DNA from: Arachis hypogaea
Lineage: Eukaryota; Streptophyta; Magnoliopsida; Fabales; Fabaceae
Length of the DNA: 64,000 nt
NCBI RefSeq assembly: GCF_003086295.3
Contig: NC_092039.1
Span: forward strand, 96,678,561 to 96,742,560
Reading direction: 5' to 3'
Shown here: positions 1 to 64,000 of the stretch, one piece after another
How the letters are laid out: the number at the start of each line of letters is the position of its first letter
Position numbering within the stretch: position 1 is the stretch's first letter
The notes under the pieces: generated by a model
What the model saw: the letters and a program-made list of their open reading frames with translations, nothing else
Databases searched by the model: none
What the model was told of the DNA's origin: nothing
Translations under genes and position numbers: made by a program

Positions 1-739
1 CTTGTTCTTAATCCGGATGAATGTGATGATCCGTGACAATCATCATCATTCTCAACTATGAACGCGTGCCTGACAACCACCTCCGTTCTACCATCGATTA
101 AGTAGTTATCTCTTGGGTTCTTTAACCGAAATCTTCGTGGTATAAGCTAGAATTGATGGCGGCATTCAAGAGAATCCGGAAGGTCTAAACCTTGTCTGTG
201 GTATTCTGAGTAGGATTCAATGATTGAATGACTGTGACATGCTTCAAACTCCTGAAGGCGGGGCGTTAGTGACAGACGCAAAAGAATCACTGGATTCTAT
301 TCCGGCCTGATTGAGAACCGACAGATGAATTCCGCTATGCTGTGACAGAGCATATGCAATCGCTTTCACTGAGAGGATGGGAGGTAGCCATTGACAACGG
401 TGAAACCCTACATATAGCTTGCCATGGAAGGAGACTTGCGTGTTTGAAGAAGAAGACAGTAGGAAAGCAGAGATTCAGAAGATGGAGCATCTCCAAACCT
501 CAACCTATTCTCCATTACTGCAAAACAAGTAATCATTTCATGTTCTTTTGCTTTTCACAATCAATCCTGATAATTTCTGATATCCTGACTAAGATTTACA
601 AGATAACCATAGCTTGCTTCAAGCCGACAATCTCTGTGGGATCGACCCTTGCTCACGCAAGGTATTACTTGGACGACCCAGTACACTTGCTGGTTAGTTG
701 TGCGGGATTGCAAAAGTGTGATTGCAATTTCGTGCGCCA
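1..739 (+). repeat. E1 5' LTR (3' half only)
   Basis: It matches the last 739 bp of the 3' LTR at a constant offset of 10071. The shared sequence ends in GCGCCA here and GCACCA at 10810. The U3 start of this LTR lies to the left of the window. Five substitutions separate the two copies in the visible part. Confidence 0.93.
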
Positions 740-745
740 AGTTTT

Positions 746-764
746 TGGCGCCGTTGCCGGGGAT
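746..764 (+). promoter_or_regulatory. E1 primer binding site, tRNA-Asp type
   Basis: TGGCGCCGTTGCCGGGGAT is complementary to the 3' end of plant tRNA-Asp(GTC), the usual Athila primer for first-strand cDNA. It starts six bases after the LTR end. Confidence 0.9.
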
Positions 765-1313
765 TGTTGAGTTTGGACAACTGACGGCTTATCTTGTTGC
801 TTAGATTAGGACTGTTTTATTTTTGTTGGTTTAGAGTCTTTTAGTTGAGTCTAGTTTCATATTCTAAGTTTGGTGTCAATTGCATGCTTTTGTTTTTCTT
901 TTAATTTTCGATTTTTGCATGTTCTTAGCCCCTTTTTGATTTATAAAAATTCTAAGTTTGGTGTCCTCTTTGTGTTTTTCCCTTAAAAATTTTCGAAAAC
1001 TGTGTGTTTGATTTTCTAAAAATTTTAAGTTTGGTGTCTTTTTGTGTTTTTCTCTTTCCTCTTTTCAAAATCAAATCTTTTTCATAAAAATTTTTTCAAT
1101 CAGATCTTTTTAATTGCTGTTTTCAAAATCTTTTTAATTAACTAATTGATTCAGTTTTCAATTTGCTTTGATCTTATTTTCTTTTTGATTTTCGAATTTT
1201 TATTTTAATTTCATTTTGCTTTATTCTATTTTTTTTTCTTTTCGTAAATTCAAAAAAAAAAAACAAACAAAATTTATCTCCTTGCAATCATTATCATTTC
1301 CCTTTTGTCCATT
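765..1313 (+). other. E1 leader (5' UTR)
   Basis: T-rich untranslated leader between the primer site and gag. The box AAGTTTGGTGT, the same as the box before the 3' LTR, occurs three times (about 863, 954 and 1027). No conserved ORF is seen. Confidence 0.7.
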
Positions 1314-2273
1314 ATGGACTCAAGTGGGATTAATCAGTCCAAAAGGACTCTGGGGTCATATGCTAACCCCATTACAGCTGCATATGGGAGTAGCATCTGT
1401 ACACCTCCCATCAAAGCAAGCAGCTTTGAACTAAATCCTCAACTCATTATCATAGTGCAGCAAAATTGCCAGTATTCCGGTCTTCCACAGGAAGAACCTA
1501 CTGAGTTTCTGGCACAGTTTTTACAAATTGCTGACACAGTACATGATAAAGAGGTAGATCAGGATGTCTACAGACTATTATTGTTTCCATTTGCTGTAAA
1601 AGATCAAGCTAAAAGGTGGTTGAATAACCAACCTACAGCAAGCATAAAGACATGGAAACAGTTGTCAGACAAATTCCTGAATCATTTTTACCCTCCTAAG
1701 AGGATGACACAGCTAAGGCTGGACATCCAAGGCTTTAAACAAGAGGATAATGAATCCCTTTATAATGCCTGGGAGAGGTATAGAGGTATGCTAAGGAAAT
1801 GTCCCTCTAAAATGTTTTCAGAGTGGGTACAGTTAGACATTTTCTACTATGGGCTTACAGAAAAAGCTCAGATGTCTTTAGACCACTCAGCTGGTGGATC
1901 TATACACATGAGAAAGACAATCGAAGAAGCTCAAGAGCTTATAGACACTGTTGCTAGAAACCAATATTTGTACTCTGGCAATGAGTTCTCTCCAAAAAAG
2001 GAAGTCATGGCTGTAGTTACTGACCCTAGTCCTCAAGAACAGATAATTGAGCTTAATCAACAATTGCTCTTGATGACAGAACAGTTAGCAGACTTTAAAG
2101 AGATGCTCTATGAAACTAAAGTTGCTAACAAGAGCATAGAACTGCAGTTGAATCAAGTAAAACAGCAAATATCTAAACAGATAACAGAGGAATGTCAAGC
2201 AGTTCAATTGAGGAGTGGGAAGACCCTGAATAACACTGCTCAAAAAGTAAAAAGCCAAACAAGGAACAATTGA
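1314..2273 (+). pseudogene. gag: E1 gag (capsid protein)
   Basis: Encodes about 319 residues of retrotransposon Gag, which forms the cytoplasmic particle around the element RNA. The Gag core is roughly residues 70-170, with the typical stretches QAKRWLNNQP, FLNHFYPPKR and ESLYNAWERYRGMLRKCP. A glutamine-rich segment follows and ends in QLRSGKTL, which normally leads straight into the protease region. I chose the ATG at 1314 because MDSSGINQSKRTLGSY matches related copies. The frame closes with TGA at 2271-2273, while the protease part continues in another frame at 2270. In relative H these parts appear continuous, so I read this as a frameshift rather than a natural gene end. No zinc knuckle was seen. 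Confidence 0.85.
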
Positions 2274-3184
2274 CAGAGGACAACCAAACTACTGTTCAAA
2301 ATCCCTCTGAGGACAGTAAAAGCCCAGAGAGGAATGTTGTTGGCGTTCAAACGCCAGAAAGGGAAGGAAAGCTGGCGTTAAACGCCCATTCCTTGCTCAG
2401 TTCTGGCGTTCAAACGCCAGAAAAGGGAGAAAAGTTGGCGTTAAACGCCCAATTTCCTCCCAATCCTGGAGTTCAGACGCCTAGGGAGAATCAGACACCT
2501 GAGAGTGCTGACAGTAATCCCTCTAACAAGGCTTCTTCAACCACTTCTGTAAGGAATAAACCTGCAGCATCTAAGGTTGAAGAATATAAAGCCAAGATGC
2601 CTTATCCTCAAAAACTCCGCCAAGCGGAACAGGATAAGCAATTTGCCCGCTTTGCAGACTATCTAAGGACTCTTGAAATAAAGATTCCGTTTGCAGAGGC
2701 ACTTGAGCAAATACCTTCTTATGCTAAGTTCATGAAAGAAATCTTAAGTCATAAGAAGGATTGGAGAGAAACTAAAAAAGTGTTTCTCACTGAAGAATGC
2801 AGTGCAGTCATATTAAAGAGCTTACCAGAAAAGCTTCAAGATCCAGGGAGCTTTATGATACCATGCACATTAGAAGGTGCTTGCACCAAGACAGCTCTAT
2901 GTGATCTTGGAGCAAGCATCAATCTAATACCTGCATCCACTATCGGAAAGCTTGGGTTGACTGGAGAAGTCAAACCAACCCGGATATGCCTCCAACTTGC
3001 TGATGGTTCCATTAAATACCCATCAGGCATAATTGAGGACATGATTGTCAAGGTTGGGCCATTTGCCTTCCCAACTGACTTTGTGGTGCTGGAAATGGAG
3101 GAGCACAAGAGTGCAACTCTCATTCTAGGAAGACCCTTCCTAGCAACTGGACGAACTCTCATTGATGTACAAAAGGGGAAGTAA
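2270..3184 (+). pseudogene. pol: E1 gag-protease linker and aspartic protease
   Basis: The N-terminal third is low-complexity and includes a palindrome-coded repeat. The C-terminal part is a retropepsin-like domain: active-site motif LCDLGASINLIP near residues 209-220 and the closing motif [16 protein letters not shown] near residues 285-300. The enzyme would cut the Gag-Pol polyprotein. The frame starts without an ATG, consistent with being part of a larger polyprotein. It ends at TAA 3182-3184, where comparison with H suggests loss of one base in a run of purines; translation resumes in another frame at 3187. Confidence 0.82.
2341..2480 (+). repeat. Palindrome repeats inside E1 coding region
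   Basis: Copies of the near-palindrome GGCGTTCAAACGCC / GGCGTTAAACGCC lie inside the open frame. They are translated as alternating GVQTPE and LALNA peptides. The same arrangement, longer, is present in H at 30721-31012. Confidence 0.8.
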
Positions 3185-3186
3185 CC

Positions 3187-4869
3187 TTGAGAGTCAATGA
3201 GGATGAGTTCAAGTTGAATGCTGTAAAAGCCATGCAGCATCCAGACACACCAAATGACTGCATGGGCGCTGACATTATTGACTCTCTGGTAGAAGAGATC
3301 AATATGGCTGAGAGCCTAGAATCAGAGCTTGAGGACATCTTCAAAGATGCTCAACCTGATCAAGAAGAACTAGAGGAGGCAAAGGAATTTTCGAAAATTC
3401 CTCAGGAGGAGGATAAGCCTCCCAAGCCTGAACTCAAACCACTACCACCATCCCTGAAATATGCATTTTTGGGAGAGGGTGACACTTTTCCAGTGATTAT
3501 AAGCTCTGCTCTAAATTCACAGGAAGAGGAAGCACTGATTCAAGTGCTAAGGACACACAAGACAGCTCTTGGGTGGTCCATAAGTGATATTAAGGGTATT
3601 AGCCCAGCTAGATGCATGCACAAGATCCTATTGGAGGATAATGCCAAACCAGTGGTCCAACCACAGAGGAGGCTAAATCCTGCCATGAAGGAGGTGGTGC
3701 AGAAAGAGGTCACTAAATTACTAGAGGCTGGGATTATTTATCCTATTTCTGATAGCCCCTCGGTGAGCCCTGTCCAAGTTGTTCCCAAAAAGGGGGGCAT
3801 GACAGTGGTTCATAATGAAAAAAATGAACTGGTTCCTACAAGGACAGTCACAGGGTGGCGCATGTGTATTGACTACAGAAGGCTCAATACAGCCACCAGA
3901 AAGGATCATTTTCCTTTACCATTCATAGACCAAATGCTAGAAAGACTAGCTGGTCATGACTATTACTGCTTTTTGGATGGCTATTCAGGCTACAACCAAA
4001 TTGCAGTAGATCCTCAGGACCAAGAGAAAACAGCATTCACCTGCCCTTCTGGCGTGTTTGCCTACAGGAGAATGCCTTTTGGTCTGTGCAATGCACCTGC
4101 AACCTTTCAGAGGTGCATGCTCTCTATCTTTTCAGATATGGTAGAGAAATTTCTGGAAGTCTTCATGGATGACTTTTCAGTATATGGAGACTCATTTAGC
4201 TCTTGTCTTAATCACCTAGCACTTGTTCTGAAAAGGTGCCAAGAGACTAACCTGGTTTTAAACTGGGAGAAATGTCACTTTATGGTGACTGAAGGAATTG
4301 TCCTTGGACACAAAATTTCAAGCAAGGGAATAGAGGTGGATAAGGCAAAGGTAGAGGTAATTGAAAAATTACCACCACCTGCCAATGTTAAGGCAATCAG
4401 AAGCTTTCTGGGGCATGCAGGATTCTACAGAAGGTTTATAAAGGATTTTTCGAAAATTGCAAAACCTCTGAGTAACCTGTTAGCTGCTGACACACCATTT
4501 GTGTTTGACACACAGTGTCTGCAGGCATTTGAGACCCTGAAAGCTAAGCTGGTCACAGCACTAGTCATCTCTGCACCAGATTGGACATTGCCATTTGAAC
4601 TAATGTGTGATGCCAGTGACCATGTCATTGGTGCAGTGTTGGGACAGAGGCATAACAAGCTTCTGCACGTCATTTACTATGCCAGCCGTGTTCTAAATGA
4701 CGCACAGAAGAACTACACAACCACAGAAAAAGAGTTACTTGCAGTGGTCTATGCCATTGACAAGTTTAGATCCTATCTAGTGGGATCCAAAGTGGTTGTG
4801 TACACTGACCATGCTGCTCTTAAATATCTACTCACAAAGCAGGATTCAAAACCCAGGCTCATCAGATGA
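3187..4869 (+). pseudogene. pol: E1 reverse transcriptase and RNase H
   Basis: Polymerase part of pol. After an acidic linker come the RT blocks: [43 protein letters not shown], then the catalytic FMDDFSVYG at about 4162-4188 with both aspartates present. RNase H follows, with the acidic positions in MCDASDH (near 4606), [10 protein letters not shown] (near 4720) and VYTDHAAL (near 4798). RT copies element RNA to DNA and RNase H removes the RNA and makes the second-strand primer. The frame is closed by TGA at 4867-4869 exactly where relatives have a Trp codon before the [11 protein letters not shown] segment, so a single transition split RNase H from integrase. Confidence 0.9.
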
Positions 4870-6318
4870 GTGTTGCTTCTGCAAGAGTTTGATATAGAAA
4901 TAAGAGACAGAAAAGGGACAGAGAACCAAGTAGCTGATCATCTGTCCCGAATAGAACCAGTAGCTGGGGCGTCCCTCCCTTCTACTGAGATTTCTGAGAC
5001 TTTCCCAGATGAGCAACTATTTGCCATTCAGGAAGCTCCATGGTTTGCAGATATTGCAAATTTTAAAGCTGTGAGGTTCATACCCAAGGAGTACAGTAGC
5101 GTGCAGAGAAAGAAATTAATTTCAGATGCCAAGTACTACCTCTGGGATGAACCATATCTCTTTAAGAGATGTGCTGACGGAGTGATCCGCAGGTGTGTAC
5201 CCAGAGAAGAAGCACAAAGGATCCTATGGCACTGCCATGGATCACAGTATGGAGGACATTTTGGAAGTGAGCGAACAGCCACTAAAGTCCTCCAATGTGG
5301 CTTCTACTGGCCTACTCTCTATAAAGATTCCCGAGAGTTTGTGCGTAACTGTGACAGTTGCCAAAGAGCTGGTAACCTGCCTCATGGATATGCCATGCCT
5401 CAACAAGGGATATTAGAGATAGAATTGTTTGATGTATGGGGAATTGACTTCATGGGGCCATTCCCACCATCATACTCAAACACTTACATTCTGGTGGCAG
5501 TGGACTATGTATCTAAGTGGGTAGAAGCAATTGCTACACCCACTAATGATACCAAGACCGTACTGAAATTCCTCCAGAAAAACATTTTCAGCAGGTTTGG
5601 CGTTCCCAGAGTGCTAATCAGTGACGGGGGCACTCATTTCTGCAATAAACAGCTACACCTTGCTATGGTTAGATATGGAATTAGCCACAAAGTGGCAACT
5701 CCGTATCATCCACAGACAAATGGGCAAGCTGAAGTCTCTAACAGAGAACTAAAGAGAATCCTGGAAAGGACTGTGATAGCCCGAAGAAAGGATTGGGCAA
5801 GGAGCTTGGATGATGCTCTGTGGGCATACAAAACAGCATTCAAGACTCCTATAGGAACCTCTCCATACCAACTGGTGTATGGGAAGGCCTGTCATTTGCC
5901 TGTGGAACTGGAACATAAAGCCTACTGGGCAACCAGATTCCTAAACATGGATGCACAGTTAGCTGGTGAAAAAAGATTGCTCCAGTTAAATGAGCTAGAG
6001 GAGTTCAGACTCAATGCCTTTGAAAATGCAAAAATTTATAAGGAAAAGGCAAAGAAATGGCATGACAAGAAGTTGTCAACCAGAGTCTTTGAGCCAGGAC
6101 AAAAAGTTCTGCTCTTCAACTCTAGGCTCAGACTGTTTCCAGGAAAACTCAAATCCCGTTGGAGGGGTCCGTATGTGATTACAGGAGTGTCACCATATGG
6201 ATATGTTGAGCTTCAGGATATTGATTCTGACAAAAAGTTCATTGTTAATGGACAGAGAATCAAACATTATCTTGAAGGGAATTTTGAGCAGGAATGCTCA
6301 AAACTGAGACTTGAGTGA
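4870..6318 (+). pseudogene. pol: E1 integrase
   Basis: Integrase part of pol, in frame with the RT block after the stop codon. The HHCC zinc finger runs from [12 protein letters not shown] (about 5230) to NCDSCQRAG (about 5370). The DDE core shows [13 protein letters not shown] (about 5437), [12 protein letters not shown] (about 5614) and [15 protein letters not shown] (about 5713-5755). A basic C-terminal domain ends near [12 protein letters not shown]. It would insert the cDNA and make the 5-bp duplications seen for sister elements. The frame is open from the nonsense codon to TGA at 6316-6318. No chromodomain was seen, as expected for Athila. Confidence 0.9.
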
Positions 6319-6360
6319 TTCTCAGTGAAGGTCCAGCTAAAGACAGTAAAGAAGCGCTTG

Positions 6361-6376
6361 CTGGGAGGCAACCCAG
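6361..6376 (+). other. Conserved post-integrase hairpin, E1
   Basis: CTGGG-AGGCAA-CCCAG can fold into a 5-bp stem with a 6-nt loop. It lies 42 nt after the integrase stop, preceded by AAAGAAGCGCTTG. The same position in E3, A and N holds hairpins with different but complementary stems. Confidence 0.7.
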
Positions 6377-6483
6377 TCATTAGGAAGTTGTATGAATTGT
6401 TCTTACAGAGGCAAGTATCAAAAATGAAGGAATTCACAGAGTTACAGAAGGATTCAGCTCAAAAAGCAGAGAAAAAGGGCTTA

Positions 6484-6786
6484 CTGGCGAAAAAACGCCA
6501 GTAAGGGGCATTTTGGGCGTTAAACGCCAGAATGGGTACCATTCTGGGCGTTTAACGCCAGGAATGGTGCCATTTTGGGCGTTAAACGCCAGAATGGGCA
6601 CCATTCTGGGCGTTTAACGCCAGGTGTGCAGCATCGTGGGCGTTCAGAAAAACGCCCAGTGCTAAAGGATTTCTGGCATTTAACGCCAGCCAGGGCACCT
6701 GGCTGGGCGTTAAACGCCCAAAAGGGGTGCCAATTGGGCGTTAAACGCCAGAATGGGTACCATTCTGGGCGTTTAACGCCAGAAAG
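6484..6786 (+). repeat. GGCGTTAAACGCC palindrome array, E1
   Basis: About ten copies of TGGCGTTAAACGCCA-like units, alternating AAA and TTT centres, spaced about 30-33 bp apart with AATGGGTACCATTC-like spacers. Because the units are near-palindromic, long open frames arise on both strands; I do not consider them genes. Confidence 0.9.
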
Positions 6787-7032
6787 GTGGGGGGACCACA
6801 ATTTTGTTTTCAAATTAGATTTTTTCAAACTTTCCTTTTCTCACCCATATTTTTCTACAAAAATACATTTCAATCTCTCATTATTCACTTTCAAATTTTC
6901 AAAAATTTAAAATCATTCTTCAAATCATTCCCAAATTTTGTTCAAAAACTCACCCTTCTTTCAATTTCTTTCCATATCTCCTCAAATCCCCTTTCAAATT
7001 TTTCTTTTTTTTCGAAAATCTCTCCCCCACTC

Positions 7033-7040
7033 TATAAATA
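7033..7040 (+). promoter_or_regulatory. Putative internal promoter TATA box for E1 ORF3
   Basis: TATAAATA lies 159 bp before the ORF3 start and is followed by a CT-rich tract (7078-7120) like those in plant promoters and 5' UTRs. E3 has TATATATA at the same place. Expression is not shown. Confidence 0.45.
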
Positions 7041-7117
7041 AACGTTTGCCACCCCTCATTCCCACACCATTCGAATTTCCTCTTCCTCTCTCTCTCTCTT
7101 CTCTTCTTTCTTTTCTT

Positions 7118-7153
7118 TTTGCTTGAGGACAAGCAAACCTCTAAGTTTGGTGT
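7118..7153 (+). promoter_or_regulatory. Hairpin plus AAGTTTGGTGT module before ORF3, E1
   Basis: The stem TTTGCTTG/CAAGCAAA with loop AGGA is perfect over 8 bp. It is followed five bases later by AAGTTTGGTGT. The identical design stands before the 3' LTR at 9241-9276. Confidence 0.75.
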
Positions 7154-7191
7154 GCTTTTCCGTGATCACTAAGCCAAGATTCATCAAGATC

Positions 7192-8304
7192 ATGGCTCCC
7201 AAGGGAAAACAAACCAATTTAAGAGGAAAGAAAGAGACTAATCCAAAGAATCTTTGGAATCAAGAGAAGTTCTTAACCAAAGAACATGAAGACCATTATC
7301 ACAAAATAATGGGTCTGAGGTCAGTGATCCCGGAAGTTAAATTTGATCTGAAAGAAGATGAATATCCGGGGATCCAAGAGCAAATTCGAAACAGAGGATG
7401 GGAAGTTCTGACCAATCCTGAAATAAAGGTTGGAAGGAACATGGTTCAGGAATTCTACTCTAATCTGTGGCTAACAGATAAGCAAAGAATGACTGGAACT
7501 GCTTACCATACCTACAGAACCATGGTCAGAGGGAAAGTTATGTACTTCCATCTGGACAAAATAAGAGAAATCTTCAAACTACCTCAACTGCAAGACGATC
7601 CTGATTCCTTCAATAGGAGGATGGTGAGAGTAGATAAAGGGTTGGATCAAGTTCTAGAGGACATATGCCTCCCTGGGACTAAGTGGATAACCAATTCAAA
7701 AGGTGTCCCAAACCAACTCAAGAGGGGAGACCTCAAACCAATTGCAAGAGGTTGGCTAGACTTTGTTGGGCGTTCCATATTGCCCACTAGCAACCGTTCT
7801 GAGGTCACCATCAAGAGAGCAGTGATGATTCATTGCATTATGCTTGGAAAAGAAGTGGAGGTCCATCATGTGATTGCTTGTGAGATCTACACAATTGCAA
7901 ATAAGAATTCCACTGAAGCCAAATTGGCTTACCCAAGCCTGATCTCCTTGCTCTGTAAAGAGGCTGGGGTGAAGATGGGAGTAGATGAGTTCATACCCAT
8001 TGAACACCCAATCACCAAGAAGTCAATGGAAGGCCAAATGCAAGACAACTCTATCAAGAGGAGGGCGCAGGAATTCCTCCCTGAATTCCCAAGAATTGAC
8101 TACTGGACCAGCCTAGAAGCATCTATCACCAAGTTGCAAGAGACTATGGAGCAACTGAAGGAAGAACAGCAGAATCAGAACTGCATGCTCTGCAAATTGC
8201 TGAAGGAACAAGAGAAGCAGGGGCGTGAACTCCAAGAGTTGAAACGCCAAAAGCTCTCCTCTCAAGCTGAGGGAGCATCCACTTCTCAAAATCAAGGTTG
8301 TTGA
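7192..8304 (+). CDS. E1 ORF3, Athila env-position protein (putative plant transposon protein domain)
   Basis: Open frame of 370 codons after integrase, in the position often called env in Athila elements. I see no signal peptide or membrane segment, so calling it an envelope is not supported. The central part (about residues 60-290) has the conserved stretches RGWEVLTNPEI, MVRGKVMYFHLDKIREIF, DLKPIARGWLDF and ILPTSNRSEVTIKRAVMIHCIM, recognised as the family annotated putative plant transposon protein, of unknown function. The C-terminus (about 300-355) is rich in Glu, Gln and Leu and likely a coiled coil. The start MAPKGKQ was chosen by the basic N-terminus shared in style with E3. It is the only intact ORF of this element. 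Confidence 0.85.
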   Translation: MAPKGKQTNLRGKKETNPKNLWNQEKFLTKEHEDHYHKIMGLRSVIPEVKFDLKEDEYPGIQEQIRNRGWEVLTNPEIKVGRNMVQEFYSNLWLTDKQRMTGTAYHTYRTMVRGKVMYFHLDKIREIFKLPQLQDDPDSFNRRMVRVDKGLDQVLEDICLPGTKWITNSKGVPNQLKRGDLKPIARGWLDFVGRSILPTSNRSEVTIKRAVMIHCIMLGKEVEVHHVIACEIYTIANKNSTEAKLAYPSLISLLCKEAGVKMGVDEFIPIEHPITKKSMEGQMQDNSIKRRAQEFLPEFPRIDYWTSLEASITKLQETMEQLKEEQQNQNCMLCKLLKEQEKQGRELQELKRQKLSSQAEGASTSQNQGC

Positions 8305-9240
8305 GTCCTAACTCTGTGAAAACCTCTATCATTAGGAGCCTATGTTTTTGCGTTTTCTTTTTCTTTTGTTTTGTTTTCTATTTTTATTTTTTTTAGTCTT
8401 ATATCTATCTTTGAGTCTTTTTCTTAATTCATAGTTAATAAAATTGAAATTTTATGCCTTAAAGCTATGAATGTCCTATGAATCCATCACCTCTCTTAAA
8501 TGAAAAATGCTTTAATCACAAAAGAACAAGAAGTACAGGATTTCGAAATTTATCATTGAAACTAGTTGAATTAGTTTGATGTGGTGACAATACTTTTTGC
8601 TCTCTGAATGAATGCTTGAACAGTGCATATGTCTCTTGAATTTGTTGTTTTGAGAATGTTAAAAAAATTTGTTGGCTCTTGAAAGAAGGAAGAAAAAGAG
8701 AACTGTTATTGAGGATCTAAAAATCATTAGATTGATTCTTGAAGCAAGAAAAAGCAGTGAAAAAAAAATTTTCGAAAAAAAAAAAGAAAAGAGAAGAAGA
8801 AAAGAAAAAAAAAAGAGAAAGAAAGAAATAAAAGTTGTGATCCAAGGCAACAAGAGTGTGCTTAAGAACCCTGGACACCTCTAATTGGGGACTTTAGCAA
8901 AGCTGAGTCACAATCTGAAAAGGTTCACCCAATTATGTGTCTGTGGCATGTATGTATCCGGTGGTAATACTGGAAGACAGAGTGCTTTGGGCCACAGCCA
9001 AGACTCATACACTAGCTATGTTCAAGAATCATTATGCTCAACTAAGAGAATCAATAACACTATCTGAGTTCTGAGTTCTTATAGATGCCAATCATTCTGA
9101 ACTTCAAGGGATAGAGTGAGATGCCAAAACTGTTCGGAGGCAAAAAGCTAATAGTCCCGCTCATCTAATTGGGGCTATGTTTCCTTGGTATTTTGGAGTC
9201 TATAGTATGTTCTCTTCTTTTTATCCTATTTTGATTTTCA
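8305..9240 (+). other. E1 3' untranslated region
   Basis: Non-coding, conserved with E3 (19413-20278) and antisense E6 (37344-38409), including the stretches ATGAATCCATCACC and CAATCTGAAAAGGTTCACCC. It contains a purine tract (about 8681-8838). ORFs here are composition artefacts. Confidence 0.7.
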
Positions 9241-9276
9241 GTTGCTTGGGGACAAGCAACAATTTAAGTTTGGTGT
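9241..9276 (+). promoter_or_regulatory. Hairpin plus polypurine-like box before 3' LTR, E1
   Basis: Stem GTTGCTTG/CAAGCAAC with loop GGGA, then AATTT and AAGTTTGGTGT, ending two bases before the LTR. The position is that of the polypurine tract that primes second-strand DNA. Confidence 0.78.
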
Positions 9277-9278
9277 TG

Positions 9279-10810
9279 TGATGAGCGGATAATTTGTATG
9301 CTTTTTGGCATTGTTTTTAGTATGTTTTTAGTGTAATCTAGTTAGTTTTTAGTATATTTTTATTAGTTTTTAGCTAAAATTCACTTTTCTGGACTTTACT
9401 ATGAGTTTGTGTGTTTTTCTGTGATTTCAGGTATTTTCTGGCTGAAATTGAGGGTCCTGAGCAAAAATCTGATTCAGAGACTGAAAAGGACTGCAAATGC
9501 TGTTGGATTCTGACCTCCCTGCACTCGAAGTGGATTTTCTGGAGCTACAGAAGCTCAAATGGCGCGCTCTCAACGGCATTGGAAAGTAGACATCCTGGGC
9601 TTTCCAGCAATATATGATAGTTCATACGTTGCCCAAGATTTGATGGCCCAAACCGGCGTGGCAAATCAGCTTCACAAATTCCAGCGTTAAACGCCGGAAC
9701 TGGCATAAAACTTGGAGTTAAACGCCCAAACTGGCATGAAAGCTGGCGTTTAACTCCAGAAAAGGTCTCTACACGAAAATGCTTCAATGCTCAGCCCAAG
9801 CACACACCAAGTGGACCCAGAAGTGGATTTTTACGTCATTTACTCATTTCTGTACACCCTAGGCTACTAGTTTACTATTAATAGGATCTTTTGACATTGT
9901 ATCAGTACCTTATGACCTGATGACATTTTTACACGTTTCTCATTGTATCTTCCACGGCATGAGTCTCTAAACCCCATGGTTGGGGGTGAGGAGCTCTGCT
10001 GTGTCCTGATGGATTAATGCAATTACTACTGTTTCTCATTCAATCATGCTTGCTTCCATTCTAAGATAATACTTGTTCTTAATCCGGATGAATGTGATGA
10101 TCCGTGACAATCATCATCATTCTCAACTATGAACGTGTGCCTGACAACCACCTCCGTTCTACCTTCGATTAAGTAGTTATCTCTTGGGTTCTTTAACCGG
10201 AATCTTCGTGGTATAAGCTAGAATTGATGGCGGCATTCAAGAGAATCCGGAAGGTCTAAACCTTGTCTGTGGTATTCTGAGTAGGATTCAATGATTGAAT
10301 GACTGTGACATGCTTCAAACTCCTGAAGGCGGGGCGTTAGTGACAGACGCAAAAGAATCACTGGATTCTATTCCGGCCTGATTGAGAACCGACAGATGAA
10401 TTCCGCTATGCTGTGACAGAGCATATGCAATCGCTTTCACTGAGAGGATGGGAGGTAGCCATTGACAACGGTGAAACCCTACATATAGTTTGCCATGGAA
10501 GGAGACTTGCGTGTTTGAAGAAGAAGACAGTAGGAAAGCAGAGATTCAGAAGATGGAGCATCTCCAAACCTCAACCTATTCTCCATTACTGCAAAACAAG
10601 TAATCATTTCATGTTCTTTTGCTTTTCACAATCAATCCTGATAATTTCTGATATCCTGACTAAGATTTACAAGATAACCATAGCTTGCTTCAAGCCGACA
10701 ATCTCTGTGGGATCGACCCTTGCTCACGCAAGGTATTACTTGGACGACCCAGTACACTTGCTGGTTAGTTGTGCGGGATTGCAAAAGTGTGATTGCAATT
10801 TCGTGCACCA
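9279..10810 (+). repeat. E1 3' LTR
   Basis: Starts TGATGAGCGG and ends GCACCA (1532 bp). It contains palindrome units at about 9682-9760. The last ~130 bp, with GGGATCGACCC, TTACTTGGACGACCCAG and CACTTGCTGGTTAG, are conserved in all related LTRs of this window. The flanking target duplication is predicted to be CTCCC (10811-10815), but the left copy lies outside the window. Confidence 0.9.
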
Positions 10811-11232
10811 CTCCCAACAAGCGCTTTTTTAATGTCTTTAGCTAGACTTCACTGTACTTAACTTAGTAACAGTGTTGAGCCTTCTAGCTCTATATCTCCT
10901 TCAAGGTAATGTTTGACCCTCTATCCGTTGATAGTGAACCTTTTTTCTTTTCCTTGAAGCTCTATGTGCCCGTAAGGTGATACACTAGTAATCACAAACG
11001 GTTCTGTCCAATGGGATTTGAGTTTTCCAGGGAACAGTTTGAGTCTTGAGTTGAAGAGCAGGACTTTCTGTCTTTGTTCAAAGACTCTAGAAGCTAACTT
11101 CCTGTCATGCCACCTTTTTGCTTTTTCATTATAGATTTTTGCATTTTCAAATGCATTTAAACGGAATTCGTCCAACTCATTCAGTTGGAGAAGCTGTTTC
11201 TCTCCTGCTGCCTTAGCATCAAGGTTGAGGAG
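10811..11232 (-). pseudogene. pol: H integrase C-terminal part and start of 3' UTR
   Basis: Minus-strand translation from about 11230 to 10921 gives the integrase tail ([21 protein letters not shown], then [20 protein letters not shown] and VSPYGHIEL), homologous to E1 6000-6250. The plus-strand stretch 10811-10850 is the reverse of the conserved AAAGAAGCGCTTGTTGGGAG region after integrase, and E1 has inserted within that hairpin. E3 begins right after the AGGAG at 11228-11232. Confidence 0.85.
11228..11232. other. E3 target site duplication, left copy
   Basis: AGGAG precedes TGATGAGCGG at 11233 and recurs directly after the 3' LTR at 22016-22020. A further copy at 12932-12936 belongs to the captured flank. 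Confidence 0.88.
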
Positions 11233-11829
11233 TGATGAGCGGATAATTTGTATACTTTTTGGCATTGTTTTTAGTATGTTTTTGATATGATCTAGTTAGT
11301 TTTTAGTATATTTTTATTAGTTTTTAGTTAAAATTCACTTTTCTGGACTTTACTATGAGTTTGTGTGTTTTTCTGTGATTTCAGGTATTTTCTGGCTGAA
11401 ATTGAGGGACCTGAGCAAAAATCTGATTCAGAGACTGAAAAGGACTGCAGATGCTGTTGGATTCTGACCTCCCTGCACTCGAAGTGGATTTTCTGGAGCT
11501 ACAGAAGCCCAATTGGCGCGCTCTTAACGGCGTTGGAAAGTAGACATCTTGGGCTTTCCATCAATATATGATAGTCCATACTTTGCCCAAGATTTGATGG
11601 CCCAAACCGGCGTTCAAAGTCACCTCAAGAAATCCCAGCGTTAAACGCTGGAACTGGCACCCAAATGGGAGTTAAACGCCCAAACTGGCATGAAAGCTAG
11701 CGTTTAACTCCAAGAAGAGTCTCTGCACGAAAAATGCTTCAATGCTCAGCCCAAGCACACACCAAGTGGGCCCGGAAGTGGATTTTTATGTCATTTACTC
11801 ATTTCTGTACACCTTAGGCTACTAGTTCT

Positions 11830-11837
11830 TATAAGTA
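11830..11837 (+). promoter_or_regulatory. Possible LTR TATA box, E3
   Basis: TATAAGTA in the middle of the LTR, about 600 bp from its start, followed by GGACC. It could set the U3/R border. The second LTR has it at 20914-20921. Judged on motif only. Confidence 0.35.
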
Positions 11838-12869
11838 GGACCTTTTGCTATTGTATTAGAGGACTTTGGTAGCTATCTTCATTTTTATGCTATCTTAGAT
11901 CATTGGGAGGCTGGCCATTCGGCCATGCCTAGACCTTATGCTTATGTATTTTCAACGGTGGAGCTCTGCTGTACCTCGAGTATTAATGCAATAACTATTG
12001 TTCTTCCATTCAATTCCGCTTGTTCTTGTTCTAAGATATCACTTGTTCTTCAACTTGATGAATGTGATGATCTGTGACACTCATCATCATTCTCACCCAT
12101 GAACAAAGTGACTGACAACCACTCTTGTTCTACAAGCAACTAAGGCCATAGTGAATGTCTCTTGGATTCCTGATTGCACGATGCATGGTTGATCGCCTGA
12201 CAACCGAGTGCTCGCCTGACAAACGAGCCAACCATTCCGTGAGATCAGAGTCTTCGTGGTATAGGCGAGAACTGATGGCAGCATTCAAGAGAATCCGGAA
12301 GGTCTAACCTTGTCTGTGGTATTCTGAGTAGGATTCAATGACTGAATGACTGTGACGTGCTTCAAACTCCTGAGGGCGGGGCGTTAGTGACAGACGCAAA
12401 AGAATCACTGGATTCTATTCCGGCCTGATTGAGAACCGACAGATGAATTCCGCTATGCTGTGACAGAGCATATGCAATCGCTTTCACTGAGAGGATGGGA
12501 GGTAGCCACTGACAACGGTGAAACCCTTGCTTAAGCTTGCCATGGAAAGGAGTAAGAAGGATTGGATGAAGGCAGTAGGAAAGCAGAGAGACGGAAGGGA
12601 AGGCATCTTCATACGCTTATCTGAAGTTCCTACCAATGAATTACATAAGTATCACTATCTTTATCTTTTATGTTATTTTCGTTCATCACCATATACATTT
12701 GAGTTTGCCTGACTAAGATTTACAAGATGACCATAGCTTGCTTCAATACTAACAATCTCCGTGGGATCGACCCTTACTCACGTAAGGTTTATTACTTGGA
12801 CGACCCAGTGCACTTGCTGGTTAGTTGTGCGAAGTTGTGTAATGCCATGGTATTGAGCTACTACGTTTT

Positions 12870-12888
12870 TGGAGCCATTACCGGGGAT
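12870..12888 (+). repeat. Degenerate primer-site copy inside the E3 LTR
   Basis: TGGAGCCATTACCGGGGAT matches the tRNA-Asp primer site at 16 of 19 positions, yet lies 43 bp inside the LTR end. The 3' LTR has it at 21954-21972, and LTR6 has a more decayed copy at 35730-35748 (minus strand). E1's LTR lacks it. Confidence 0.75.
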
Positions 12889-12931
12889 TATGAGAGTTGT
12901 GAAAAAGTATTGTTCACAATTTCGCGCACCA

Positions 12932-13444
12932 AGGAGTCTAGTAGCCCAATAGGCTTTGTGTTCTAGTTCCACTGGCAAATGACAGGACTTTCCATATACT
13001 AAGTGATAAGGTGAAGTTCCAATGGTGGTTTTGAAAGCTGTTCTATATGCCCACAGAGCATCATCAAGCTTTCTAGCACAATTCTTTCTAAAGGAACTTA
13101 CTGTCCTCTCTAGTATTCACTTTAGTTATCTGTTTGAGACTTCAGCTTACCCATTCATTTGCGGATGATACGGTGTTGCTACTTTATGGCAAATTCCGTA
13201 TTAGCTTAAGACAAAATCCAGCTGTTTGTTGCAAAAATGTGTTCCTCCATCACTAATTAGTGTCCTAGGGACACCAAATCTGCTGAAGATGTTCTTTTGG
13301 AGGAACTTCATTACTACACTGGTGTCATTATTGGGTGTTGCTATTGCTTCAACCCATTTAGATATATAATCTACTGCCACAAGGATGCAAATGTTTGAGT
13401 ATGAATGCGAGAATGGTTCCTTGAAATCTATGCCCCAAACGTCA
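12932..13444 (-). pseudogene. Captured copy of H integrase segment between E3 LTR and primer site
   Basis: This 513-bp stretch appears identical to 22016-22528, the sequence flanking the 3' LTR, and includes the AGGAG. It is antisense integrase core (minus-strand [12 protein letters not shown] and [16 protein letters not shown]). Such a copy does not belong between LTR and primer site. It ends at CAAACGTCA. Confidence 0.9.
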
Positions 13445-13494
13445 GTGCCAAGATCCGGCAACAACACCAAGTTTTTGGCGTTATTGCCAGGGAT
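13445..13494 (+). other. Repair junction with inverted primer-site copy, and E3 primer site
   Basis: After the captured flank comes a short filler, then GGCAACAACACCAA (13457-13470), which is an imperfect inverted copy (12 of 14) of TTGGCGTTATTGCC (13475-13488). The primer site itself is 13476-13494, TGGCGTTATTGCCAGGGAT, with four C-to-T or G-to-A changes from the E1 site. Confidence 0.75.
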
Positions 13495-15096
13495 TGTTCA
13501 GGCTGGACAACTGACGGTTCATCTTGTTGCTTAGATTAGGTATTTATTTTTTTCGAAATTCTTGAAGATGAATTCTAGAGTTTCATGATGATTTGTTGAA
13601 ATCTGGCTGGCTGAGAAGCCATGTCTAATTTCATTGGACCGAGGTTTCAACTTATCATCACAAGAGCTTGTTGATTTCTTATCAATCTTGCTTTTGGAGT
13701 AGTGATCTGCTAAGGCTTGGCTGGCCTTTGGCCATGTCTAGTGTTTTGGACCGAAGCTTCCTCTGAAAGCTTGGCTGGCTGTGAAGCCATGTCTAATTCC
13801 TGGACCGGAGTCTTAGACTAACATTGCACTGATTCCTGGAATTCTCATTAAGAATTTTGATATCTTTTTCCATTTAATTTTCGAAAAAACACAAAAAAAT
13901 TTTACAAAATCATAAAAACCAAAAATATTGTTGTTTCTTATTGAGACACTAGTCTCATCATAAGTTTGGTGTCAATTGCATGCATTCATATGTCTTAGTG
14001 ATCTTCAAGATGTTCTTGATGATTTACTTGCTCTGATCTTTAAATTCTATTGACTTGAGTGTTTTGAGTGTCTCATATGCATTTTCATTTTGTTAGTGTC
14101 AGTAGTATACAAACTGCTAAGTTTGGTGTCTTGCATGCATTGTTATTTGATTCTTGTTGCATTTTGGTTTGTCCTTATTATTAAAAATCCAAAAATATTT
14201 TTAATTTGTGTCTTTTCAAGTCAATAATACAGAGAATTGAAGGTTCAGAACATACAGCAGAGGAATTGCACAGAAAAAGCTGGGCGTTCAAAACGCCCAG
14301 TGAAGAAGGACAGACTGGCGTTTAAATTCCAGCCAAGGTACCTGGTTGGGCGTTTAACGCCTAAAAGGGTAGCATTTTGGGCGTTAAACGCCAGAATGTG
14401 CACCATTCTGGGCGTTTAACGCCAGGATGGCTAAAGGGGGAAGATTTTGTTTTCAAATCAATTTTTTTTTAAGTTTTCAACATCTTTTCAAAATCAAATC
14501 TTTTTCAAATCAATTTTTCAATCAAATCTTTTTCAAAATTAACTTCTTCCCTTTTTCAAGGATACTTACTATCAATTAATGATCTGATTCAACATTTCAA
14601 GTATGTTGCCTTTTCTGTTGAGAAAGGTTTAATGATTGAATCATATCTTTTCTTGTTAGTCAAGTTTTTAATTTTCAAATCAAATCTTTTTAAAATGTTT
14701 TCAAATCATATCTTTTAAAATTGTTTTCAAATCATATCTTCTTAACCACATCTTCTTCAAAATAGTTTTCAATCAAATCTTTCTAATTTCTAATTTCAAA
14801 ATCTTTTTCAAAAATCATTTGATTTCTTTTCCCTTTTCATTTTCGAAAATTAATTAGTGTTTTTCAAAATGTTTTCAAAATTTTTCACTTAATTTTCGAA
14901 AATGACTTCCCTCCTTCTCACATCCTTCTATTTATGGACTAACACTATCCCTTAATGCAAAATTCGAACTCCATTCTCTCTGATAAGTTCGAATTTTCCA
15001 CTTCTGTCTTCTACTCTTCTTTTCCTCTGAAACCTAAAGGAATCTCTATACTGTGACATAGAGGATTCCACATTTTCTTGTTCTCTTCTCTTTCTT
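13495..15096 (+). other. E3 leader (5' UTR)
   Basis: 1.6-kb AT-rich leader without a conserved ORF. At about 13604-13815 a unit beginning GGCTGGC..GCCATGTCTA, then TGGACCG, occurs three times. AAGTTTGGTGT occurs at about 13964 and 14119. A palindrome array occupies 14278-14430. Many TTTTCAAATC stretches follow. Confidence 0.7.
14278..14430 (+). repeat. Palindrome array in E3 leader
   Basis: Five units of the GGCGTTTAACGCC type, one degenerated, spaced about 30-35 bp. Flanking words (AGGTACCTGG, ATTCTGGGCG) resemble the E1 array after integrase, although here it lies before gag. Confidence 0.85.
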
Positions 15097-17436
15097 ATGA
15101 GCAGGAGCAAAGACAAAGGCATTCTTGTTGAGGCTGATCCTGAACCTGAAAGGACCTTGAAGAGAAAGCTCAGAGAAGCCAAAGCACAACTCTCTTTAGA
15201 GCACCTAACCGAATTCTTCAAAGAAGAAGAACACATGGCAGCCGAAAACAACAACAATGCCAACAATGCAAGGAAGGTGCTGGGTGACTTTACTGCACCT
15301 ACTCCCGACTTCTATGGGAGAAGCATCTCTATCCCTGCCATTGGAGCAAACAACTTTGAGCTTAAGCCTCAATTAGTTTCTCTAATGCAACAGAATTGCA
15401 AGTTCCATGGACTTCCATTGGAAGATCCTCATCAGTTCTTAACTGAGTTCTTGCAAATCTGTGACACTGTCAAGACTAATGGGGTTGACCCTGAGGTCTA
15501 CAGACTTATGCTATTCCCTTTTGCTGTAAGAGACAGAGCTAGGACATGGTTGGACTCTCAACCTAAAGAAAGCCTGGACTCTTGGGAAAAGCTAGTCAAT
15601 GCCTTCTTGGCAAAGTTCTTTCCACCTCAAAAATTGAGTAAGCCTAGAGTGGAAGTCCAAACCTTCAGACAGAAGGAAGGAGAATCCCTCTATGAAGCTT
15701 GGGAAAGATACAAACAATTGATCAGAAAATGTCCCACTGACATGCTTTCTGAATAGAGCATCATAGGTATTTTCTATGATGGTCTCTCTGAACTGTCCAA
15801 GATGTCCTTGGATAGCTCTTCTGGAGGATCTCTTCATTTGAAGAAGACGCCTACTGAGGCTCAAGAGCTGATTGAAATGGTTGCAAATAACCAATTCATG
15901 TATACTTCTGAAAGAAATCCTGTGAGCAATGGGACTAGTCAGAAGAAAGGAGTTCTTGAGATTGACACTCTGAATGCCATTTTGGCTTAGAACAAAATAT
16001 TGACTCAACAAGTCAATATGATTTCTCAAAGTCTGTCTGGAATGCAGAATGCACCAAGCAGTACTAAGGAAGCTTCATCTGAGGAAGAAGCTTATGATCC
16101 TGAGAACCCTTCAATAGAAGAGGTGAATTACATGGGAGAACCCTATGGAAACACCTACAATCCTTCATGGAGGAATCATCCAAATCTTTCATGAAAGGAT
16201 CAACAGAGACCTCAACAAGGTTTCAATAATAATAATGGTGGAAGAAACAGGTTTAGCAATAGCAAGCCTTTTCCATCATCATCTCAGCAACAGACAGAGA
16301 GTCCTAAGCAGAATACCTCTGACTTAGCAACTATGGTCTCTGATCTGATCAAAACCACTCAAAGTTTCATGACTGAAACAAGGTCCTCCATCAGAAATTT
16401 GGAAGGACAAGTGGGTCAGCTGAGCAAGAAAATTCTTGAACTCCCTCCAAGTACTCTCCCAAGCAATACTGAGGAAAATCCAAAAGGAGAGTGCAAGGCC
16501 ATCAACATGGCCAAATTCTGGGAGGAAGAAGAGGCAGTGAACGCCACTGAGGAAGACCTCACTGGACGTCCACTAGCCTCCAATGAGTTCCCCAATGAGG
16601 AACCATGGAAATCTGAGGCTCAAAATGAGACCATAGAGATTCCACTAGACTTACTTCTGCCATTCATGAGCTCTGATGAGTATTCTTCCTCTGAAGAGGA
16701 TGAGTATGTCACTGAAGAGCAAGTTGCTAAATACCTTGGAGCAATCATGAAGTTAAATGACAAGTTATTTGGAAATGAGACTTTGGAGGATGAATCCACT
16801 TTGCTCACCAAAGAACTGGATGACTTGTCTAGGCAGAAACTGCCTCAAAAGAGACAGGATCCTGGGAAGTTTTCAATACCTTGTACCATAGGCACCATGA
16901 CCTTCAAGAAGGCCTTGTGTGACTTAGGGTCAAGTGTAAACCTCATGCCCCTCTCTGTAATGGAGAAGTTAGGGATCTTTGAGGTGCAAGCTGCAAAAAT
17001 CTCACTAGAGATGGCAGACAACTCAAGAAAACAAGCCTATGGACTTGTAGAGGACGTTCTGGTAAAGGTTGAAAACCATTACATCCCTACTGATTTCATA
17101 GTCCTAGAGACTGGGAAGTGCATGGATGAATCCATCATCCTTGGCAGACCCTTCCTAGCCACAGCAAGGGCTGTGATTGATGTTGATAGAGGAGAGTTGA
17201 TCATTCAAGTGAATGAAGAATCCTTGGTGTTTAAGGCCCAAGGATATCCCTCTGTCATCATGGAGAGGAAGCATGAAGAGCTTCTCTCAAAACAGAGCCA
17301 AACTGAGCCCCCACAGTCAAACTCTAAGTTTGGTGTTGGGAGGCCACAACCAAACTCTAAGTTTGGTGTTGAACCCCCACATTCAAACTCTAAGTTTGGT
17401 GTTGGGAGGTTCCAACACGGTTCTGAGTATTTCTGA
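15097..17436 (+). pseudogene. gag: E3 gag-protease, one frame with three nonsense codons
   Basis: One reading frame of about 779 codons runs from the ATG at 15097 to TGA at 17434-17436 without a frameshift, interrupted by TAG 15754, TAG 15988 and TGA 16192. Each fits one transition, from a Trp, Gln and Trp codon by comparison with context. Gag comes first (basic N-terminus, then FYGRSISIPAIGANNFELKP, ARTWLDSQPKESLDSW and AWERYKQLIRKCPTDM), then an Asn/Gln/Ser-rich stretch, then retropepsin with ALCDLGSSVNLMPLSV near 16912 and IILGRPFLATARAVIDVDRG near 17140. The tail carries a triple NSKFGV repeat. There is no RT after it. A broken gag in a young element suggests it was carried in trans. Confidence 0.88.
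17318..17405 (+). repeat. Triple CTAAGTTTGGTGTTG repeat at the E3 protease C-terminus
   Basis: Three in-frame copies (about 17322, 17360 and 17390) of the polypurine-like box AAGTTTGGTGT, translated NSKFGV each time. They lie about 100 bp before the place where RT would start in complete relatives. Confidence 0.85.
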
Positions 17437-17486
17437 GGCTCCATGAGAAGCCCTCTGTCAAGCTAATGACATTAAAGAAGCGCTTG

Positions 17487-17502
17487 TTGGGAGGCAACCC
17501 AA
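17487..17502 (+). other. Conserved hairpin after the gag-protease frame, E3
   Basis: TTGGG-AGGCAA-CCCAA, preceded by ATTAAAGAAGCGCTTG. Compared with E1, the outer C-G pair is replaced by T-A, keeping the stem. It lies 50 nt after the stop. Confidence 0.7.
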
Positions 17503-17640
17503 TGTTTTATACTTAATTATTTTCTTTTGTTATTTTATCTTTTTTGTAGGTTGATGATCATAAGAAGTCACAAAAACAATGAAAAAAGCAAAAACAGAAT
17601 GAAAAACAGGAAGAAAAATAGCACACCCTGGAGGAAGATG

Positions 17641-17818
17641 CTGCTGGCGTTCAAACGCCAGTAAGCCTAGCAGTTGGGCGTTTAACGCCCAGTCTGGCAC
17701 CATTCTGGGCGTTTAACGCCAGAAAGGGGCACCAGACTGGCGTTAAACGCCAGAAAAGAGCAAGAACCTGGCGTTAAACGCCAGGAATGGGCACCAGCCC
17801 GGCGTTTAACGCCAGAAA
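17641..17818 (+). repeat. Palindrome array before E3 ORF3
   Basis: Six or so GGCGTTTAACGCC-type units with 28-33 bp spacing, matching the location of the E1 array. Confidence 0.88.
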
Positions 17819-18117
17819 TGGCTCAAAACGTGAATTTTGATGCCATTTGGTGCAGGGATGACTTTTCCTTGACACCACAGGATCTGTGGACCCCACAGGA
17901 TCCCCACCTACCCTACCATCACTCTCTCTCTTCTTCCCCCATTCACCAATCACCTCAACACCTCTTCCCCAAAACCCCTTCACCTATCAAATCCCATCTT
18001 TCTCTTCACCACTCACATCCATCCTTCATAAATCCCCACCAACCTCACCCTTCAAATTCAAACCACTTTCCCTCCCAAACCCACCCATAATGGCCGAACC
18101 TTTACCCCCCTCTCTCC

Positions 18118-18125
18118 TATATATA
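18118..18125 (+). promoter_or_regulatory. Putative internal promoter TATA box for E3 ORF3
   Basis: TATATATA, 172 bp before the ORF3 ATG, followed by a CT-rich tract (18165-18218). It corresponds to the E1 TATA at 7033 although the surrounding sequences have diverged. Confidence 0.42.
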
Positions 18126-18214
18126 CCCTTCTTCAACCCTTCATTTTCACACAACCTAAACACCACCATCTCCCTCTTCCTCATTTCTTCTTCTTCTACT
18201 CTCTTCTTTCTTCT

Positions 18215-18251
18215 TTTGCTCGAGGACAAGCAAACATTTTAAGTTTGGTGT
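18215..18251 (+). promoter_or_regulatory. Hairpin plus AAGTTTGGTGT module before ORF3, E3
   Basis: TTTGCTCG-AGGA-CAAGCAAA (one mismatch in the 8-bp stem) followed by CATTTT and AAGTTTGGTGT. Confidence 0.7.
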
Positions 18252-18289
18252 GGTAAAAGCGTTGCTTTTTTCGTTTTTCCATAACCATT

Positions 18290-19412
18290 ATGGCATCCAA
18301 GGCCGGAGAAACCTCTAGAAAGAGGAAAGGGAAGGCAAAAGCTTCCACCTCCGAGTCATGGGAGATGGATAGATTCCTCTCAAGGGTGCATCAAGACCAC
18401 TTCTATGAAGTTGTGGCCTTGAAGAAGGTGATCCCCGAGGTCCCCTTTTCACTCAAAAAGGGGTGAATATCCGGAGATCCGACATGAGATCCGAAGAAGA
18501 GGTTGGGAAGTTCTTACCAACCCCATTCAACAAGTCGGAATCTTGATGGTTCAAGAGTTCTATGCCAATGCATGGATCACCAAGAACCATGACCAAAGTG
18601 TGAACCCGAATCCAAAGAACTATCTCACTATGGTTCGGGGGAAATACTTGGATTTTAGTCCGGAGAGTGTGAGGGTGGCGTTCAACTTGCCTATGATGCA
18701 AGGAGATGAGCATCCTTACACTAGAAGGGTCAACTTTGATCAAAGGTTGGACCAAGTCCTCACAGTCATATGTGAAGAGGGCGCACAATGGAAGCAAGAT
18801 TCAAGGGGAAAGCCGGTCCAATTGAGAAGGCATGACCTCAAGCCCGTGGCTAGAGGATGGTTAGAGTTCATACAACGCTCAATCATTCCCACTAGCAACC
18901 GGTCCGAAGTTACCATAGATCGGGCTATCATGATCCATAGCATCATGATTGGAGAAGAAATAGAGGTTCATGAGGTTATAGCCCAAGAACTCTATAAGGT
19001 GGCGGACAAGACCTCCACCTTGGCAAGGTTAGCCTTTCCTCATCTCATTTGTCACCTCTGTTATTCAGTTGGAGTTGACATAGATGGAGACATTCCCATT
19101 GAGGACAAACCCATCACCAAGAAAAGGATGGAGTACACAAGAGACCCCACTCATCATGAGATCCCTGAGATTCCTCAAGGGATGCACTTTCCTCCACAAG
19201 ACTATTGGGAGCAACTAAATACCTCCCTAGGAGAGTTGAGTTCCAACATGGGACAACTAAGGGTGGAGCATCAAGAACACTCCATCATCCTTCATGAAAT
19301 TAGAGAAGATCAAAGAATCATGAGGGAGGAGCGACAAAGACAAGGAAGAGACATTGAGGAGCTCAAGCACTCCATAGGATCTTCAAGAGCAAGAAAGAGC
19401 CGCCATCACTAA
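18290..19412 (+). pseudogene. E3 ORF3 (putative plant transposon protein), frameshifted
   Basis: The start MASKAGETSRKRKGKAKAS gives a very basic N-terminus. The frame closes at TGA 18464-18466 because of an extra G in a run of A and G, then continues in another frame to TAA 19410-19412. The core matches E1 ORF3 (RGWEVLTNP, MVRGKYLDF, DLKPVARGWLEFIQRSIIP, TSNRSEVTIDRAIMIHSIMI). The C-terminus is a likely coiled coil (EHQEHSIILHEIREDQRIMR) ending in Arg/His. E6 has a closer relative of this version. Function unknown. Confidence 0.85.
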
Positions 19413-20278
19413 GGTGGACCTGTTCTTTGATTTCCTTGTTATTTGTTCTTCTGATTTTCGAATTTTTAGTGCTTATGTTTATCCATGTTTGTGTCTTGTG
19501 ATCATTAGTGTCTTAGTGTCTATGCCTTAAAGTTATGAATGTCCTATGAATCCATCACCTTTCTTAAATAAAAATGTGCTTAATTTATAAAAGAAAGAAT
19601 TGCATGAATTTTGAATTTTATAACAGTTTAATTATTTTGATGTGGTGGTAATATTTTTGTTCTCTGAATGTATGCTTAAACAGTGCATATGTATCTTGAA
19701 TTTGTGGTTTATGAATGTTGGCTCTTGAAAGAATGATGAAAAAGGAGACATGTTACTGAGGATATGAAAAATCATTAAAATGATTCTTGAAGCAAGAAAA
19801 AGCATTTCTATTCAAAAAAAAACCGAAAAAAAAAGAGAGAAAAATCGAAAAAAAAAAGAGAGAAATAAGAGTTGTGATCCAAGGCAAATAAGAGTGTGCT
19901 TATGAACTCTGGACACCTCTAATTGGGGACTTTAGCAAAGCTGAGTCACAATCTGAAAAGGTTCACCCAATTATGTGTCTGTGGCATGTATGTATCCGGT
20001 GGTAATACTGGAAGACAGAGTGCTTTGGGCCACAGCCAAGACTCAATAAGTAGCTTTGTTCAAAGAATCATCATACTTTACTAGGAGAATCATTAACACT
20101 ATCTGGACTCTGAGTTCCTAAAGAAGCCAACCATTCTGAATTTCAAAGGATAGAGTGAGATGCCAAAACTATTCAGAGGCAAAAAGTAAAAGCCCCGCTC
20201 ATCTAATTAATACTGATCCTCACAGATGTTTTTGGAATTCATTGCATATTCTCTTCTTTTTATCTTGTTTGATTTTCA
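19413..20278 (+). other. E3 3' untranslated region
   Basis: Non-coding and clearly related to the E1 3' UTR (shared ATGAATCCATCACC, GGTTCACCCAATTATGTG and an A/G tract at 19800-19865). No ORF supported. Confidence 0.7.
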
Positions 20279-20314
20279 GTTGCTTGGGGACAAGCAACAA
20301 TTTAAGTTTGGTGT
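20279..20314 (+). promoter_or_regulatory. Hairpin plus polypurine-like box before 3' LTR, E3
   Basis: GTTGCTTG-GGGA-CAAGCAAC, then AATTT and AAGTTTGGTGT, two bases before the LTR start. Confidence 0.78.
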
Positions 20315-20316
20315 TG

Positions 20317-22015
20317 TGATGAGCGGATAATTTGTATACTTTTTGGCATTGTTTTTAGTATGTTTTTGATATGATCTAGTTAGTTTTTAGTATATTTTTA
20401 TTAGTTTTTAGTTAAAATTCACTTTTCTGGACTTTACTATGAATTTGTGTGTTTTTCTGTGATTTCAGGTATTTTCTGGCTGAAATTGAGGGACCTGAGC
20501 AAAAATCTGATTCAGAGACTGAAAAGGACTGCAGATGCTGTTGGATTCTGACCTCCCTGCACTCGAAGTGGATTTTCTGGAGCTACAGAAGCCCAATTGG
20601 CGCGCTCTTAACGGCGTTGGAAAGTAGACATCTTGGGCTTTCCATCAATATATGATAGTCCATACTTTGCCCAAGATTTGATGGCCCAAACCGGCGTTCA
20701 AAGTCACCTCAAGAAATCCCAGCGTTAAACGCTGGAACTGGCACCCAAATGGGAGTTAAACGCCCAAACTGGCATGAAAGCTAGCGTTTAACTCCAAGAA
20801 GAGTCTCTGCACGAAAAATGCTTCAATGCTCAGCCCAAGCACACACCAAGTGGGCCCGGAAGTGGATTTTTATGTCATTTACTCATTTCTGTACACCTTA
20901 GGCTACTAGTTCTTATAAGTAGGACCTTTTGCTATTGTATTAGAGGACTTTGGTAGCTATCTTCATTTTTATGCTATCTTAGATCATTGGGAGGGTGGCC
21001 ATTCGGCCATGCCTAGACCTTATGCTTATGTATTTTCAACGGTGGAGCTCTGCTGTACCTCGAGTATTAATGCAATAACTATTGTTCTTCCATTCAATTC
21101 CGCTTGTTCTTGTTCTAAGATATCACTTGTTCTTCAACTTGATGAATGTGATGATCTGTGACACTCATCATCATTCTCACCCATGAACAAAGTGACTGAC
21201 AACCACTCTTGTTCTACAAGCAACTAAGGCCATAGTGAATGTCTCTTGGATTCCTGATTGCACGATGCATGGTTGATCGCCTGACAACCGAGTGCTCGCC
21301 TGACAAACGAGCCAACCATTCCGTGAGATCAGAGTCTTCGTGGTATAGGCGAGAACTGATGGCAGCATTCAAGAGAATCCGGAAGGTCTAACCTTGTCTG
21401 TGGTATTCTGAGTAGGATTCATTGACTGAATGACTGTGACATGCTTCAAACTCCTGAGGGCGGGGCGTTAGTGACAGATGCAAAAGAATCACTGGATTCT
21501 ATTCCGGCCTGATTGAGAACCGACAGATGAATTCCGCTATGCTGTGACAGAGCATATGCAATCGCTTTCACTGAGAGGATGGGAGGTAGCCACTGACAAC
21601 GGTGAAACCCTTGCTTAAGCTTGCCATGGAAAGGAGTAAGAAGGATTGGATGAAGGTAGTAGGAAAGCAGAGAGACGGAAGGGAAGGCATCTTCATACGC
21701 TTATCTGAAGTTCCTACCAATGAATTACATAAGTATCACTATCTTTATCTTTTATGTTATTTTCGTTCATCACCATATACATTTGAGTTTGCCTGACTAA
21801 GATTTACAAGATGACCATAGCTTGCTTCAATACTAACAATCTCCGTGGGATCGACCCTTACTCACGTAAGGTTTATTACTTGGACGACCCAGTGCACTTG
21901 CTGGTTAGTTGTGCGAAGTTGTGTAATGCCATGGTATTGAGCTACTACGTTTTTGGAGCCATTACCGGGGATTATGAGAGTTGTGAAAAAGTATTGTTCA
22001 CAATTTCGCGCACCA
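20317..22015 (+). repeat. E3 3' LTR
   Basis: 1699 bp, TGATGAGCGG to GCGCACCA, followed by AGGAG at 22016-22020 and by uninterrupted antisense H integrase. This side of the element is normal. Confidence 0.92.
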
Positions 22016-22687
22016 AGGAGTCTAGTAGCCCAATAGGCTTTGTGTTCTAGTTCCACTGGCAAATGACAGGACTTTCCATATACTAAGTGATAAGGTGAAG
22101 TTCCAATGGTGGTTTTGAAAGCTGTTCTATATGCCCACAGAGCATCATCAAGCTTTCTAGCACAATTCTTTCTAAAGGAACTTACTGTCCTCTCTAGTAT
22201 TCACTTTAGTTATCTGTTTGAGACTTCAGCTTACCCATTCATTTGCGGATGATACGGTGTTGCTACTTTATGGCAAATTCCGTATTAGCTTAAGACAAAA
22301 TCCAGCTGTTTGTTGCAAAAATGTGTTCCTCCATCACTAATTAGTGTCCTAGGGACACCAAATCTGCTGAAGATGTTCTTTTGGAGGAACTTCATTACTA
22401 CACTGGTGTCATTATTGGGTGTTGCTATTGCTTCAACCCATTTAGATATATAATCTACTGCCACAAGGATGCAAATGTTTGAGTATGAATGCGAGAATGG
22501 TTCCTTGAAATCTATGCCCCAAACGTCAAACAACTCAATCTCTAGGATTCCTTCCTGAGGAATGCTGTGACCATGAGGAAGATTGCCAACTCTTTTGCAA
22601 CTATCACAGTTATGGACGAACTTTCTACAATCCTTAAATAGAGTAGGCCAGTAAAAGCCACTTTGGAGTACCTTAGTGGCTGTCCGC
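22016..22687 (-). pseudogene. pol: H integrase core and part of zinc finger
   Basis: Minus-strand frame (22776-22285, the upstream end being E4 sequence) shows the zinc-finger end (NCDSCKRVGNLPHGH), the DDE core with [19 protein letters not shown] and [13 protein letters not shown], then decays before the glutamate motif. It joins 11228 across E3 and 26576 across E4. The break at 22687 is within the ERTATK motif. Confidence 0.87.
22683..22687. other. E4 target site duplication, left copy
   Basis: TCCGC occurs here and at 26572-26576, directly outside the two E4 ends, and restores the ERTATK codons of H when one copy is removed. Confidence 0.85.
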
Positions 22688-22950
22688 TGGTGTGCGTGTA
22701 CACAAAACTCCCACACCTTTTCGTACAACAGGAGTACCAGTAAGTGCACTGGGTCATCCAAGTAACACCTGAGCAAGTCAGGCTCGATCCCACAAGGATT
22801 GTGGGTTGAAGCAAGCTATGGTTGTCTTGCAGGTCTTAGTCAGGCGGAATCAGAAGGAGTTGGAATATTATGTAAACCTTGGATGATTATATGTCATAAA
22901 TGCTTGGATAAAAACAATTCGATTAAATAATAGGAATTATATGATGGGAA
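22688..22950 (-). repeat. E4 3' LTR, terminal fragment
   Basis: Starts TGGTGTGCGTG on the plus strand and matches the right LTR to ATATGATGGGAA, where homology stops abruptly. Confidence 0.83.
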
Positions 22951-23110
22951 AACTTTCTGAAAGTTCTCTTTCGGAGTGTTGTGCTTTAGCTTGTTGTAAA
23001 CGCCTCCTCAGAGTCTTTTTAGGTTCAGGATTAGGAGTCAAAAGGAGTTCTTTTCTCGTGTTTCTGGTCAAAAACAAGAGGAAATGAAAGAAAGAATAAG
23101 AGACCACGCC
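22951..23110 (-). pseudogene. gag: E4 gag N-terminal fragment
   Basis: Minus-strand residues NTRKELLLTPNPEPKKTLRR then QQAKAQHSERELSESF resemble the E3 Gag start (KGILVEADPEPERTLKRKLR). The fragment stops at the deletion junction, so no capsid core is left. Confidence 0.7.
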
Positions 23111-24962
23111 AATAGGCAAGAAGCTCCTTAAAGTCAGAAGTAAAGGAAGAAGAAGAAGAAGATAAAAATAAAAATAGAAATAATTAAAAGAAGTAGAAGA
23201 AGATTACCTTGAAAAGAAAAGATAGAAGTAAATAAAGAAATGAAATCACATGAAAGCTTTCTGTGCCAATTGGCAAGAAGCACCAAGTGAGATGTTAAGA
23301 AGAAAGGAAAGAAGACAAAGAATTGTAGGTAAAGAGTCGAAGGAAGTATAGTTGAATGAACAGAGATGAGAAGAGAAGAAGTATAAATAGAAAAAGTAAA
23401 TAAAAATTAAAATATTTTTATTTTTATTTTATTTATTATTTAGTTTTCAAAAATTAAATTAATTAATAATTTGAATTTTAATTATTAAATTTTTGAAAAT
23501 ATAAGAGGGAAGAGAAGAAGAAGTTTTTGAAAATTAAGAGAAAAGAAAGTTAGTTAGATGGTTTTGAAAAAGAAGAGATAGAAGAAGAGAGATGATTTTC
23601 GTAAATTAAGAAGAGAAGAGAGTTAGTTAGGTGGTTTTAAAAAAGAAGAGAGAGAGGAGAAGATATTATTTTTGAAAATTAAGGAAGAGAAAAGTTAGTT
23701 ATGAAGTTTTGAAAAATAAGAGAGAGAAGATGGAGAGATATTTTCAAAAATTTGAGAGGGAAAAATTAGTTAGGAGGTTTTGAAAAATAAGAGAAAGAAG
23801 ATAAGATATTAATTAAGAAATATTTTTAATTTAAAAAAATAAAATAGAAGATAAGGTAAGAAAAGATTTGAAATTGAAATTTGAAATTAGAAAAAGATAT
23901 GATAATATTTTAAAAAGTTTTGAAAAAGATATGATTTAAAAATTAGAAGTTAGAAAAGATAAGATAAGAAACAAAAAAGATAAGATTAGAAAATTGATTT
24001 TAAAAATATTTAATTTTAAAAATTTAAAATTTGTAAAAGATAAGATAAGATTTTTGAATTTTGAAAAAGATAGGATATTTGAAAAAGATATGATTTTTAT
24101 TTTTGAAAAATTTTAATTTTTGAAAACTTGACAACTAAGACATGATAAGATAAAAATTTAAAATTGAAAATCTGAATTTTATTTAAAAAAAATTCGAAAA
24201 TTATGCAAAAGTAAAGTCAAAAAAGATATTTTTTTTTAATTTATGATGAAAGAGAAGAGCACAAGAACAAAATTTAAAGACTCAAAGAACTCAAGAACAT
24301 AAAAAAAAGAACACCAAATTTAAAAAATTTTAGAAAACCAAAAGTAAATTTTCGAAAAACTCCAAGAAAAATAACAAGAAAACACTAAACTTAGAAATTG
24401 AAACAATATTTAAACAAAGAAAATTTATTTTTGAAAAGTTTTTTGGAAAAAGGACTTAAAGACAATTCTGAAGATGCCAAAAATAAACTATACGAAAAAG
24501 GTTTTTGAAAAGTTTTAAAATTTTTGTAATTGAAGAGCATGAACATGCAAGACTCAAACCAGGAACATGAATTAAACAAAGAAACTATTTTTCAAAATTT
24601 TAGAAAATAGGACTCAAGAAAAACATGTAACTCAACAGGAACAAACATAAAAAACTCAAACCAACAACAAAAATTAAACAAAGAAAAGAAAAATATTTTT
24701 GAAAAAGCCTTTGAAATTTTCGAAAGTTTGAGGAAGAAGAAAATAAAAATAAAACACTTTAATCAAAGTTATACTCTTGAAAAAATCAAAGACCCAACAA
24801 GAACATGAGTTGAACAAAGAAAAGAAAAATATTTTTGAAAAGGTTTTTGTTTTTTTCGAAAAAAATAAGAAGAAAAAACGAAAAAATTAAAGGACTCAAA
24901 CAAAAAATAAAATTACCTGATCTAGGGAGCAAGACAATCCGGCAGTTTGTCCAAACTCAACA
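23111..24962 (-). other. E4 leader
   Basis: Strongly A/G-rich on the plus strand (GAAAAAGATA, TTTTGAAAA words), non-coding, and similar in composition to the H leader. The reverse of the AAGTTTGGTGT box appears in decayed form near 24310. Confidence 0.65.
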
Positions 24963-24981
24963 ATCTCCGGCAACGGCGCCA
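24963..24981 (-). promoter_or_regulatory. E4 primer binding site
   Basis: Plus strand ATCTCCGGCAACGGCGCCA is the reverse complement of the tRNA-Asp-type site with one change. It is next to the LTR at 24987. Confidence 0.85.
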
Positions 24982-24986
24982 AAAAC

Positions 24987-26571
24987 TTAGTGCGCTTGTA
25001 CGCAAAACCCCCACACCTTTTCGTACAGCAGCAGTACCAGCAAGTGCACTGGGTAGTCCAAGTAATACCTGAGCGAGTCAGGGTCGATCCCACGAGGATT
25101 GTGGCTTGAAGCAAGCTATGGTTGTCTTACAGGTCTTAGTCAGGCAGAATCAGAAGGAGTTGGAATATTATGTAAACCTTGAATAATTATATGTCATAAA
25201 TGCTTGGATAAAAACAATTGGATTAAATAATAGGAATTATATGATGGGAATAGAGTTGAGAGTCAGAGTTGCTTTGTCTTTCTGAATTAACTCTGGTACT
25301 ACTGTCTTCCTTGCTTGTGAGTGATTTTTTCAATGGCAGACTGTATGTGATTGACACTGATTTGAACAGCTGCCAATACTCCTCCGGATTTGAACCCCAG
25401 GGTTAGTGTGGATCCATTTCTACTTGAGGGTGAAGTTCCTGCAGGCTATTCTCCTTAATGATCCTACTCAAAACGCCATAGACAAGGTCAGATCTTCCGG
25501 ATCAGAGAATGCTGCATCTTTGGGTTCTAGCCTCTACCACAGAGACCCTAATCTTGTCGGAAATTTGCTGGACTGATGTCTCGAGAAGTCCCCAATGAAG
25601 TTGTGGATTAGCTGTTTGAGAGATGTATATTCAAACTGTTGGTCGTCCTTGTCCGGTGAAAGACGCATTCTGACCTAAATAGATGCGGGTGTTTGTCAGG
25701 AACGTTCGTCTGAATGTGATGAACAGAGCTAATTGGTTAGATCATCCTATTCACCACGATGAAAAACGAATATACATCTTAGAATTGATCAAACATGAAT
25801 CGAAGAAGAAACAATAGTAATTTTATTAATTCATGGGACTCAGCAGGGCTCCTCCCATCAACCTAGGAGGTTTAGAAACCCATACTAAAAGTAAAAACAC
25901 AATGTAAATGAAAATATGGCATATCTCTCTCTCCAGGATTCCGGTAAAATGTGTAAAAAGTCTGTAAATACTAAACAGATGACTAGTAAGGGTAAAATAG
26001 TCTATTTAGTGCTAAAATTAACTTCTGGGGCCAACTTGGTGAGTGTGGGCTGAGCTTTGATGAGATACATGTGCTATGAGACTCCTTGGGCATGGAACGC
26101 CAGCTAGGGGGTCCTCTCTGGGCCTTTCGACGCTGGGCTCTGCTCTTTGGGCACTGGACGCCTAGAAGGGGGCAAGAAGCTGGCGTTGGACGCCAGTTAT
26201 GGGCCTTTTAATCTAAAGCAAAGTATGGACTATTATATATTTCTGGAAAGCTCTAGACATCGGCTTTCCGTAGCAGTTGAGAGCGCTCCATTTGGACTTC
26301 TGTAGCTCAAGAAAAGCTCTTCCGAATGCAGGCAGGTTAGATCCGGATAGCATTTGCAGTGCTTTCTCTATCTCTAAATCAGACTTCTGCTTCAACTCCT
26401 CAATTTCAGCCAGAAAATATCTGAAATTGTAAAAAAACACAAAAACTCATAGTAGAATCCAAAAATGTGATTTTAACACTAAAACCTATAAAAAATCAAT
26501 AAAACTAAATAAAAATTACTAAAAACTATATGAAAGTGATGTCAAAAAGCGTATAAAATATCCACTCATCA
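24987..26571 (-). repeat. E4 5' LTR
   Basis: 1585 bp from TTAGTGCGC to CCACTCATCA on the plus strand; its end is followed by TCCGC. Palindrome-type units (GGCGTTGGACGCC variants) are at about 26095-26200. The CA terminus has mutated. Confidence 0.85.
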
Positions 26572-28120
26572 TCCGCTCACCTCCAAAGTGTCCTCCATAG
26601 TCAGAGCTATGGCAATGCCATAGAATTCTCTATTCATCTTCTTCAGACACACAGCGTCGGATTATTCTATCTGAGCATCTCTTAAAGAGATATGGCTCAT
26701 CCCATAGGTAATATTTTGCATCATGCATGTGTTTTCGGGCTTGCTGCCTTGTAAACTCCTTGGGAATGAACCTTATAGCCTTGTAATTTGGAATGTCTTC
26801 AAACCAAGGTACTGCCCGGATGGCATAGAGTTGCTCATCTGGAAAAGATTCGGATATGTCAGTGGAGGGAGAAGAAGTCCCTGCTTCTGGCTCAATCTGG
26901 GACAAGTGATCAGCCACCTGATTTTCTGTCCCTTTTTTGTCTCTAATTTCTATATCAAACTCTTGTAGTGTAATACCCATCTTATAAGTCTGGGTTCGAA
27001 ATCCTGCTTAGTGAGTACATACTTTAGAGCATCATGGTCAGTATAAATAATGACCTTAGATCCTACTAGGTAGAATCTGAACTTGTCAATGGCATAAACC
27101 ATTGCAAGTAGCTCCTTTTCTGTAGTAGTGTAGTTTTTCTACACATCATTTAATACATGACTAGCGTAATAAATGACATACAGAAGCTTGTCATGTCTCT
27201 GTCCTAGGACTGCGCCAATTGCATGATCACTTCCATCACACATAAGCTCAAATGGTAAGTCCCGGTTGGGTGCAAAGATGATAGGAGCAGTGACAAGCTT
27301 GGCTTTCAGGATTTCAAAGGCATGCATGCATTCTTGGTCAAAGAGGAATGGAACGTCAATGGCCAAGAGATTGCACAGGGGATTTTGCGATTTTAGAAAA
27401 ATCTTTTATGAACCGCTTGTAAAATTCTGCATGTCCTAGGAAACTTCTGATTTCCTTGACTTTAGTAGGAGGGGGCAAGCGTTCGATCACTTCCACCTTG
27501 GCTTGATCCACTTCTATCCCCTTATTTGAGATCCGATGTCCAAGAACAATGCCTTTAGTTACCATGAAGTGGCATTTCTCCTAGTTTAGAACTAGGTTTG
27601 TCTCTTGGCATCTTTTCAGGACCAGGGTCAGATGATCAAAACAAGAGTCAAATTAGTCTCGATAAACAGAGATGTCATCCATGAATACTTCAAGGAACTT
27701 CTCTGCCATATCAGAGAAGATGGATAATATGCATCTCTAAAAGGTGGCAGGCACATTGCACAGGCCAAATGGCATTCGTCTATAGGCGAACACGCTACAT
27801 GGACATGTGAATGCTGTCTTCTCTTTATGGTTGTACCTGGAATATCCATCTAGGAAATAATAAAAAGCATGACATGCTAGTCTTTCTAGCATTTGGTCAA
27901 TGATAGGTAAAGGAAAGTGATCTTTCCTAGTGGCGTCATTGAGTCTTCTGTAGTCAATACACATACGCCACCCTGTAACTATCCTTTTAGGGATCATCTC
28001 ATTCTTTTCATTGTGAACCAATGTCATGCCTCCCTTCTTAGGAACTACTTGGACAGGGCTCACCCAAAAGCTATCAGAAATGGGATAAATGATCCCATCC
28101 TCATAGAGTTTAGTGACTTC
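26572..28120 (-). pseudogene. pol: H zinc finger start, RNase H and most of RT
   Basis: Minus-strand fragments in order from 28063 down: RT with [29 protein letters not shown] and an FMDDISVY catalytic motif near 27680; the RT thumb ([20 protein letters not shown]); RNase H with [19 protein letters not shown]; then the linker [20 protein letters not shown] and the start of the integrase zinc finger at 26577-26640. At least five stops or frameshifts separate the pieces. The RT domain is cut at 28120 by a solo LTR. Confidence 0.88.
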
Positions 28121-29608
28121 TGATGAGCAGATATTTTATACGCTTTTTGGGGGTAATTTCATGTAGTTTTTAGTATGTTTTAGTTAGTTTTTAGTATATT
28201 TTTATTAGTTTTTAGGCAAAATTCATATTTCTGGACTTTACTATGACTTTGTATATTTTTCTATGATTTCAGGTATTTTCTGGCTGAAATTGAGGGAGCT
28301 GAGCAAAAATCTTATTCAGGCTGAAAAAGAACTGCTGATGTTATTGGATTCTGACCTCCCTGCACTCGGAATGGATTTTTTGGAGCTACAAGAGTCCAAT
28401 TGGCGCGCTCTTAATTGGGTTGGAAAGTAGACATCCAGGGCTTTCCTGCAATATATAATAGTCCATTCTGGCGTTAAACACCAGAAACAGGTTGCAAATT
28501 GGAGTTAAACGCCCAAAACAGGTTACAACCTGACGTTTAACTCCAGAAACAGCCCAGGAAAACGTGAAAAGCTCAAGTCTCAGCCCCAGCACACACCAAG
28601 TGGGCCCCAGAAGTGGATTTCTGCACTATCTATCTTAGTTTACTCATTTTCTGTAAACCTAGGTTACTAGTTTAGTATTTAAATAAATTTTAGAGATTTA
28701 TTCTGTATCTCTTGACATTTTAGATCTAAACTTTGTACTTTTTGACGGCATGAGTCTCTAAACTCCATTGTTGGGGGTGAGGAGCTCTGCAGCGTCTCGA
28801 TGAATTAATGCAATTATTTCTGTTTTCTATTCAAACATGCTTGTTTCTATCTAAGATGTTCATTCTCACTTCAATATGATGAATGTGATGATCCATGACA
28901 CTCATCACCATTCTCAATCTATGAATGCGTGCGTGACAACCACCTCCGTTCTACCTTCAATTGAATGAGTATCTCTTGGATTCCTTAATCAGAATCTTCG
29001 TGGTATAAGCTAGAATCCATTGGCAGCATTCTTGAGAATCCGGAAGGTCTAAACCTTGTCTGTGGTATTCCGAGTAGGATTTAAGGATTGAATGACTGTG
29101 ACAAGCTTCAAACTCACAAAGGTTGGGCGTAATGACAGACGCAAAAGGATCAATGGATCCTATTCCAGCATGAGTGAGAACCAACAAATGATTAGTCATG
29201 CGGTGACAGCGCACCTGGACCATTTTCACTGAGAGGATGGATGGTAGCCATTGACAACGGTGATCCACCAACCCACAGCTTGCCATAGGAGGAACCTTGC
29301 GTGCGTGAAGAAGAAGACAGGGGGAAAGCAGAGATTCAGAAGACAAAGCGTCTCCAAAATTCCAACATATTCTCCATTACTGCATAACAAGTATTATTTA
29401 ATCCATGCTCTCTTGTTCATTTGCAAGTCAATTGATAATTATTATTGATATCCTGACTAAGAATTACAAGATAACCATAGCTTGCTTCAAGCCAACAATC
29501 TCTGTGGGATCGACCCTCACTCACGTAAGGTATTACTTGGACGACCCAGTGCACTTGCTGGTTAGTGGTACGAATTGTGAAAAGTGTGATTTACAATTTC
29601 GTGCACTA
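28121..29608 (+). mobile_element. Solo LTR in the RT of H
   Basis: 1488 bp starting TGATGAGCAG and ending CACTA (expected CACCA), with ACTTC at 28116-28120 and 29609-29613. There is no internal region, so it formed by recombination between the two LTRs of a sense insertion. It carries palindrome units at about 28464-28548 and the conserved LTR tail (GGGATCGACCC, CACTTGCTGGTTAG). Confidence 0.9.
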
Positions 29609-31990
29609 ACTTCCTTCTGTAGTAATTCCTTCATAGCTGGATTTAATCGCCTCTGTGGTTGTACCACTGGTTTGGCATTATCCTCCAACAGGATTTTATG
29701 CATGCATTGGGCTGGGCTAATGCCCTTAAGGTCACCTATAGTCCACCCATGGGCAGTCCTATGTGTTTTAAGCACTTGAATTAGTGCTTCTTCTTCCTGT
29801 GGCTCTAAGGCAGAGCTTATGATCACAGGATAAGTATCTCCCTCTCTCAGAAACGCATATTTCAGAGAGGAAGGTAATGGCTTAAACTCAAGCTTTGGAG
29901 GGTTCTCCTTTTCCTCAGAGGTTTCTAGAGGTTCCTTTTTATCGGGCTGAGTATCATCAAGGATATCATCTAGTCCTTCCTTGAGGCTTTTGGCCATGTT
30001 GATCTCTTCCACCAGGGAATCAATGAGGTCAATGCTCATGCATTCCTTAGGACTATCTGGATGTTCCATAGCCTTGACAGCATTCAGTACGAACTTTGGC
30101 TCCTTGACTCTCAGGGTTACTTTCCCTTTTTCAACATCAATGAGGGTTCATCCAGTAACTAGGAAGGGTCTCCCTAGAATAAGGGATGCACTCTTGTGCC
30201 CTTCCATGTCCAACACCACAAAGTCAATGGAAAAGGCAAAGGATCCCACCCTGACAATCATGTCTTCGATTACTCCTGATGGTATCTTAATAGACCCATC
30301 AGCAAGTTGAAGGCATATGCAGGTTGGTTTGACTTTATCAGTCAAACAGAGCCTCTTTATTAAAGAACTAGGTATTATGTTCTCTGGTAAGCTGTTTTGA
30401 ATGATTGCACTGCACTCTTCAGTGAAAAGGACTGTTTGTGTCTCTCTCCAATCCTTCTTATAACTTAGAATGTCCTTCATGAACTTTGCATAAGAGGGTA
30501 TCTGTTCAAGGGCCTCTGCAAAAAGGATCTTTATCTCTAATGTTCTAAGATACTCCGCAAATCGAGCAAACAATTTATCCATTTCCTATTGACAGAGTTT
30601 CTGAAAAAATGGCATCTTAGTCTTATAATCATCAACCTTGGTTGATGGAGGCCGAATGCCATGTATGCTGGGATGGGGGTTACTAGCTTGCTTAGGAGGA
30701 TTGTTATCAGTGAGTGGCTGACCTCCCTTGCTTGGGCGTTCAACGCCCATGCTGCTGCCCCCTTGGGCGTTTGAACGCCCAATCTCTGCCCTTTCCTGGT
30801 GTTCAACGCCAAGAAGGGTACCTTTCCTGGCATTCAACACCAAGAGGGGTACCTTTCTGGGCGTTTGAACGCCCAATCTCTGCCCTTTCCTAGTGTTCAA
30901 CGCCAGGCGTGATACCTTTCTGGGCGTTTGAATGCCCAGTCTCTGCCCTTTCCTGGCGTTCAATGCCAAGAGTGATACCTCTCTGGGCATTTGAATGCCC
31001 AGAATTATATTGTGCAGAGACCTGGTTATCCTCTATGGGCTTTTCGTTCTTATTGTACTGATGTTGGGTGCTTAAGGTTTTCCCACTCCTCAGTTGAATA
31101 GCCTGACATTCATCTGTTATCTGCTTAGATAACTGCTGCCTTGTTTGACTCAACTGGGCTTCTACATTTTTGTTAGAGGCCTGAGTTTCTCGCAAAGCCT
31201 CTTGTAATTCCAGTATTTGCTGAGCAAGGGTGTATAGTTGCTGAGTCAGTGGACTATCTTGCTTTGGAGGGTTAGCTTCAGTAGATACTGCCTTAACCTC
31301 TCCTTCTATGGAGGTCTCAATGGCTGAGTACAGATTTTGATTAGTGGCAACTATCTCTATAAGCTCTTGAGCCTCTCCAATGGTCTTTCTCATGTGTATA
31401 GAACAACCAGCAAAGTGGTTCGAAGACATTTTAGCCATGTCTGAAAGTCCATACTAGAAGATGTCGAATTGTACCCATTCTGAAAATATTTCAGTGGGAT
31501 ATTTCTTTAGCATCCTCTTATACCTTCCCCAAGCATCATAAAGAGATTCACTATCTCTTTGTTTGAAGCCTTGGATGTCTAGTCTCAACTGGGTCATCTT
31601 CCTTAGGGGAAAATAATGATTTAAAAACTTGTCTAATAACTGTGTCCATATTTTCAAACTAGATCTGAGCTGGTTATCCAACCACCTCTTTGCTTGATCC
31701 TTTACAGCAAAAGAAAAGAACAATAATCTATAGACATCTTGGTCTATTCCCTCATGGTGTATAGTGTCAGCAATTTTTAAGAAATCTGCTAAGAATTCTG
31801 TAGGCTCTTCCTGTAGAAGTCCAGAAAACTAACAGTTTTGCTGTACTATGGTAATGATTTGAGGTTTAATTCAAAGCTACTTGCTCTAATTTGAGGCATG
31901 CTAATACTTCTTCCATAGAAGTCAGCATGGGATTTGTATAGGATCCCAGAGTTCATCTGAACTCTTCACTCCTACTTAGGTTCATAATGA
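29609..31990 (-). pseudogene. gag: H gag, protease and RT start
   Basis: Read on the minus strand: gag from about 31987 (MNLSRSEEF, a stop soon after), capsid motifs FAVKDQAKRWLDNQ and LRLDIQGFKQRDSESLYDAW, then QLRSGKTL, a long palindrome-coded peptide repeat, protease end motif LILGRPFLVTG near 30150-30190, and the acidic linker to RT (QVLKTHRTAHGWTIGDLKGI). Several stops and frameshifts. The protease active-site region near 30340 is damaged. In H the gag tail passes into the repeat region in one frame, which helps to place the E1 frameshift. Confidence 0.85.
30721..31012 (-). repeat. Palindrome array inside the H gag-protease frame
   Basis: About nine GGCGTTTGAACGCC/GGCGTTCAACGCC units spaced near 30 bp, with CTCTGCCCTTTCC spacers. 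The minus-strand translation is a peptide repeat alternating LALNARKGQR and LGVQTPRKV. Confidence 0.88.
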
Positions 31991-33253
31991 GGAAAGGTAG
32001 AAGAAAAGGAAGAAGAGATAGGGATAGGAGAGATGAATAAGAATTAAAATATTTTTATTTTTATTTTATTAATTAATTAATTTTTGAAAATTAAGCTAAT
32101 TAATTTAAAAAGATTTTAATTTTAATTATTATTTTTCGAAAAAGAGGGAAGAGAGATAAAAGGGAATTTTCGAAAATTGAGAGAGAAAAAAGTTAGTTAG
32201 GTAGTTTTGAAGAAGAGAGAGAAGAAGGAGAGAGTTTTTGAAAATTAAGAAAGAGAAGAGTTAGTTAGGAAGATTTGAAAAAGAAGGGAGAGAAGATAGT
32301 CAATTAATTAAGAAAATATTTGAATAAGATAAAAGATAAGATAAGAAAAGATTTAAAATTAGAAAAGAGAAAAGAAAAGATAAAATAAGAAATTAAAAAG
32401 ATTTGATTTTAAAAATTGAAATTTAAAAAGATAAGATTTTTAGTTTTGAAATTTGAAATTTGAATTCTTAAATTTTGAAAATTGAAAAAGATAATATAAG
32501 ATTTTTGAAAAAATAAGATTTTTTAAAAAGATATGATTTTTATTTTTGAAAAGATTTGATTTTTAAAAACTTGACAACTAAGATATGATAAGATAAAAAT
32601 TTAAAATTGAAATCTGAATTTTTATTTAAAAATTTCGAAAATATATTGAAAATGAAAATAGAAAAGATAATTTTTTTATTTTTGAATTTTATGATGAAAG
32701 AGGAAAACAAGTAAAAGACACAAGACTTAAAATTTTTAGATCTAGCACCCTTGATTTTCGAAAATTTTTGGAGGAAAACACAAAGGGACACCAAACTTAA
32801 AAATTTTAAGATCAAACATAAGAAAGACTCAAGAACACTTTGAAGACTAACAAGAACACAAAGAACAAAACTCAAAGAACACAAGAACATAAAGAGAACA
32901 CCAAACTAAAAATTTTTAGAAAACCAAAAAGGAATATTCGAAAACTTAAAGAAAAACAACAAGAAAATGCCAAATTTAAAAATTGAAACAAGCTTCAAAC
33001 AAAAAGACACTAAATTTAAAAATTAAAAAAAGACTCAGAATTTTCAAAAATTTTAACCAAGAACATAAACACAAGACTCTAACCAAGAATAAAGATTGAA
33101 CAAAAAAAAGAAAAATATTTTTGAAAAAGATTTTTGATTTTTTTGAAAATTGAAGAAGAAGAAAACAAAATTAAAAGACTCAAATAAAATAAAATAAAAT
33201 AAATTACCTGATCTATGGAGCAAGATAATCCGTCAGTTTGTCCAAACTCAACA
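31991..33253 (-). other. H leader
   Basis: Non-coding A/G-rich region between gag and primer site. Reverse copies of the AAGTTTGGTGT box (ACACCAAACTT) are at about 32788 and, slightly changed, 32905. Confidence 0.68.
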
Positions 33254-33272
33254 ATCTCCAGCAACGGCGCTA
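33254..33272 (-). promoter_or_regulatory. H primer binding site
   Basis: Plus strand ATCTCCAGCAACGGCGCTA, reverse complement of the tRNA-Asp-type site with three changes, next to the LTR. Confidence 0.8.
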
Positions 33273-33278
33273 AAAACC

Positions 33279-34845
33279 TGGTAGCACGAATCCCCACACC
33301 TTCGTACTGTTGTACCAGCAAGTGCACTGGGTTGTCCAAGTAATACCTGAGCGAGTCAGGGTCGATCCCACGAGGATTGTGGTTTGAAGCAAGCTATGGT
33401 TATCTTGCAGGTCTTAGTCAGGCAGATCAGAAGGTTGTTGATTTTAAGTCATATATGGAGTTGTAAGAGTAATGTATGAAAGGAATAAAGCAAATGGGGT
33501 AGAAAATACTAATAGGAATAGGGTTAATGATTGGAGTTGCTTTGTCTTTCTGAATTAACTCTGGTACTACTGTCTTCTTTGCTTGTGAATGATTTTCTTC
33601 TATGGAAGGCTGTATGTGATCAACGCCATGGTATGTGGTCATTGATCTCCTCTGCTACAGATTGAACACCTTTGGCCGTGGTCATCTAATCTGACAAAGG
33701 GTGAAGCGCTTAGCAGTTCATTCTCTTGGCGATCCTACTTAAAATGACACAGACAAGGTCGAATCTTCCGGATCATAGGATGCTACTTTTTAGGATTATA
33801 GCCTATACCACGGAGACCCTAATCTCCCCAAAAATTGGCTGAACTGGTGTCTCGAGAAGTCTCCAACGAAGTCGTGGATTGACCGTCTGAGAGATGTATA
33901 AGCATAGCTATTGGCTCATGCTTTCCAGTCACGTATTCACATGAACCCAAGTAGACACGGGTGTTTGTATGACACGTTCGTCATAGTGTGCTGAATAGAG
34001 CTGATTGTTCGAGCATCCTATTCACCACGTTGAAGAGTGGATATACATCTTAGAAATAGATCAAACACGGATCGAAGAAGAATCAGTAATGCTTATATTA
34101 ATTCAGAGGACTCAGCAAGGCTCCTTCCCCCAACCTAGGAGGTTTAGAAACTCATGCTGAAGTAAAATATAATGATGAATTTGAATATGGTGTGTAAAGT
34201 GTTAAAAAAATCTCTGAATAACATAAATAAGATCCTTAAATACTAAACTAATGACTAGTAAAGGTAAAATAGTCTTTTAGTGCTAAAATCCACTTCTGGG
34301 GCCCACTTAGTGAGTGTTTGGGCTGAACTTTGATGAGATCCACGTACTATGAGGTCTCTTGGGCATGGAATGCCAGCTAGGGGGTCTTCTCTGGGCGTTT
34401 GGATGCCGGTCTCTACTCTTTGGGCGCTGGACGCCTGGAAAGGGGCAGGATGCTGGTGTTGGACACCAGTTTTGGGCCATTTAATCCGAAGCAAAGTATG
34501 AGCTATTATATATTAATAGAAAGCTCTAGAAGTCCGCTTTCTATAGCCATTGGGAATGCTCCATTTGGACTTCTGTAGCTCCAGAAAATCTCTTCCAAGT
34601 GCAAGGAGGTCAGTTCTGGACAGCATTTGCAGTGCTTTCTCTGTCTCTGAATTAGACTTTTACTCCAGCTCCTTAATTTCAGCCAGAAAATACCTGGAAT
34701 GTTACAAAAATGTGCACACTCAAAGTAGAATCCAAAAACTGTGAATTTAATACTAAAACCTATAAAAACTTAATAAAAACTAAATAAAACATATTAAAAC
34801 TACATGAAAACTATGCCAAAAAGCGTATAAAACATCTGCTCATCA
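33279..34845 (-). repeat. H 5' LTR
   Basis: 1567 bp from TGGTAGCACG to GCTCATCA on the plus strand. It contains decayed palindrome units at about 34390-34465. The 5 bp after it, ACCAC, would be the target duplication; its partner is outside the window. Confidence 0.85.
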
Positions 34846-35687
34846 ACCACCTACTCATACTCGTTCATATCACCTTGTCAGTCATCATTAACTCATCACT
34901 TAGAATCCTATTTTCATCATAAACAATAATCACCAAACAAATAATCAATGCACATCAACAATTATCATCAAAGCTGTTACTCATTAACCTTCTTACCATA
35001 TTAACTATATTCATACCACCAAAAAGAATAAATTTATCATGCCTCATCAAATCACACACATACATGGTCAACTAACTATCAATCAAATTCATGAACACTC
35101 CATCACCTATACATATTCATTATTATCATTTTGACAATTAAACCGTTATTTAGCATTCAATTTCCATTGCCAACACAAATCACCAAGCCAATACTCAACA
35201 TATTTCAACAATTATCAATTATCATCTAGGGTACTAAGCACCTAACATCTTCATGCATTCACACCAAACCTATGGTCATCTAGCCTAAGCTTTCATAAGA
35301 CATTATATGTTAAATATAAGAAACCAAAACCATACCTTGGTTGATTTCCTCGTATAACCCAAAGAAAACTCAATAAGGCAAGGTCCAAGTCTCCACCACC
35401 TAAAGGCACAAAACTCAATAAGGCGAGTGTCCCTGGCTAAAGTACCATGGCTTGCCACCACATGTTCCAGGTTAAGACTTGATACTCTGTTGACCCTACG
35501 TCATAAGGGTGACCAGGTACGTATAAATTCCCGGGAAGGATACCCCCAAAGAGCAAATTTTAAATGAGAAAAAACTATACATAGACTCTTCGGGATGCGC
35601 AATTGGGGGACAGTCCAGGGTTTAGCAGCCGGACTTGTCGAGTTGGCTTGATAACCGACAGTTGAGACTCATTAATCATAGGACAGG
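34846..35687. mobile_element. Rearranged remnant of a chromovirus-type LTR
   Basis: 34846-35380 is antisense to the C LTR (the reverse of TATACGAGGAAAT and CCAAGGTATGGTTT near 56268 is at about 35330-35360). 35415-35687 is in sense and matches 57468-57690 (shared GACTTGATACTCT, GGTACGTATAAATTCCCG and GGATACCCCCAAAGAG). The two halves face each other around a duplicated AACTCAATAAGGC. No coding sequence. Confidence 0.7.
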
Positions 35688-37305
35688 TGATAGGCAAAAT
35701 TGTGATTTACACTTTTTATAACTCGAATAATCCTTAGTAATGGCTCTAGAGACTTGGTGCACACTACTATGGTTCACTCACATTCCTCACAACTTCGCAC
35801 AACTAACCAACAAGTGCACTAGGTCGTCCAAGTAATAAACCTTACGTGAATAAGGGTCGATCCCACGGAGATTGTTGGTATGAAGCAAGCTATGGTCATC
35901 TTATAAATCTCAGTTAGGCTGATTCAAATGATTATAATGGTTTCGAAAATAATAATAAATAAAGCATAAAATAAAGATAGAGATACTTATGTAAATCATA
36001 GGTGGGAATTTCAGATAAGTGTATGGAGATGCTTTGTTCCTGTTGAATCTCTGCTTTCCTACTGCTTTTATCCAATCCTTCTTATTCCTTTCCTTGGCAA
36101 GCTGTATGTAGGGCATCACCGTTGTCAATGGCTACTTTCCATTCTCTCAGTGAAAATGGTCCAAATGCTCTTGTCACAGCACGGCTAATCATCTGTCGGT
36201 TCTCGATCATGTCGGAATAGAATCCATTGATTCTTTTGCGTCTGTCACTACGCCCAACAATCGCAAGTTTGAAGCTCGTCACAGTCATTCAATCCTTGAA
36301 TCCTACTCGGAATACCACAGACAAGGTTTAGACTTTCCGGATTCTCAAGAATGGCTGTCAGTAATTCTAGCTTATACCACGAAGACTCTGATTAAGGAAT
36401 CCAAGAGATACTCGCTCGTTCTAAGGTAGAACGGAAGTGGTTGTCAGTGACGCGTTCATAGCTGAGAATAATGATGAGTGTCAGGATCATCACATTCATC
36501 ATGTTGAAGTGTAACGAATATCTTAGAACAAGAATAAGCTGAATTTAATAGAAAATAGTAGTAATTGCATTAAAACTCGAGGTACGGCAGAGCTCCACAC
36601 CTTTAATCTATGGTGTGTAGAAACTCCACCGTTGAAAATACATAAGTGATGGTGGTCCGAGCATGGCCGAATGGGCAGCCCTCCTGGTCTAAGAACTAAA
36701 CATCTAGAGATATCCAAATACAATAGTAAAAAGTCCTATTTATATTAGACTAGCTACTAGGGTTTACAGAAATAAGTAATTGATGCAGAAATCCACTTCC
36801 GGGGCCCACTTTGGTGTGTTCTTGGGCTGAGCTTGAGCTTGACACATGCAGAGGCTTTCTTTAGAGTTAAACGCCAAGTTGTAACGTGTTTTTGGCGTTT
36901 AACTCTGGTTTGTGACGTGTTTCTGGCGTTTTACTCCAGAATGCAGCATGGAACTGGCATTGAACGCCAGTTTGCGTCATCTAATCTCGAACAAAGTATG
37001 AACTATTATATATTGATGGAAAGCTCTGGATGTCTACTTTCCAACGCCATTAAGAGCGCGCCATTTGGAGTTCTGTAGCTCCAGAAAGTCTATTTCGAGT
37101 ACAGGGAGGTCAGAATCCAACAGCATCAGCAGTCCTTTTTCAGCCAGAAAATACCTAAAATCACAGAAAAACACACAAACTCATAGTAAAGTCCAGAAAT
37201 GTGAATTTTGCATAAAACTAATGAAAACATCCCTAAAAGTAGCTAGATCTTACTAAAAACTACCTAAAAACAATGCCAAAAAGCGTATAAATTATCCGGT
37301 CATCA
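35688..37305 (-). repeat. LTR6, 3' LTR of E6
   Basis: From TGATAGGCAAA to GGTCATCA on the plus strand. Ends are inferred by alignment with the E3 LTR. It holds palindrome-type units at about 36860-36980 and an internal decayed primer-site copy at 35730-35748. Confidence 0.75.
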
Positions 37306-37307
37306 CA

Positions 37308-37343
37308 ACACCAAACTTAAATTGTTGCTTGTCCCCAAGCAAC
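37308..37343 (-). promoter_or_regulatory. Polypurine-like box plus hairpin, E6
   Basis: On the minus strand: GTTGCTTG-GGGA-CAAGCAAC (37343-37324) then AAGTTTGGTGT (37318-37308), two bases from the LTR, as in E1 and E3. Confidence 0.75.
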
Positions 37344-38409
37344 TGAAAATCAAATAAGATAAAAAGAAGAGAATATACTATAAATCTCAAAATATCAATG
37401 AATATTAGTTCTAACTAGATGAGCGGGACTTGTAACTTTTTACTTCTGAACAGTTTTGGCATCTCGCTTTATCCTTTGAAGTTTAGAATGATTGGCATCT
37501 ATAGGAACTCAGAGTTCAGATAGTGTTATTGATTCTCCTAGTTAAGTATGTTGTTTCTTGAACACAACAACTTTTATGAGTCTTGGCTGTGGCCCTAAGC
37601 ACTTTGTTTTCCAATATTACCACCGGATACATAAATGCCACAGACACATGACTGGGTGAACCTTTTCAGATTATGACTCAGCTTTGCTAAAGTCCCCAGT
37701 TAGAGGTGTCCAGAGCTTTTAAGCACACTCTTTTTACTTTGGATCACGACTTTAACCCCTCAGTCTCAAGCTTTTCACTTGGATCTGCATGCCACAAGCA
37801 CATGGTTAGGGACATCTTGATTTAGCCGCTTAGGCCTGGATTTATTTCCTTGGGCCCTCCTATCCACTGATGCTCAAAGCCTTGGATCCTTTTTACCCTT
37901 GTCTTTTGGTTTTAAGGGCTATTGGCTTTTTCTGCTTGCTTTTTCTTTTTCTTTTATATTTTTTTCGCCACTTTTTTTTCGCAAGCTTTTTCTTTTTCAC
38001 CGCTTTTTCTTGTTTCAAGAATCAATTTTATGATTTTTCAGATCATCAACAACATTTCTCTTTTTCATAATTCTTTCAAGAGCCAACAATTTTAACATTC
38101 ATAAACAACAAGATAAAAAATATGCACTGTTCAAACATTCATTCAGAAAACAAAAAGTATTGTCACCACATCAATATAATTAAACTAATTTCAAGGATGA
38201 ATTCGAAACTCATGTACTTCTTGTTCTTTTATATTAAAAACATTTTTTCATTTAAGAAAGGTGAAGGATTCATGGAATTATTCATAGCCTTAAGACATAG
38301 TTACAAAATACTAATGATCATGTAGTATAGACACAAACATAGGCAAACATGAAGCTCAAAATCGAAAAACAGAGAGATAAGAACAAGGAAGTTAAGGAAT
38401 GAGTGCACC
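37344..38409 (-). other. E6 3' untranslated region
   Basis: Reverse complement of the 3' UTR type seen in E1 and E3, with the T/C-rich equivalent of their purine tract at about 37925-38010. No ORF supported. Confidence 0.65.
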
Positions 38410-39188
38410 TTAGTGATGGTGGCGTCTTCTTCTTGAAGGACCAATGATGTCCTTGAGCTCCTCTATGTCTCTTCCTTGCCTTTGTTGCTCCTCCCTCATA
38501 GCTCTTTGATCTTCTCTAATCTCATTGAGAATGATGGAGTGCTCTTGGTGTTCTACCCTTAATTGATTCATATCATGACTCAATCCTTCTAGAGAAGTGT
38601 TGAGTTGTTCCCAATAGTTGTTTAGAGGAAAATACATCCCTTGAGGCATATCAGGGATCTCTTGATGATGAGCTTCCTCATGCGTCTCTTGAGATCCATA
38701 GATGGCTTCTCTTGTTTGCTCCATCCTCTTCTTAGTGATGGGCTTGTCCTCTTCAATGAGGATGTCTCCTTTTGTGACAACTCCAGCTGAGTAGCATAGA
38801 TGGCAAATGAGATGAGGAAAAGCTAGCCTTGCCAAAGTGGAGGGCTTTTCGACTACTTTGTAGAGTTCTAGAGAGATGACTTCATGAACTTCTACTTCCT
38901 CTCCAATCATGATGCTATGGATCATGATGGTCTGATCCACAGTAACTTCGAATCGATTGCTAGTGGGGATGATGGACCATTGGATGAACTCCAACCATCC
39001 TCTAGCCACAGGCTTAAGGTCCAGTCTTCTTAATTGAACCGGCTTGCCTTTAGAGTCTCTTTTCCATTGAGCTCCTTCCATACATATGTCCATGAGGACT
39101 TGGTCTAACCTTTGATCAAAGTTGACCCTTCTAGTGTAGGGGTGTGCGTCTTCTTGCATCATAGGCAAGTTGAATGCCAACCTTACAT
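38410..39188 (-). pseudogene. E6 ORF3 fragment (putative plant transposon protein)
   Basis: About 256 codons open on the minus strand, beginning inside the domain at AFNLPMMQEDAHPYTRRVNF and ending at TAA 38410-38412 with an Arg/His-rich tail. It matches E3 ORF3 (DLKPVARGWLEFIQ, TSNRFEVTV, IMIHSIMIGEEVEVHEV). The N-terminal third is missing at the junction to element N, so the Met at 39180 is an internal residue, not a natural start. Confidence 0.83.
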
Positions 39189-39870
39189 GAACATGTACCC
39201 AATTCTCAATGTTTTCAATAACAGTACAAAACTAACCTTTTATTCCCCCAATGTCCCAAGGTTCCCACACTTGAATGATACACACACTTTAGCCTAAGCT
39301 AATCAAAGATCCAAATAAGGACTTTTATTATTTTTCTCTTTAAGGCTTGTAATGTGCTAAAATAAGAATAAAGTGGGTTAATCGTAGGCTCAAATTTGGT
39401 TAACAAAGGAAGATAAAAGGTAAGGCCTTTTGGGTAAGTGAGCTAATGAAATGATGGCTTCAATCATATAAATGCATTAATACACAAAATAATGGACATA
39501 AAGAATCAAACAAATCAAAGATTACAATCATAGAAAGAGAATAATGCACACAAGAAGGAAAATAAGTGGTTATAAGATGTAACCACACCATTAGGCTCAA
39601 ATCTCACTTGCCTGTGTTCTTAGCTCAAAAACATGATCCATAATATATATAATTCAAGCAAGTTCTATGAAAAGTTTTTTTTACTCAAATCAATTGAGAT
39701 GCCCTATAGATAGAAATCCTTGAAAAATTTCATTATTTTGACTAAGCTTAGTGTGTATACATATGCAAAAATAAGAAAAAATGCAACAAAAATCCTAAAA
39801 ACCTAAAACGAAATGCAAAAGTGTTGGAATTAGAAATTTGTCACCCAAAATTGACGACCGGTCAGACGAC
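39189..39870 (-). other. N 3' untranslated stretch
   Basis: AT-rich, no ORF. A second box resembling AAGTGTGGGAAC lies on the minus strand at about 39264-39278 and could mark the lost 3' LTR border, but the sequence beyond does not match the N LTR start. Confidence 0.4.
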
Positions 39871-39907
39871 CTCCCCACACTTAAAAGTCTGCACCGTCCT
39901 CGGTGCA
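39871..39907 (-). promoter_or_regulatory. Hairpin plus AAGTGTGGGGAG module, N
   Basis: Minus strand: TGCACCG-AGGA-CGGTGCA, then GACTTTT and AAGTGTGGGGAG. The 7-bp stem shares no sequence with the E1 stem, but loop type and spacing are the same. Confidence 0.75.
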
Positions 39908-40799
39908 TTCAAAGATGAGCAAGGGGATACGGCGAATCTCCGGATTGCTACCTTCAGCTAGTAGATCAACCAGTGCTGCGTGTTTCTTAGTCTTGCTTCC
40001 GTTATTGCTTGTGGTGCATCATATAATGAAAAATAGAAAATAACACCGTAAGATGAGAATATATAAAAGCAAGGAAGCATACATTATTGGAATGAGGTAA
40101 ATCACTAGAATTGAGTGAGTGAATTGGTGTGACAGTTATGAAAATGGGGATGTGAGTTCTAAATTAGGCGCCTTTTAGAACACACATTAGCATAAAAGGC
40201 AATGTCACAAAAGAAGCATACACTTCACTTATTCTAGTGTGCTTGAGATGCTTTAAGTGAACTTGTAAGGTAAAACAAGCATTGAAGAAGCATGAAAGCA
40301 TTCAAGTCAAACACATATGGATGCATATGAACAAGAAATACAATGCAATAAGGTAAATGCCCAACATCATCCATCAAGAGGTTGCCTAATCACAGAATAT
40401 GGCTCAAATCACATGGTGGCCAAATCATGTAATTCATGAAGAGTTACAAGTTCGAAGGCAATTCTTATCACTTGGTATTTTTCAAAAGGTAAGCATGAAA
40501 ATCTCAAAACCAAGTAGCAAAATATAACCTCAATAATAGAATCCAACAAAGATTATCTAAAAACATTCATGCTAAAATAGCATTTAGGCAATAAAGGGAC
40601 AGCAATGCATAGTAAACAAAGTCAACAATCCAACACTCATAATGAAAAAGAGAGAAAATAAAATGAAAACTAAACTAAAACTAATGAATTAAATGGTTAT
40701 AAGTGGTGTTTGGAAGTGTTAGATGAAGGGCAGAAGAAGGGAAGAAGAAAGGAGAAGTGAAGAAACGGAAAGAGGAGAAGAAAAGAAATGTAGTGGAGG
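39908..40799 (-). other. N non-coding stretch
   Basis: AT-rich and without a supported ORF or known domain; it lies between the hairpin module and the CG-rich repeats. In the homologous position, A has ORF3, so this may be a wholly decayed ORF3, but I cannot show it. Confidence 0.4.
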
Positions 40800-41110
40800 A
40801 AGGACATCAACGCGTACGTGCACACGGCGCGCGCACGCGGATGGTGGTGCAATGGATGCGACGCGTACGCGTACAGAGTGCGTCCGCGTCGATGGATTAT
40901 TCCGAGAGTGGTGCGTACGCGGCAGGTGTGCGTACGCGTGAATTGGTTTGTGCCTTAGGCCCGATTTCCGCACAGTGCAGGCCTAACTCTCGGGTTTTTG
41001 GATGGAAGGTGGAACTTCTCAATCCACGCGCGCGCGTCATGTGTGCGGCCGCGTGGGTAGGCAAAAATGCTTGATGCACACGTACGCGTATAGTGCGCAT
41101 ACACGTGAAT
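40800..41110. repeat. GCGTACGC-type repeats, N internal
   Basis: Dispersed near-palindromes ACGCGTACG, GCGTACGCG and ACGCGCGCG in otherwise AT-rich DNA. Similar clusters occur in A and C and in the N LTR. Confidence 0.8.
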
Positions 41111-41305
41111 GGTGCTCTATTTTTCAAAATTTGTCTATGTTTTTGCACCAATCCAAGCATTCCAAACCTCCAAACAGCTACCAAAACACCCTAAAACCTT
41201 ATTTAACATGCTATACTACTAATTAAACTAAACAAATTAATCAAAATAGGAGTTTAAACTAATTACCAATATGTACAAAAAGAGAAAATGAAAAGAAGTT
41301 ACCAT

Positions 41306-41323
41306 GGTGGGGTGTCTCCCACC
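41306..41323 (-). other. Conserved post-ORF hairpin, N
   Basis: Minus strand GGTGGG-AGACAC-CCCACC, preceded by AAACAAAAGTGCTA. Same place and form as in A and E1, with a longer stem. Confidence 0.7.
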
Positions 41324-41371
41324 TAGCACTTTTGTTTATTGTCCTTAAGTTGGACTTATGGGGAGCTCCTC

Positions 41372-43279
41372 TCAAGGTGGCTTGTGCTTGTATTCATCTT
41401 GAAACACCCACCAATGCTTGGTTCTCCATTGTGCCCCAAGATTCCCTATGGATTGAGCCAAGTGTTGATGGAGTTCTTCATAAGCTTGGGGCTCCCAAAG
41501 TTAATCCTCTTCTTGTAATCTGGGATCCCACACTTTATTTTCACACCCGACTTGAAGTTGATCATTATTATTAGTCCATCCGGGTGGTAGGCATGATGAA
41601 TTCTCAATATGATACCAAACTCTCCTTTTAGACCCATTCAATTGAGCACTTGCCCAACCCTTGCATCTAAGCCTTGAAGTATCAACCAAAATGAGCCTTG
41701 ATTTACAACGCCATCCATTAAACATTATTCTCTTACGCTTTATCCCACAAATCATCCTAAGTTGACCATCTGTTTCAAGCAAACCATACTCAAGTGGGAC
41801 AATGAAGCTAATAGAAATGAGTTTTACCCACTCAAGTGAAGGAATAGATGACAACCTAGGCAAAGAAGCTTCCAGAGATCTTGACAAAGCGCACTCAACT
41901 TCCGTTCTTCTTTTAATAAGGACTTCCACCTCTTCACAAGATTTTTCAAATCCAATCCTTTGTTTGTCAATTTCATCTAACTCTTCTCCATCATTTAAAT
42001 CATAAATGGGAGGTTGGGAGAAATCTACCTCCACATCGCTCTCTTCTTCATCGGGAAAAGGTTCTTCAAGTTCAAAGGATTCACCACCACTAAGATTTGA
42101 TGCTTGATCTTCATCACCAAGGGAACTCAATTCTCGCTCCATTCCTTCCAAGTCTTCATATGGAATATACCTTGGAGGTTGTGCACATCCCTCCTCAACA
42201 TCAACTTCAATCTTCTTGGAGGGGTTTTCTATAACTCTAGGTTCCCATGGAGGTTCCGCATCTCCTAAGTCTTCAACCACTTCCTCCTTTTCTTCAATAG
42301 TCATAGGTTCCTCCAATTGTTCTAATAGAAAGTGGCATTCCTTCTTTTCCACCGGAGTTTCTAATCTCTCATTCATGCTATGTTCTTCTTTTGATTCTCC
42401 ACATGCAGCCATGGGAGTTCCTTGAGTGTCCAAAAGTTAGGATGCTAGCCGGTTTACCACTTCGTCCAAGGCAGTCATGAATTGTTGCACATCCCTTGTC
42501 ATCTCCTCTTGTCCTTGCATAAGGACATCAAGGATGTCATCCATTGGAGGTTGGGATGGATGGGAGGGTTCATTATTTTGGAGGAGGAGTTCATAGTAAG
42601 AGGGTGGTTCATCATAATTAGGGTGTGGTGGTTCAACATTCTCCACTTTTTCTATTTGTTGCATAATATGCTCCATGGTTGCTTGAAATTGATCCAATGC
42701 TTCCTTGAGACGATCCCTTGACTCTTGTTCTGCTTGGATATCATAATTAGGATTATATGGCTCTTAGATCGATGGACATGAATATTCTTCCATGTGAGGT
42801 TGTGGTAGAAGGTAGAATTCATCTTATGGTTGAAAATTTTCATACATTGGAGGTGGTTCATCTTGGTCATGGTATAGAGTTGGCTCTTGAAAGTGGTGAT
42901 GTTGGGATGGTTCCATGTATGGTTCATATGGCTTAAAAGGTGGTTGGTATGAAGGATATGGATTAGGGTCATATGGAGGTGGTTGGTAAGAAGGGGCTTG
43001 TGAGTATGGTTGAGGGTTATGTTGAGGATATAGCTCATAGGCAAATGGTGGTGGTTCTTGAAAATCACAAGGAGATTCACCATAGCCATTGGATTGATAT
43101 GCATCAAAAAATGGCTCTTCTTCATAGTGCATTGGTGGAGGTTGTTGCCATGAAGATTGATCATATGCATATGGCTCCTCCTACCTTTGATTGTCCCATT
43201 CTTGATACACATTCTCATTAAAGTTCCCATTACCTACAACATAATTGTAACTACACTCATAGCCAAAGTGAGAATTCAT
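41372..43279 (-). pseudogene. N long ORF, unknown protein
   Basis: From ATG 43279 (MNSHFGYECSYNYVVGNG) the minus strand encodes about 636 codons interrupted by several stops near 43183, 42823, 42766 and 42436 and probably a frameshift near 41500. The N-terminal 180 residues are rich in Pro, Tyr and Gln (YPQHNPQPYSQAPSYQPPPY). A helical part follows (LDQFQATMEHIMQQIEKVEN), then a very acidic stretch, and a C-terminal part with Trp and Cys (WRCKSRLILVDTSRLRCKGW). No Gag, protease, RT or integrase motif is visible. It occupies the place of gag-pol between leader and the conserved hairpin. I do not recognise its function. Confidence 0.6.
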
Positions 43280-43414
43280 GATAGCAAGAGAAGGCAAAAA
43301 CAAAAAAATAGAACAAATAAAGAGGACAAAATAAAAACTAACAAAGAAGCAAAAAGCAAACATATTCACAATATTCACATATATACAATAACCAATAACA
43401 CAACACCATTGCAA

Positions 43415-43433
43415 TTCCCCGGCAACAGCACCA
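43415..43433 (-). promoter_or_regulatory. N primer binding site
   Basis: Plus strand TTCCCCGGCAACAGCACCA, reverse complement of the tRNA-Asp-type site with three changes. Confidence 0.78.
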
Positions 43434-43436
43434 TTT

Positions 43437-44904
43437 TGATGATTGGATTTTTGATAGTTTAGAATTTCACAAATGAATTCTCGTTGCAAGTATAGTTCCT
43501 AAACCAAACAATAATCCTTTCATACAAAAAGTTGCTTGTCACAAGTAACAAACCCCTAAATTTATAAACTTAAGTATTGGAACCTCGGGTCGTTCTCCCT
43601 AGGAATTACAATAAAGTATCTTGTTATTGGTTATGAGTTATTTTTGGTGTTTTGATAAGAAACATGAAAGATAAATGGCAAAAAGTAAACTAACAACTAA
43701 CAAAGCTCTTGGCGAGATATGAGAACTAGAAGTCCTATCCTAGTTATCCTCCTCAATTATGACAACAAATTGTCTATTGCTACCACTTAGTTAACCTCTA
43801 ACCATGGAGGAAAGTCAAGTGGATGAATCAATTTGATTCCTCAAGTCCTAATCAACTCCTAAAGGAAAGACTAGCTTTAAAGGCATTCAAATCAATTAGC
43901 AACTTCTAATTATCAATCAACAAAGGAATTAGATAACTCAAGAGTCACTAATTACTCTACCAAAGCCAAGAGGAACAAAACCTACACTAAAACCCAACCA
44001 AGCATTTCATCAAACACTTGGAAGGTACAAAAAAATCAAAGCAAATTGACAACAAGAATAGAATCTAACAACAATTATTGAAAGGAATTAACAACAACAA
44101 TCAAAAGAAACACAACTATTATGAATTACCTTGAATTGAATTGAAAGAAAATGGAAGGACAAAAGTAGATCTACAACAAAGTACAAGAACAACATAAAGA
44201 AAATTACAACAAAAGAATAGAAGAAGAATGATTGTAACAAAAAGGAATTGAAAGATAGAAGTAGAAGAAGATGAATGAAAACCTAGATCTAAGAACTAAA
44301 CCTAAACCTAATCCTAATTCTAGAGTGAAGAGAGAGCTTCTCTCTCTAAAACTAACTCTAAACTAATCCTAATGAGTGTGAATGATGGAATCCCCATTTG
44401 CTCTTCAATCCTTGGCTTTAAATAGCATCTTTGGCGCCAAAGTTTGGTTGGGTTTGGGCCCCACAACCCTTCTGAATTTGCTGGCCATGTTTTCATTAAA
44501 AAATTATATTCCAGCACCAACGCGTAAGCACACAGCACGCGTACGCTTCCATGGGGTAATTCGCAAGGTGCGCGTAAGTGTCTGGTGCGCGCGTGCATCC
44601 ATGGGCGAGTTCAATTCTTTGGCTTTTCATGATCTTCTCCACTTTGCATGCTTTCCTCTCCACTCCTTTGATCCATTCCTAGCCTTTTCAATCTGAAATC
44701 ACTAACAACCACATCAAGGCATCTAGTGGAATCAAAGGGAGATTAAAATCATCAAGTTAAAGGCCTAAAAAGCATGTTTTCATACTTAAGCACAAATTAA
44801 GGAAGAGTAACAAAACCATGCTAATTCATTGAATAAATGTGGGTAAAAGGTCATAAAATCTCTTAAAATCAATACAAGATAAACCCCACTTGTGGGGTTT
44901 ATCA
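43437..44904 (-). repeat. N 5' LTR
   Basis: 1468 bp; plus strand from TGATGATTGG to GGTTTATCA. It contains CG-rich repeats (44519-44600) and ends in a 12-bp palindrome. Its R/U5 side resembles the A 3' LTR (CGGGTCGTTCTCCC vs CGACCCGGGATTCTACTCCC in reverse). Confidence 0.78.
44878..44903. repeat. Perfect palindrome at the N LTR start
   Basis: GATAAACCCCAC, two bases, GTGGGGTTTATC: 12-bp perfect arms one base from the LTR terminus. Confidence 0.85.
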
Positions 44905-45412
44905 CAGCTGCAAAACCAAAGCCAAAGATACCAACCACCTCACCAAAGGCAAGCTCAAGCTCCTCAACTCAACCAACCACAAGCCCCCCAATTTATATAC
45001 CCTTCTTCTTCCTCCAATGATGAGATGCTTCGCTCTCTTATGCAAGGACAAAAAGAGCTTCAAGCCACAGTTGCCTCTAGCATCACCGGTCTTACCTCTA
45101 CCATCCAAGCGCTTCTATCCCATATGGACCCACCCTCTACCTCCAGTACTCAACCTTCAAGCTCTAGTGCACTTTTCTCTACACCTTTACCTAACCTGAA
45201 GGGTGAAATCAATACCATCCATCACTTTGAGGTCTAGTACTACATTGCAAGAGAGAAGTCCTAAGGAGCCAAGCTCAAGAGAAGACATTCAAGATGAAGA
45301 AGTTGTTGAGGTAGAAGATATTGAAGACGAGGATGAGGTACAAGAGGCGGTTGAAGAAGAAGTTGCTCAACCAAGGGATGGAGTATCTAAGGAAGACAAT
45401 GTTTTGAAATGA
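44905..45412 (+). pseudogene. gag: A gag C-terminal part
   Basis: Gln/Pro-rich then SSSNDEMLRSLMQGQKELQA, GLTSTIQALLSHM and an acidic stretch (VVEVEDIEDEDEVQEAVEEE). This matches the region after the capsid core in Athila Gag. A frameshift lies near 45235 where the frame of 44890-45237 ends and the frame of 45203-45412 takes over. The capsid core is absent. Confidence 0.7.
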
Positions 45413-48400
45413 GCCATTCCCATTCCTTTTCCACACCTTACTAGGAGGACTAAAAAGCAAGTGGATTTAGATCCCAAGATGGTGAATATCTTTAAAAAGG
45501 TTGAGGTAACTATTCCCCTTTTTTATGCTATTCGTCAAGTTCCTAAGTATGCTAAGTTTCTAAAGGATTTGTGCATAATTAAGGAAAAGATCTATGATTT
45601 AGAAACTATTCCTTTAGGTAGCTCGATTTCTGCTTTGATGGGTGCTATACCAGAGAAATGTGGTGATCCCAGTCCTTGTATGGTTACTTACACTACAGGG
45701 GGTGTATAATTTATTGATTGCATGTGTGACTTAGGTGCCTGTTTTAGTATTATGCCATTATCTGTGTATGATGCTTTGAAGCTTCCACCATTGAGAAGGT
45801 CGGCAGCCCATTTTATTTTGGCAGATAAGAGCATAATCTCAATAGTTGACATTGCAGAAGACGTCTTGGTGAGCATTAAGGGTTTAATTTTTCTTATTGA
45901 TTTCTACATTCTAGAGATGCTCCCTAATGACTCAAGAAGACTATCATCCATCTTACTTGGAATGCCGTTTTTGAAGACCTCTCGGTTTAAATTGGATGCC
46001 TTCTCGGGTACATATTCCTTTGAGATAGATGGAAAAGCAGTGAGTTTCAACCTTGATGAAGGTATGAAGCATCCACCGGAAGACCAATCTATCTTCCAGT
46101 GTGATATTATTGATGAAACTGTGGCTGAAGTTCACCAAGAGATAGTTGATGAGAAGAACATGGTTCAAGGTTCAAGTGTTGGGAAGCTCTTTGAGTATAC
46201 TGAAGATACCTTGCCACCTCCAGTAATCCCAGATGATCAAGTGACAAGCCATGAGTTGAACAAGGAGTTGAAGCCCCTTCCACCTCACCTAAAGTATGCT
46301 TATCTTGAAGATAATCAAAAGCTCCCAGTTATCATTGCAAAGGAACTTACTCCCCAACAAGAGGAGCGACTGCTTAATATACTGAGAAGAAACAAGAAAG
46401 CTATTGGGTGGAGTTTGGCAGACATAGTAGGTATAAGCCCTCAAGTTTGTGAGCACCGTATTTTTCTAGAGGAGTGAGCCAAGCCTATCCATTAACCTCA
46501 GAGGTGGTTGAACCCTACAATTCTAAAAGTTGTGAAGAAGGAAGTGACCCGACTGCTTGAAGCCGATATTATCTATCCAATCTCGGATAGTGAGTGGGTT
46601 AGTCTAGTACAAGTAGTTCCAAAGAAGTCCGGTGTCACAATAGTGAAGAATGAGAATGGGGAACTCATGGCTACAAGAGTACAGAATTCTTGGAGAGTGT
46701 GCATTGACTACATGTGCTTGAATTTGGCCACTCGCAAGGATCACTATCCACTACCTTTCATCAACCAAATGCTTGATCGCCTGTCAGGTAAATCACACTA
46801 TTGTTTTTTAGATGGTTATACTGGTTATTTCAGATCCATATTTCTCTAGAAGATCAGGAGAAAATAACTTTTACATGCCCTTTTGGAACGTATGGATATA
46901 AAAGAATGGCTTTTGGTTTATGTAATGCACCGGCTACGTTTCAAAGGTGCATGATGAGTATCTTCTCAGATCTTCTTGAGCATTGTATGGAAGTCTTTAT
47001 GGATAATTTTAGTGTCTATGGTGATTCCTTTGACCTTTGTTTGGATAATCTTGCTACAGTAATAAAAAGATGTGTTAGTTCAAACTTTGTGCTTAATTTT
47101 GAAAAATGTCATTTTATGGTAAAGCAAGGGATTGGTCTAGGCCATGTTGTTTCTAATACAGGTATATCTGTTGATCCTGCAAAGGTTGATGTTATTTCTG
47201 GTTTACCTTACCCCTCCTCTGTGAGCAAAGTCCATTCTTTTCTTGGTCATGCAGGTTTTTACCAGTGTTTTATCAAGGACATCAATAAGGTTGCACTACT
47301 CCTGTCCCGTCTGCTGCAGAAAGTCATAGAGTTTGACTTGAGTGAGGACTGCATGGAAGAATTTGACAAGCTGAAGATTACCTTGACCCAAGCTCCTATC
47401 GAGAGAGGGCCTGACTGGAGTAGGCCATTCGAGATCATGTGCGATGCATCTAACTATGCGGTAGGCGCGGCGCTAACTCAGCACGAAGGTAAGGATCCCT
47501 ATATTATATGCTTCTAAAACTTTAGATGGCACCCAGTCCAGTTATACTACCACTGAAAAGGAACTTTTAGCCATTATTTTTACTTTGGATAAATTTCGGG
47601 CTTATTTACTTGGAACAAAAGTGGTAGTATATTCAGACCATGCGGCTTTGAAATATTTGCTAGCTAAGAAAGAGTCTAAACCAAGGTTAATCCGTTGGAT
47701 ATTGTTATTGCAAGAGTTTGATTTAGAGATCAAAGATCGGAGTGGTTTCAAAAATTTGGTGGCGGACAACTAGAGTCACCTAGAACATATTGAAAGTGAC
47801 TCCACTCCTATCAATAATGCATTTCCACTTGATAGCTTGCAAGCAATATCTGAGGTGGTTCCTTGGTAAGCACCCATAGCTAATTATTTGGTTAGTCGTA
47901 CATTTCCTCTAAACTTTTCTAAGCATCAAAAGGACATGTTTAAGAGCGAGTCCAAGTATTACATATGGGATGACCCATATTTGTGGAGATGTGGTGCTGA
48001 CCAAAAAATTAGAAGGTGTGTTCCACAATCCAAAATCCAGTCTATTTCAGAGGCATGCCACTCTTCTGAGAGTGGTGGACACTTTGGTCCTCAAAGAACT
48101 GCAAAAAAATTTTTAGACTGCGGATTTTGGTGGCCTACACTTTTTAAGGATGCTAATATTTTCTGTGACTCTTGCCACCAATGCCAAAGGTTTGGAAACA
48201 TATCAAAGAGGGATGAGATGCCCCAACAACTCATGTTGTTTTGTGAAATTTTTTTTGTTTAGGGTATTGACTTCATGGGTCTATTTCCAAACTCGAATGG
48301 TTTCTTATATATTCTGTTAGCTATTGATTATGTTTTTAAGTGGGTGGAAGCAATCCCTACCAATACTGATGATGCTAACGTGGTTGTTTCTTTTGTTAAG

Positions 48401-49167
48401 AGTAATATTATTTGTCGCTTTGGATCATCATGAGCAATCGTGAGTGATCAGGGCTCTCACTTTTGTAACAGAAGAATGACATGTATGATGAAGAAACATG
48501 GCATCATTCACAAGGTGGCGATGGCTTACCATCCCTAAACGAATGGCCAAGCCGAGGTGTCTAATAGAGAGATCAAGCACATATTGAAAAAGATTGTTAA
48601 ACCTCATAGAAAGGACTGGAGCGCTAGGCTTGGAGATGCGCTATGGGCTTATCGCACTGCTTACAAGACACCCATCTGCATGAGTCCGTTCCGCCAAGTC
48701 TACGGAAGGGCTTGTTACCTTCTGGTAGAGGTGGAACACAAAGCTTACTACGCTGTGAAGGAATGCGACTCAAGAATGGGAGGAGCCGAAATTGAAAGAA
48801 AGTTACAACTGGAGGAATTGGAGTGCCTTCGGCTAGAAGCGTATGAGAACTCAAGGTTCTACAAAGAAAAGGTGAAGGCGGTACATGACAAGAACATCAA
48901 GAAAAGAGAGTTTAGATCTGGGGATCAATTCCTTCTCTACAACTCAAGATTGAGGTTAATTCTGAGCAAACTGAGGTCAAGATGGGATGAACCCTACGTG
49001 GTGGAGAAGGTGAAACCATATGGAGTTGTCCACCTAAGTCACCCTCAAGCCCTACCTTCTTCAAAGTCCATGGCCACCGTTTGAAGCTGTATCATGGTGC
49101 AAAGGTGAAGAACAACAAAGAGCTGGAGATCTTCCTCTTGAAGGATCCAACAAAGGAAGAGGACTGA
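45413..49167 (+). pseudogene. pol: A protease, RT, RNase H and integrase
   Basis: Protease: MCDLGACFSIMPLSVYDAL near 45721 and ILLGMPFLKTSRFKLDAFSG near 45950. RT: YPISDSEWVSLVQVVPKKSG, WRVCIDYMCLN, DGYTGY, and FMDNFSVYG near 46996, in which the second catalytic Asp is Asn. RNase [39 protein letters not shown] and [11 protein letters not shown]. Integrase: ACHSSESGGHFG and CDSCHQCQRFG, GIDFMGLFPNSNG, IVSDQGSHFCNR and [13 protein letters not shown]. At least eight stops or frameshifts (for example 45707, 46476, 46494, 46840, 47515, 47772, 48260, 48433 and 48537). The likely original end is the TGA at 49165-49167. Confidence 0.87.
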
Positions 49168-49210
49168 GCCTATTGACCGTCCAACTTAAGGACATTAAAG
49201 AAAAGTGCAA

Positions 49211-49228
49211 GGTGGGAGAACCCCCACC
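49211..49228 (+). other. Conserved post-pol hairpin, A
   Basis: GGTGGG-AGAACC-CCCACC, 43 nt after the inferred pol stop and preceded by ATTAAAGAAAAGTGCAA. Confidence 0.72.
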
Positions 49229-49365
49229 ATGGTATGATCTTCCCTTTTTCTAGTTCTATTTTATTTATTTTCGTATATTTATTCCATTATCTGTCCTTGT
49301 TAATTTTCACATAAGCATGTTTTTCTCTTATTCTGAGTTAAAAAAAAGAGTGCATCCCACACGTA

Positions 49366-49730
49366 AGCGTCATCGACGCGCATGCGTCGTAGGGCTACTG
49401 GCACTCCTTGGTACATTTTCCTGAGAGTTGTGCTGGAACTGTGCGGGCGGGGTGCCTGGCGCATAACCCACCCCATGAGTACGCGTGATCCACGCGTACG
49501 CGTCACCAGCAATTTCGTCACCTCACGCGTGTACGTGAACGACGCGTACATGTCGTATGGCATTTCGGTGCACTCTCGTACAAAAACCCGAGAGTTGTGC
49601 CGGTACTGTGCTGGAATCGTGCGTCAGGCACGACGAGTAGTCACACATATGTGTGACCGACACTAACACGTCACTGAGATTTCTTCTTACCCACGCGTAC
49701 GCGTGGGCGACGCGCACGCGTCACAGCGCG
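49366..49730. repeat. GCGTACGC-type repeats, A internal
   Basis: Clusters at about 49366-49395, 49477-49560 and 49680-49728 (ACGCGTACGCGT, GACGCGTACATG, GACGCGCACGCG). They stand where the E1 family has its GGCGTTAAACGCC array. Confidence 0.83.
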
Positions 49731-50486
49731 AATCCCATTAAACCAGCGCGCCGCCCATAGCCCCTTCTTCTTTAATCCCTCTTTTCTTTTTCTAATCCTA
49801 ATTCTTTTATTTTCTTTCTTTTTTTTTACTTCTTCCTTATTTCTTTCCCCCCTCCACCACCACCGTTGGATCGCCAACTCCGACAACCATAATTTCCTTT
49901 CCTTTTCATTTTCTCTTCCTACCCCTCTTATCTCATTCCTTCTCCCATTTATCCCCCTCTCTTCATCTTCTTTTCAAGTTTTTTTTCTTACTTTCTTCTA
50001 CTCTTTAATTTTTTTGTTTTTTAAATTCAAATATTTTAATTATTTTTAATTGCATCTTAATTTTGTTCTTTGTAATTCCTTTTTAATTCTTTTTTTTCTT
50101 TTTACATTTTTATTTTGGTGTTAGAATTTTATTTGGTAGATTGTTTTGATATTTCTTAACATGTTTGTGTTATGAGGTGTCGTTTGACAATTGGCATTCT
50201 ATTTTGGGTCTACTATACACTTGGATTGATTACCTTACTTCTTGTTTTTAATATTGATGCTTGAGCTATTCTTCTCATGCTTGTTACTTGCATGCTTTTA
50301 TCCCTCTTGCATCTAGTTATTATGATATGCCTTCATGATTTTAATTGATGTCTTACTTGCATGTTGTAGCTACCATATATTTAAGACACTTTCTTTTTCT
50401 CTGGCATTCATTATCACTTGCACTTTTTTACTTCCGGTGTTTATTTTTCTAAGTTTAATAGTCCTTCTTTTTCTTCTTTTTTCAGG
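49731..50486 (+). other. A region upstream of ORF3
   Basis: CT-rich then T-rich non-coding DNA without a supported gene. The pyrimidine richness parallels the E1 and E3 stretches before ORF3; no clear TATA box at the same spacing. Confidence 0.5.
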
Positions 50487-51766
50487 ATGGCCATCAAGAG
50501 AGAAAAACAGAAGGCTTCTAATAAGACACGGGCAAAGAAAAGAACTAAAAGAGCACCGGCTAAGGCGCAACCACCCTCAAGGGTCAAGCCACCTACTAAG
50601 CAAGTGAAGAGGACCATTTGAGTTGAGGAAGTGGAAAAGGAATTTCTCGTATGGGACACCGCACGATTCACTAACCACTATTGTAAGCGGATGCCCCGTC
50701 ATAGCAGAGAGAAACTACCACAACGAACACCTCCTCATTCTTCCAGCGCACTTTGTTGAATTTGTGGTGCCTCGCCTTGAAAGGAGACAATGGGAATTCT
50801 TAAGGAGGCATCCGCGAGAAGCTAATCTTTCTTGGGTAGTTTAATTCTACGCCAACTTTCACTCGCTTACCCTTCAGTCAGTCTTTGTGCGTCAAAAGCA
50901 TGTCCCTATCTCAAAAGGTGCCATTCAGAAAGTACTTGATTTTTACCTAGTCTGGAGGGGATGGATGCCTATCAAGAGGCACAGCTTAAGTGCCAGACAT
51001 TCTAGTTTAACTGGAACCTCGTCCACAGAGTCATCGCCCAACCAAGAAGTGAGTGGAATTATGGACAATACCGGACTAGACCCAAGAGCATCTCCGCCCA
51101 GGACCTCACTTTGGAGGCTCGAGTGGGGGCACAGATCATGTCCCACTACATATTTCTGAGAACTCATGAGTCTACTTTTACTGCTGACATGGCCGTTCTC
51201 GTCTAATGCATTCTTACAGAGAAGCCTCTCAACTTGCCACGACTCATCCGACAAGCTATAGGCCGAGTGCAAATAGCAGGCTACCTACTTTTTCCCGCAT
51301 TGGTCACGAACTTGGTGTCTGCGGTGAGAGTTTCATCTCGGGTTAAGGATGTGAATACCATGATTCCTAGGCTGACGAATTTGTCTCGAATGGGAAATAT
51401 ATCAGGCCTCCAGCGCCACCTATAAGCCGGAATGAAGACTCGTCCTTTGACGTCCCTTCATCCTCTGCTCCACCATCGTCCACACCACATGCACTACCAC
51501 CCACCCATCAGTTGCTACTTGAGATCCTTGGAAAGTTAGACCGGCAAGGCCGGCAGATTGAGCAAATTAAGCACCGTAATAAGCACCGATACAACTACTT
51601 GAAGGGGCTCGTTAGTTGTACTCACCCACCTCCGAAAGTTCCCGATACTCCGGAATCCACTTCTAATAACAGCATGAAGAGCCATGACAAATCGGACAGT
51701 GGGAGTGATGATTCTAACCCCACTTTGCTCATCACTGATGGCACGGAAGACCGTGCCAAATATTAA
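50487..51766 (+). pseudogene. A ORF3 (putative plant transposon protein)
   Basis: Starts at ATG 50487 (MAIKREKQKASNKTRAKKRT), a basic N-terminus. It breaks at TGA 50619 and continues in other frames: ERNYHNEHLLILPAHFVEFV, ERRQWEFLRRHPREANLSWV, then RLIRQAIGRVQIAGYLLFPA, and a C-terminal stretch KLDRQGRQIEQIKHRNKHRY with a Ser/Asp tail ending at TAA 51764-51766. Related in layout to E1 ORF3 but a different branch. At least four frame breaks. Confidence 0.75.
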
Positions 51767-51777
51767 GTGTGGGGAGG
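51739..51777 (+). promoter_or_regulatory. Hairpin plus AAGTGTGGGGAGG module at the ORF3 end, A
   Basis: TGGCACGG-AAGA-CCGTGCCA (8-bp perfect stem), then AATATT and AAGTGTGGGGAGG. The hairpin overlaps the last ORF3 codons. Confidence 0.78.
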
Positions 51778-53198
51778 TCGGTAACTAACTTTCGAAGGTA
51801 ACAACTCTCTCTCTCAACACCAATATTTTTAATTTTCTTTTGTTAGATAAGGTAACTTCCATGAGTATTTAGTTGCTTGCATTTAGGTACTACTTGGTTG
51901 AAGTGATAATTTCTTTTTCAAGACACTGCTTTAAAGCATTTCACTAATTTGAATTAAAACCTTTTGAACTTGCTTGAAGAATTTTATTTTAGAACATGAT
52001 TTTAGAGCTCGAACATACAAAAAAACCAGTGAGATTTTGAACCTATTTGATTGGTTGCATCTTATCAACCAATGTTTTATTTTAGTGTGTGTTATTCTCT
52101 TTAAAATTGTGATCTTTGTCTTGCTTGATTCTATATTTTCATTGTTTGATGTATGCATGCACTTACGTGATTGAGGCCTTGTTTCACTATAGCTCACATA
52201 CCCATATGGCCTTACCCTTTCATTTTCCTTTGCAACCCAATATTGAGCCTATTTTACCCCATTTATTCTTTATAAAAGCACATCATTAACTCAAAGCGGA
52301 AAATAATAAATGTCCCTAATTTGAATCCTTGGTTAGCTTAGACTAGTAAGATGTACGTGAATTAAGTGTGTGAAAATTGGGTTTGGGGAATACTTGGTTA
52401 GGGAATTGAGTATTTTACATTCTTATATGAAAATGTGAAAACAGTTTAGGCACTTGTTCATGCATCCAGCACATTAGTCATATGCATTAACTCACTGAAA
52501 AAAAAAACAAAAAAACAAATAAAAAAAGAGAAAAATATATATGAATAATAAGCAAAGGAAAACTAATAAGTGAAAGCAATAAAAAAGGGCACAGATTGCC
52601 CCCAAGGCTAATAAGTGAACTAGTGCATATGATTTATACTCAAAAGATATCAAGGTGCATGGATTTGTGAAAAAATAGTTAATGGGTGGCTAGGCTTTGC
52701 ATTCTGATAACATGGAATGTCCTAAGTTAGGTGGAAAGTTTGGGTTAATCAAGGATTTGAATTTTAGTCCAGTTAACCAAATACATTCCTACCTTGACCC
52801 TAACCCCATTACAACCCCTGCAAAGACCCATTGATATGTGTATTTATGCATCAAAATTTTGTTGATTGGCAGAAGAAGAGCAAACCTTAGAAAGCAAGAT
52901 TAGTAGAAAACCCAGAGAATTGGCCCTTAAATACTAGAGTGATTAGAGTCTATACACTTCCAGTGAGTGTTCGATGCTCGATTCTTTGTTCCCAGTTTTC
53001 ATGAGCTTTCTTCTTGCAAGTTTACTTGTACTTTATTGTGTGATTTGAATTAGTGAAATCCAGCTATGTTTGTCTTGGAGAATTTGTTTACTTTTAACCA
53101 AGTAGGTAAAAGCATTTAGCATGTTGTTGCATTCTTATAGATAAATTGCATTGCATAAGTCTCACCATTTTCCCTCCACTCCTTTGCCTCACCTGAGC
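51778..53198 (+). other. A 3' untranslated region
   Basis: AT-rich, non-coding; ORFs here lack any family resemblance. A-rich tract at 52498-52535. Confidence 0.6.
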
Positions 53199-53234
53199 TT
53201 AGCATGAAGACATGCTAATGTTTAAGTGTGGGAA
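53199..53234 (+). promoter_or_regulatory. Hairpin plus polypurine-like box before 3' LTR, A
   Basis: TTAGCATG-AAGA-CATGCTAA (8-bp perfect stem), then TGTTT and AAGTGTGGGAAG, four bases from the LTR start. Confidence 0.78.
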
Positions 53235-53238
53235 GATT

Positions 53239-55118
53239 TGATATACTACTATTTTATGATATATTTTGAACTGAATTGAGTGGGTTTTGTCAACTATTCT
53301 CACACTTATTCATGTAAATTGCATGTTTTTAAGTTCCCTTCCTAATTTTGTGCTATGACTGAAAACTTGCTTCCTAGGCCTTAAAATTGTTAATTTTTAA
53401 TTCTCTTTTATTACCATTCGATGTCGTGATGTGTTTGTTAAGTGTTTTTAGGTTTATAGGGCATGAATGGCTTAAAGGATGAAGATGAAGCATGTTAAAA
53501 TAAAAGGAACACAAGAAACTAAAGAGTTGAGAAGCAAGGAGCGACGCGCATGCATGGTTGACGTGTGCGCGTGACTAGGAGTGTCGTTCAGTGAGGCGTA
53601 CGCATGGCCGACGCGTACGCATGACAGAGCGTCACGTGCTACACTTAACAGAACTCGCTGGGGGCAATTTCTAGGCTGATTTGGACCCAGATTCAAGCCC
53701 GAAAATACAGACTAGATGCAAGGATGGAGCTGAGACTAAACACACTTCACTTTTCATTTTAGTTTTAGATTAGTTTTGAATTCTAGAGAGAAAAACACCT
53801 ACTTTTCTCTAGGATTTTTGATGTTCTTAGTTTTGTTTGGATTTGGATCTTGAGAGAGTTGCTGATATCTTCAATCGGAGTCATTTTTCTTATAACTTTC
53901 CTCTTTAATTTCATTCCCTTAATACTCTTTTCCATTTGGTTATTCAATTTATGTTTGGATATTGTTACTCCTGAATTTCATTAATGCATTGAACTGTTTT
54001 TATGTTTATTTTTATTTCCTGTCTAGTTATTGTTAATCATTGTTAGTGGTAATTTTGATTTAATTACTTCTTTATAATTATCATGTCTGTTATTTACACC
54101 CACCATGTCTTAATGAAAATGGCATGCATGTTAATGGAGTAGATCTTCCAACTTGGCAGCTCACTATAGTTGTAGGAGCGGGCCAACGAAGCTCTGTCTC
54201 AAAGAAAGGAAGTAGCGCAGAAAGCTCAAATAAAGGAGGGGAAAGCTTTCTATCGCTTTACATCTATCATAGATAGGAGATCCATGGATCTATGTAAAGC
54301 TCAGTACTGAGTTCAAGGGATGATAGAATTTTGTGACCTATGTTAGGTCCATAAAATACCACCGCTTTTGGTGTTCTATGATTCACCTCCGAATAATGAG
54401 TAGGTAGTTCAATCCTTTTTATTCTTCTCTTCATAGTAAACTTATGGGGGGGTGCGGACCAATAGGTCGAATTACTATATAAAGAAGAGTTTTTTTTGGG
54501 GGGGGGGGGGGGAGGAGCCCGTCTGAATACAGGGTCCCCCACTGACTTGGCCCAGGCCTAAGTGAAAGTGAAGTGGTGGGCCTACCCATCCCAACCAGGG
54601 GTATGCTGGGATTCGCGAAGAGCAGCACCTTACGATGTTCATGTGGGTTGATTAATTGGGATCCCTTGAGTTATGATACTCAAGTATTGATCTGTAATTG
54701 GAAATCGCTGGCTAACTCAACTCTCACTCACTCTAGTCCTTCCTGATGAAATGATTAGGACTTGCGGGATAGAGTTAGTGATACCCACTTGACTTTCCTT
54801 CAATTGCTAGAGGATAACTAAGTAGAAGCAATGAACATTTATTGTTATCCTTGGGAAAGACAACAAGGATAGAAACCCCAATTCTCTCCCCTGACTGAGG
54901 CCTTTTATTTTAAATACATATCACCTTTTATTATTATTCATTGCTTTAATTCCTAGCCATTTATTTTTCTGTTATCAATTTCAAAAATACTCAAAAAATT
55001 CTAACCAATAATTCGCATCTTGTGTCAACTCTTAGGGAAACGACCCGGGATTCTACTCCCAGTTATTTATTATTAATTGTGACACAATTTAAATTGATAG
55101 TTGAAATTTTTTCGGTCA
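53239..55118 (+). repeat. A 3' LTR with insertion
   Basis: Starts TGATATACTACT after the polypurine-like box; end placed at GGTCA (55118) by similarity to the N LTR end. CG-rich repeats at about 53540-53640. A foreign block interrupts it at about 54155-54640. Without it the LTR would be about 1.4 kb, near the N LTR length. Confidence 0.65.
54155..54640. other. Organelle-like insert in the A LTR
   Basis: The block differs in composition from its surroundings and breaks LTR similarity. Phrases such as GGAGCGGGCCAACGAAGCTC and GGAAGTAGCGCAGAAAGCTC look like plant mitochondrial DNA. It holds a run of 15 G (54498-54512) and minus-strand residues MKRRIKRIELPTHYSEVNHR of unknown identity. Edges are approximate. 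Identification rests on style, not on a search. Confidence 0.4.
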
Positions 55119-55141
55119 ACGCTGTTTTGGAAAATATTTTT

Positions 55142-55435
55142 CAGGAATTCTTAACCGGCATTTTTCCACCCATCAACGTGTTTCACGTGTCACATCTTCG
55201 AAAGTATATTCCTGAAGCAAGTCATGTTTTGAAACTAGAATCAGTTCAAGTAAGAGAAGATCTGACGCTTCCAGTAGTCTCGATTAGGGTTGACGACACT
55301 AGTATCAAACGTTTATGCGGGAAGGAAGTATCATTGGTGAAAGTAGCTTGGAGTCAGGCTGGTATCGAAGAACATACTAGGGAGCTCGAATCGGATATGC
55401 AGAAGGACTACACATACCTCTTTTCAAGTAACTAA
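55142..55435 (+). pseudogene. pol: C integrase C-terminus with chromodomain-like tail
   Basis: Residues FPPINVFHVSHLRKYIPEAS match the conserved FHVSQLRKY segment of chromovirus integrases. RLCGKEVSLVKVAWSQAGIE and HTRELESDMQKDYTYLF then form the chromodomain-like end, which in this family directs insertion to heterochromatin. The frame ends naturally at TAA 55433-55435; the start is cut, so nothing upstream remains. Confidence 0.8.
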
Positions 55436-55470
55436 ATCTGAATTTTGAGGACAAAATTCTTAATTAGGTG

Positions 55471-55477
55471 GGTAGGA
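55471..55477 (+). promoter_or_regulatory. C polypurine tract
   Basis: GGTAGGA, within AGGTGGGTAGGA, directly before TGTAAATCCCG. Confidence 0.7.
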
Positions 55478-56937
55478 TGTAAATCCCGTAAAATTAGCGA
55501 ATAATTAATCAATAAATTAAGTTTTAATAAAAGAAATTATAAATGTAAATTTTATAGTAAAATAAGATAGAGCTAATTAAAATAAAAATTTTGACACTAA
55601 TTTCAAAGAATTTGGCCCAAGATTGGGCTAAACGGGTCGAACCAAGCAAACCGGGCCCGTATTGGGGCCAAACCCAACCCAACTCCACTTAATCAAATGA
55701 GCATAGCCCATTCTCTCTCCCCATACATGTAAGGAATGCTGAAACATTTCAGCAAGGGGAGGAGGAACATCTTCCATTGCAAAACCCTCACTCAATCTTT
55801 GATTCCATACAACTTCCTCGCTTTGAGCTCCGATCGTCGCACCGTTTGCGGCCACGCTTCCGTGGCATCGAGCTCTTCAAAGCCTAGTGCACAATTCAGT
55901 AAGAAACTTCCATTTTCATTCTCAGTCTCTCTTTCTCCAAATTTTCAAAAATTTGATAGAGTGGTGTTGAGATTTTGGTGGTTTTGATGTTATAGAGTCC
56001 GATTAGCTTGAGAAAAACATTCACTATCTTTCTTATTTGGCACTTGGGTAAGGTGAGAATTTTAGAACCCTAGAAAATTCCTTAATTGAGTATGTTAGGT
56101 ATTGAATTTTGGGTATATATATGTTATGAAATGTGTTGGGTGTGTATGTATATGTGATATGAAGTAATTGAAAATGATGGGAGATTAATTGGTAGCTTGG
56201 AGTTGGTGCTAGTTGCGAAATTGTGGTATTGAAGGCTTGCAAACTAGCCTAAGTGGGTTGTCTTGGGATATACGAGGAAATTGGCCCAAGGTATGGTTTA
56301 GGTTTCTCGTATTTATTATATAATGTCTTGTGAAAACTTAGGCTAGAGGACCTTAGGATATGTTGGAATGATTAAGTTTGTTGAATGTTTAGTACTTGTG
56401 ATAATGATTAATTATATGAGTTCAGCATGTGTTGGTGATCATGGTTATAGTGGAAATAGAATGCTATATGGTGATTGAATAATGATTGATAAGTTGATTG
56501 ATTATGCATATATGATGGATTGTGGATAATCTTGTTGATTAAAATGAGAAATTTAGGTGCGAAATTGTATAATATTGAGGTAGGATTGATTGTCGCATGA
56601 TGTGGAGATTTTAGTACTATGTTAGTATGCTATGGTATGTTGCTGTGCTGAATATATGTATAGGAGGTTGGATTTGAGTTTATTTTGAATGAAAATAGAG
56701 GTTGAAGGTTTTTGTGTAAATTTGATTTTTGACCGAATTTTGGTGAGCCATAACTCAGCTTTTAAACCCCTAAATTATTTCAAACTTGTTTCATAGGAAA
56801 ATTGGGTTCGTAAAGTTTATGCCATTTGAAGAACGGATGAAAAATGTTTCAAAACGAAAAAAGTTATGGCCGTCGAAAGTTCGGAGTGCAAAACTGAAAA
56901 TTCTACAACATTCAGCATTTTTGCCATTCTGCAAAGC

Positions 56938-57175
56938 TTGCGTACGCGACCACTGCACGTGACACGACCAACCTATTTGGGTTAGGCATCTTGCGTACGC
57001 AAGCAGGGTGCTTGCATATGCGAGCAGTGGTTTTTGAGGGGTTGCGTACGTGACCACCTGCACGCAATGTGAGCAACCTATTCGGGTTGGGTATCTTGCG
57101 TATGCAAGCATGGTGCTTGCGTACGCGAGCATGGCAAAACGCACGCCCATGCGTACGCATGGCCCACACGTACGC
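56938..57175. repeat. GCGTACGC-type repeats in the C LTR
   Basis: Words CTTGCGTACGCGA, CTTGCGTACGCAA and CATGCGTACGCATG repeat with about 60-120 bp higher-order spacing; GGGTTAGGCATCTTGCG and GGGTTGGGTATCTTGCG mark two longer repeats. Confidence 0.75.
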
Positions 57176-57901
57176 CTGGCCCCTATTTTAGCAAACATGA
57201 ATTTTGTGTTTTAAAGCTCAATTTTGAATCTCTAAACCTCTATTTTCGTTCTTTTAGCCCTAGATCTTAATAGTATGTCTAGTAATGAGATGAAGCTAGG
57301 AAAATGTGATATCTTGGGGGTGAAGTAAGATTGAAAAATGGTGAATTATGTATGAAAAACGCAGAGAACTAAAGTATATGTGATGCTATGGCTATGAAGA
57401 ATGATTATGCGATGATTATAAATGACTATGAATGTTTGTTGGCTTATGCACTAAATTATCTGAGATACGAGTGTCCCTAGATAAATTATTGTGGTTTGCA
57501 ACCACGTGTTCCAAGTTGAGACTTGATACTCTACTGACCCTACATCGTAAAGGTGATTGGGTACGTATAAATTCCCGAGAAGGATACCCCCAAAGAGAAA
57601 ATTTTATATGAGTAAAAGCTATGCATAGACTCTTGGGGATGCAGAACGGGGGACAATACAGGGTTTAACAGCCTGACTTGATACTTTACTTTTGATCTTT
57701 TGTTATATATGTATAGACTCTCCTCATATATAAACTTGTTTTACTTTTGTACCTCTTAGAGGTGTATAGAGAACTAGGAATTTATGTATGTATTTTGGAT
57801 TGTGGGTTATGTATATATGTATGTAAATATTCTCCAGCCAGCGTTAGCTTTGCAGGCTGAGTTAGGAGCTTGTTATTTTGTACTCTTGACCCTCTACTCT
57901 T

Positions 57902-57905
<4 letters not shown>

Positions 57906-57976
<71 letters not shown>
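57906..57976. repeat. (AT)n microsatellite
   Basis: About 70 bp of uninterrupted TA dinucleotides inside the C LTR. Confidence 0.95.
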
Positions 57977-57979
<3 letters not shown>

Positions 57980-58389
57980 ATGAACTCTAGCTTTCTTCGT
58001 ACGCAAGATATGTTATTTCTGAGCGTTGCACTTTTGATTTTTCACATTTTTGTTTTACCTATTCTTCAAGGCTCCTAGTATATTACTTCCTTTCAGTTAT
58101 TATACGGATATATATTTTATTATAGAGGTCGTAATACCATACCACCTATGTTTTATTACTTAAGTGTAAAGCTCTGTGTGGTAGGATGTTACACTGGTGA
58201 CTTAGGCTTTGGAAGGTTTGTGGACGAGATTAGTGAATGTGGTGTGGTGAGGTATTTTCTTTGACGGGACTTTGAGATTTGGAATGATTATGTCGTAGTT
58301 GAGGAACTTGAGGATTGGTGATGGTGATGATGAGATTGAAACTTGAGAACTTGGAAAAGGATGATGAATTGGTTTAAAAATTAGAATGT

Positions 58390-58730
58390 GCAGGGCACTA
58401 TATCCCTAGCGTAGCAGATTCTCTTCTGCAAGAGTGAGTCGGGTACTATATCCCTGGGGTGCAGTTATAATTAACAATCTTTCTGTCGCATAAGTGAGCA
58501 GGGCACTATATCCTTGGCGTAGCAGATCTTCTGCTGCAGGAGTGAGCCGGGCACTATATCCCTGGGGTGCAATTATAATTGACAACTTTTCTACCACATG
58601 AGTGAGCAGGGCACTATATCCCTGGCATACAGATCTTTTGCTACAAGAGTGAACCGGGCACTATATCTCTGGGATGCGCATTATATGATAGTGTGTAGGG
58701 CACTATATCCCTGGTGTGGCAAGAAAGGCG
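58390..58730 (+). repeat. GGGCACTATATCCCTGG minisatellite
   Basis: Seven copies of GGGCACTATATCCCTGG-like units at about 58392, 58441, 58500, 58549, 58608, 58657 and 58707. Spacing alternates near 49 and 59 bp, giving a 108-bp higher-order unit with GTAGCAGAT and GTGCAATTATAATT types. Confidence 0.88.
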
Positions 58731-59785
58731 ACATCTTCGGAGGTGTGTCGGGTTGGCATTTTGAACCGACAAGTGATATCACGAGCCAAATAGGATAGAC
58801 ATTCATCATATGCATCTTTTACATGCTTCTTTGCTTTGATTACTTGAGTTATGCCTATTTGTATAACATGCCTAAATGCTAGTTGATTTACCTACTATAT
58901 ATGTATACTACTTGTGTTTTACTTGCTTGTACTATCTGTGATTGTCTGGTGCTGAGAAGGTTAGGTGGGTGATGGCGATGAAAATCGCATAGAGGGTAGG
59001 TTGGTGAAGGCTATGAGATATAGCGGTGTGACTAGTTTTAGTTAGAAATCCCTTAAGTTTAGATGACCCTATTTATGGATTATGGATTAAGTTATTTATT
59101 TTTGTTAAGCTTTAATATTTGTTTCAATGTGAAGTTCTAGGATTGCCTTTGGCGTCCTGGAACCTTATATCTTATATATTGGGCATTGTTACCATACTGA
59201 GAACTTGCGGTTTTCATACCATATGTTGTTTTTGTTTTTCAGATGCAGGTCGTAACCTACCACGGTGAGTTTACGGATATAGTGATAGAGCGGAGGATGA
59301 TTTTTCTTATGTTTTATTTCAGTTTACTTTTGTTGTAATTATTCTCTCACCCTTTTGTATTCTATATTTTATGGCCTTAGAGGCTTGATTGTAGAGATAA
59401 GTTATATAAGCTGTTTTAAACTTCCAAAACTCTTTTGTTTTTAAGTTTGACAAGCTAGCCTAAACTCCACAGGCTGTGACTAGTCCTCTTTTTAGTATAT
59501 ATATATATCTTGTTAATTTAATTATTACCTTGTGTATTTTGGAACTATCTACAAGGTTTTATATGTATTATGTCTTGTTCTATTCGTATTTATGCATTTA
59601 GTTACCGTGTGAAAACGCTTCGCATTTGGTAATTCCGCTTTATGCGACTTTGAGCTTTCATTCCTTCATCGAGCTTCTAGTTATATAAATTCTTGGATAT
59701 ATATTATATATTATAACCTTTAGAACTGTCGTGGTACTTTGTTATTCTTTACTTTATGGTTAGAGGTAAAGTTTAAGGTAATACA

Positions 59786-60302
59786 TCAGTAGTTGAGGCT
59801 TCAATTGGTGAATTTGTTTTAGAGGTTGAATCTACTTTAGCTGCAGCTTGAGGTTTTCTTATTGGTTTAAATTAAGTAGGAGCATTTGTCTAGTCAAGAT
59901 CGATGAGTTTGCATAGAGAGACTCTGGATGATAAGCCAGACATGATGCTTCCTGTGTTGAAGTTTGAATCTTCCAGCTTCTCAGCAATAGAAAGTAAAGG
60001 TTGTTTAGTAGAAGATGAAGTTGAAAGAATGAAGGCTATGATCAAGATCTTGATTCTTTGACTCTAGATACCATAACACGTTTTGAGTAAACTAAGAAAA
60101 ATAAAGAATTGAATATCAATTATTGCATTAGATACAAAAAATCAATAATGTGTTTACAAAGGCTAAATACTTCTGCATTATTATATAAATGCAAAATCAT
60201 GTACGATAATAATGTGTACTTAAATTAACGACCTTAACAAATATTTTTTTATCTTAGTTTTCTAAGTACTGTTATCCTACTTCACTTATGTTATCACTTA
60301 CA
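59786..60302. other. Unassigned stretch
   Basis: No ORF, terminal repeat or known family recognised. Moderately AT-rich. Confidence 0.4.
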
Positions 60303-60310
60303 CTCTTCGC

Positions 60311-61046
60311 TAGGGGTGAACAGATCCGATCCAGCTCGAAGGCCCGACCCAATCCCGAACACTTTAAGAACTAATTTGGAGTGATTTAATCGGGTTTAGG
60401 GTCGGGTACGGGTCTTAAAAATAGATCCGGTCATTATTTCGGGTCGGGTCCGGGCCATAGCTCGGGTCACCCGAAGTCGGCCCGGTGGCCCGGTCATCAT
60501 ACACAATTAATATTTTGTGTTATTAGTGATGGATCATGACTATTCTTACGTGGAATTTAAGTATTGTAAACTTTAATATTTTGTGTTATTAGTCATTATA
60601 AGACTATAAGTTAATGTTTTATGTTTAGAATGCATAAGATTTTAGACTAATACATAAGATTGTGTTATTTGTATTGATTTAAATATTTGGTATTATTAGA
60701 CAATATTAGTATTGATTGTGGTTATGCTTTAATATTGATTGTGGTTATGCTTTAATTTTGAAGAATGGTTGGTTCTTGTTATATTTTTCTAAGTGAATTT
60801 TACCATGTTAACTATTGGTTGGAGCCTTGGAAATTTGGATATTTTTACATGCTAGTTTACAAGAAGGTATCAACGTAATGTAATGTTAACGGCCCGGTTT
60901 TCACCCGGTATAATTGTGGCCCGAAAGTATATTGGTTTCATCGGGTCTAGGGCCGGGTTCGAATCTAATAAATAGACCCGGTGTATATTTCGAGTCGAAT
61001 CTGGATCACATCAAACCCGGCTTTACCCGGCCCATGTGCATCCCTA
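60311..61046. mobile_element. Non-autonomous hAT-type transposon
   Basis: 736 bp with terminal inverted repeats TAGGGGTGAACA and TAGGGATGCACA (minus strand of the right end). The flanks CTCTTCGC (60303-60310) and CTCATCGC (61047-61054) agree at 7 of 8, the hAT target size. Subterminal regions are full of CGGGTC/CCCGG words and the centre is AT-rich. No transposase. Confidence 0.82.
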
Positions 61047-61391
61047 CTCATCGCATATGGCACGAGTGTTAGTCTAATTAGCTTAATGTCTAGAATAGAT
61101 AAAACCAAAAGTGAAATGACCAAGTCCTATTTTACCTCTAAACTGGAGAAATTATTTTTATGCTTGTGTAATGTTATAACCTAAGATTTCAAGTTATTTT
61201 TCTATTCAACATGACATCGCGATTATAAATTTATGTATTTAATTTTTTAATAAATTCTACTAGAGAAATAAACTTAATGCTGAGGACTATTAGAGTTAAA
61301 ATATAAAATTATTAACAGCATTAATGTTTTCAAATATAATTAAAATCAATTATGTTACTTATATATATATATAGATATATATATATATATA

Positions 61392-61544
61392 TCCTCTAAA
61401 GTTTGAATTTTATTTTAGAAAATAAAGTGTAATCTCTCACCATTAATTTCATAGGTAGGATCAAAAATAAATATAAAAGAGAAACTATTCAAGAATAGAA
61501 AATCACACTTTATTCTCTAAAGTGAAATTCAAACTTTAGAGAAT
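61392..61544. mobile_element. Foldback MITE
   Basis: Arms 61392-61430 and 61505-61544 are inverted copies of each other with about four mismatches in 39 (shared TCTAAAGTTTGAA / TTCAAACTTTAGA). A loop of about 75 bp lies between. AT repeats flank both ends, so a TA target site is possible but not readable. Confidence 0.75.
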
Positions 61545-61832
61545 CCAAATTTTATATATATATACCAAAAATCAGTCACTCTGTAAAAAAAATATATATT
61601 TAACATTTTATAAAATATTTTTTATTATATTACTGTAAATAAATTTGATTATTGTGCTACTATAAATTTAATTGTTCTGGTACTAATCATTTAATTTAAA
61701 AGATATGTAAACTAATATGTATAATTAATATACAAATATATAATTATAATTTATTGACTATTATGCAATATTATAAAAAAATAAAACAAATTAAATAAGA
61801 CGAGGGATCTTAAAATCATACGCGTGCACGCA

Positions 61833-61840
61833 TATAAATA
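61833..61840 (+). promoter_or_regulatory. TATA box of the 61895 gene
   Basis: TATAAATA, 62 bp before the ATG; a start site near 61865 would leave a 5' UTR of about 30 nt. Confidence 0.6.
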
Positions 61841-61894
61841 GTAGCAAACCTAGTAGGCGATTGCATAACAACCTGTGAGCTGTCGGCAAGAATA

Positions 61895-62485
61895 ATGGAC
61901 GTGGGTGTTGGTGGTACTTCTAAAACTGAAAAAGACCAAAATGACCGAAAGAGATATGGGGATGATACTGATGAGGGTCGAAGAAGTAAAATGCAAAGGA
62001 ATGAACCACCTAATTCCCCATTGAGGTACAACAAGTTGAGAACAACAACCTCTCCTGCAAAACCCCCTTCTACTCCTCCTCCTCTTCCTCCTCCTCCTTC
62101 CGTTAATGTTACTACCAATTCTGTTATCGTTCCCTACGCTGGACCAACAACGCAAAACCGCAACATGCCACAAAAACACCACGAGGACTGGTTAAGTGAT
62201 TTGTTTGCCACCACCAGTAGGGCGATCAAAGTAGACTACGGGATGAAGGACGGAGTGTACAATCTCAGCATCAGAAACGTCTCGGCTTCCGATGAAGCCG
62301 AGAGGGAGAAGCTCTTGACTCAGAGTGGAGCCATGCTGCTTCTTCAAGGTGAGGCGCTTAGCAGTTTGGGACAACAACTCAGCTCTCTCTTCCAGAAATC
62401 GCTTCAATCCACACTTGCAAACTTTCCATTAGTTCCTATTGAAAAACCACAAGATAATATTGTTTCTCATCAAGATTTAAAATAA
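61895..62485 (+). CDS. Hypothetical 196-residue protein, likely a host gene
   Basis: Single open frame from ATG to TAA with no retroelement similarity. N-terminal half is hydrophilic and basic/acidic (KDQNDRKRYGDDTDEGRRSK, a possible nuclear signal), followed by a proline-rich run (PPSTPPPLPPPPS, about residues 58-70). The C-terminal half looks folded: HEDWLSDLFATTSRAIKVDY, then YNLSIRNVSASDEAEREKLL and an amphipathic GEALSSLGQQLSSLFQKSLQ. No signal peptide or membrane segment. A good TATA box stands upstream and AATAAA signals follow (62481 and 62511). I do not recognise the family; a spurious frame is possible but unlikely given length, promoter and amino-acid make-up. Confidence 0.62.
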   Translation: MDVGVGGTSKTEKDQNDRKRYGDDTDEGRRSKMQRNEPPNSPLRYNKLRTTTSPAKPPSTPPPLPPPPSVNVTTNSVIVPYAGPTTQNRNMPQKHHEDWLSDLFATTSRAIKVDYGMKDGVYNLSIRNVSASDEAEREKLLTQSGAMLLLQGEALSSLGQQLSSLFQKSLQSTLANFPLVPIEKPQDNIVSHQDLK

Positions 62486-62510
62486 AATTGACGATAATAA
62501 TAATAGTAGT

Positions 62511-62516
62511 AATAAA
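62511..62516 (+). terminator. Possible polyadenylation signal
   Basis: AATAAA 26 bp after the stop codon of the 61895 gene; another overlaps the stop at 62481-62486. Confidence 0.4.
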
Positions 62517-64000
62517 TTTGTTCTCTAAATCATGTAATTCAACAAAGTACTGTGTATGAGATTATGTCACACAATATATAATAACTTAGAATTATTTCCC
62601 ATTATTAACAATATGACGCAAATATTATCATTATTGTTGTTGTTGCATAGTAAACTAAGCACTTTGAGTTAGATCTTCTTTCGGGAAGGAATAGATCGAA
62701 TATCCAACAAGTAGTTATATATCATCATTCGCATTCCAGTTCAAAATTAGATTGTCAATATTTTCATCAAGCCTCTCTCAATCACTCTTTTTCAGATTTG
62801 GAAGCAAACTCAGAGTGATCACAGTTCCTATGCTGATCAGTTTAAGGGGACATGTAAAGACAAGACCAACATACATTTACACACCAATAGAAATCTCAAA
62901 TTCAGTTAGTTACTAGTTCTTATTATTCTTACAATAGCAGCCCAAGAGGGTACCAAACCATACCGGACCACAATCACTACAAAATAAAATCACCAATTTT
63001 GCTACCCTTAAAAAATGTGGTTATATTAAAAATGAAAAAAAATGATACATTTACCAAAAGTTATGCGTATTTGACTATGGAGATCATCTTAGTTCAATAT
63101 AAATTTTCAAATGTTTGGCTCATTTCATACCAACAAAAGAAAAAAAGTATTGGCGAAAAAAATCTTTATGTTTATGCACAGCGACGCCAATTTTATTTCA
63201 CCATGAATTATTCTTTACAATAGAAAAATATATATAGTTGATGCAAAAACCATATTCATGAATAGTATCATATAGACAAACAGTACCGTATATGTATACT
63301 AGTATAATAACCATAATCAATAAGGTCTTAGCCAACAATAAATCAACAAATATTTTTTAAATTGTATTTTATTTTTTTAATTATTATTAATTAATAATTA
63401 TTTAAATTTTATATTTTAAAAAATATAAAATTAATAATTATTAATTATAATTATTTAAACTTAACTGATTAAAAATTATTTACTTATATTTTTCCTGACC
63501 CCAATTCTCGTATATATACGTCAACAGTGGCATACTGTCCATTAACTATTACTTATTGCTTCCGAGAGCTATGGATTGTCTTTGTTTGTTGAAGTCAATT
63601 ATATATTCTTAACAATTTCCTCCGAGTATCATGCTCATATATATTAAAAATAAAAATAAATTAGAGTTAAGTATAATTTTAGTTTTTAATATAGAGGTTA
63701 AAAATTTATTTTGTTTTTGGTTTTTTTTATTATAAAATAGTCTCAAAAGTTTTAATTTGTTTAAAAATCGTCATACGAATAAAAATATTCTTCTCCCATC
63801 TTCTCCAAAATGCAAAAACAAAAGCAAATGCAGAAGTAGCATGCAGAAGCAGAAAACAAAAACAATAAAACAACATCAACAATAAAACAATAACAACTAG
63901 AAGAACAATACCAACAACAAAAATGATAATGAAATCAAAACAACAACAAAAGTAAAACTAGAAACAGAAGCAAAAATAAAAAAAATTAGAAAAAAGGGCA
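62517..64000. other. AT-rich intergenic DNA
   Basis: No supported gene. CACTACAAAA at 62975-62984 resembles the end of a CACTA transposon, but no partner end lies in the window. 63385-63455 is an imperfect AT-rich inverted repeat. 63800-64000 is A-rich with many AACAACAA and AAACAAAA words. Confidence 0.45.

Follow-up and report, generated by a model that had tools for sequence, protein, structure and literature searches.

The window analysed here, a 64,000-nucleotide stretch of the peanut (Arachis hypogaea) genome, harbours a series of long terminal repeat (LTR) retrotransposons and fragments that share a compact module: a stem of 7–8 bp capped by a purine tetraloop (AGGA, GGGA or AAGA) is followed, 11–13 nt beyond the loop, by a box reading TAAGTTTGGTGT or TAAGTGTGGG. 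An extra open reading frame, ORF3, lies between pol and the 3' LTR in both element types and encodes a Transposase_32 domain (PF20167), which supports their placement in the Athila lineage. The initial annotation had reported eight copies of the module in five elements, and a copy is found at each of the eight positions.

Element E1 carries an internal module on the plus strand (7118–7153; 8-bp stem and AGGA loop at 7118–7137, box TAAGTTTGGTGT at 7142–7153), with a covariance-model score of 50.5 bits, and a 3' module, also on the plus strand (9241–9276; 8-bp stem, GGGA loop and box), with the LTR start TGATGAG at 9279. In E3 the plus-strand internal module (18215–18251; AGGA loop and box) scores 40.8 bits and the plus-strand 3' module (20279–20314) precedes an LTR start at 20317. 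Element A, on the same strand, has an internal module at 51739–51777 (stem TGGCACGG/CCGTGCCA, AAGA loop, box TAAGTGTGGGGAGG) and a 3' module at 53199–53238 (stem TTAGCATG/CATGCTAA, AAGA loop and box), with the LTR start TGATATAC at 53239. The minus strand bears, in a FIDEL-like 3' fragment, a 3' module (37308–37343; LTR start 37305, going down) and an internal-type module at 39870–39907 (stem TGCACCG/CGGTGCA, AGGA loop, box TAAGTGTGGGGAGG) in another fragment that resembles element A. The junction of these two fragments lies near 39187–39232; the minus-strand modules thus belong to two joined elements, in agreement with a count of five. Complementarity of the stems, asserted earlier for every site, is fully Watson–Crick over 7–8 bp in seven of the eight; the exception is 18215, whose stem TTTGCTCG/CAAGCAAA has a single A.C mismatch, in its second pair. 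Elsewhere in the genome, four copies of this site read GCTCG/CGAGC with full pairing (L002, L004, L006 and L008, with which L003, L005 and L007 coincide). Predicted folds of 71–74 nt recover the hairpin at six of the eight sites, with z below -2 at only four, and Rfam gives no match at gathering score within the window.

The position of the internal copy relative to ORF3 varies. In E1, ORF3 occupies 7183–8304 on the plus strand (Transposase_32, E 1.6e-40; scanned from 7183), and its first ATG, at 7192, lies 38 nt past the internal box. In E3 an ATG is located at the same distance, at 18290, the reading frame is interrupted, and the match is to the open piece only (18543–19412, plus strand; E 4.1e-37). 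A minus-strand ORF3 piece (38410–39180; E 1.1e-20) lies upstream of the module at 37308. Element A retains a weak Transposase_32 remnant on the plus strand (50845–51156; E 0.014, below the Pfam cut-off) some 580 nt before the module at 51739, and the open frame extending into this module (51371–51766) has no Pfam match. The earlier statement that the second copy sits beside ORF3 holds for E1 and E3, where it precedes Transposase_32. For element A, the window gives only weak backing for a position at the end of ORF3; that order is clearer in related loci.

The association of hairpin and box exceeds chance in a 264-kb sample comprising the window and 20 further stretches of the same genome. Among hairpins of at least 7 bp, the box follows, with up to two mismatches, in 15 of 18 with an AGGA loop, and it follows in all nine with a GGGA loop. 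Hairpins with any loop are followed by the box in 75 of 640 cases, 36 of the 75 being TATA/ATAT runs; the corresponding values in five Markov-generated controls are 1–6 of 40–66. Where sites were selected solely by an RRGA loop 11–13 nt before a box, 29 of 32 pair at five or more of the first six positions, whereas none of the five RRGA sites at other distances within 8–16 nt of a box does so.

The statement that conservation applies to the fold rather than to the sequence finds backing in covariation of the stem, across all sites and in internal and 3' sites taken alone. In an alignment of 20 arms the covariation score is 0.900 against 0.219 after shuffling, and 54 cells are double-changed against 17.7, neither value being reached in any of 500 shuffles; scores are 0.820 versus 0.265 for internal sites and 0.503 versus 0.135 for 3' sites, the rows of the three alignments being partly selected by pairing and the shuffle statistics taking no account of phylogeny. 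Two other measures are no higher than in shuffles: the number of pairs with double changes is reached by 367, 169 and 119 of 500 shuffles (all, internal and 3' sites, respectively), and the number of pair types by 144, 249 and 72. In 49 distinct rows unselected for pairing, 75.5% of cells are paired compared with 46.9% on shuffling. The module is thus a conserved structured nucleic-acid element, as judged by compensatory double changes beyond those of shuffled arms in score and in cells. Internal stems are the more diverse, with a mean column identity of 69% against 80% for 3' stems, and remain paired through double changes, which suggests selection.

The 3' copies abut the LTR. This had been claimed for each visible 3' LTR and is confirmed at 9241, 20279 and 53199 on the plus strand and at 37308 on the minus strand, the LTR starts having been fixed by comparison with LTR copies that have no box. 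By position, the 3' box is therefore a putative polypurine tract (PPT). Its composition is uneven: TAAGTGTGGGGAGG is fairly purine-rich and TAAGTTTGGTGTTG hardly so. Across the 264 kb, the hairpin accompanies every one of the 16 boxes that immediately precede an LTR start, as against 16 of 44 other boxes, when the rule is an RRG loop, a distance of 11–13 nt and at least five of the first six pairs; a looser rule finds it at 19 of the 44. Spacing at the 16 LTR-adjacent sites is narrow: 14–16 nt from the first base of the box to TGAT, 25–28 nt from the end of the loop to U3 and 16–20 nt (mean 18.4) from the stem base to U3. Standard deviations are smaller from the loop than from the stem base, both to U3 (0.70 versus 1.11) and to the box (0.63 versus 0.98). 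The hairpin at every LTR-adjacent box and the narrow spacing give positional support to the earlier idea of a structural mark that defines the polypurine primer, a role that remains putative. The internal copy has the same box and hairpin as the 3' PPT, on the sense strand.

In the usual picture, a PPT is a linear run of purines recognised in the RNA/DNA hybrid. The explanation that we favour, with a confidence slightly better than even, is that stem-loop and PPT together form a plus-strand priming module of Athila-type Ty3/gypsy elements, duplicated internally as a second origin. From the structure, its covariation and spacing, its adjacency to the LTR and the presence of a duplicate, we infer that the box primes, that the hairpin assists and in what manner. 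A degenerate PPT whose 3' end meets the LTR would be preceded, at 11–13 nt, by the short stem with its purine tetraloop; the 3' copy would yield the plus-strand primer and the copy beside ORF3 a second plus-strand start. Reverse transcriptase copying the RNA might pause at the stem base, 16–20 nt from the PPT/U3 junction. Its RNase H domain would then lie close to the junction, which would favour cleavage at a primer end that a tract so poor in purines would not specify by itself. Any action of an RNA hairpin would be confined to the time before copying, since the hairpin is lost in the RNA/DNA hybrid. Two observations weigh on the pausing step: a stem-base pause does not predict spacing that is tighter from the loop than from the stem base, and the active sites of Ty3 reverse transcriptase are about 13 bp apart (PMC5371799), less than the 16–20 nt between stem base and U3, which counts against such a pause. 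A more elaborate version, which we advance tentatively and regard as possible without being probable, is that a degenerate PPT is licensed for primer cutting by the covarying hairpin at its set distance, and that elements maintain two such origins, one of them internal beside ORF3. The second strand would then be started at two points, with a flap or discontinuity left inside the element, and lone boxes elsewhere would be weaker, unstructured starts.

Such lone boxes, lacking the RRGA hairpin, recur in the window, a feature absent from the initial annotation. Three occur in the E1 leader, between the primer binding site and gag (864, 952 and 1025; 864–1035, plus strand), two in the E3 leader (13960 and 14117; 13960–14127, plus strand) and three in 33-nt coding repeats of E3 (17324, 17357 and 17390; 17324–17400, plus strand). 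At 17357 a weaker stem, capped by an AGGC loop, stands 11–13 nt ahead of the box; the rule that found this stem finds none at 17324 or 17390. Leaders and coding repeats are places where priming would be less obviously useful, which weighs against the priming module.

Their recurrence in these places speaks for an alternative that we consider unlikely, namely that the module is an RNA element recognised by Gag or nucleocapsid, serving packaging, dimerisation or trans-recruitment, that it lies beside the PPT for unrelated reasons and that extra boxes raise binding. Exposed G in tetraloops is a target of retroviral nucleocapsid proteins, and the module has a purine tetraloop closed mostly by a G-C pair (17 of 19 distinct arms); the E3 coding-repeat region, moreover, has no listed pol open reading frame of at least 250 amino acids. 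Packaging signals are, however, usually located in leaders, where the boxes lack the RRGA hairpin, and such recognition sits poorly with a spacing to the PPT fixed within 3 nt and a hairpin at every LTR-adjacent box.

Less probable still is a DNA-level inverted repeat read by a protein, such as integrase or a host factor. Departures from Watson–Crick pairing fit it in one respect: in 24 distinct arms G.U cells (11) show no excess over A.C cells (8), so that an RNA-level role is not favoured over a DNA-level one. Sireviruses, too, are described as having an inverted repeat bordering the PPT (PMC2829016). Pairing is nevertheless kept while the stem sequence is free, the sense strand carries a loop of four purines, and a protein that reads DNA half-sites would usually be expected to conserve their sequence.

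The initial annotation had also offered an RNA signal for ORF3 expression. In its wider form, a cis signal acting as promoter region, 5' UTR element, splice acceptor or terminator, this reading is very unlikely, as the internal module lies ahead of ORF3 in elements of the FIDEL-like type (E1, E3 and L018) and follows it in three loci with TGATAAAC LTRs (L020, L024 and L025). A TATA-like word 110–151 nt before the internal box at three of four FIDEL-like sites (E1, E3 and L018; not L014) and the constant 38 nt to the ATG in E1 and E3 would suit it; in the TGATAAAC type, however, the module lies 28–208 nt after the upstream open reading frame (L019, L020, L024 and L025) with a TATA-like word before it at only one of seven sites, and the copy of the module at the 3' LTR has no ORF3 downstream. 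Least credible is a relic, in which recombination between PPT-like boxes placed ORF3 and left the internal copy functionless: the lineage-dependent side of ORF3 would accord with it, but the more diverse internal stems are still paired by double changes.

Returning to the priming module, parts of its architecture have precedents. The remark that no description was known stands for the hairpin, none having been recognised among the titles and abstract openings listed, while the original account of Athila4 and Calypso may contain one; it does not stand for the extra PPT, which in Athila4 and Calypso has already been reported within the linker (PMC2829016, citing Wright & Voytas 2002). Like the peanut elements, both are described there as carrying an additional PPT in the interval from pol to the 3' LTR, and the passages concerned name no stem-loop, which the peanut module has. 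We take Athila4 and Calypso to be probably of the same lineage as these elements, on the basis of a tRNA-Asp type primer binding site and layout (PMC1142308). Sireviruses resemble the peanut elements in having repeated, identical PPTs ahead of the LTR and a fixed-position structure at the terminal PPT (PMC2829016). They belong to Ty1/copia rather than Ty3/gypsy; their inverted repeat spans the PPT and the beginning of the LTR, the right arm falling within the LTR, and the upstream PPTs have no repeat, whereas in the peanut module both stem arms lie upstream of the box and the internal copy also has a stem. In the beet chromovirus Bongo3, likewise, an additional PPT precedes the terminal one, and the passages that describe it, which assign the duplication to Bongo3 and not to Bongo1, Bongo2 or other clades, mention no stem-loop, unlike the peanut module (PMC3605345). 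As a second plus-strand start, the internal copy might play a part similar to that of the central PPT in HIV-1 and other lentiviruses or of PPT2 in Ty1. Neither is known to have such a hairpin.

The duplicated pair of hairpin and PPT in one plant genome suggests a structured, duplicated start signal for the second strand. A covarying hairpin whose spacing to the PPT is preserved in divergent element families, and which has an internal duplicate, would mean that primer choice in some retrotransposons depends on upstream RNA (or DNA) structure. The module also offers a lead as to whether a central-PPT-like second origin exists in a Ty3/gypsy lineage. A pattern scan of IMG/VR returned at least 120 stretches, none of which had a stem of six or more Watson–Crick pairs around GRRGAC plus the box, and the E1 open reading frame between protease and integrase, used as a query, found no relative outside this genome. 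An outer helix between box and upstream pyrimidines, seen in folds of three TAAGTGTGG window sites, was rejected as a general feature: its duplex energy clearly beats composition shuffles (0–1 of 200) at only two of 30 sites, both FIDEL-type internal (7126 in the window and 7162 in L017). The module may also serve as a search model for locating PPTs and the starts of 3' LTRs in plant genomes. A genome-wide count of the TAAGTGTGG form gives 17,946 + 18,080 matches (∼36,000), against 648 + 523 (∼1,200) for the reversed pattern; among the first 100 TAAGTGTGG-form matches listed, 86 pair at five or more of six positions when the loop is placed for best pairing.

All eight sites claimed in the initial annotation are present in the window, which is made up of nested Ty3/gypsy-type elements: each has a stem of 7–8 bp, a four-base loop (AGGA and GGGA three times each, AAGA twice) and then the box, a short polypurine-like sequence. 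The accompanying claim that every stem is complemented is true of seven, which pair perfectly, whereas the stem at 18215 contains one A.C mismatch. As proposed for 3' LTRs, the copies at 9241, 20279, 37308 (minus strand) and 53199 directly precede an LTR, its start being set from LTR copies without a box; the first T of TAAGT, which belongs to the box, lies 14 nt from the LTR start TGATGAG and 15–16 nt from the starts TGATAAAC or TGATATAC. Element E1 has LTRs at 1–739 (partial) and 9279–10810 and encodes gag (PF03732), a protease ORF, an integrase ORF and ORF3, the extra gene with Transposase_32; a further ORF (3187–4869) lies between those for protease and integrase. The LTR type TGATGAGCGGATAATTT... 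we take to be like that of the Arachis element FIDEL. Element E3 also has ORF3; one of its ORFs gives a weak protease match (E 0.0018, under the cut-off), and none of its listed ORFs of at least 250 aa is for pol. Element A is degenerate, and the two minus-strand copies are parts of fragments from two different elements.

Together with 20 further stretches of 10 kb from the same genome, the window forms a sample of 264 kb, in which both strands hold 640 hairpins with at least seven Watson–Crick pairs and a 4-nt loop (400 being TATA/ATAT runs). Of these, 75 (36 being TATA/ATAT runs) have a box, two mismatches at most being allowed, 6–20 nt past the loop; such a box follows 15 of 18 hairpins with an AGGA loop and all nine with GGGA; five Markov-generated controls yielded 40–66 hairpins each, 1–6 with a box. 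Wherever an exact box follows a hairpin (27 cases), the loop–box distance is 11–13 nt. The stems exceed the shuffled expectation: in the 20 stretches, stems of at least 5 bp accompany 25 of 43 boxes, and 2 of 43 once the upstream 50 nt are shuffled. Sampling blind to pairing, which took all RRGA 8–16 nt upstream of a box, finds at least five of the first six positions paired at 29/32 sites where RRGA is 11–13 nt before the box, and at 0/5 for the remaining distances.

That the fold rather than the sequence is kept is borne out by alignment A3 (20 arms, 19 distinct), whose covariation score is 0.900 against 0.219 when shuffled. Pairing holds in 93.4% of its cells, and 54 cells are double-changed against a shuffled mean of 17.7; none of 500 shuffles matches either score or double-changed cells, and sliding the columns by 1–3 gives scores of at most 0.187. 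Internal sites alone (n=11) score 0.820 versus 0.265, and 3' sites alone (n=10, 9 distinct) 0.503 versus 0.135, the rows of all three alignments being partly picked by pairing. Neither the tally of pairs that show a double change (7, 7 and 4 of 8 in A3, internal and 3' alignments, respectively) nor that of pair types is above shuffles in any of the three. These counts are of sequences, not events, and the 3'-site double changes may reflect few underlying events, chiefly a GCTTG to GCATG split.

In the 2.56-Gb genome, where the window occupies positions 96678561–96742560 of one contig, a count of the TAAGTGTGG form, as distinct from the TAAGTTTGG form, gives 17,946 + 18,080 matches; the reversed pattern has 648 + 523. 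Among the first 100 TAAGTGTGG-form matches listed, at least five of six positions are paired in 86, with the loop position picked for best pairing. In 49 distinct rows from this search, not picked by pairing and with the loop as matched, 75.5% of cells pair versus 46.9% shuffled (1000 shuffles, maximum 53.8%), and 133 are double-changed versus 59.9 (maximum 79). A covariance model of nine copies finds 33 sites in the 264 kb at E ≤1.5e-4, nine being its own building copies; it recovers all eight window sites and no ninth. The module is real, covarying and oriented, and its location, the polypurine tract (PPT), is of a known kind.

The 3' box is, by its position, the PPT, and its internal copy, which shares the structure, is most simply read as another start for the plus strand. 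Published accounts describe an additional linker PPT for Athila4 and Calypso and multiple PPTs in Sireviruses (PMC2829016), and a duplicated PPT in Bongo3 (PMC3605345). The supposition that nothing comparable had been described therefore fails for the extra PPT and stands for the stem-loop, for which we did not find an earlier description in the literature searched. The window gives no match to an Rfam family at gathering score. Predicted folds (71–74 nt) give the hairpin at six of the eight window sites, with z < -2 at four. G.U cells among stem departures are not in excess of A.C cells, so action as RNA and as DNA are not told apart.

The stem base lies 16–20 nt (mean 18.4) from U3, the first part of the LTR, near the 17–18 nt that separate the polymerase site from the RNase H site in HIV-1 RT, so that reverse transcriptase pausing at the stem could help to cut the primer end. 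The distance is, however, above the roughly 13 bp between Ty3 RT active sites given in an excerpt of PMC5371799. Distances measured from the loop vary less (sd 0.70) than those measured from the stem base (1.11), which disfavours the pause; the main alternative is a protein binding the loop, Gag or RT itself. An internal promoter for ORF3 is possible: of four FIDEL-like elements, three have TATA-like words 110–151 nt upstream of the internal box (window about 7032 in E1 and 18117 in E3; stretch L018 about 2698, minus). The internal module does precede ORF3 in E1 and E3, as annotated, and in FIDEL-like L018; no ORF3-like frame was seen past it in L014 (FIDEL-like) or L010 (another LTR type). 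In the TGATAAAC-LTR type (L019, L020, L024, L025) an open frame ends 28–208 nt before it; Transposase_32 is present in pieces from L020, L024 and L025 and was not found in those from L019 and L021. A role of the module as an ORF3 signal is disfavoured because it occupies two positions relative to that gene.

Within a single TGATAAAC-type element the two stems are unlike (AGCATCG and TAGCATG in L019 and L024; TGCACCG and AAGCATG in L021), so neither is a recent copy of the other. These elements also carry an extra box-like stretch without hairpin downstream of the internal module (L025 4180, minus; L024 about 2434, plus; window 52362, plus, and 39264, minus).

Exact boxes number 60 in the 264 kb. 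An LTR start is next in 16, all with the hairpin; among the other 44, a strict rule (loop RRG, 11–13 nt, at least five of six pairs) finds it at 16 and a looser rule at 19. The strict 16 comprise 13 internal modules and three hairpins with AGGC loops in 33-nt coding repeats. Such repeats (window 17324–17400; L002–L008; L015 6088–6121; L018 3566–3632) keep the box core TAAGTTTGGTGTT, encoding SKFGV, constant as adjoining letters vary, and some place an AGGC-loop stem 11–13 nt ahead of the next box. Genome-wide, the AAGTTTGGTGTNNGG pattern has 22,721 + 22,927 matches, and 960 + 943 reversed. Boxes without an RRGA hairpin occur in the leaders of E1 (three) and E3 (two), in E3 coding repeats, and in L010, L011, L015, L018 and others; those in leaders lie at window 864–1035 and 13960–14127, L010 7081–7283 and L018 6974–7172, several with common flanks (box + CAATTGCATG or box + CTTGCATG). 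Elsewhere the box is itself one hairpin arm, with ACACCAAA or CACCAAA downstream (L011 4379, 4564 and 4613, and L020 628, all minus).

A second conserved block, in most copies GTCNAGCTAANGAC...AAAGAAGCGCTTG(T/C)TGGGAGGCAACCCA(A/G), lies just past the pol or protease-like ORF, at window 6325–6380 and 17450–17500 and in L010 (2871, minus), L011 (4699, minus), L014 (916, plus), L015 (6327, plus), L017 (7889, minus) and L018 (3468, minus). It holds a small hairpin whose arms, TTGGG/CCCAA and CTGGG/CCCAG, covary at one pair.
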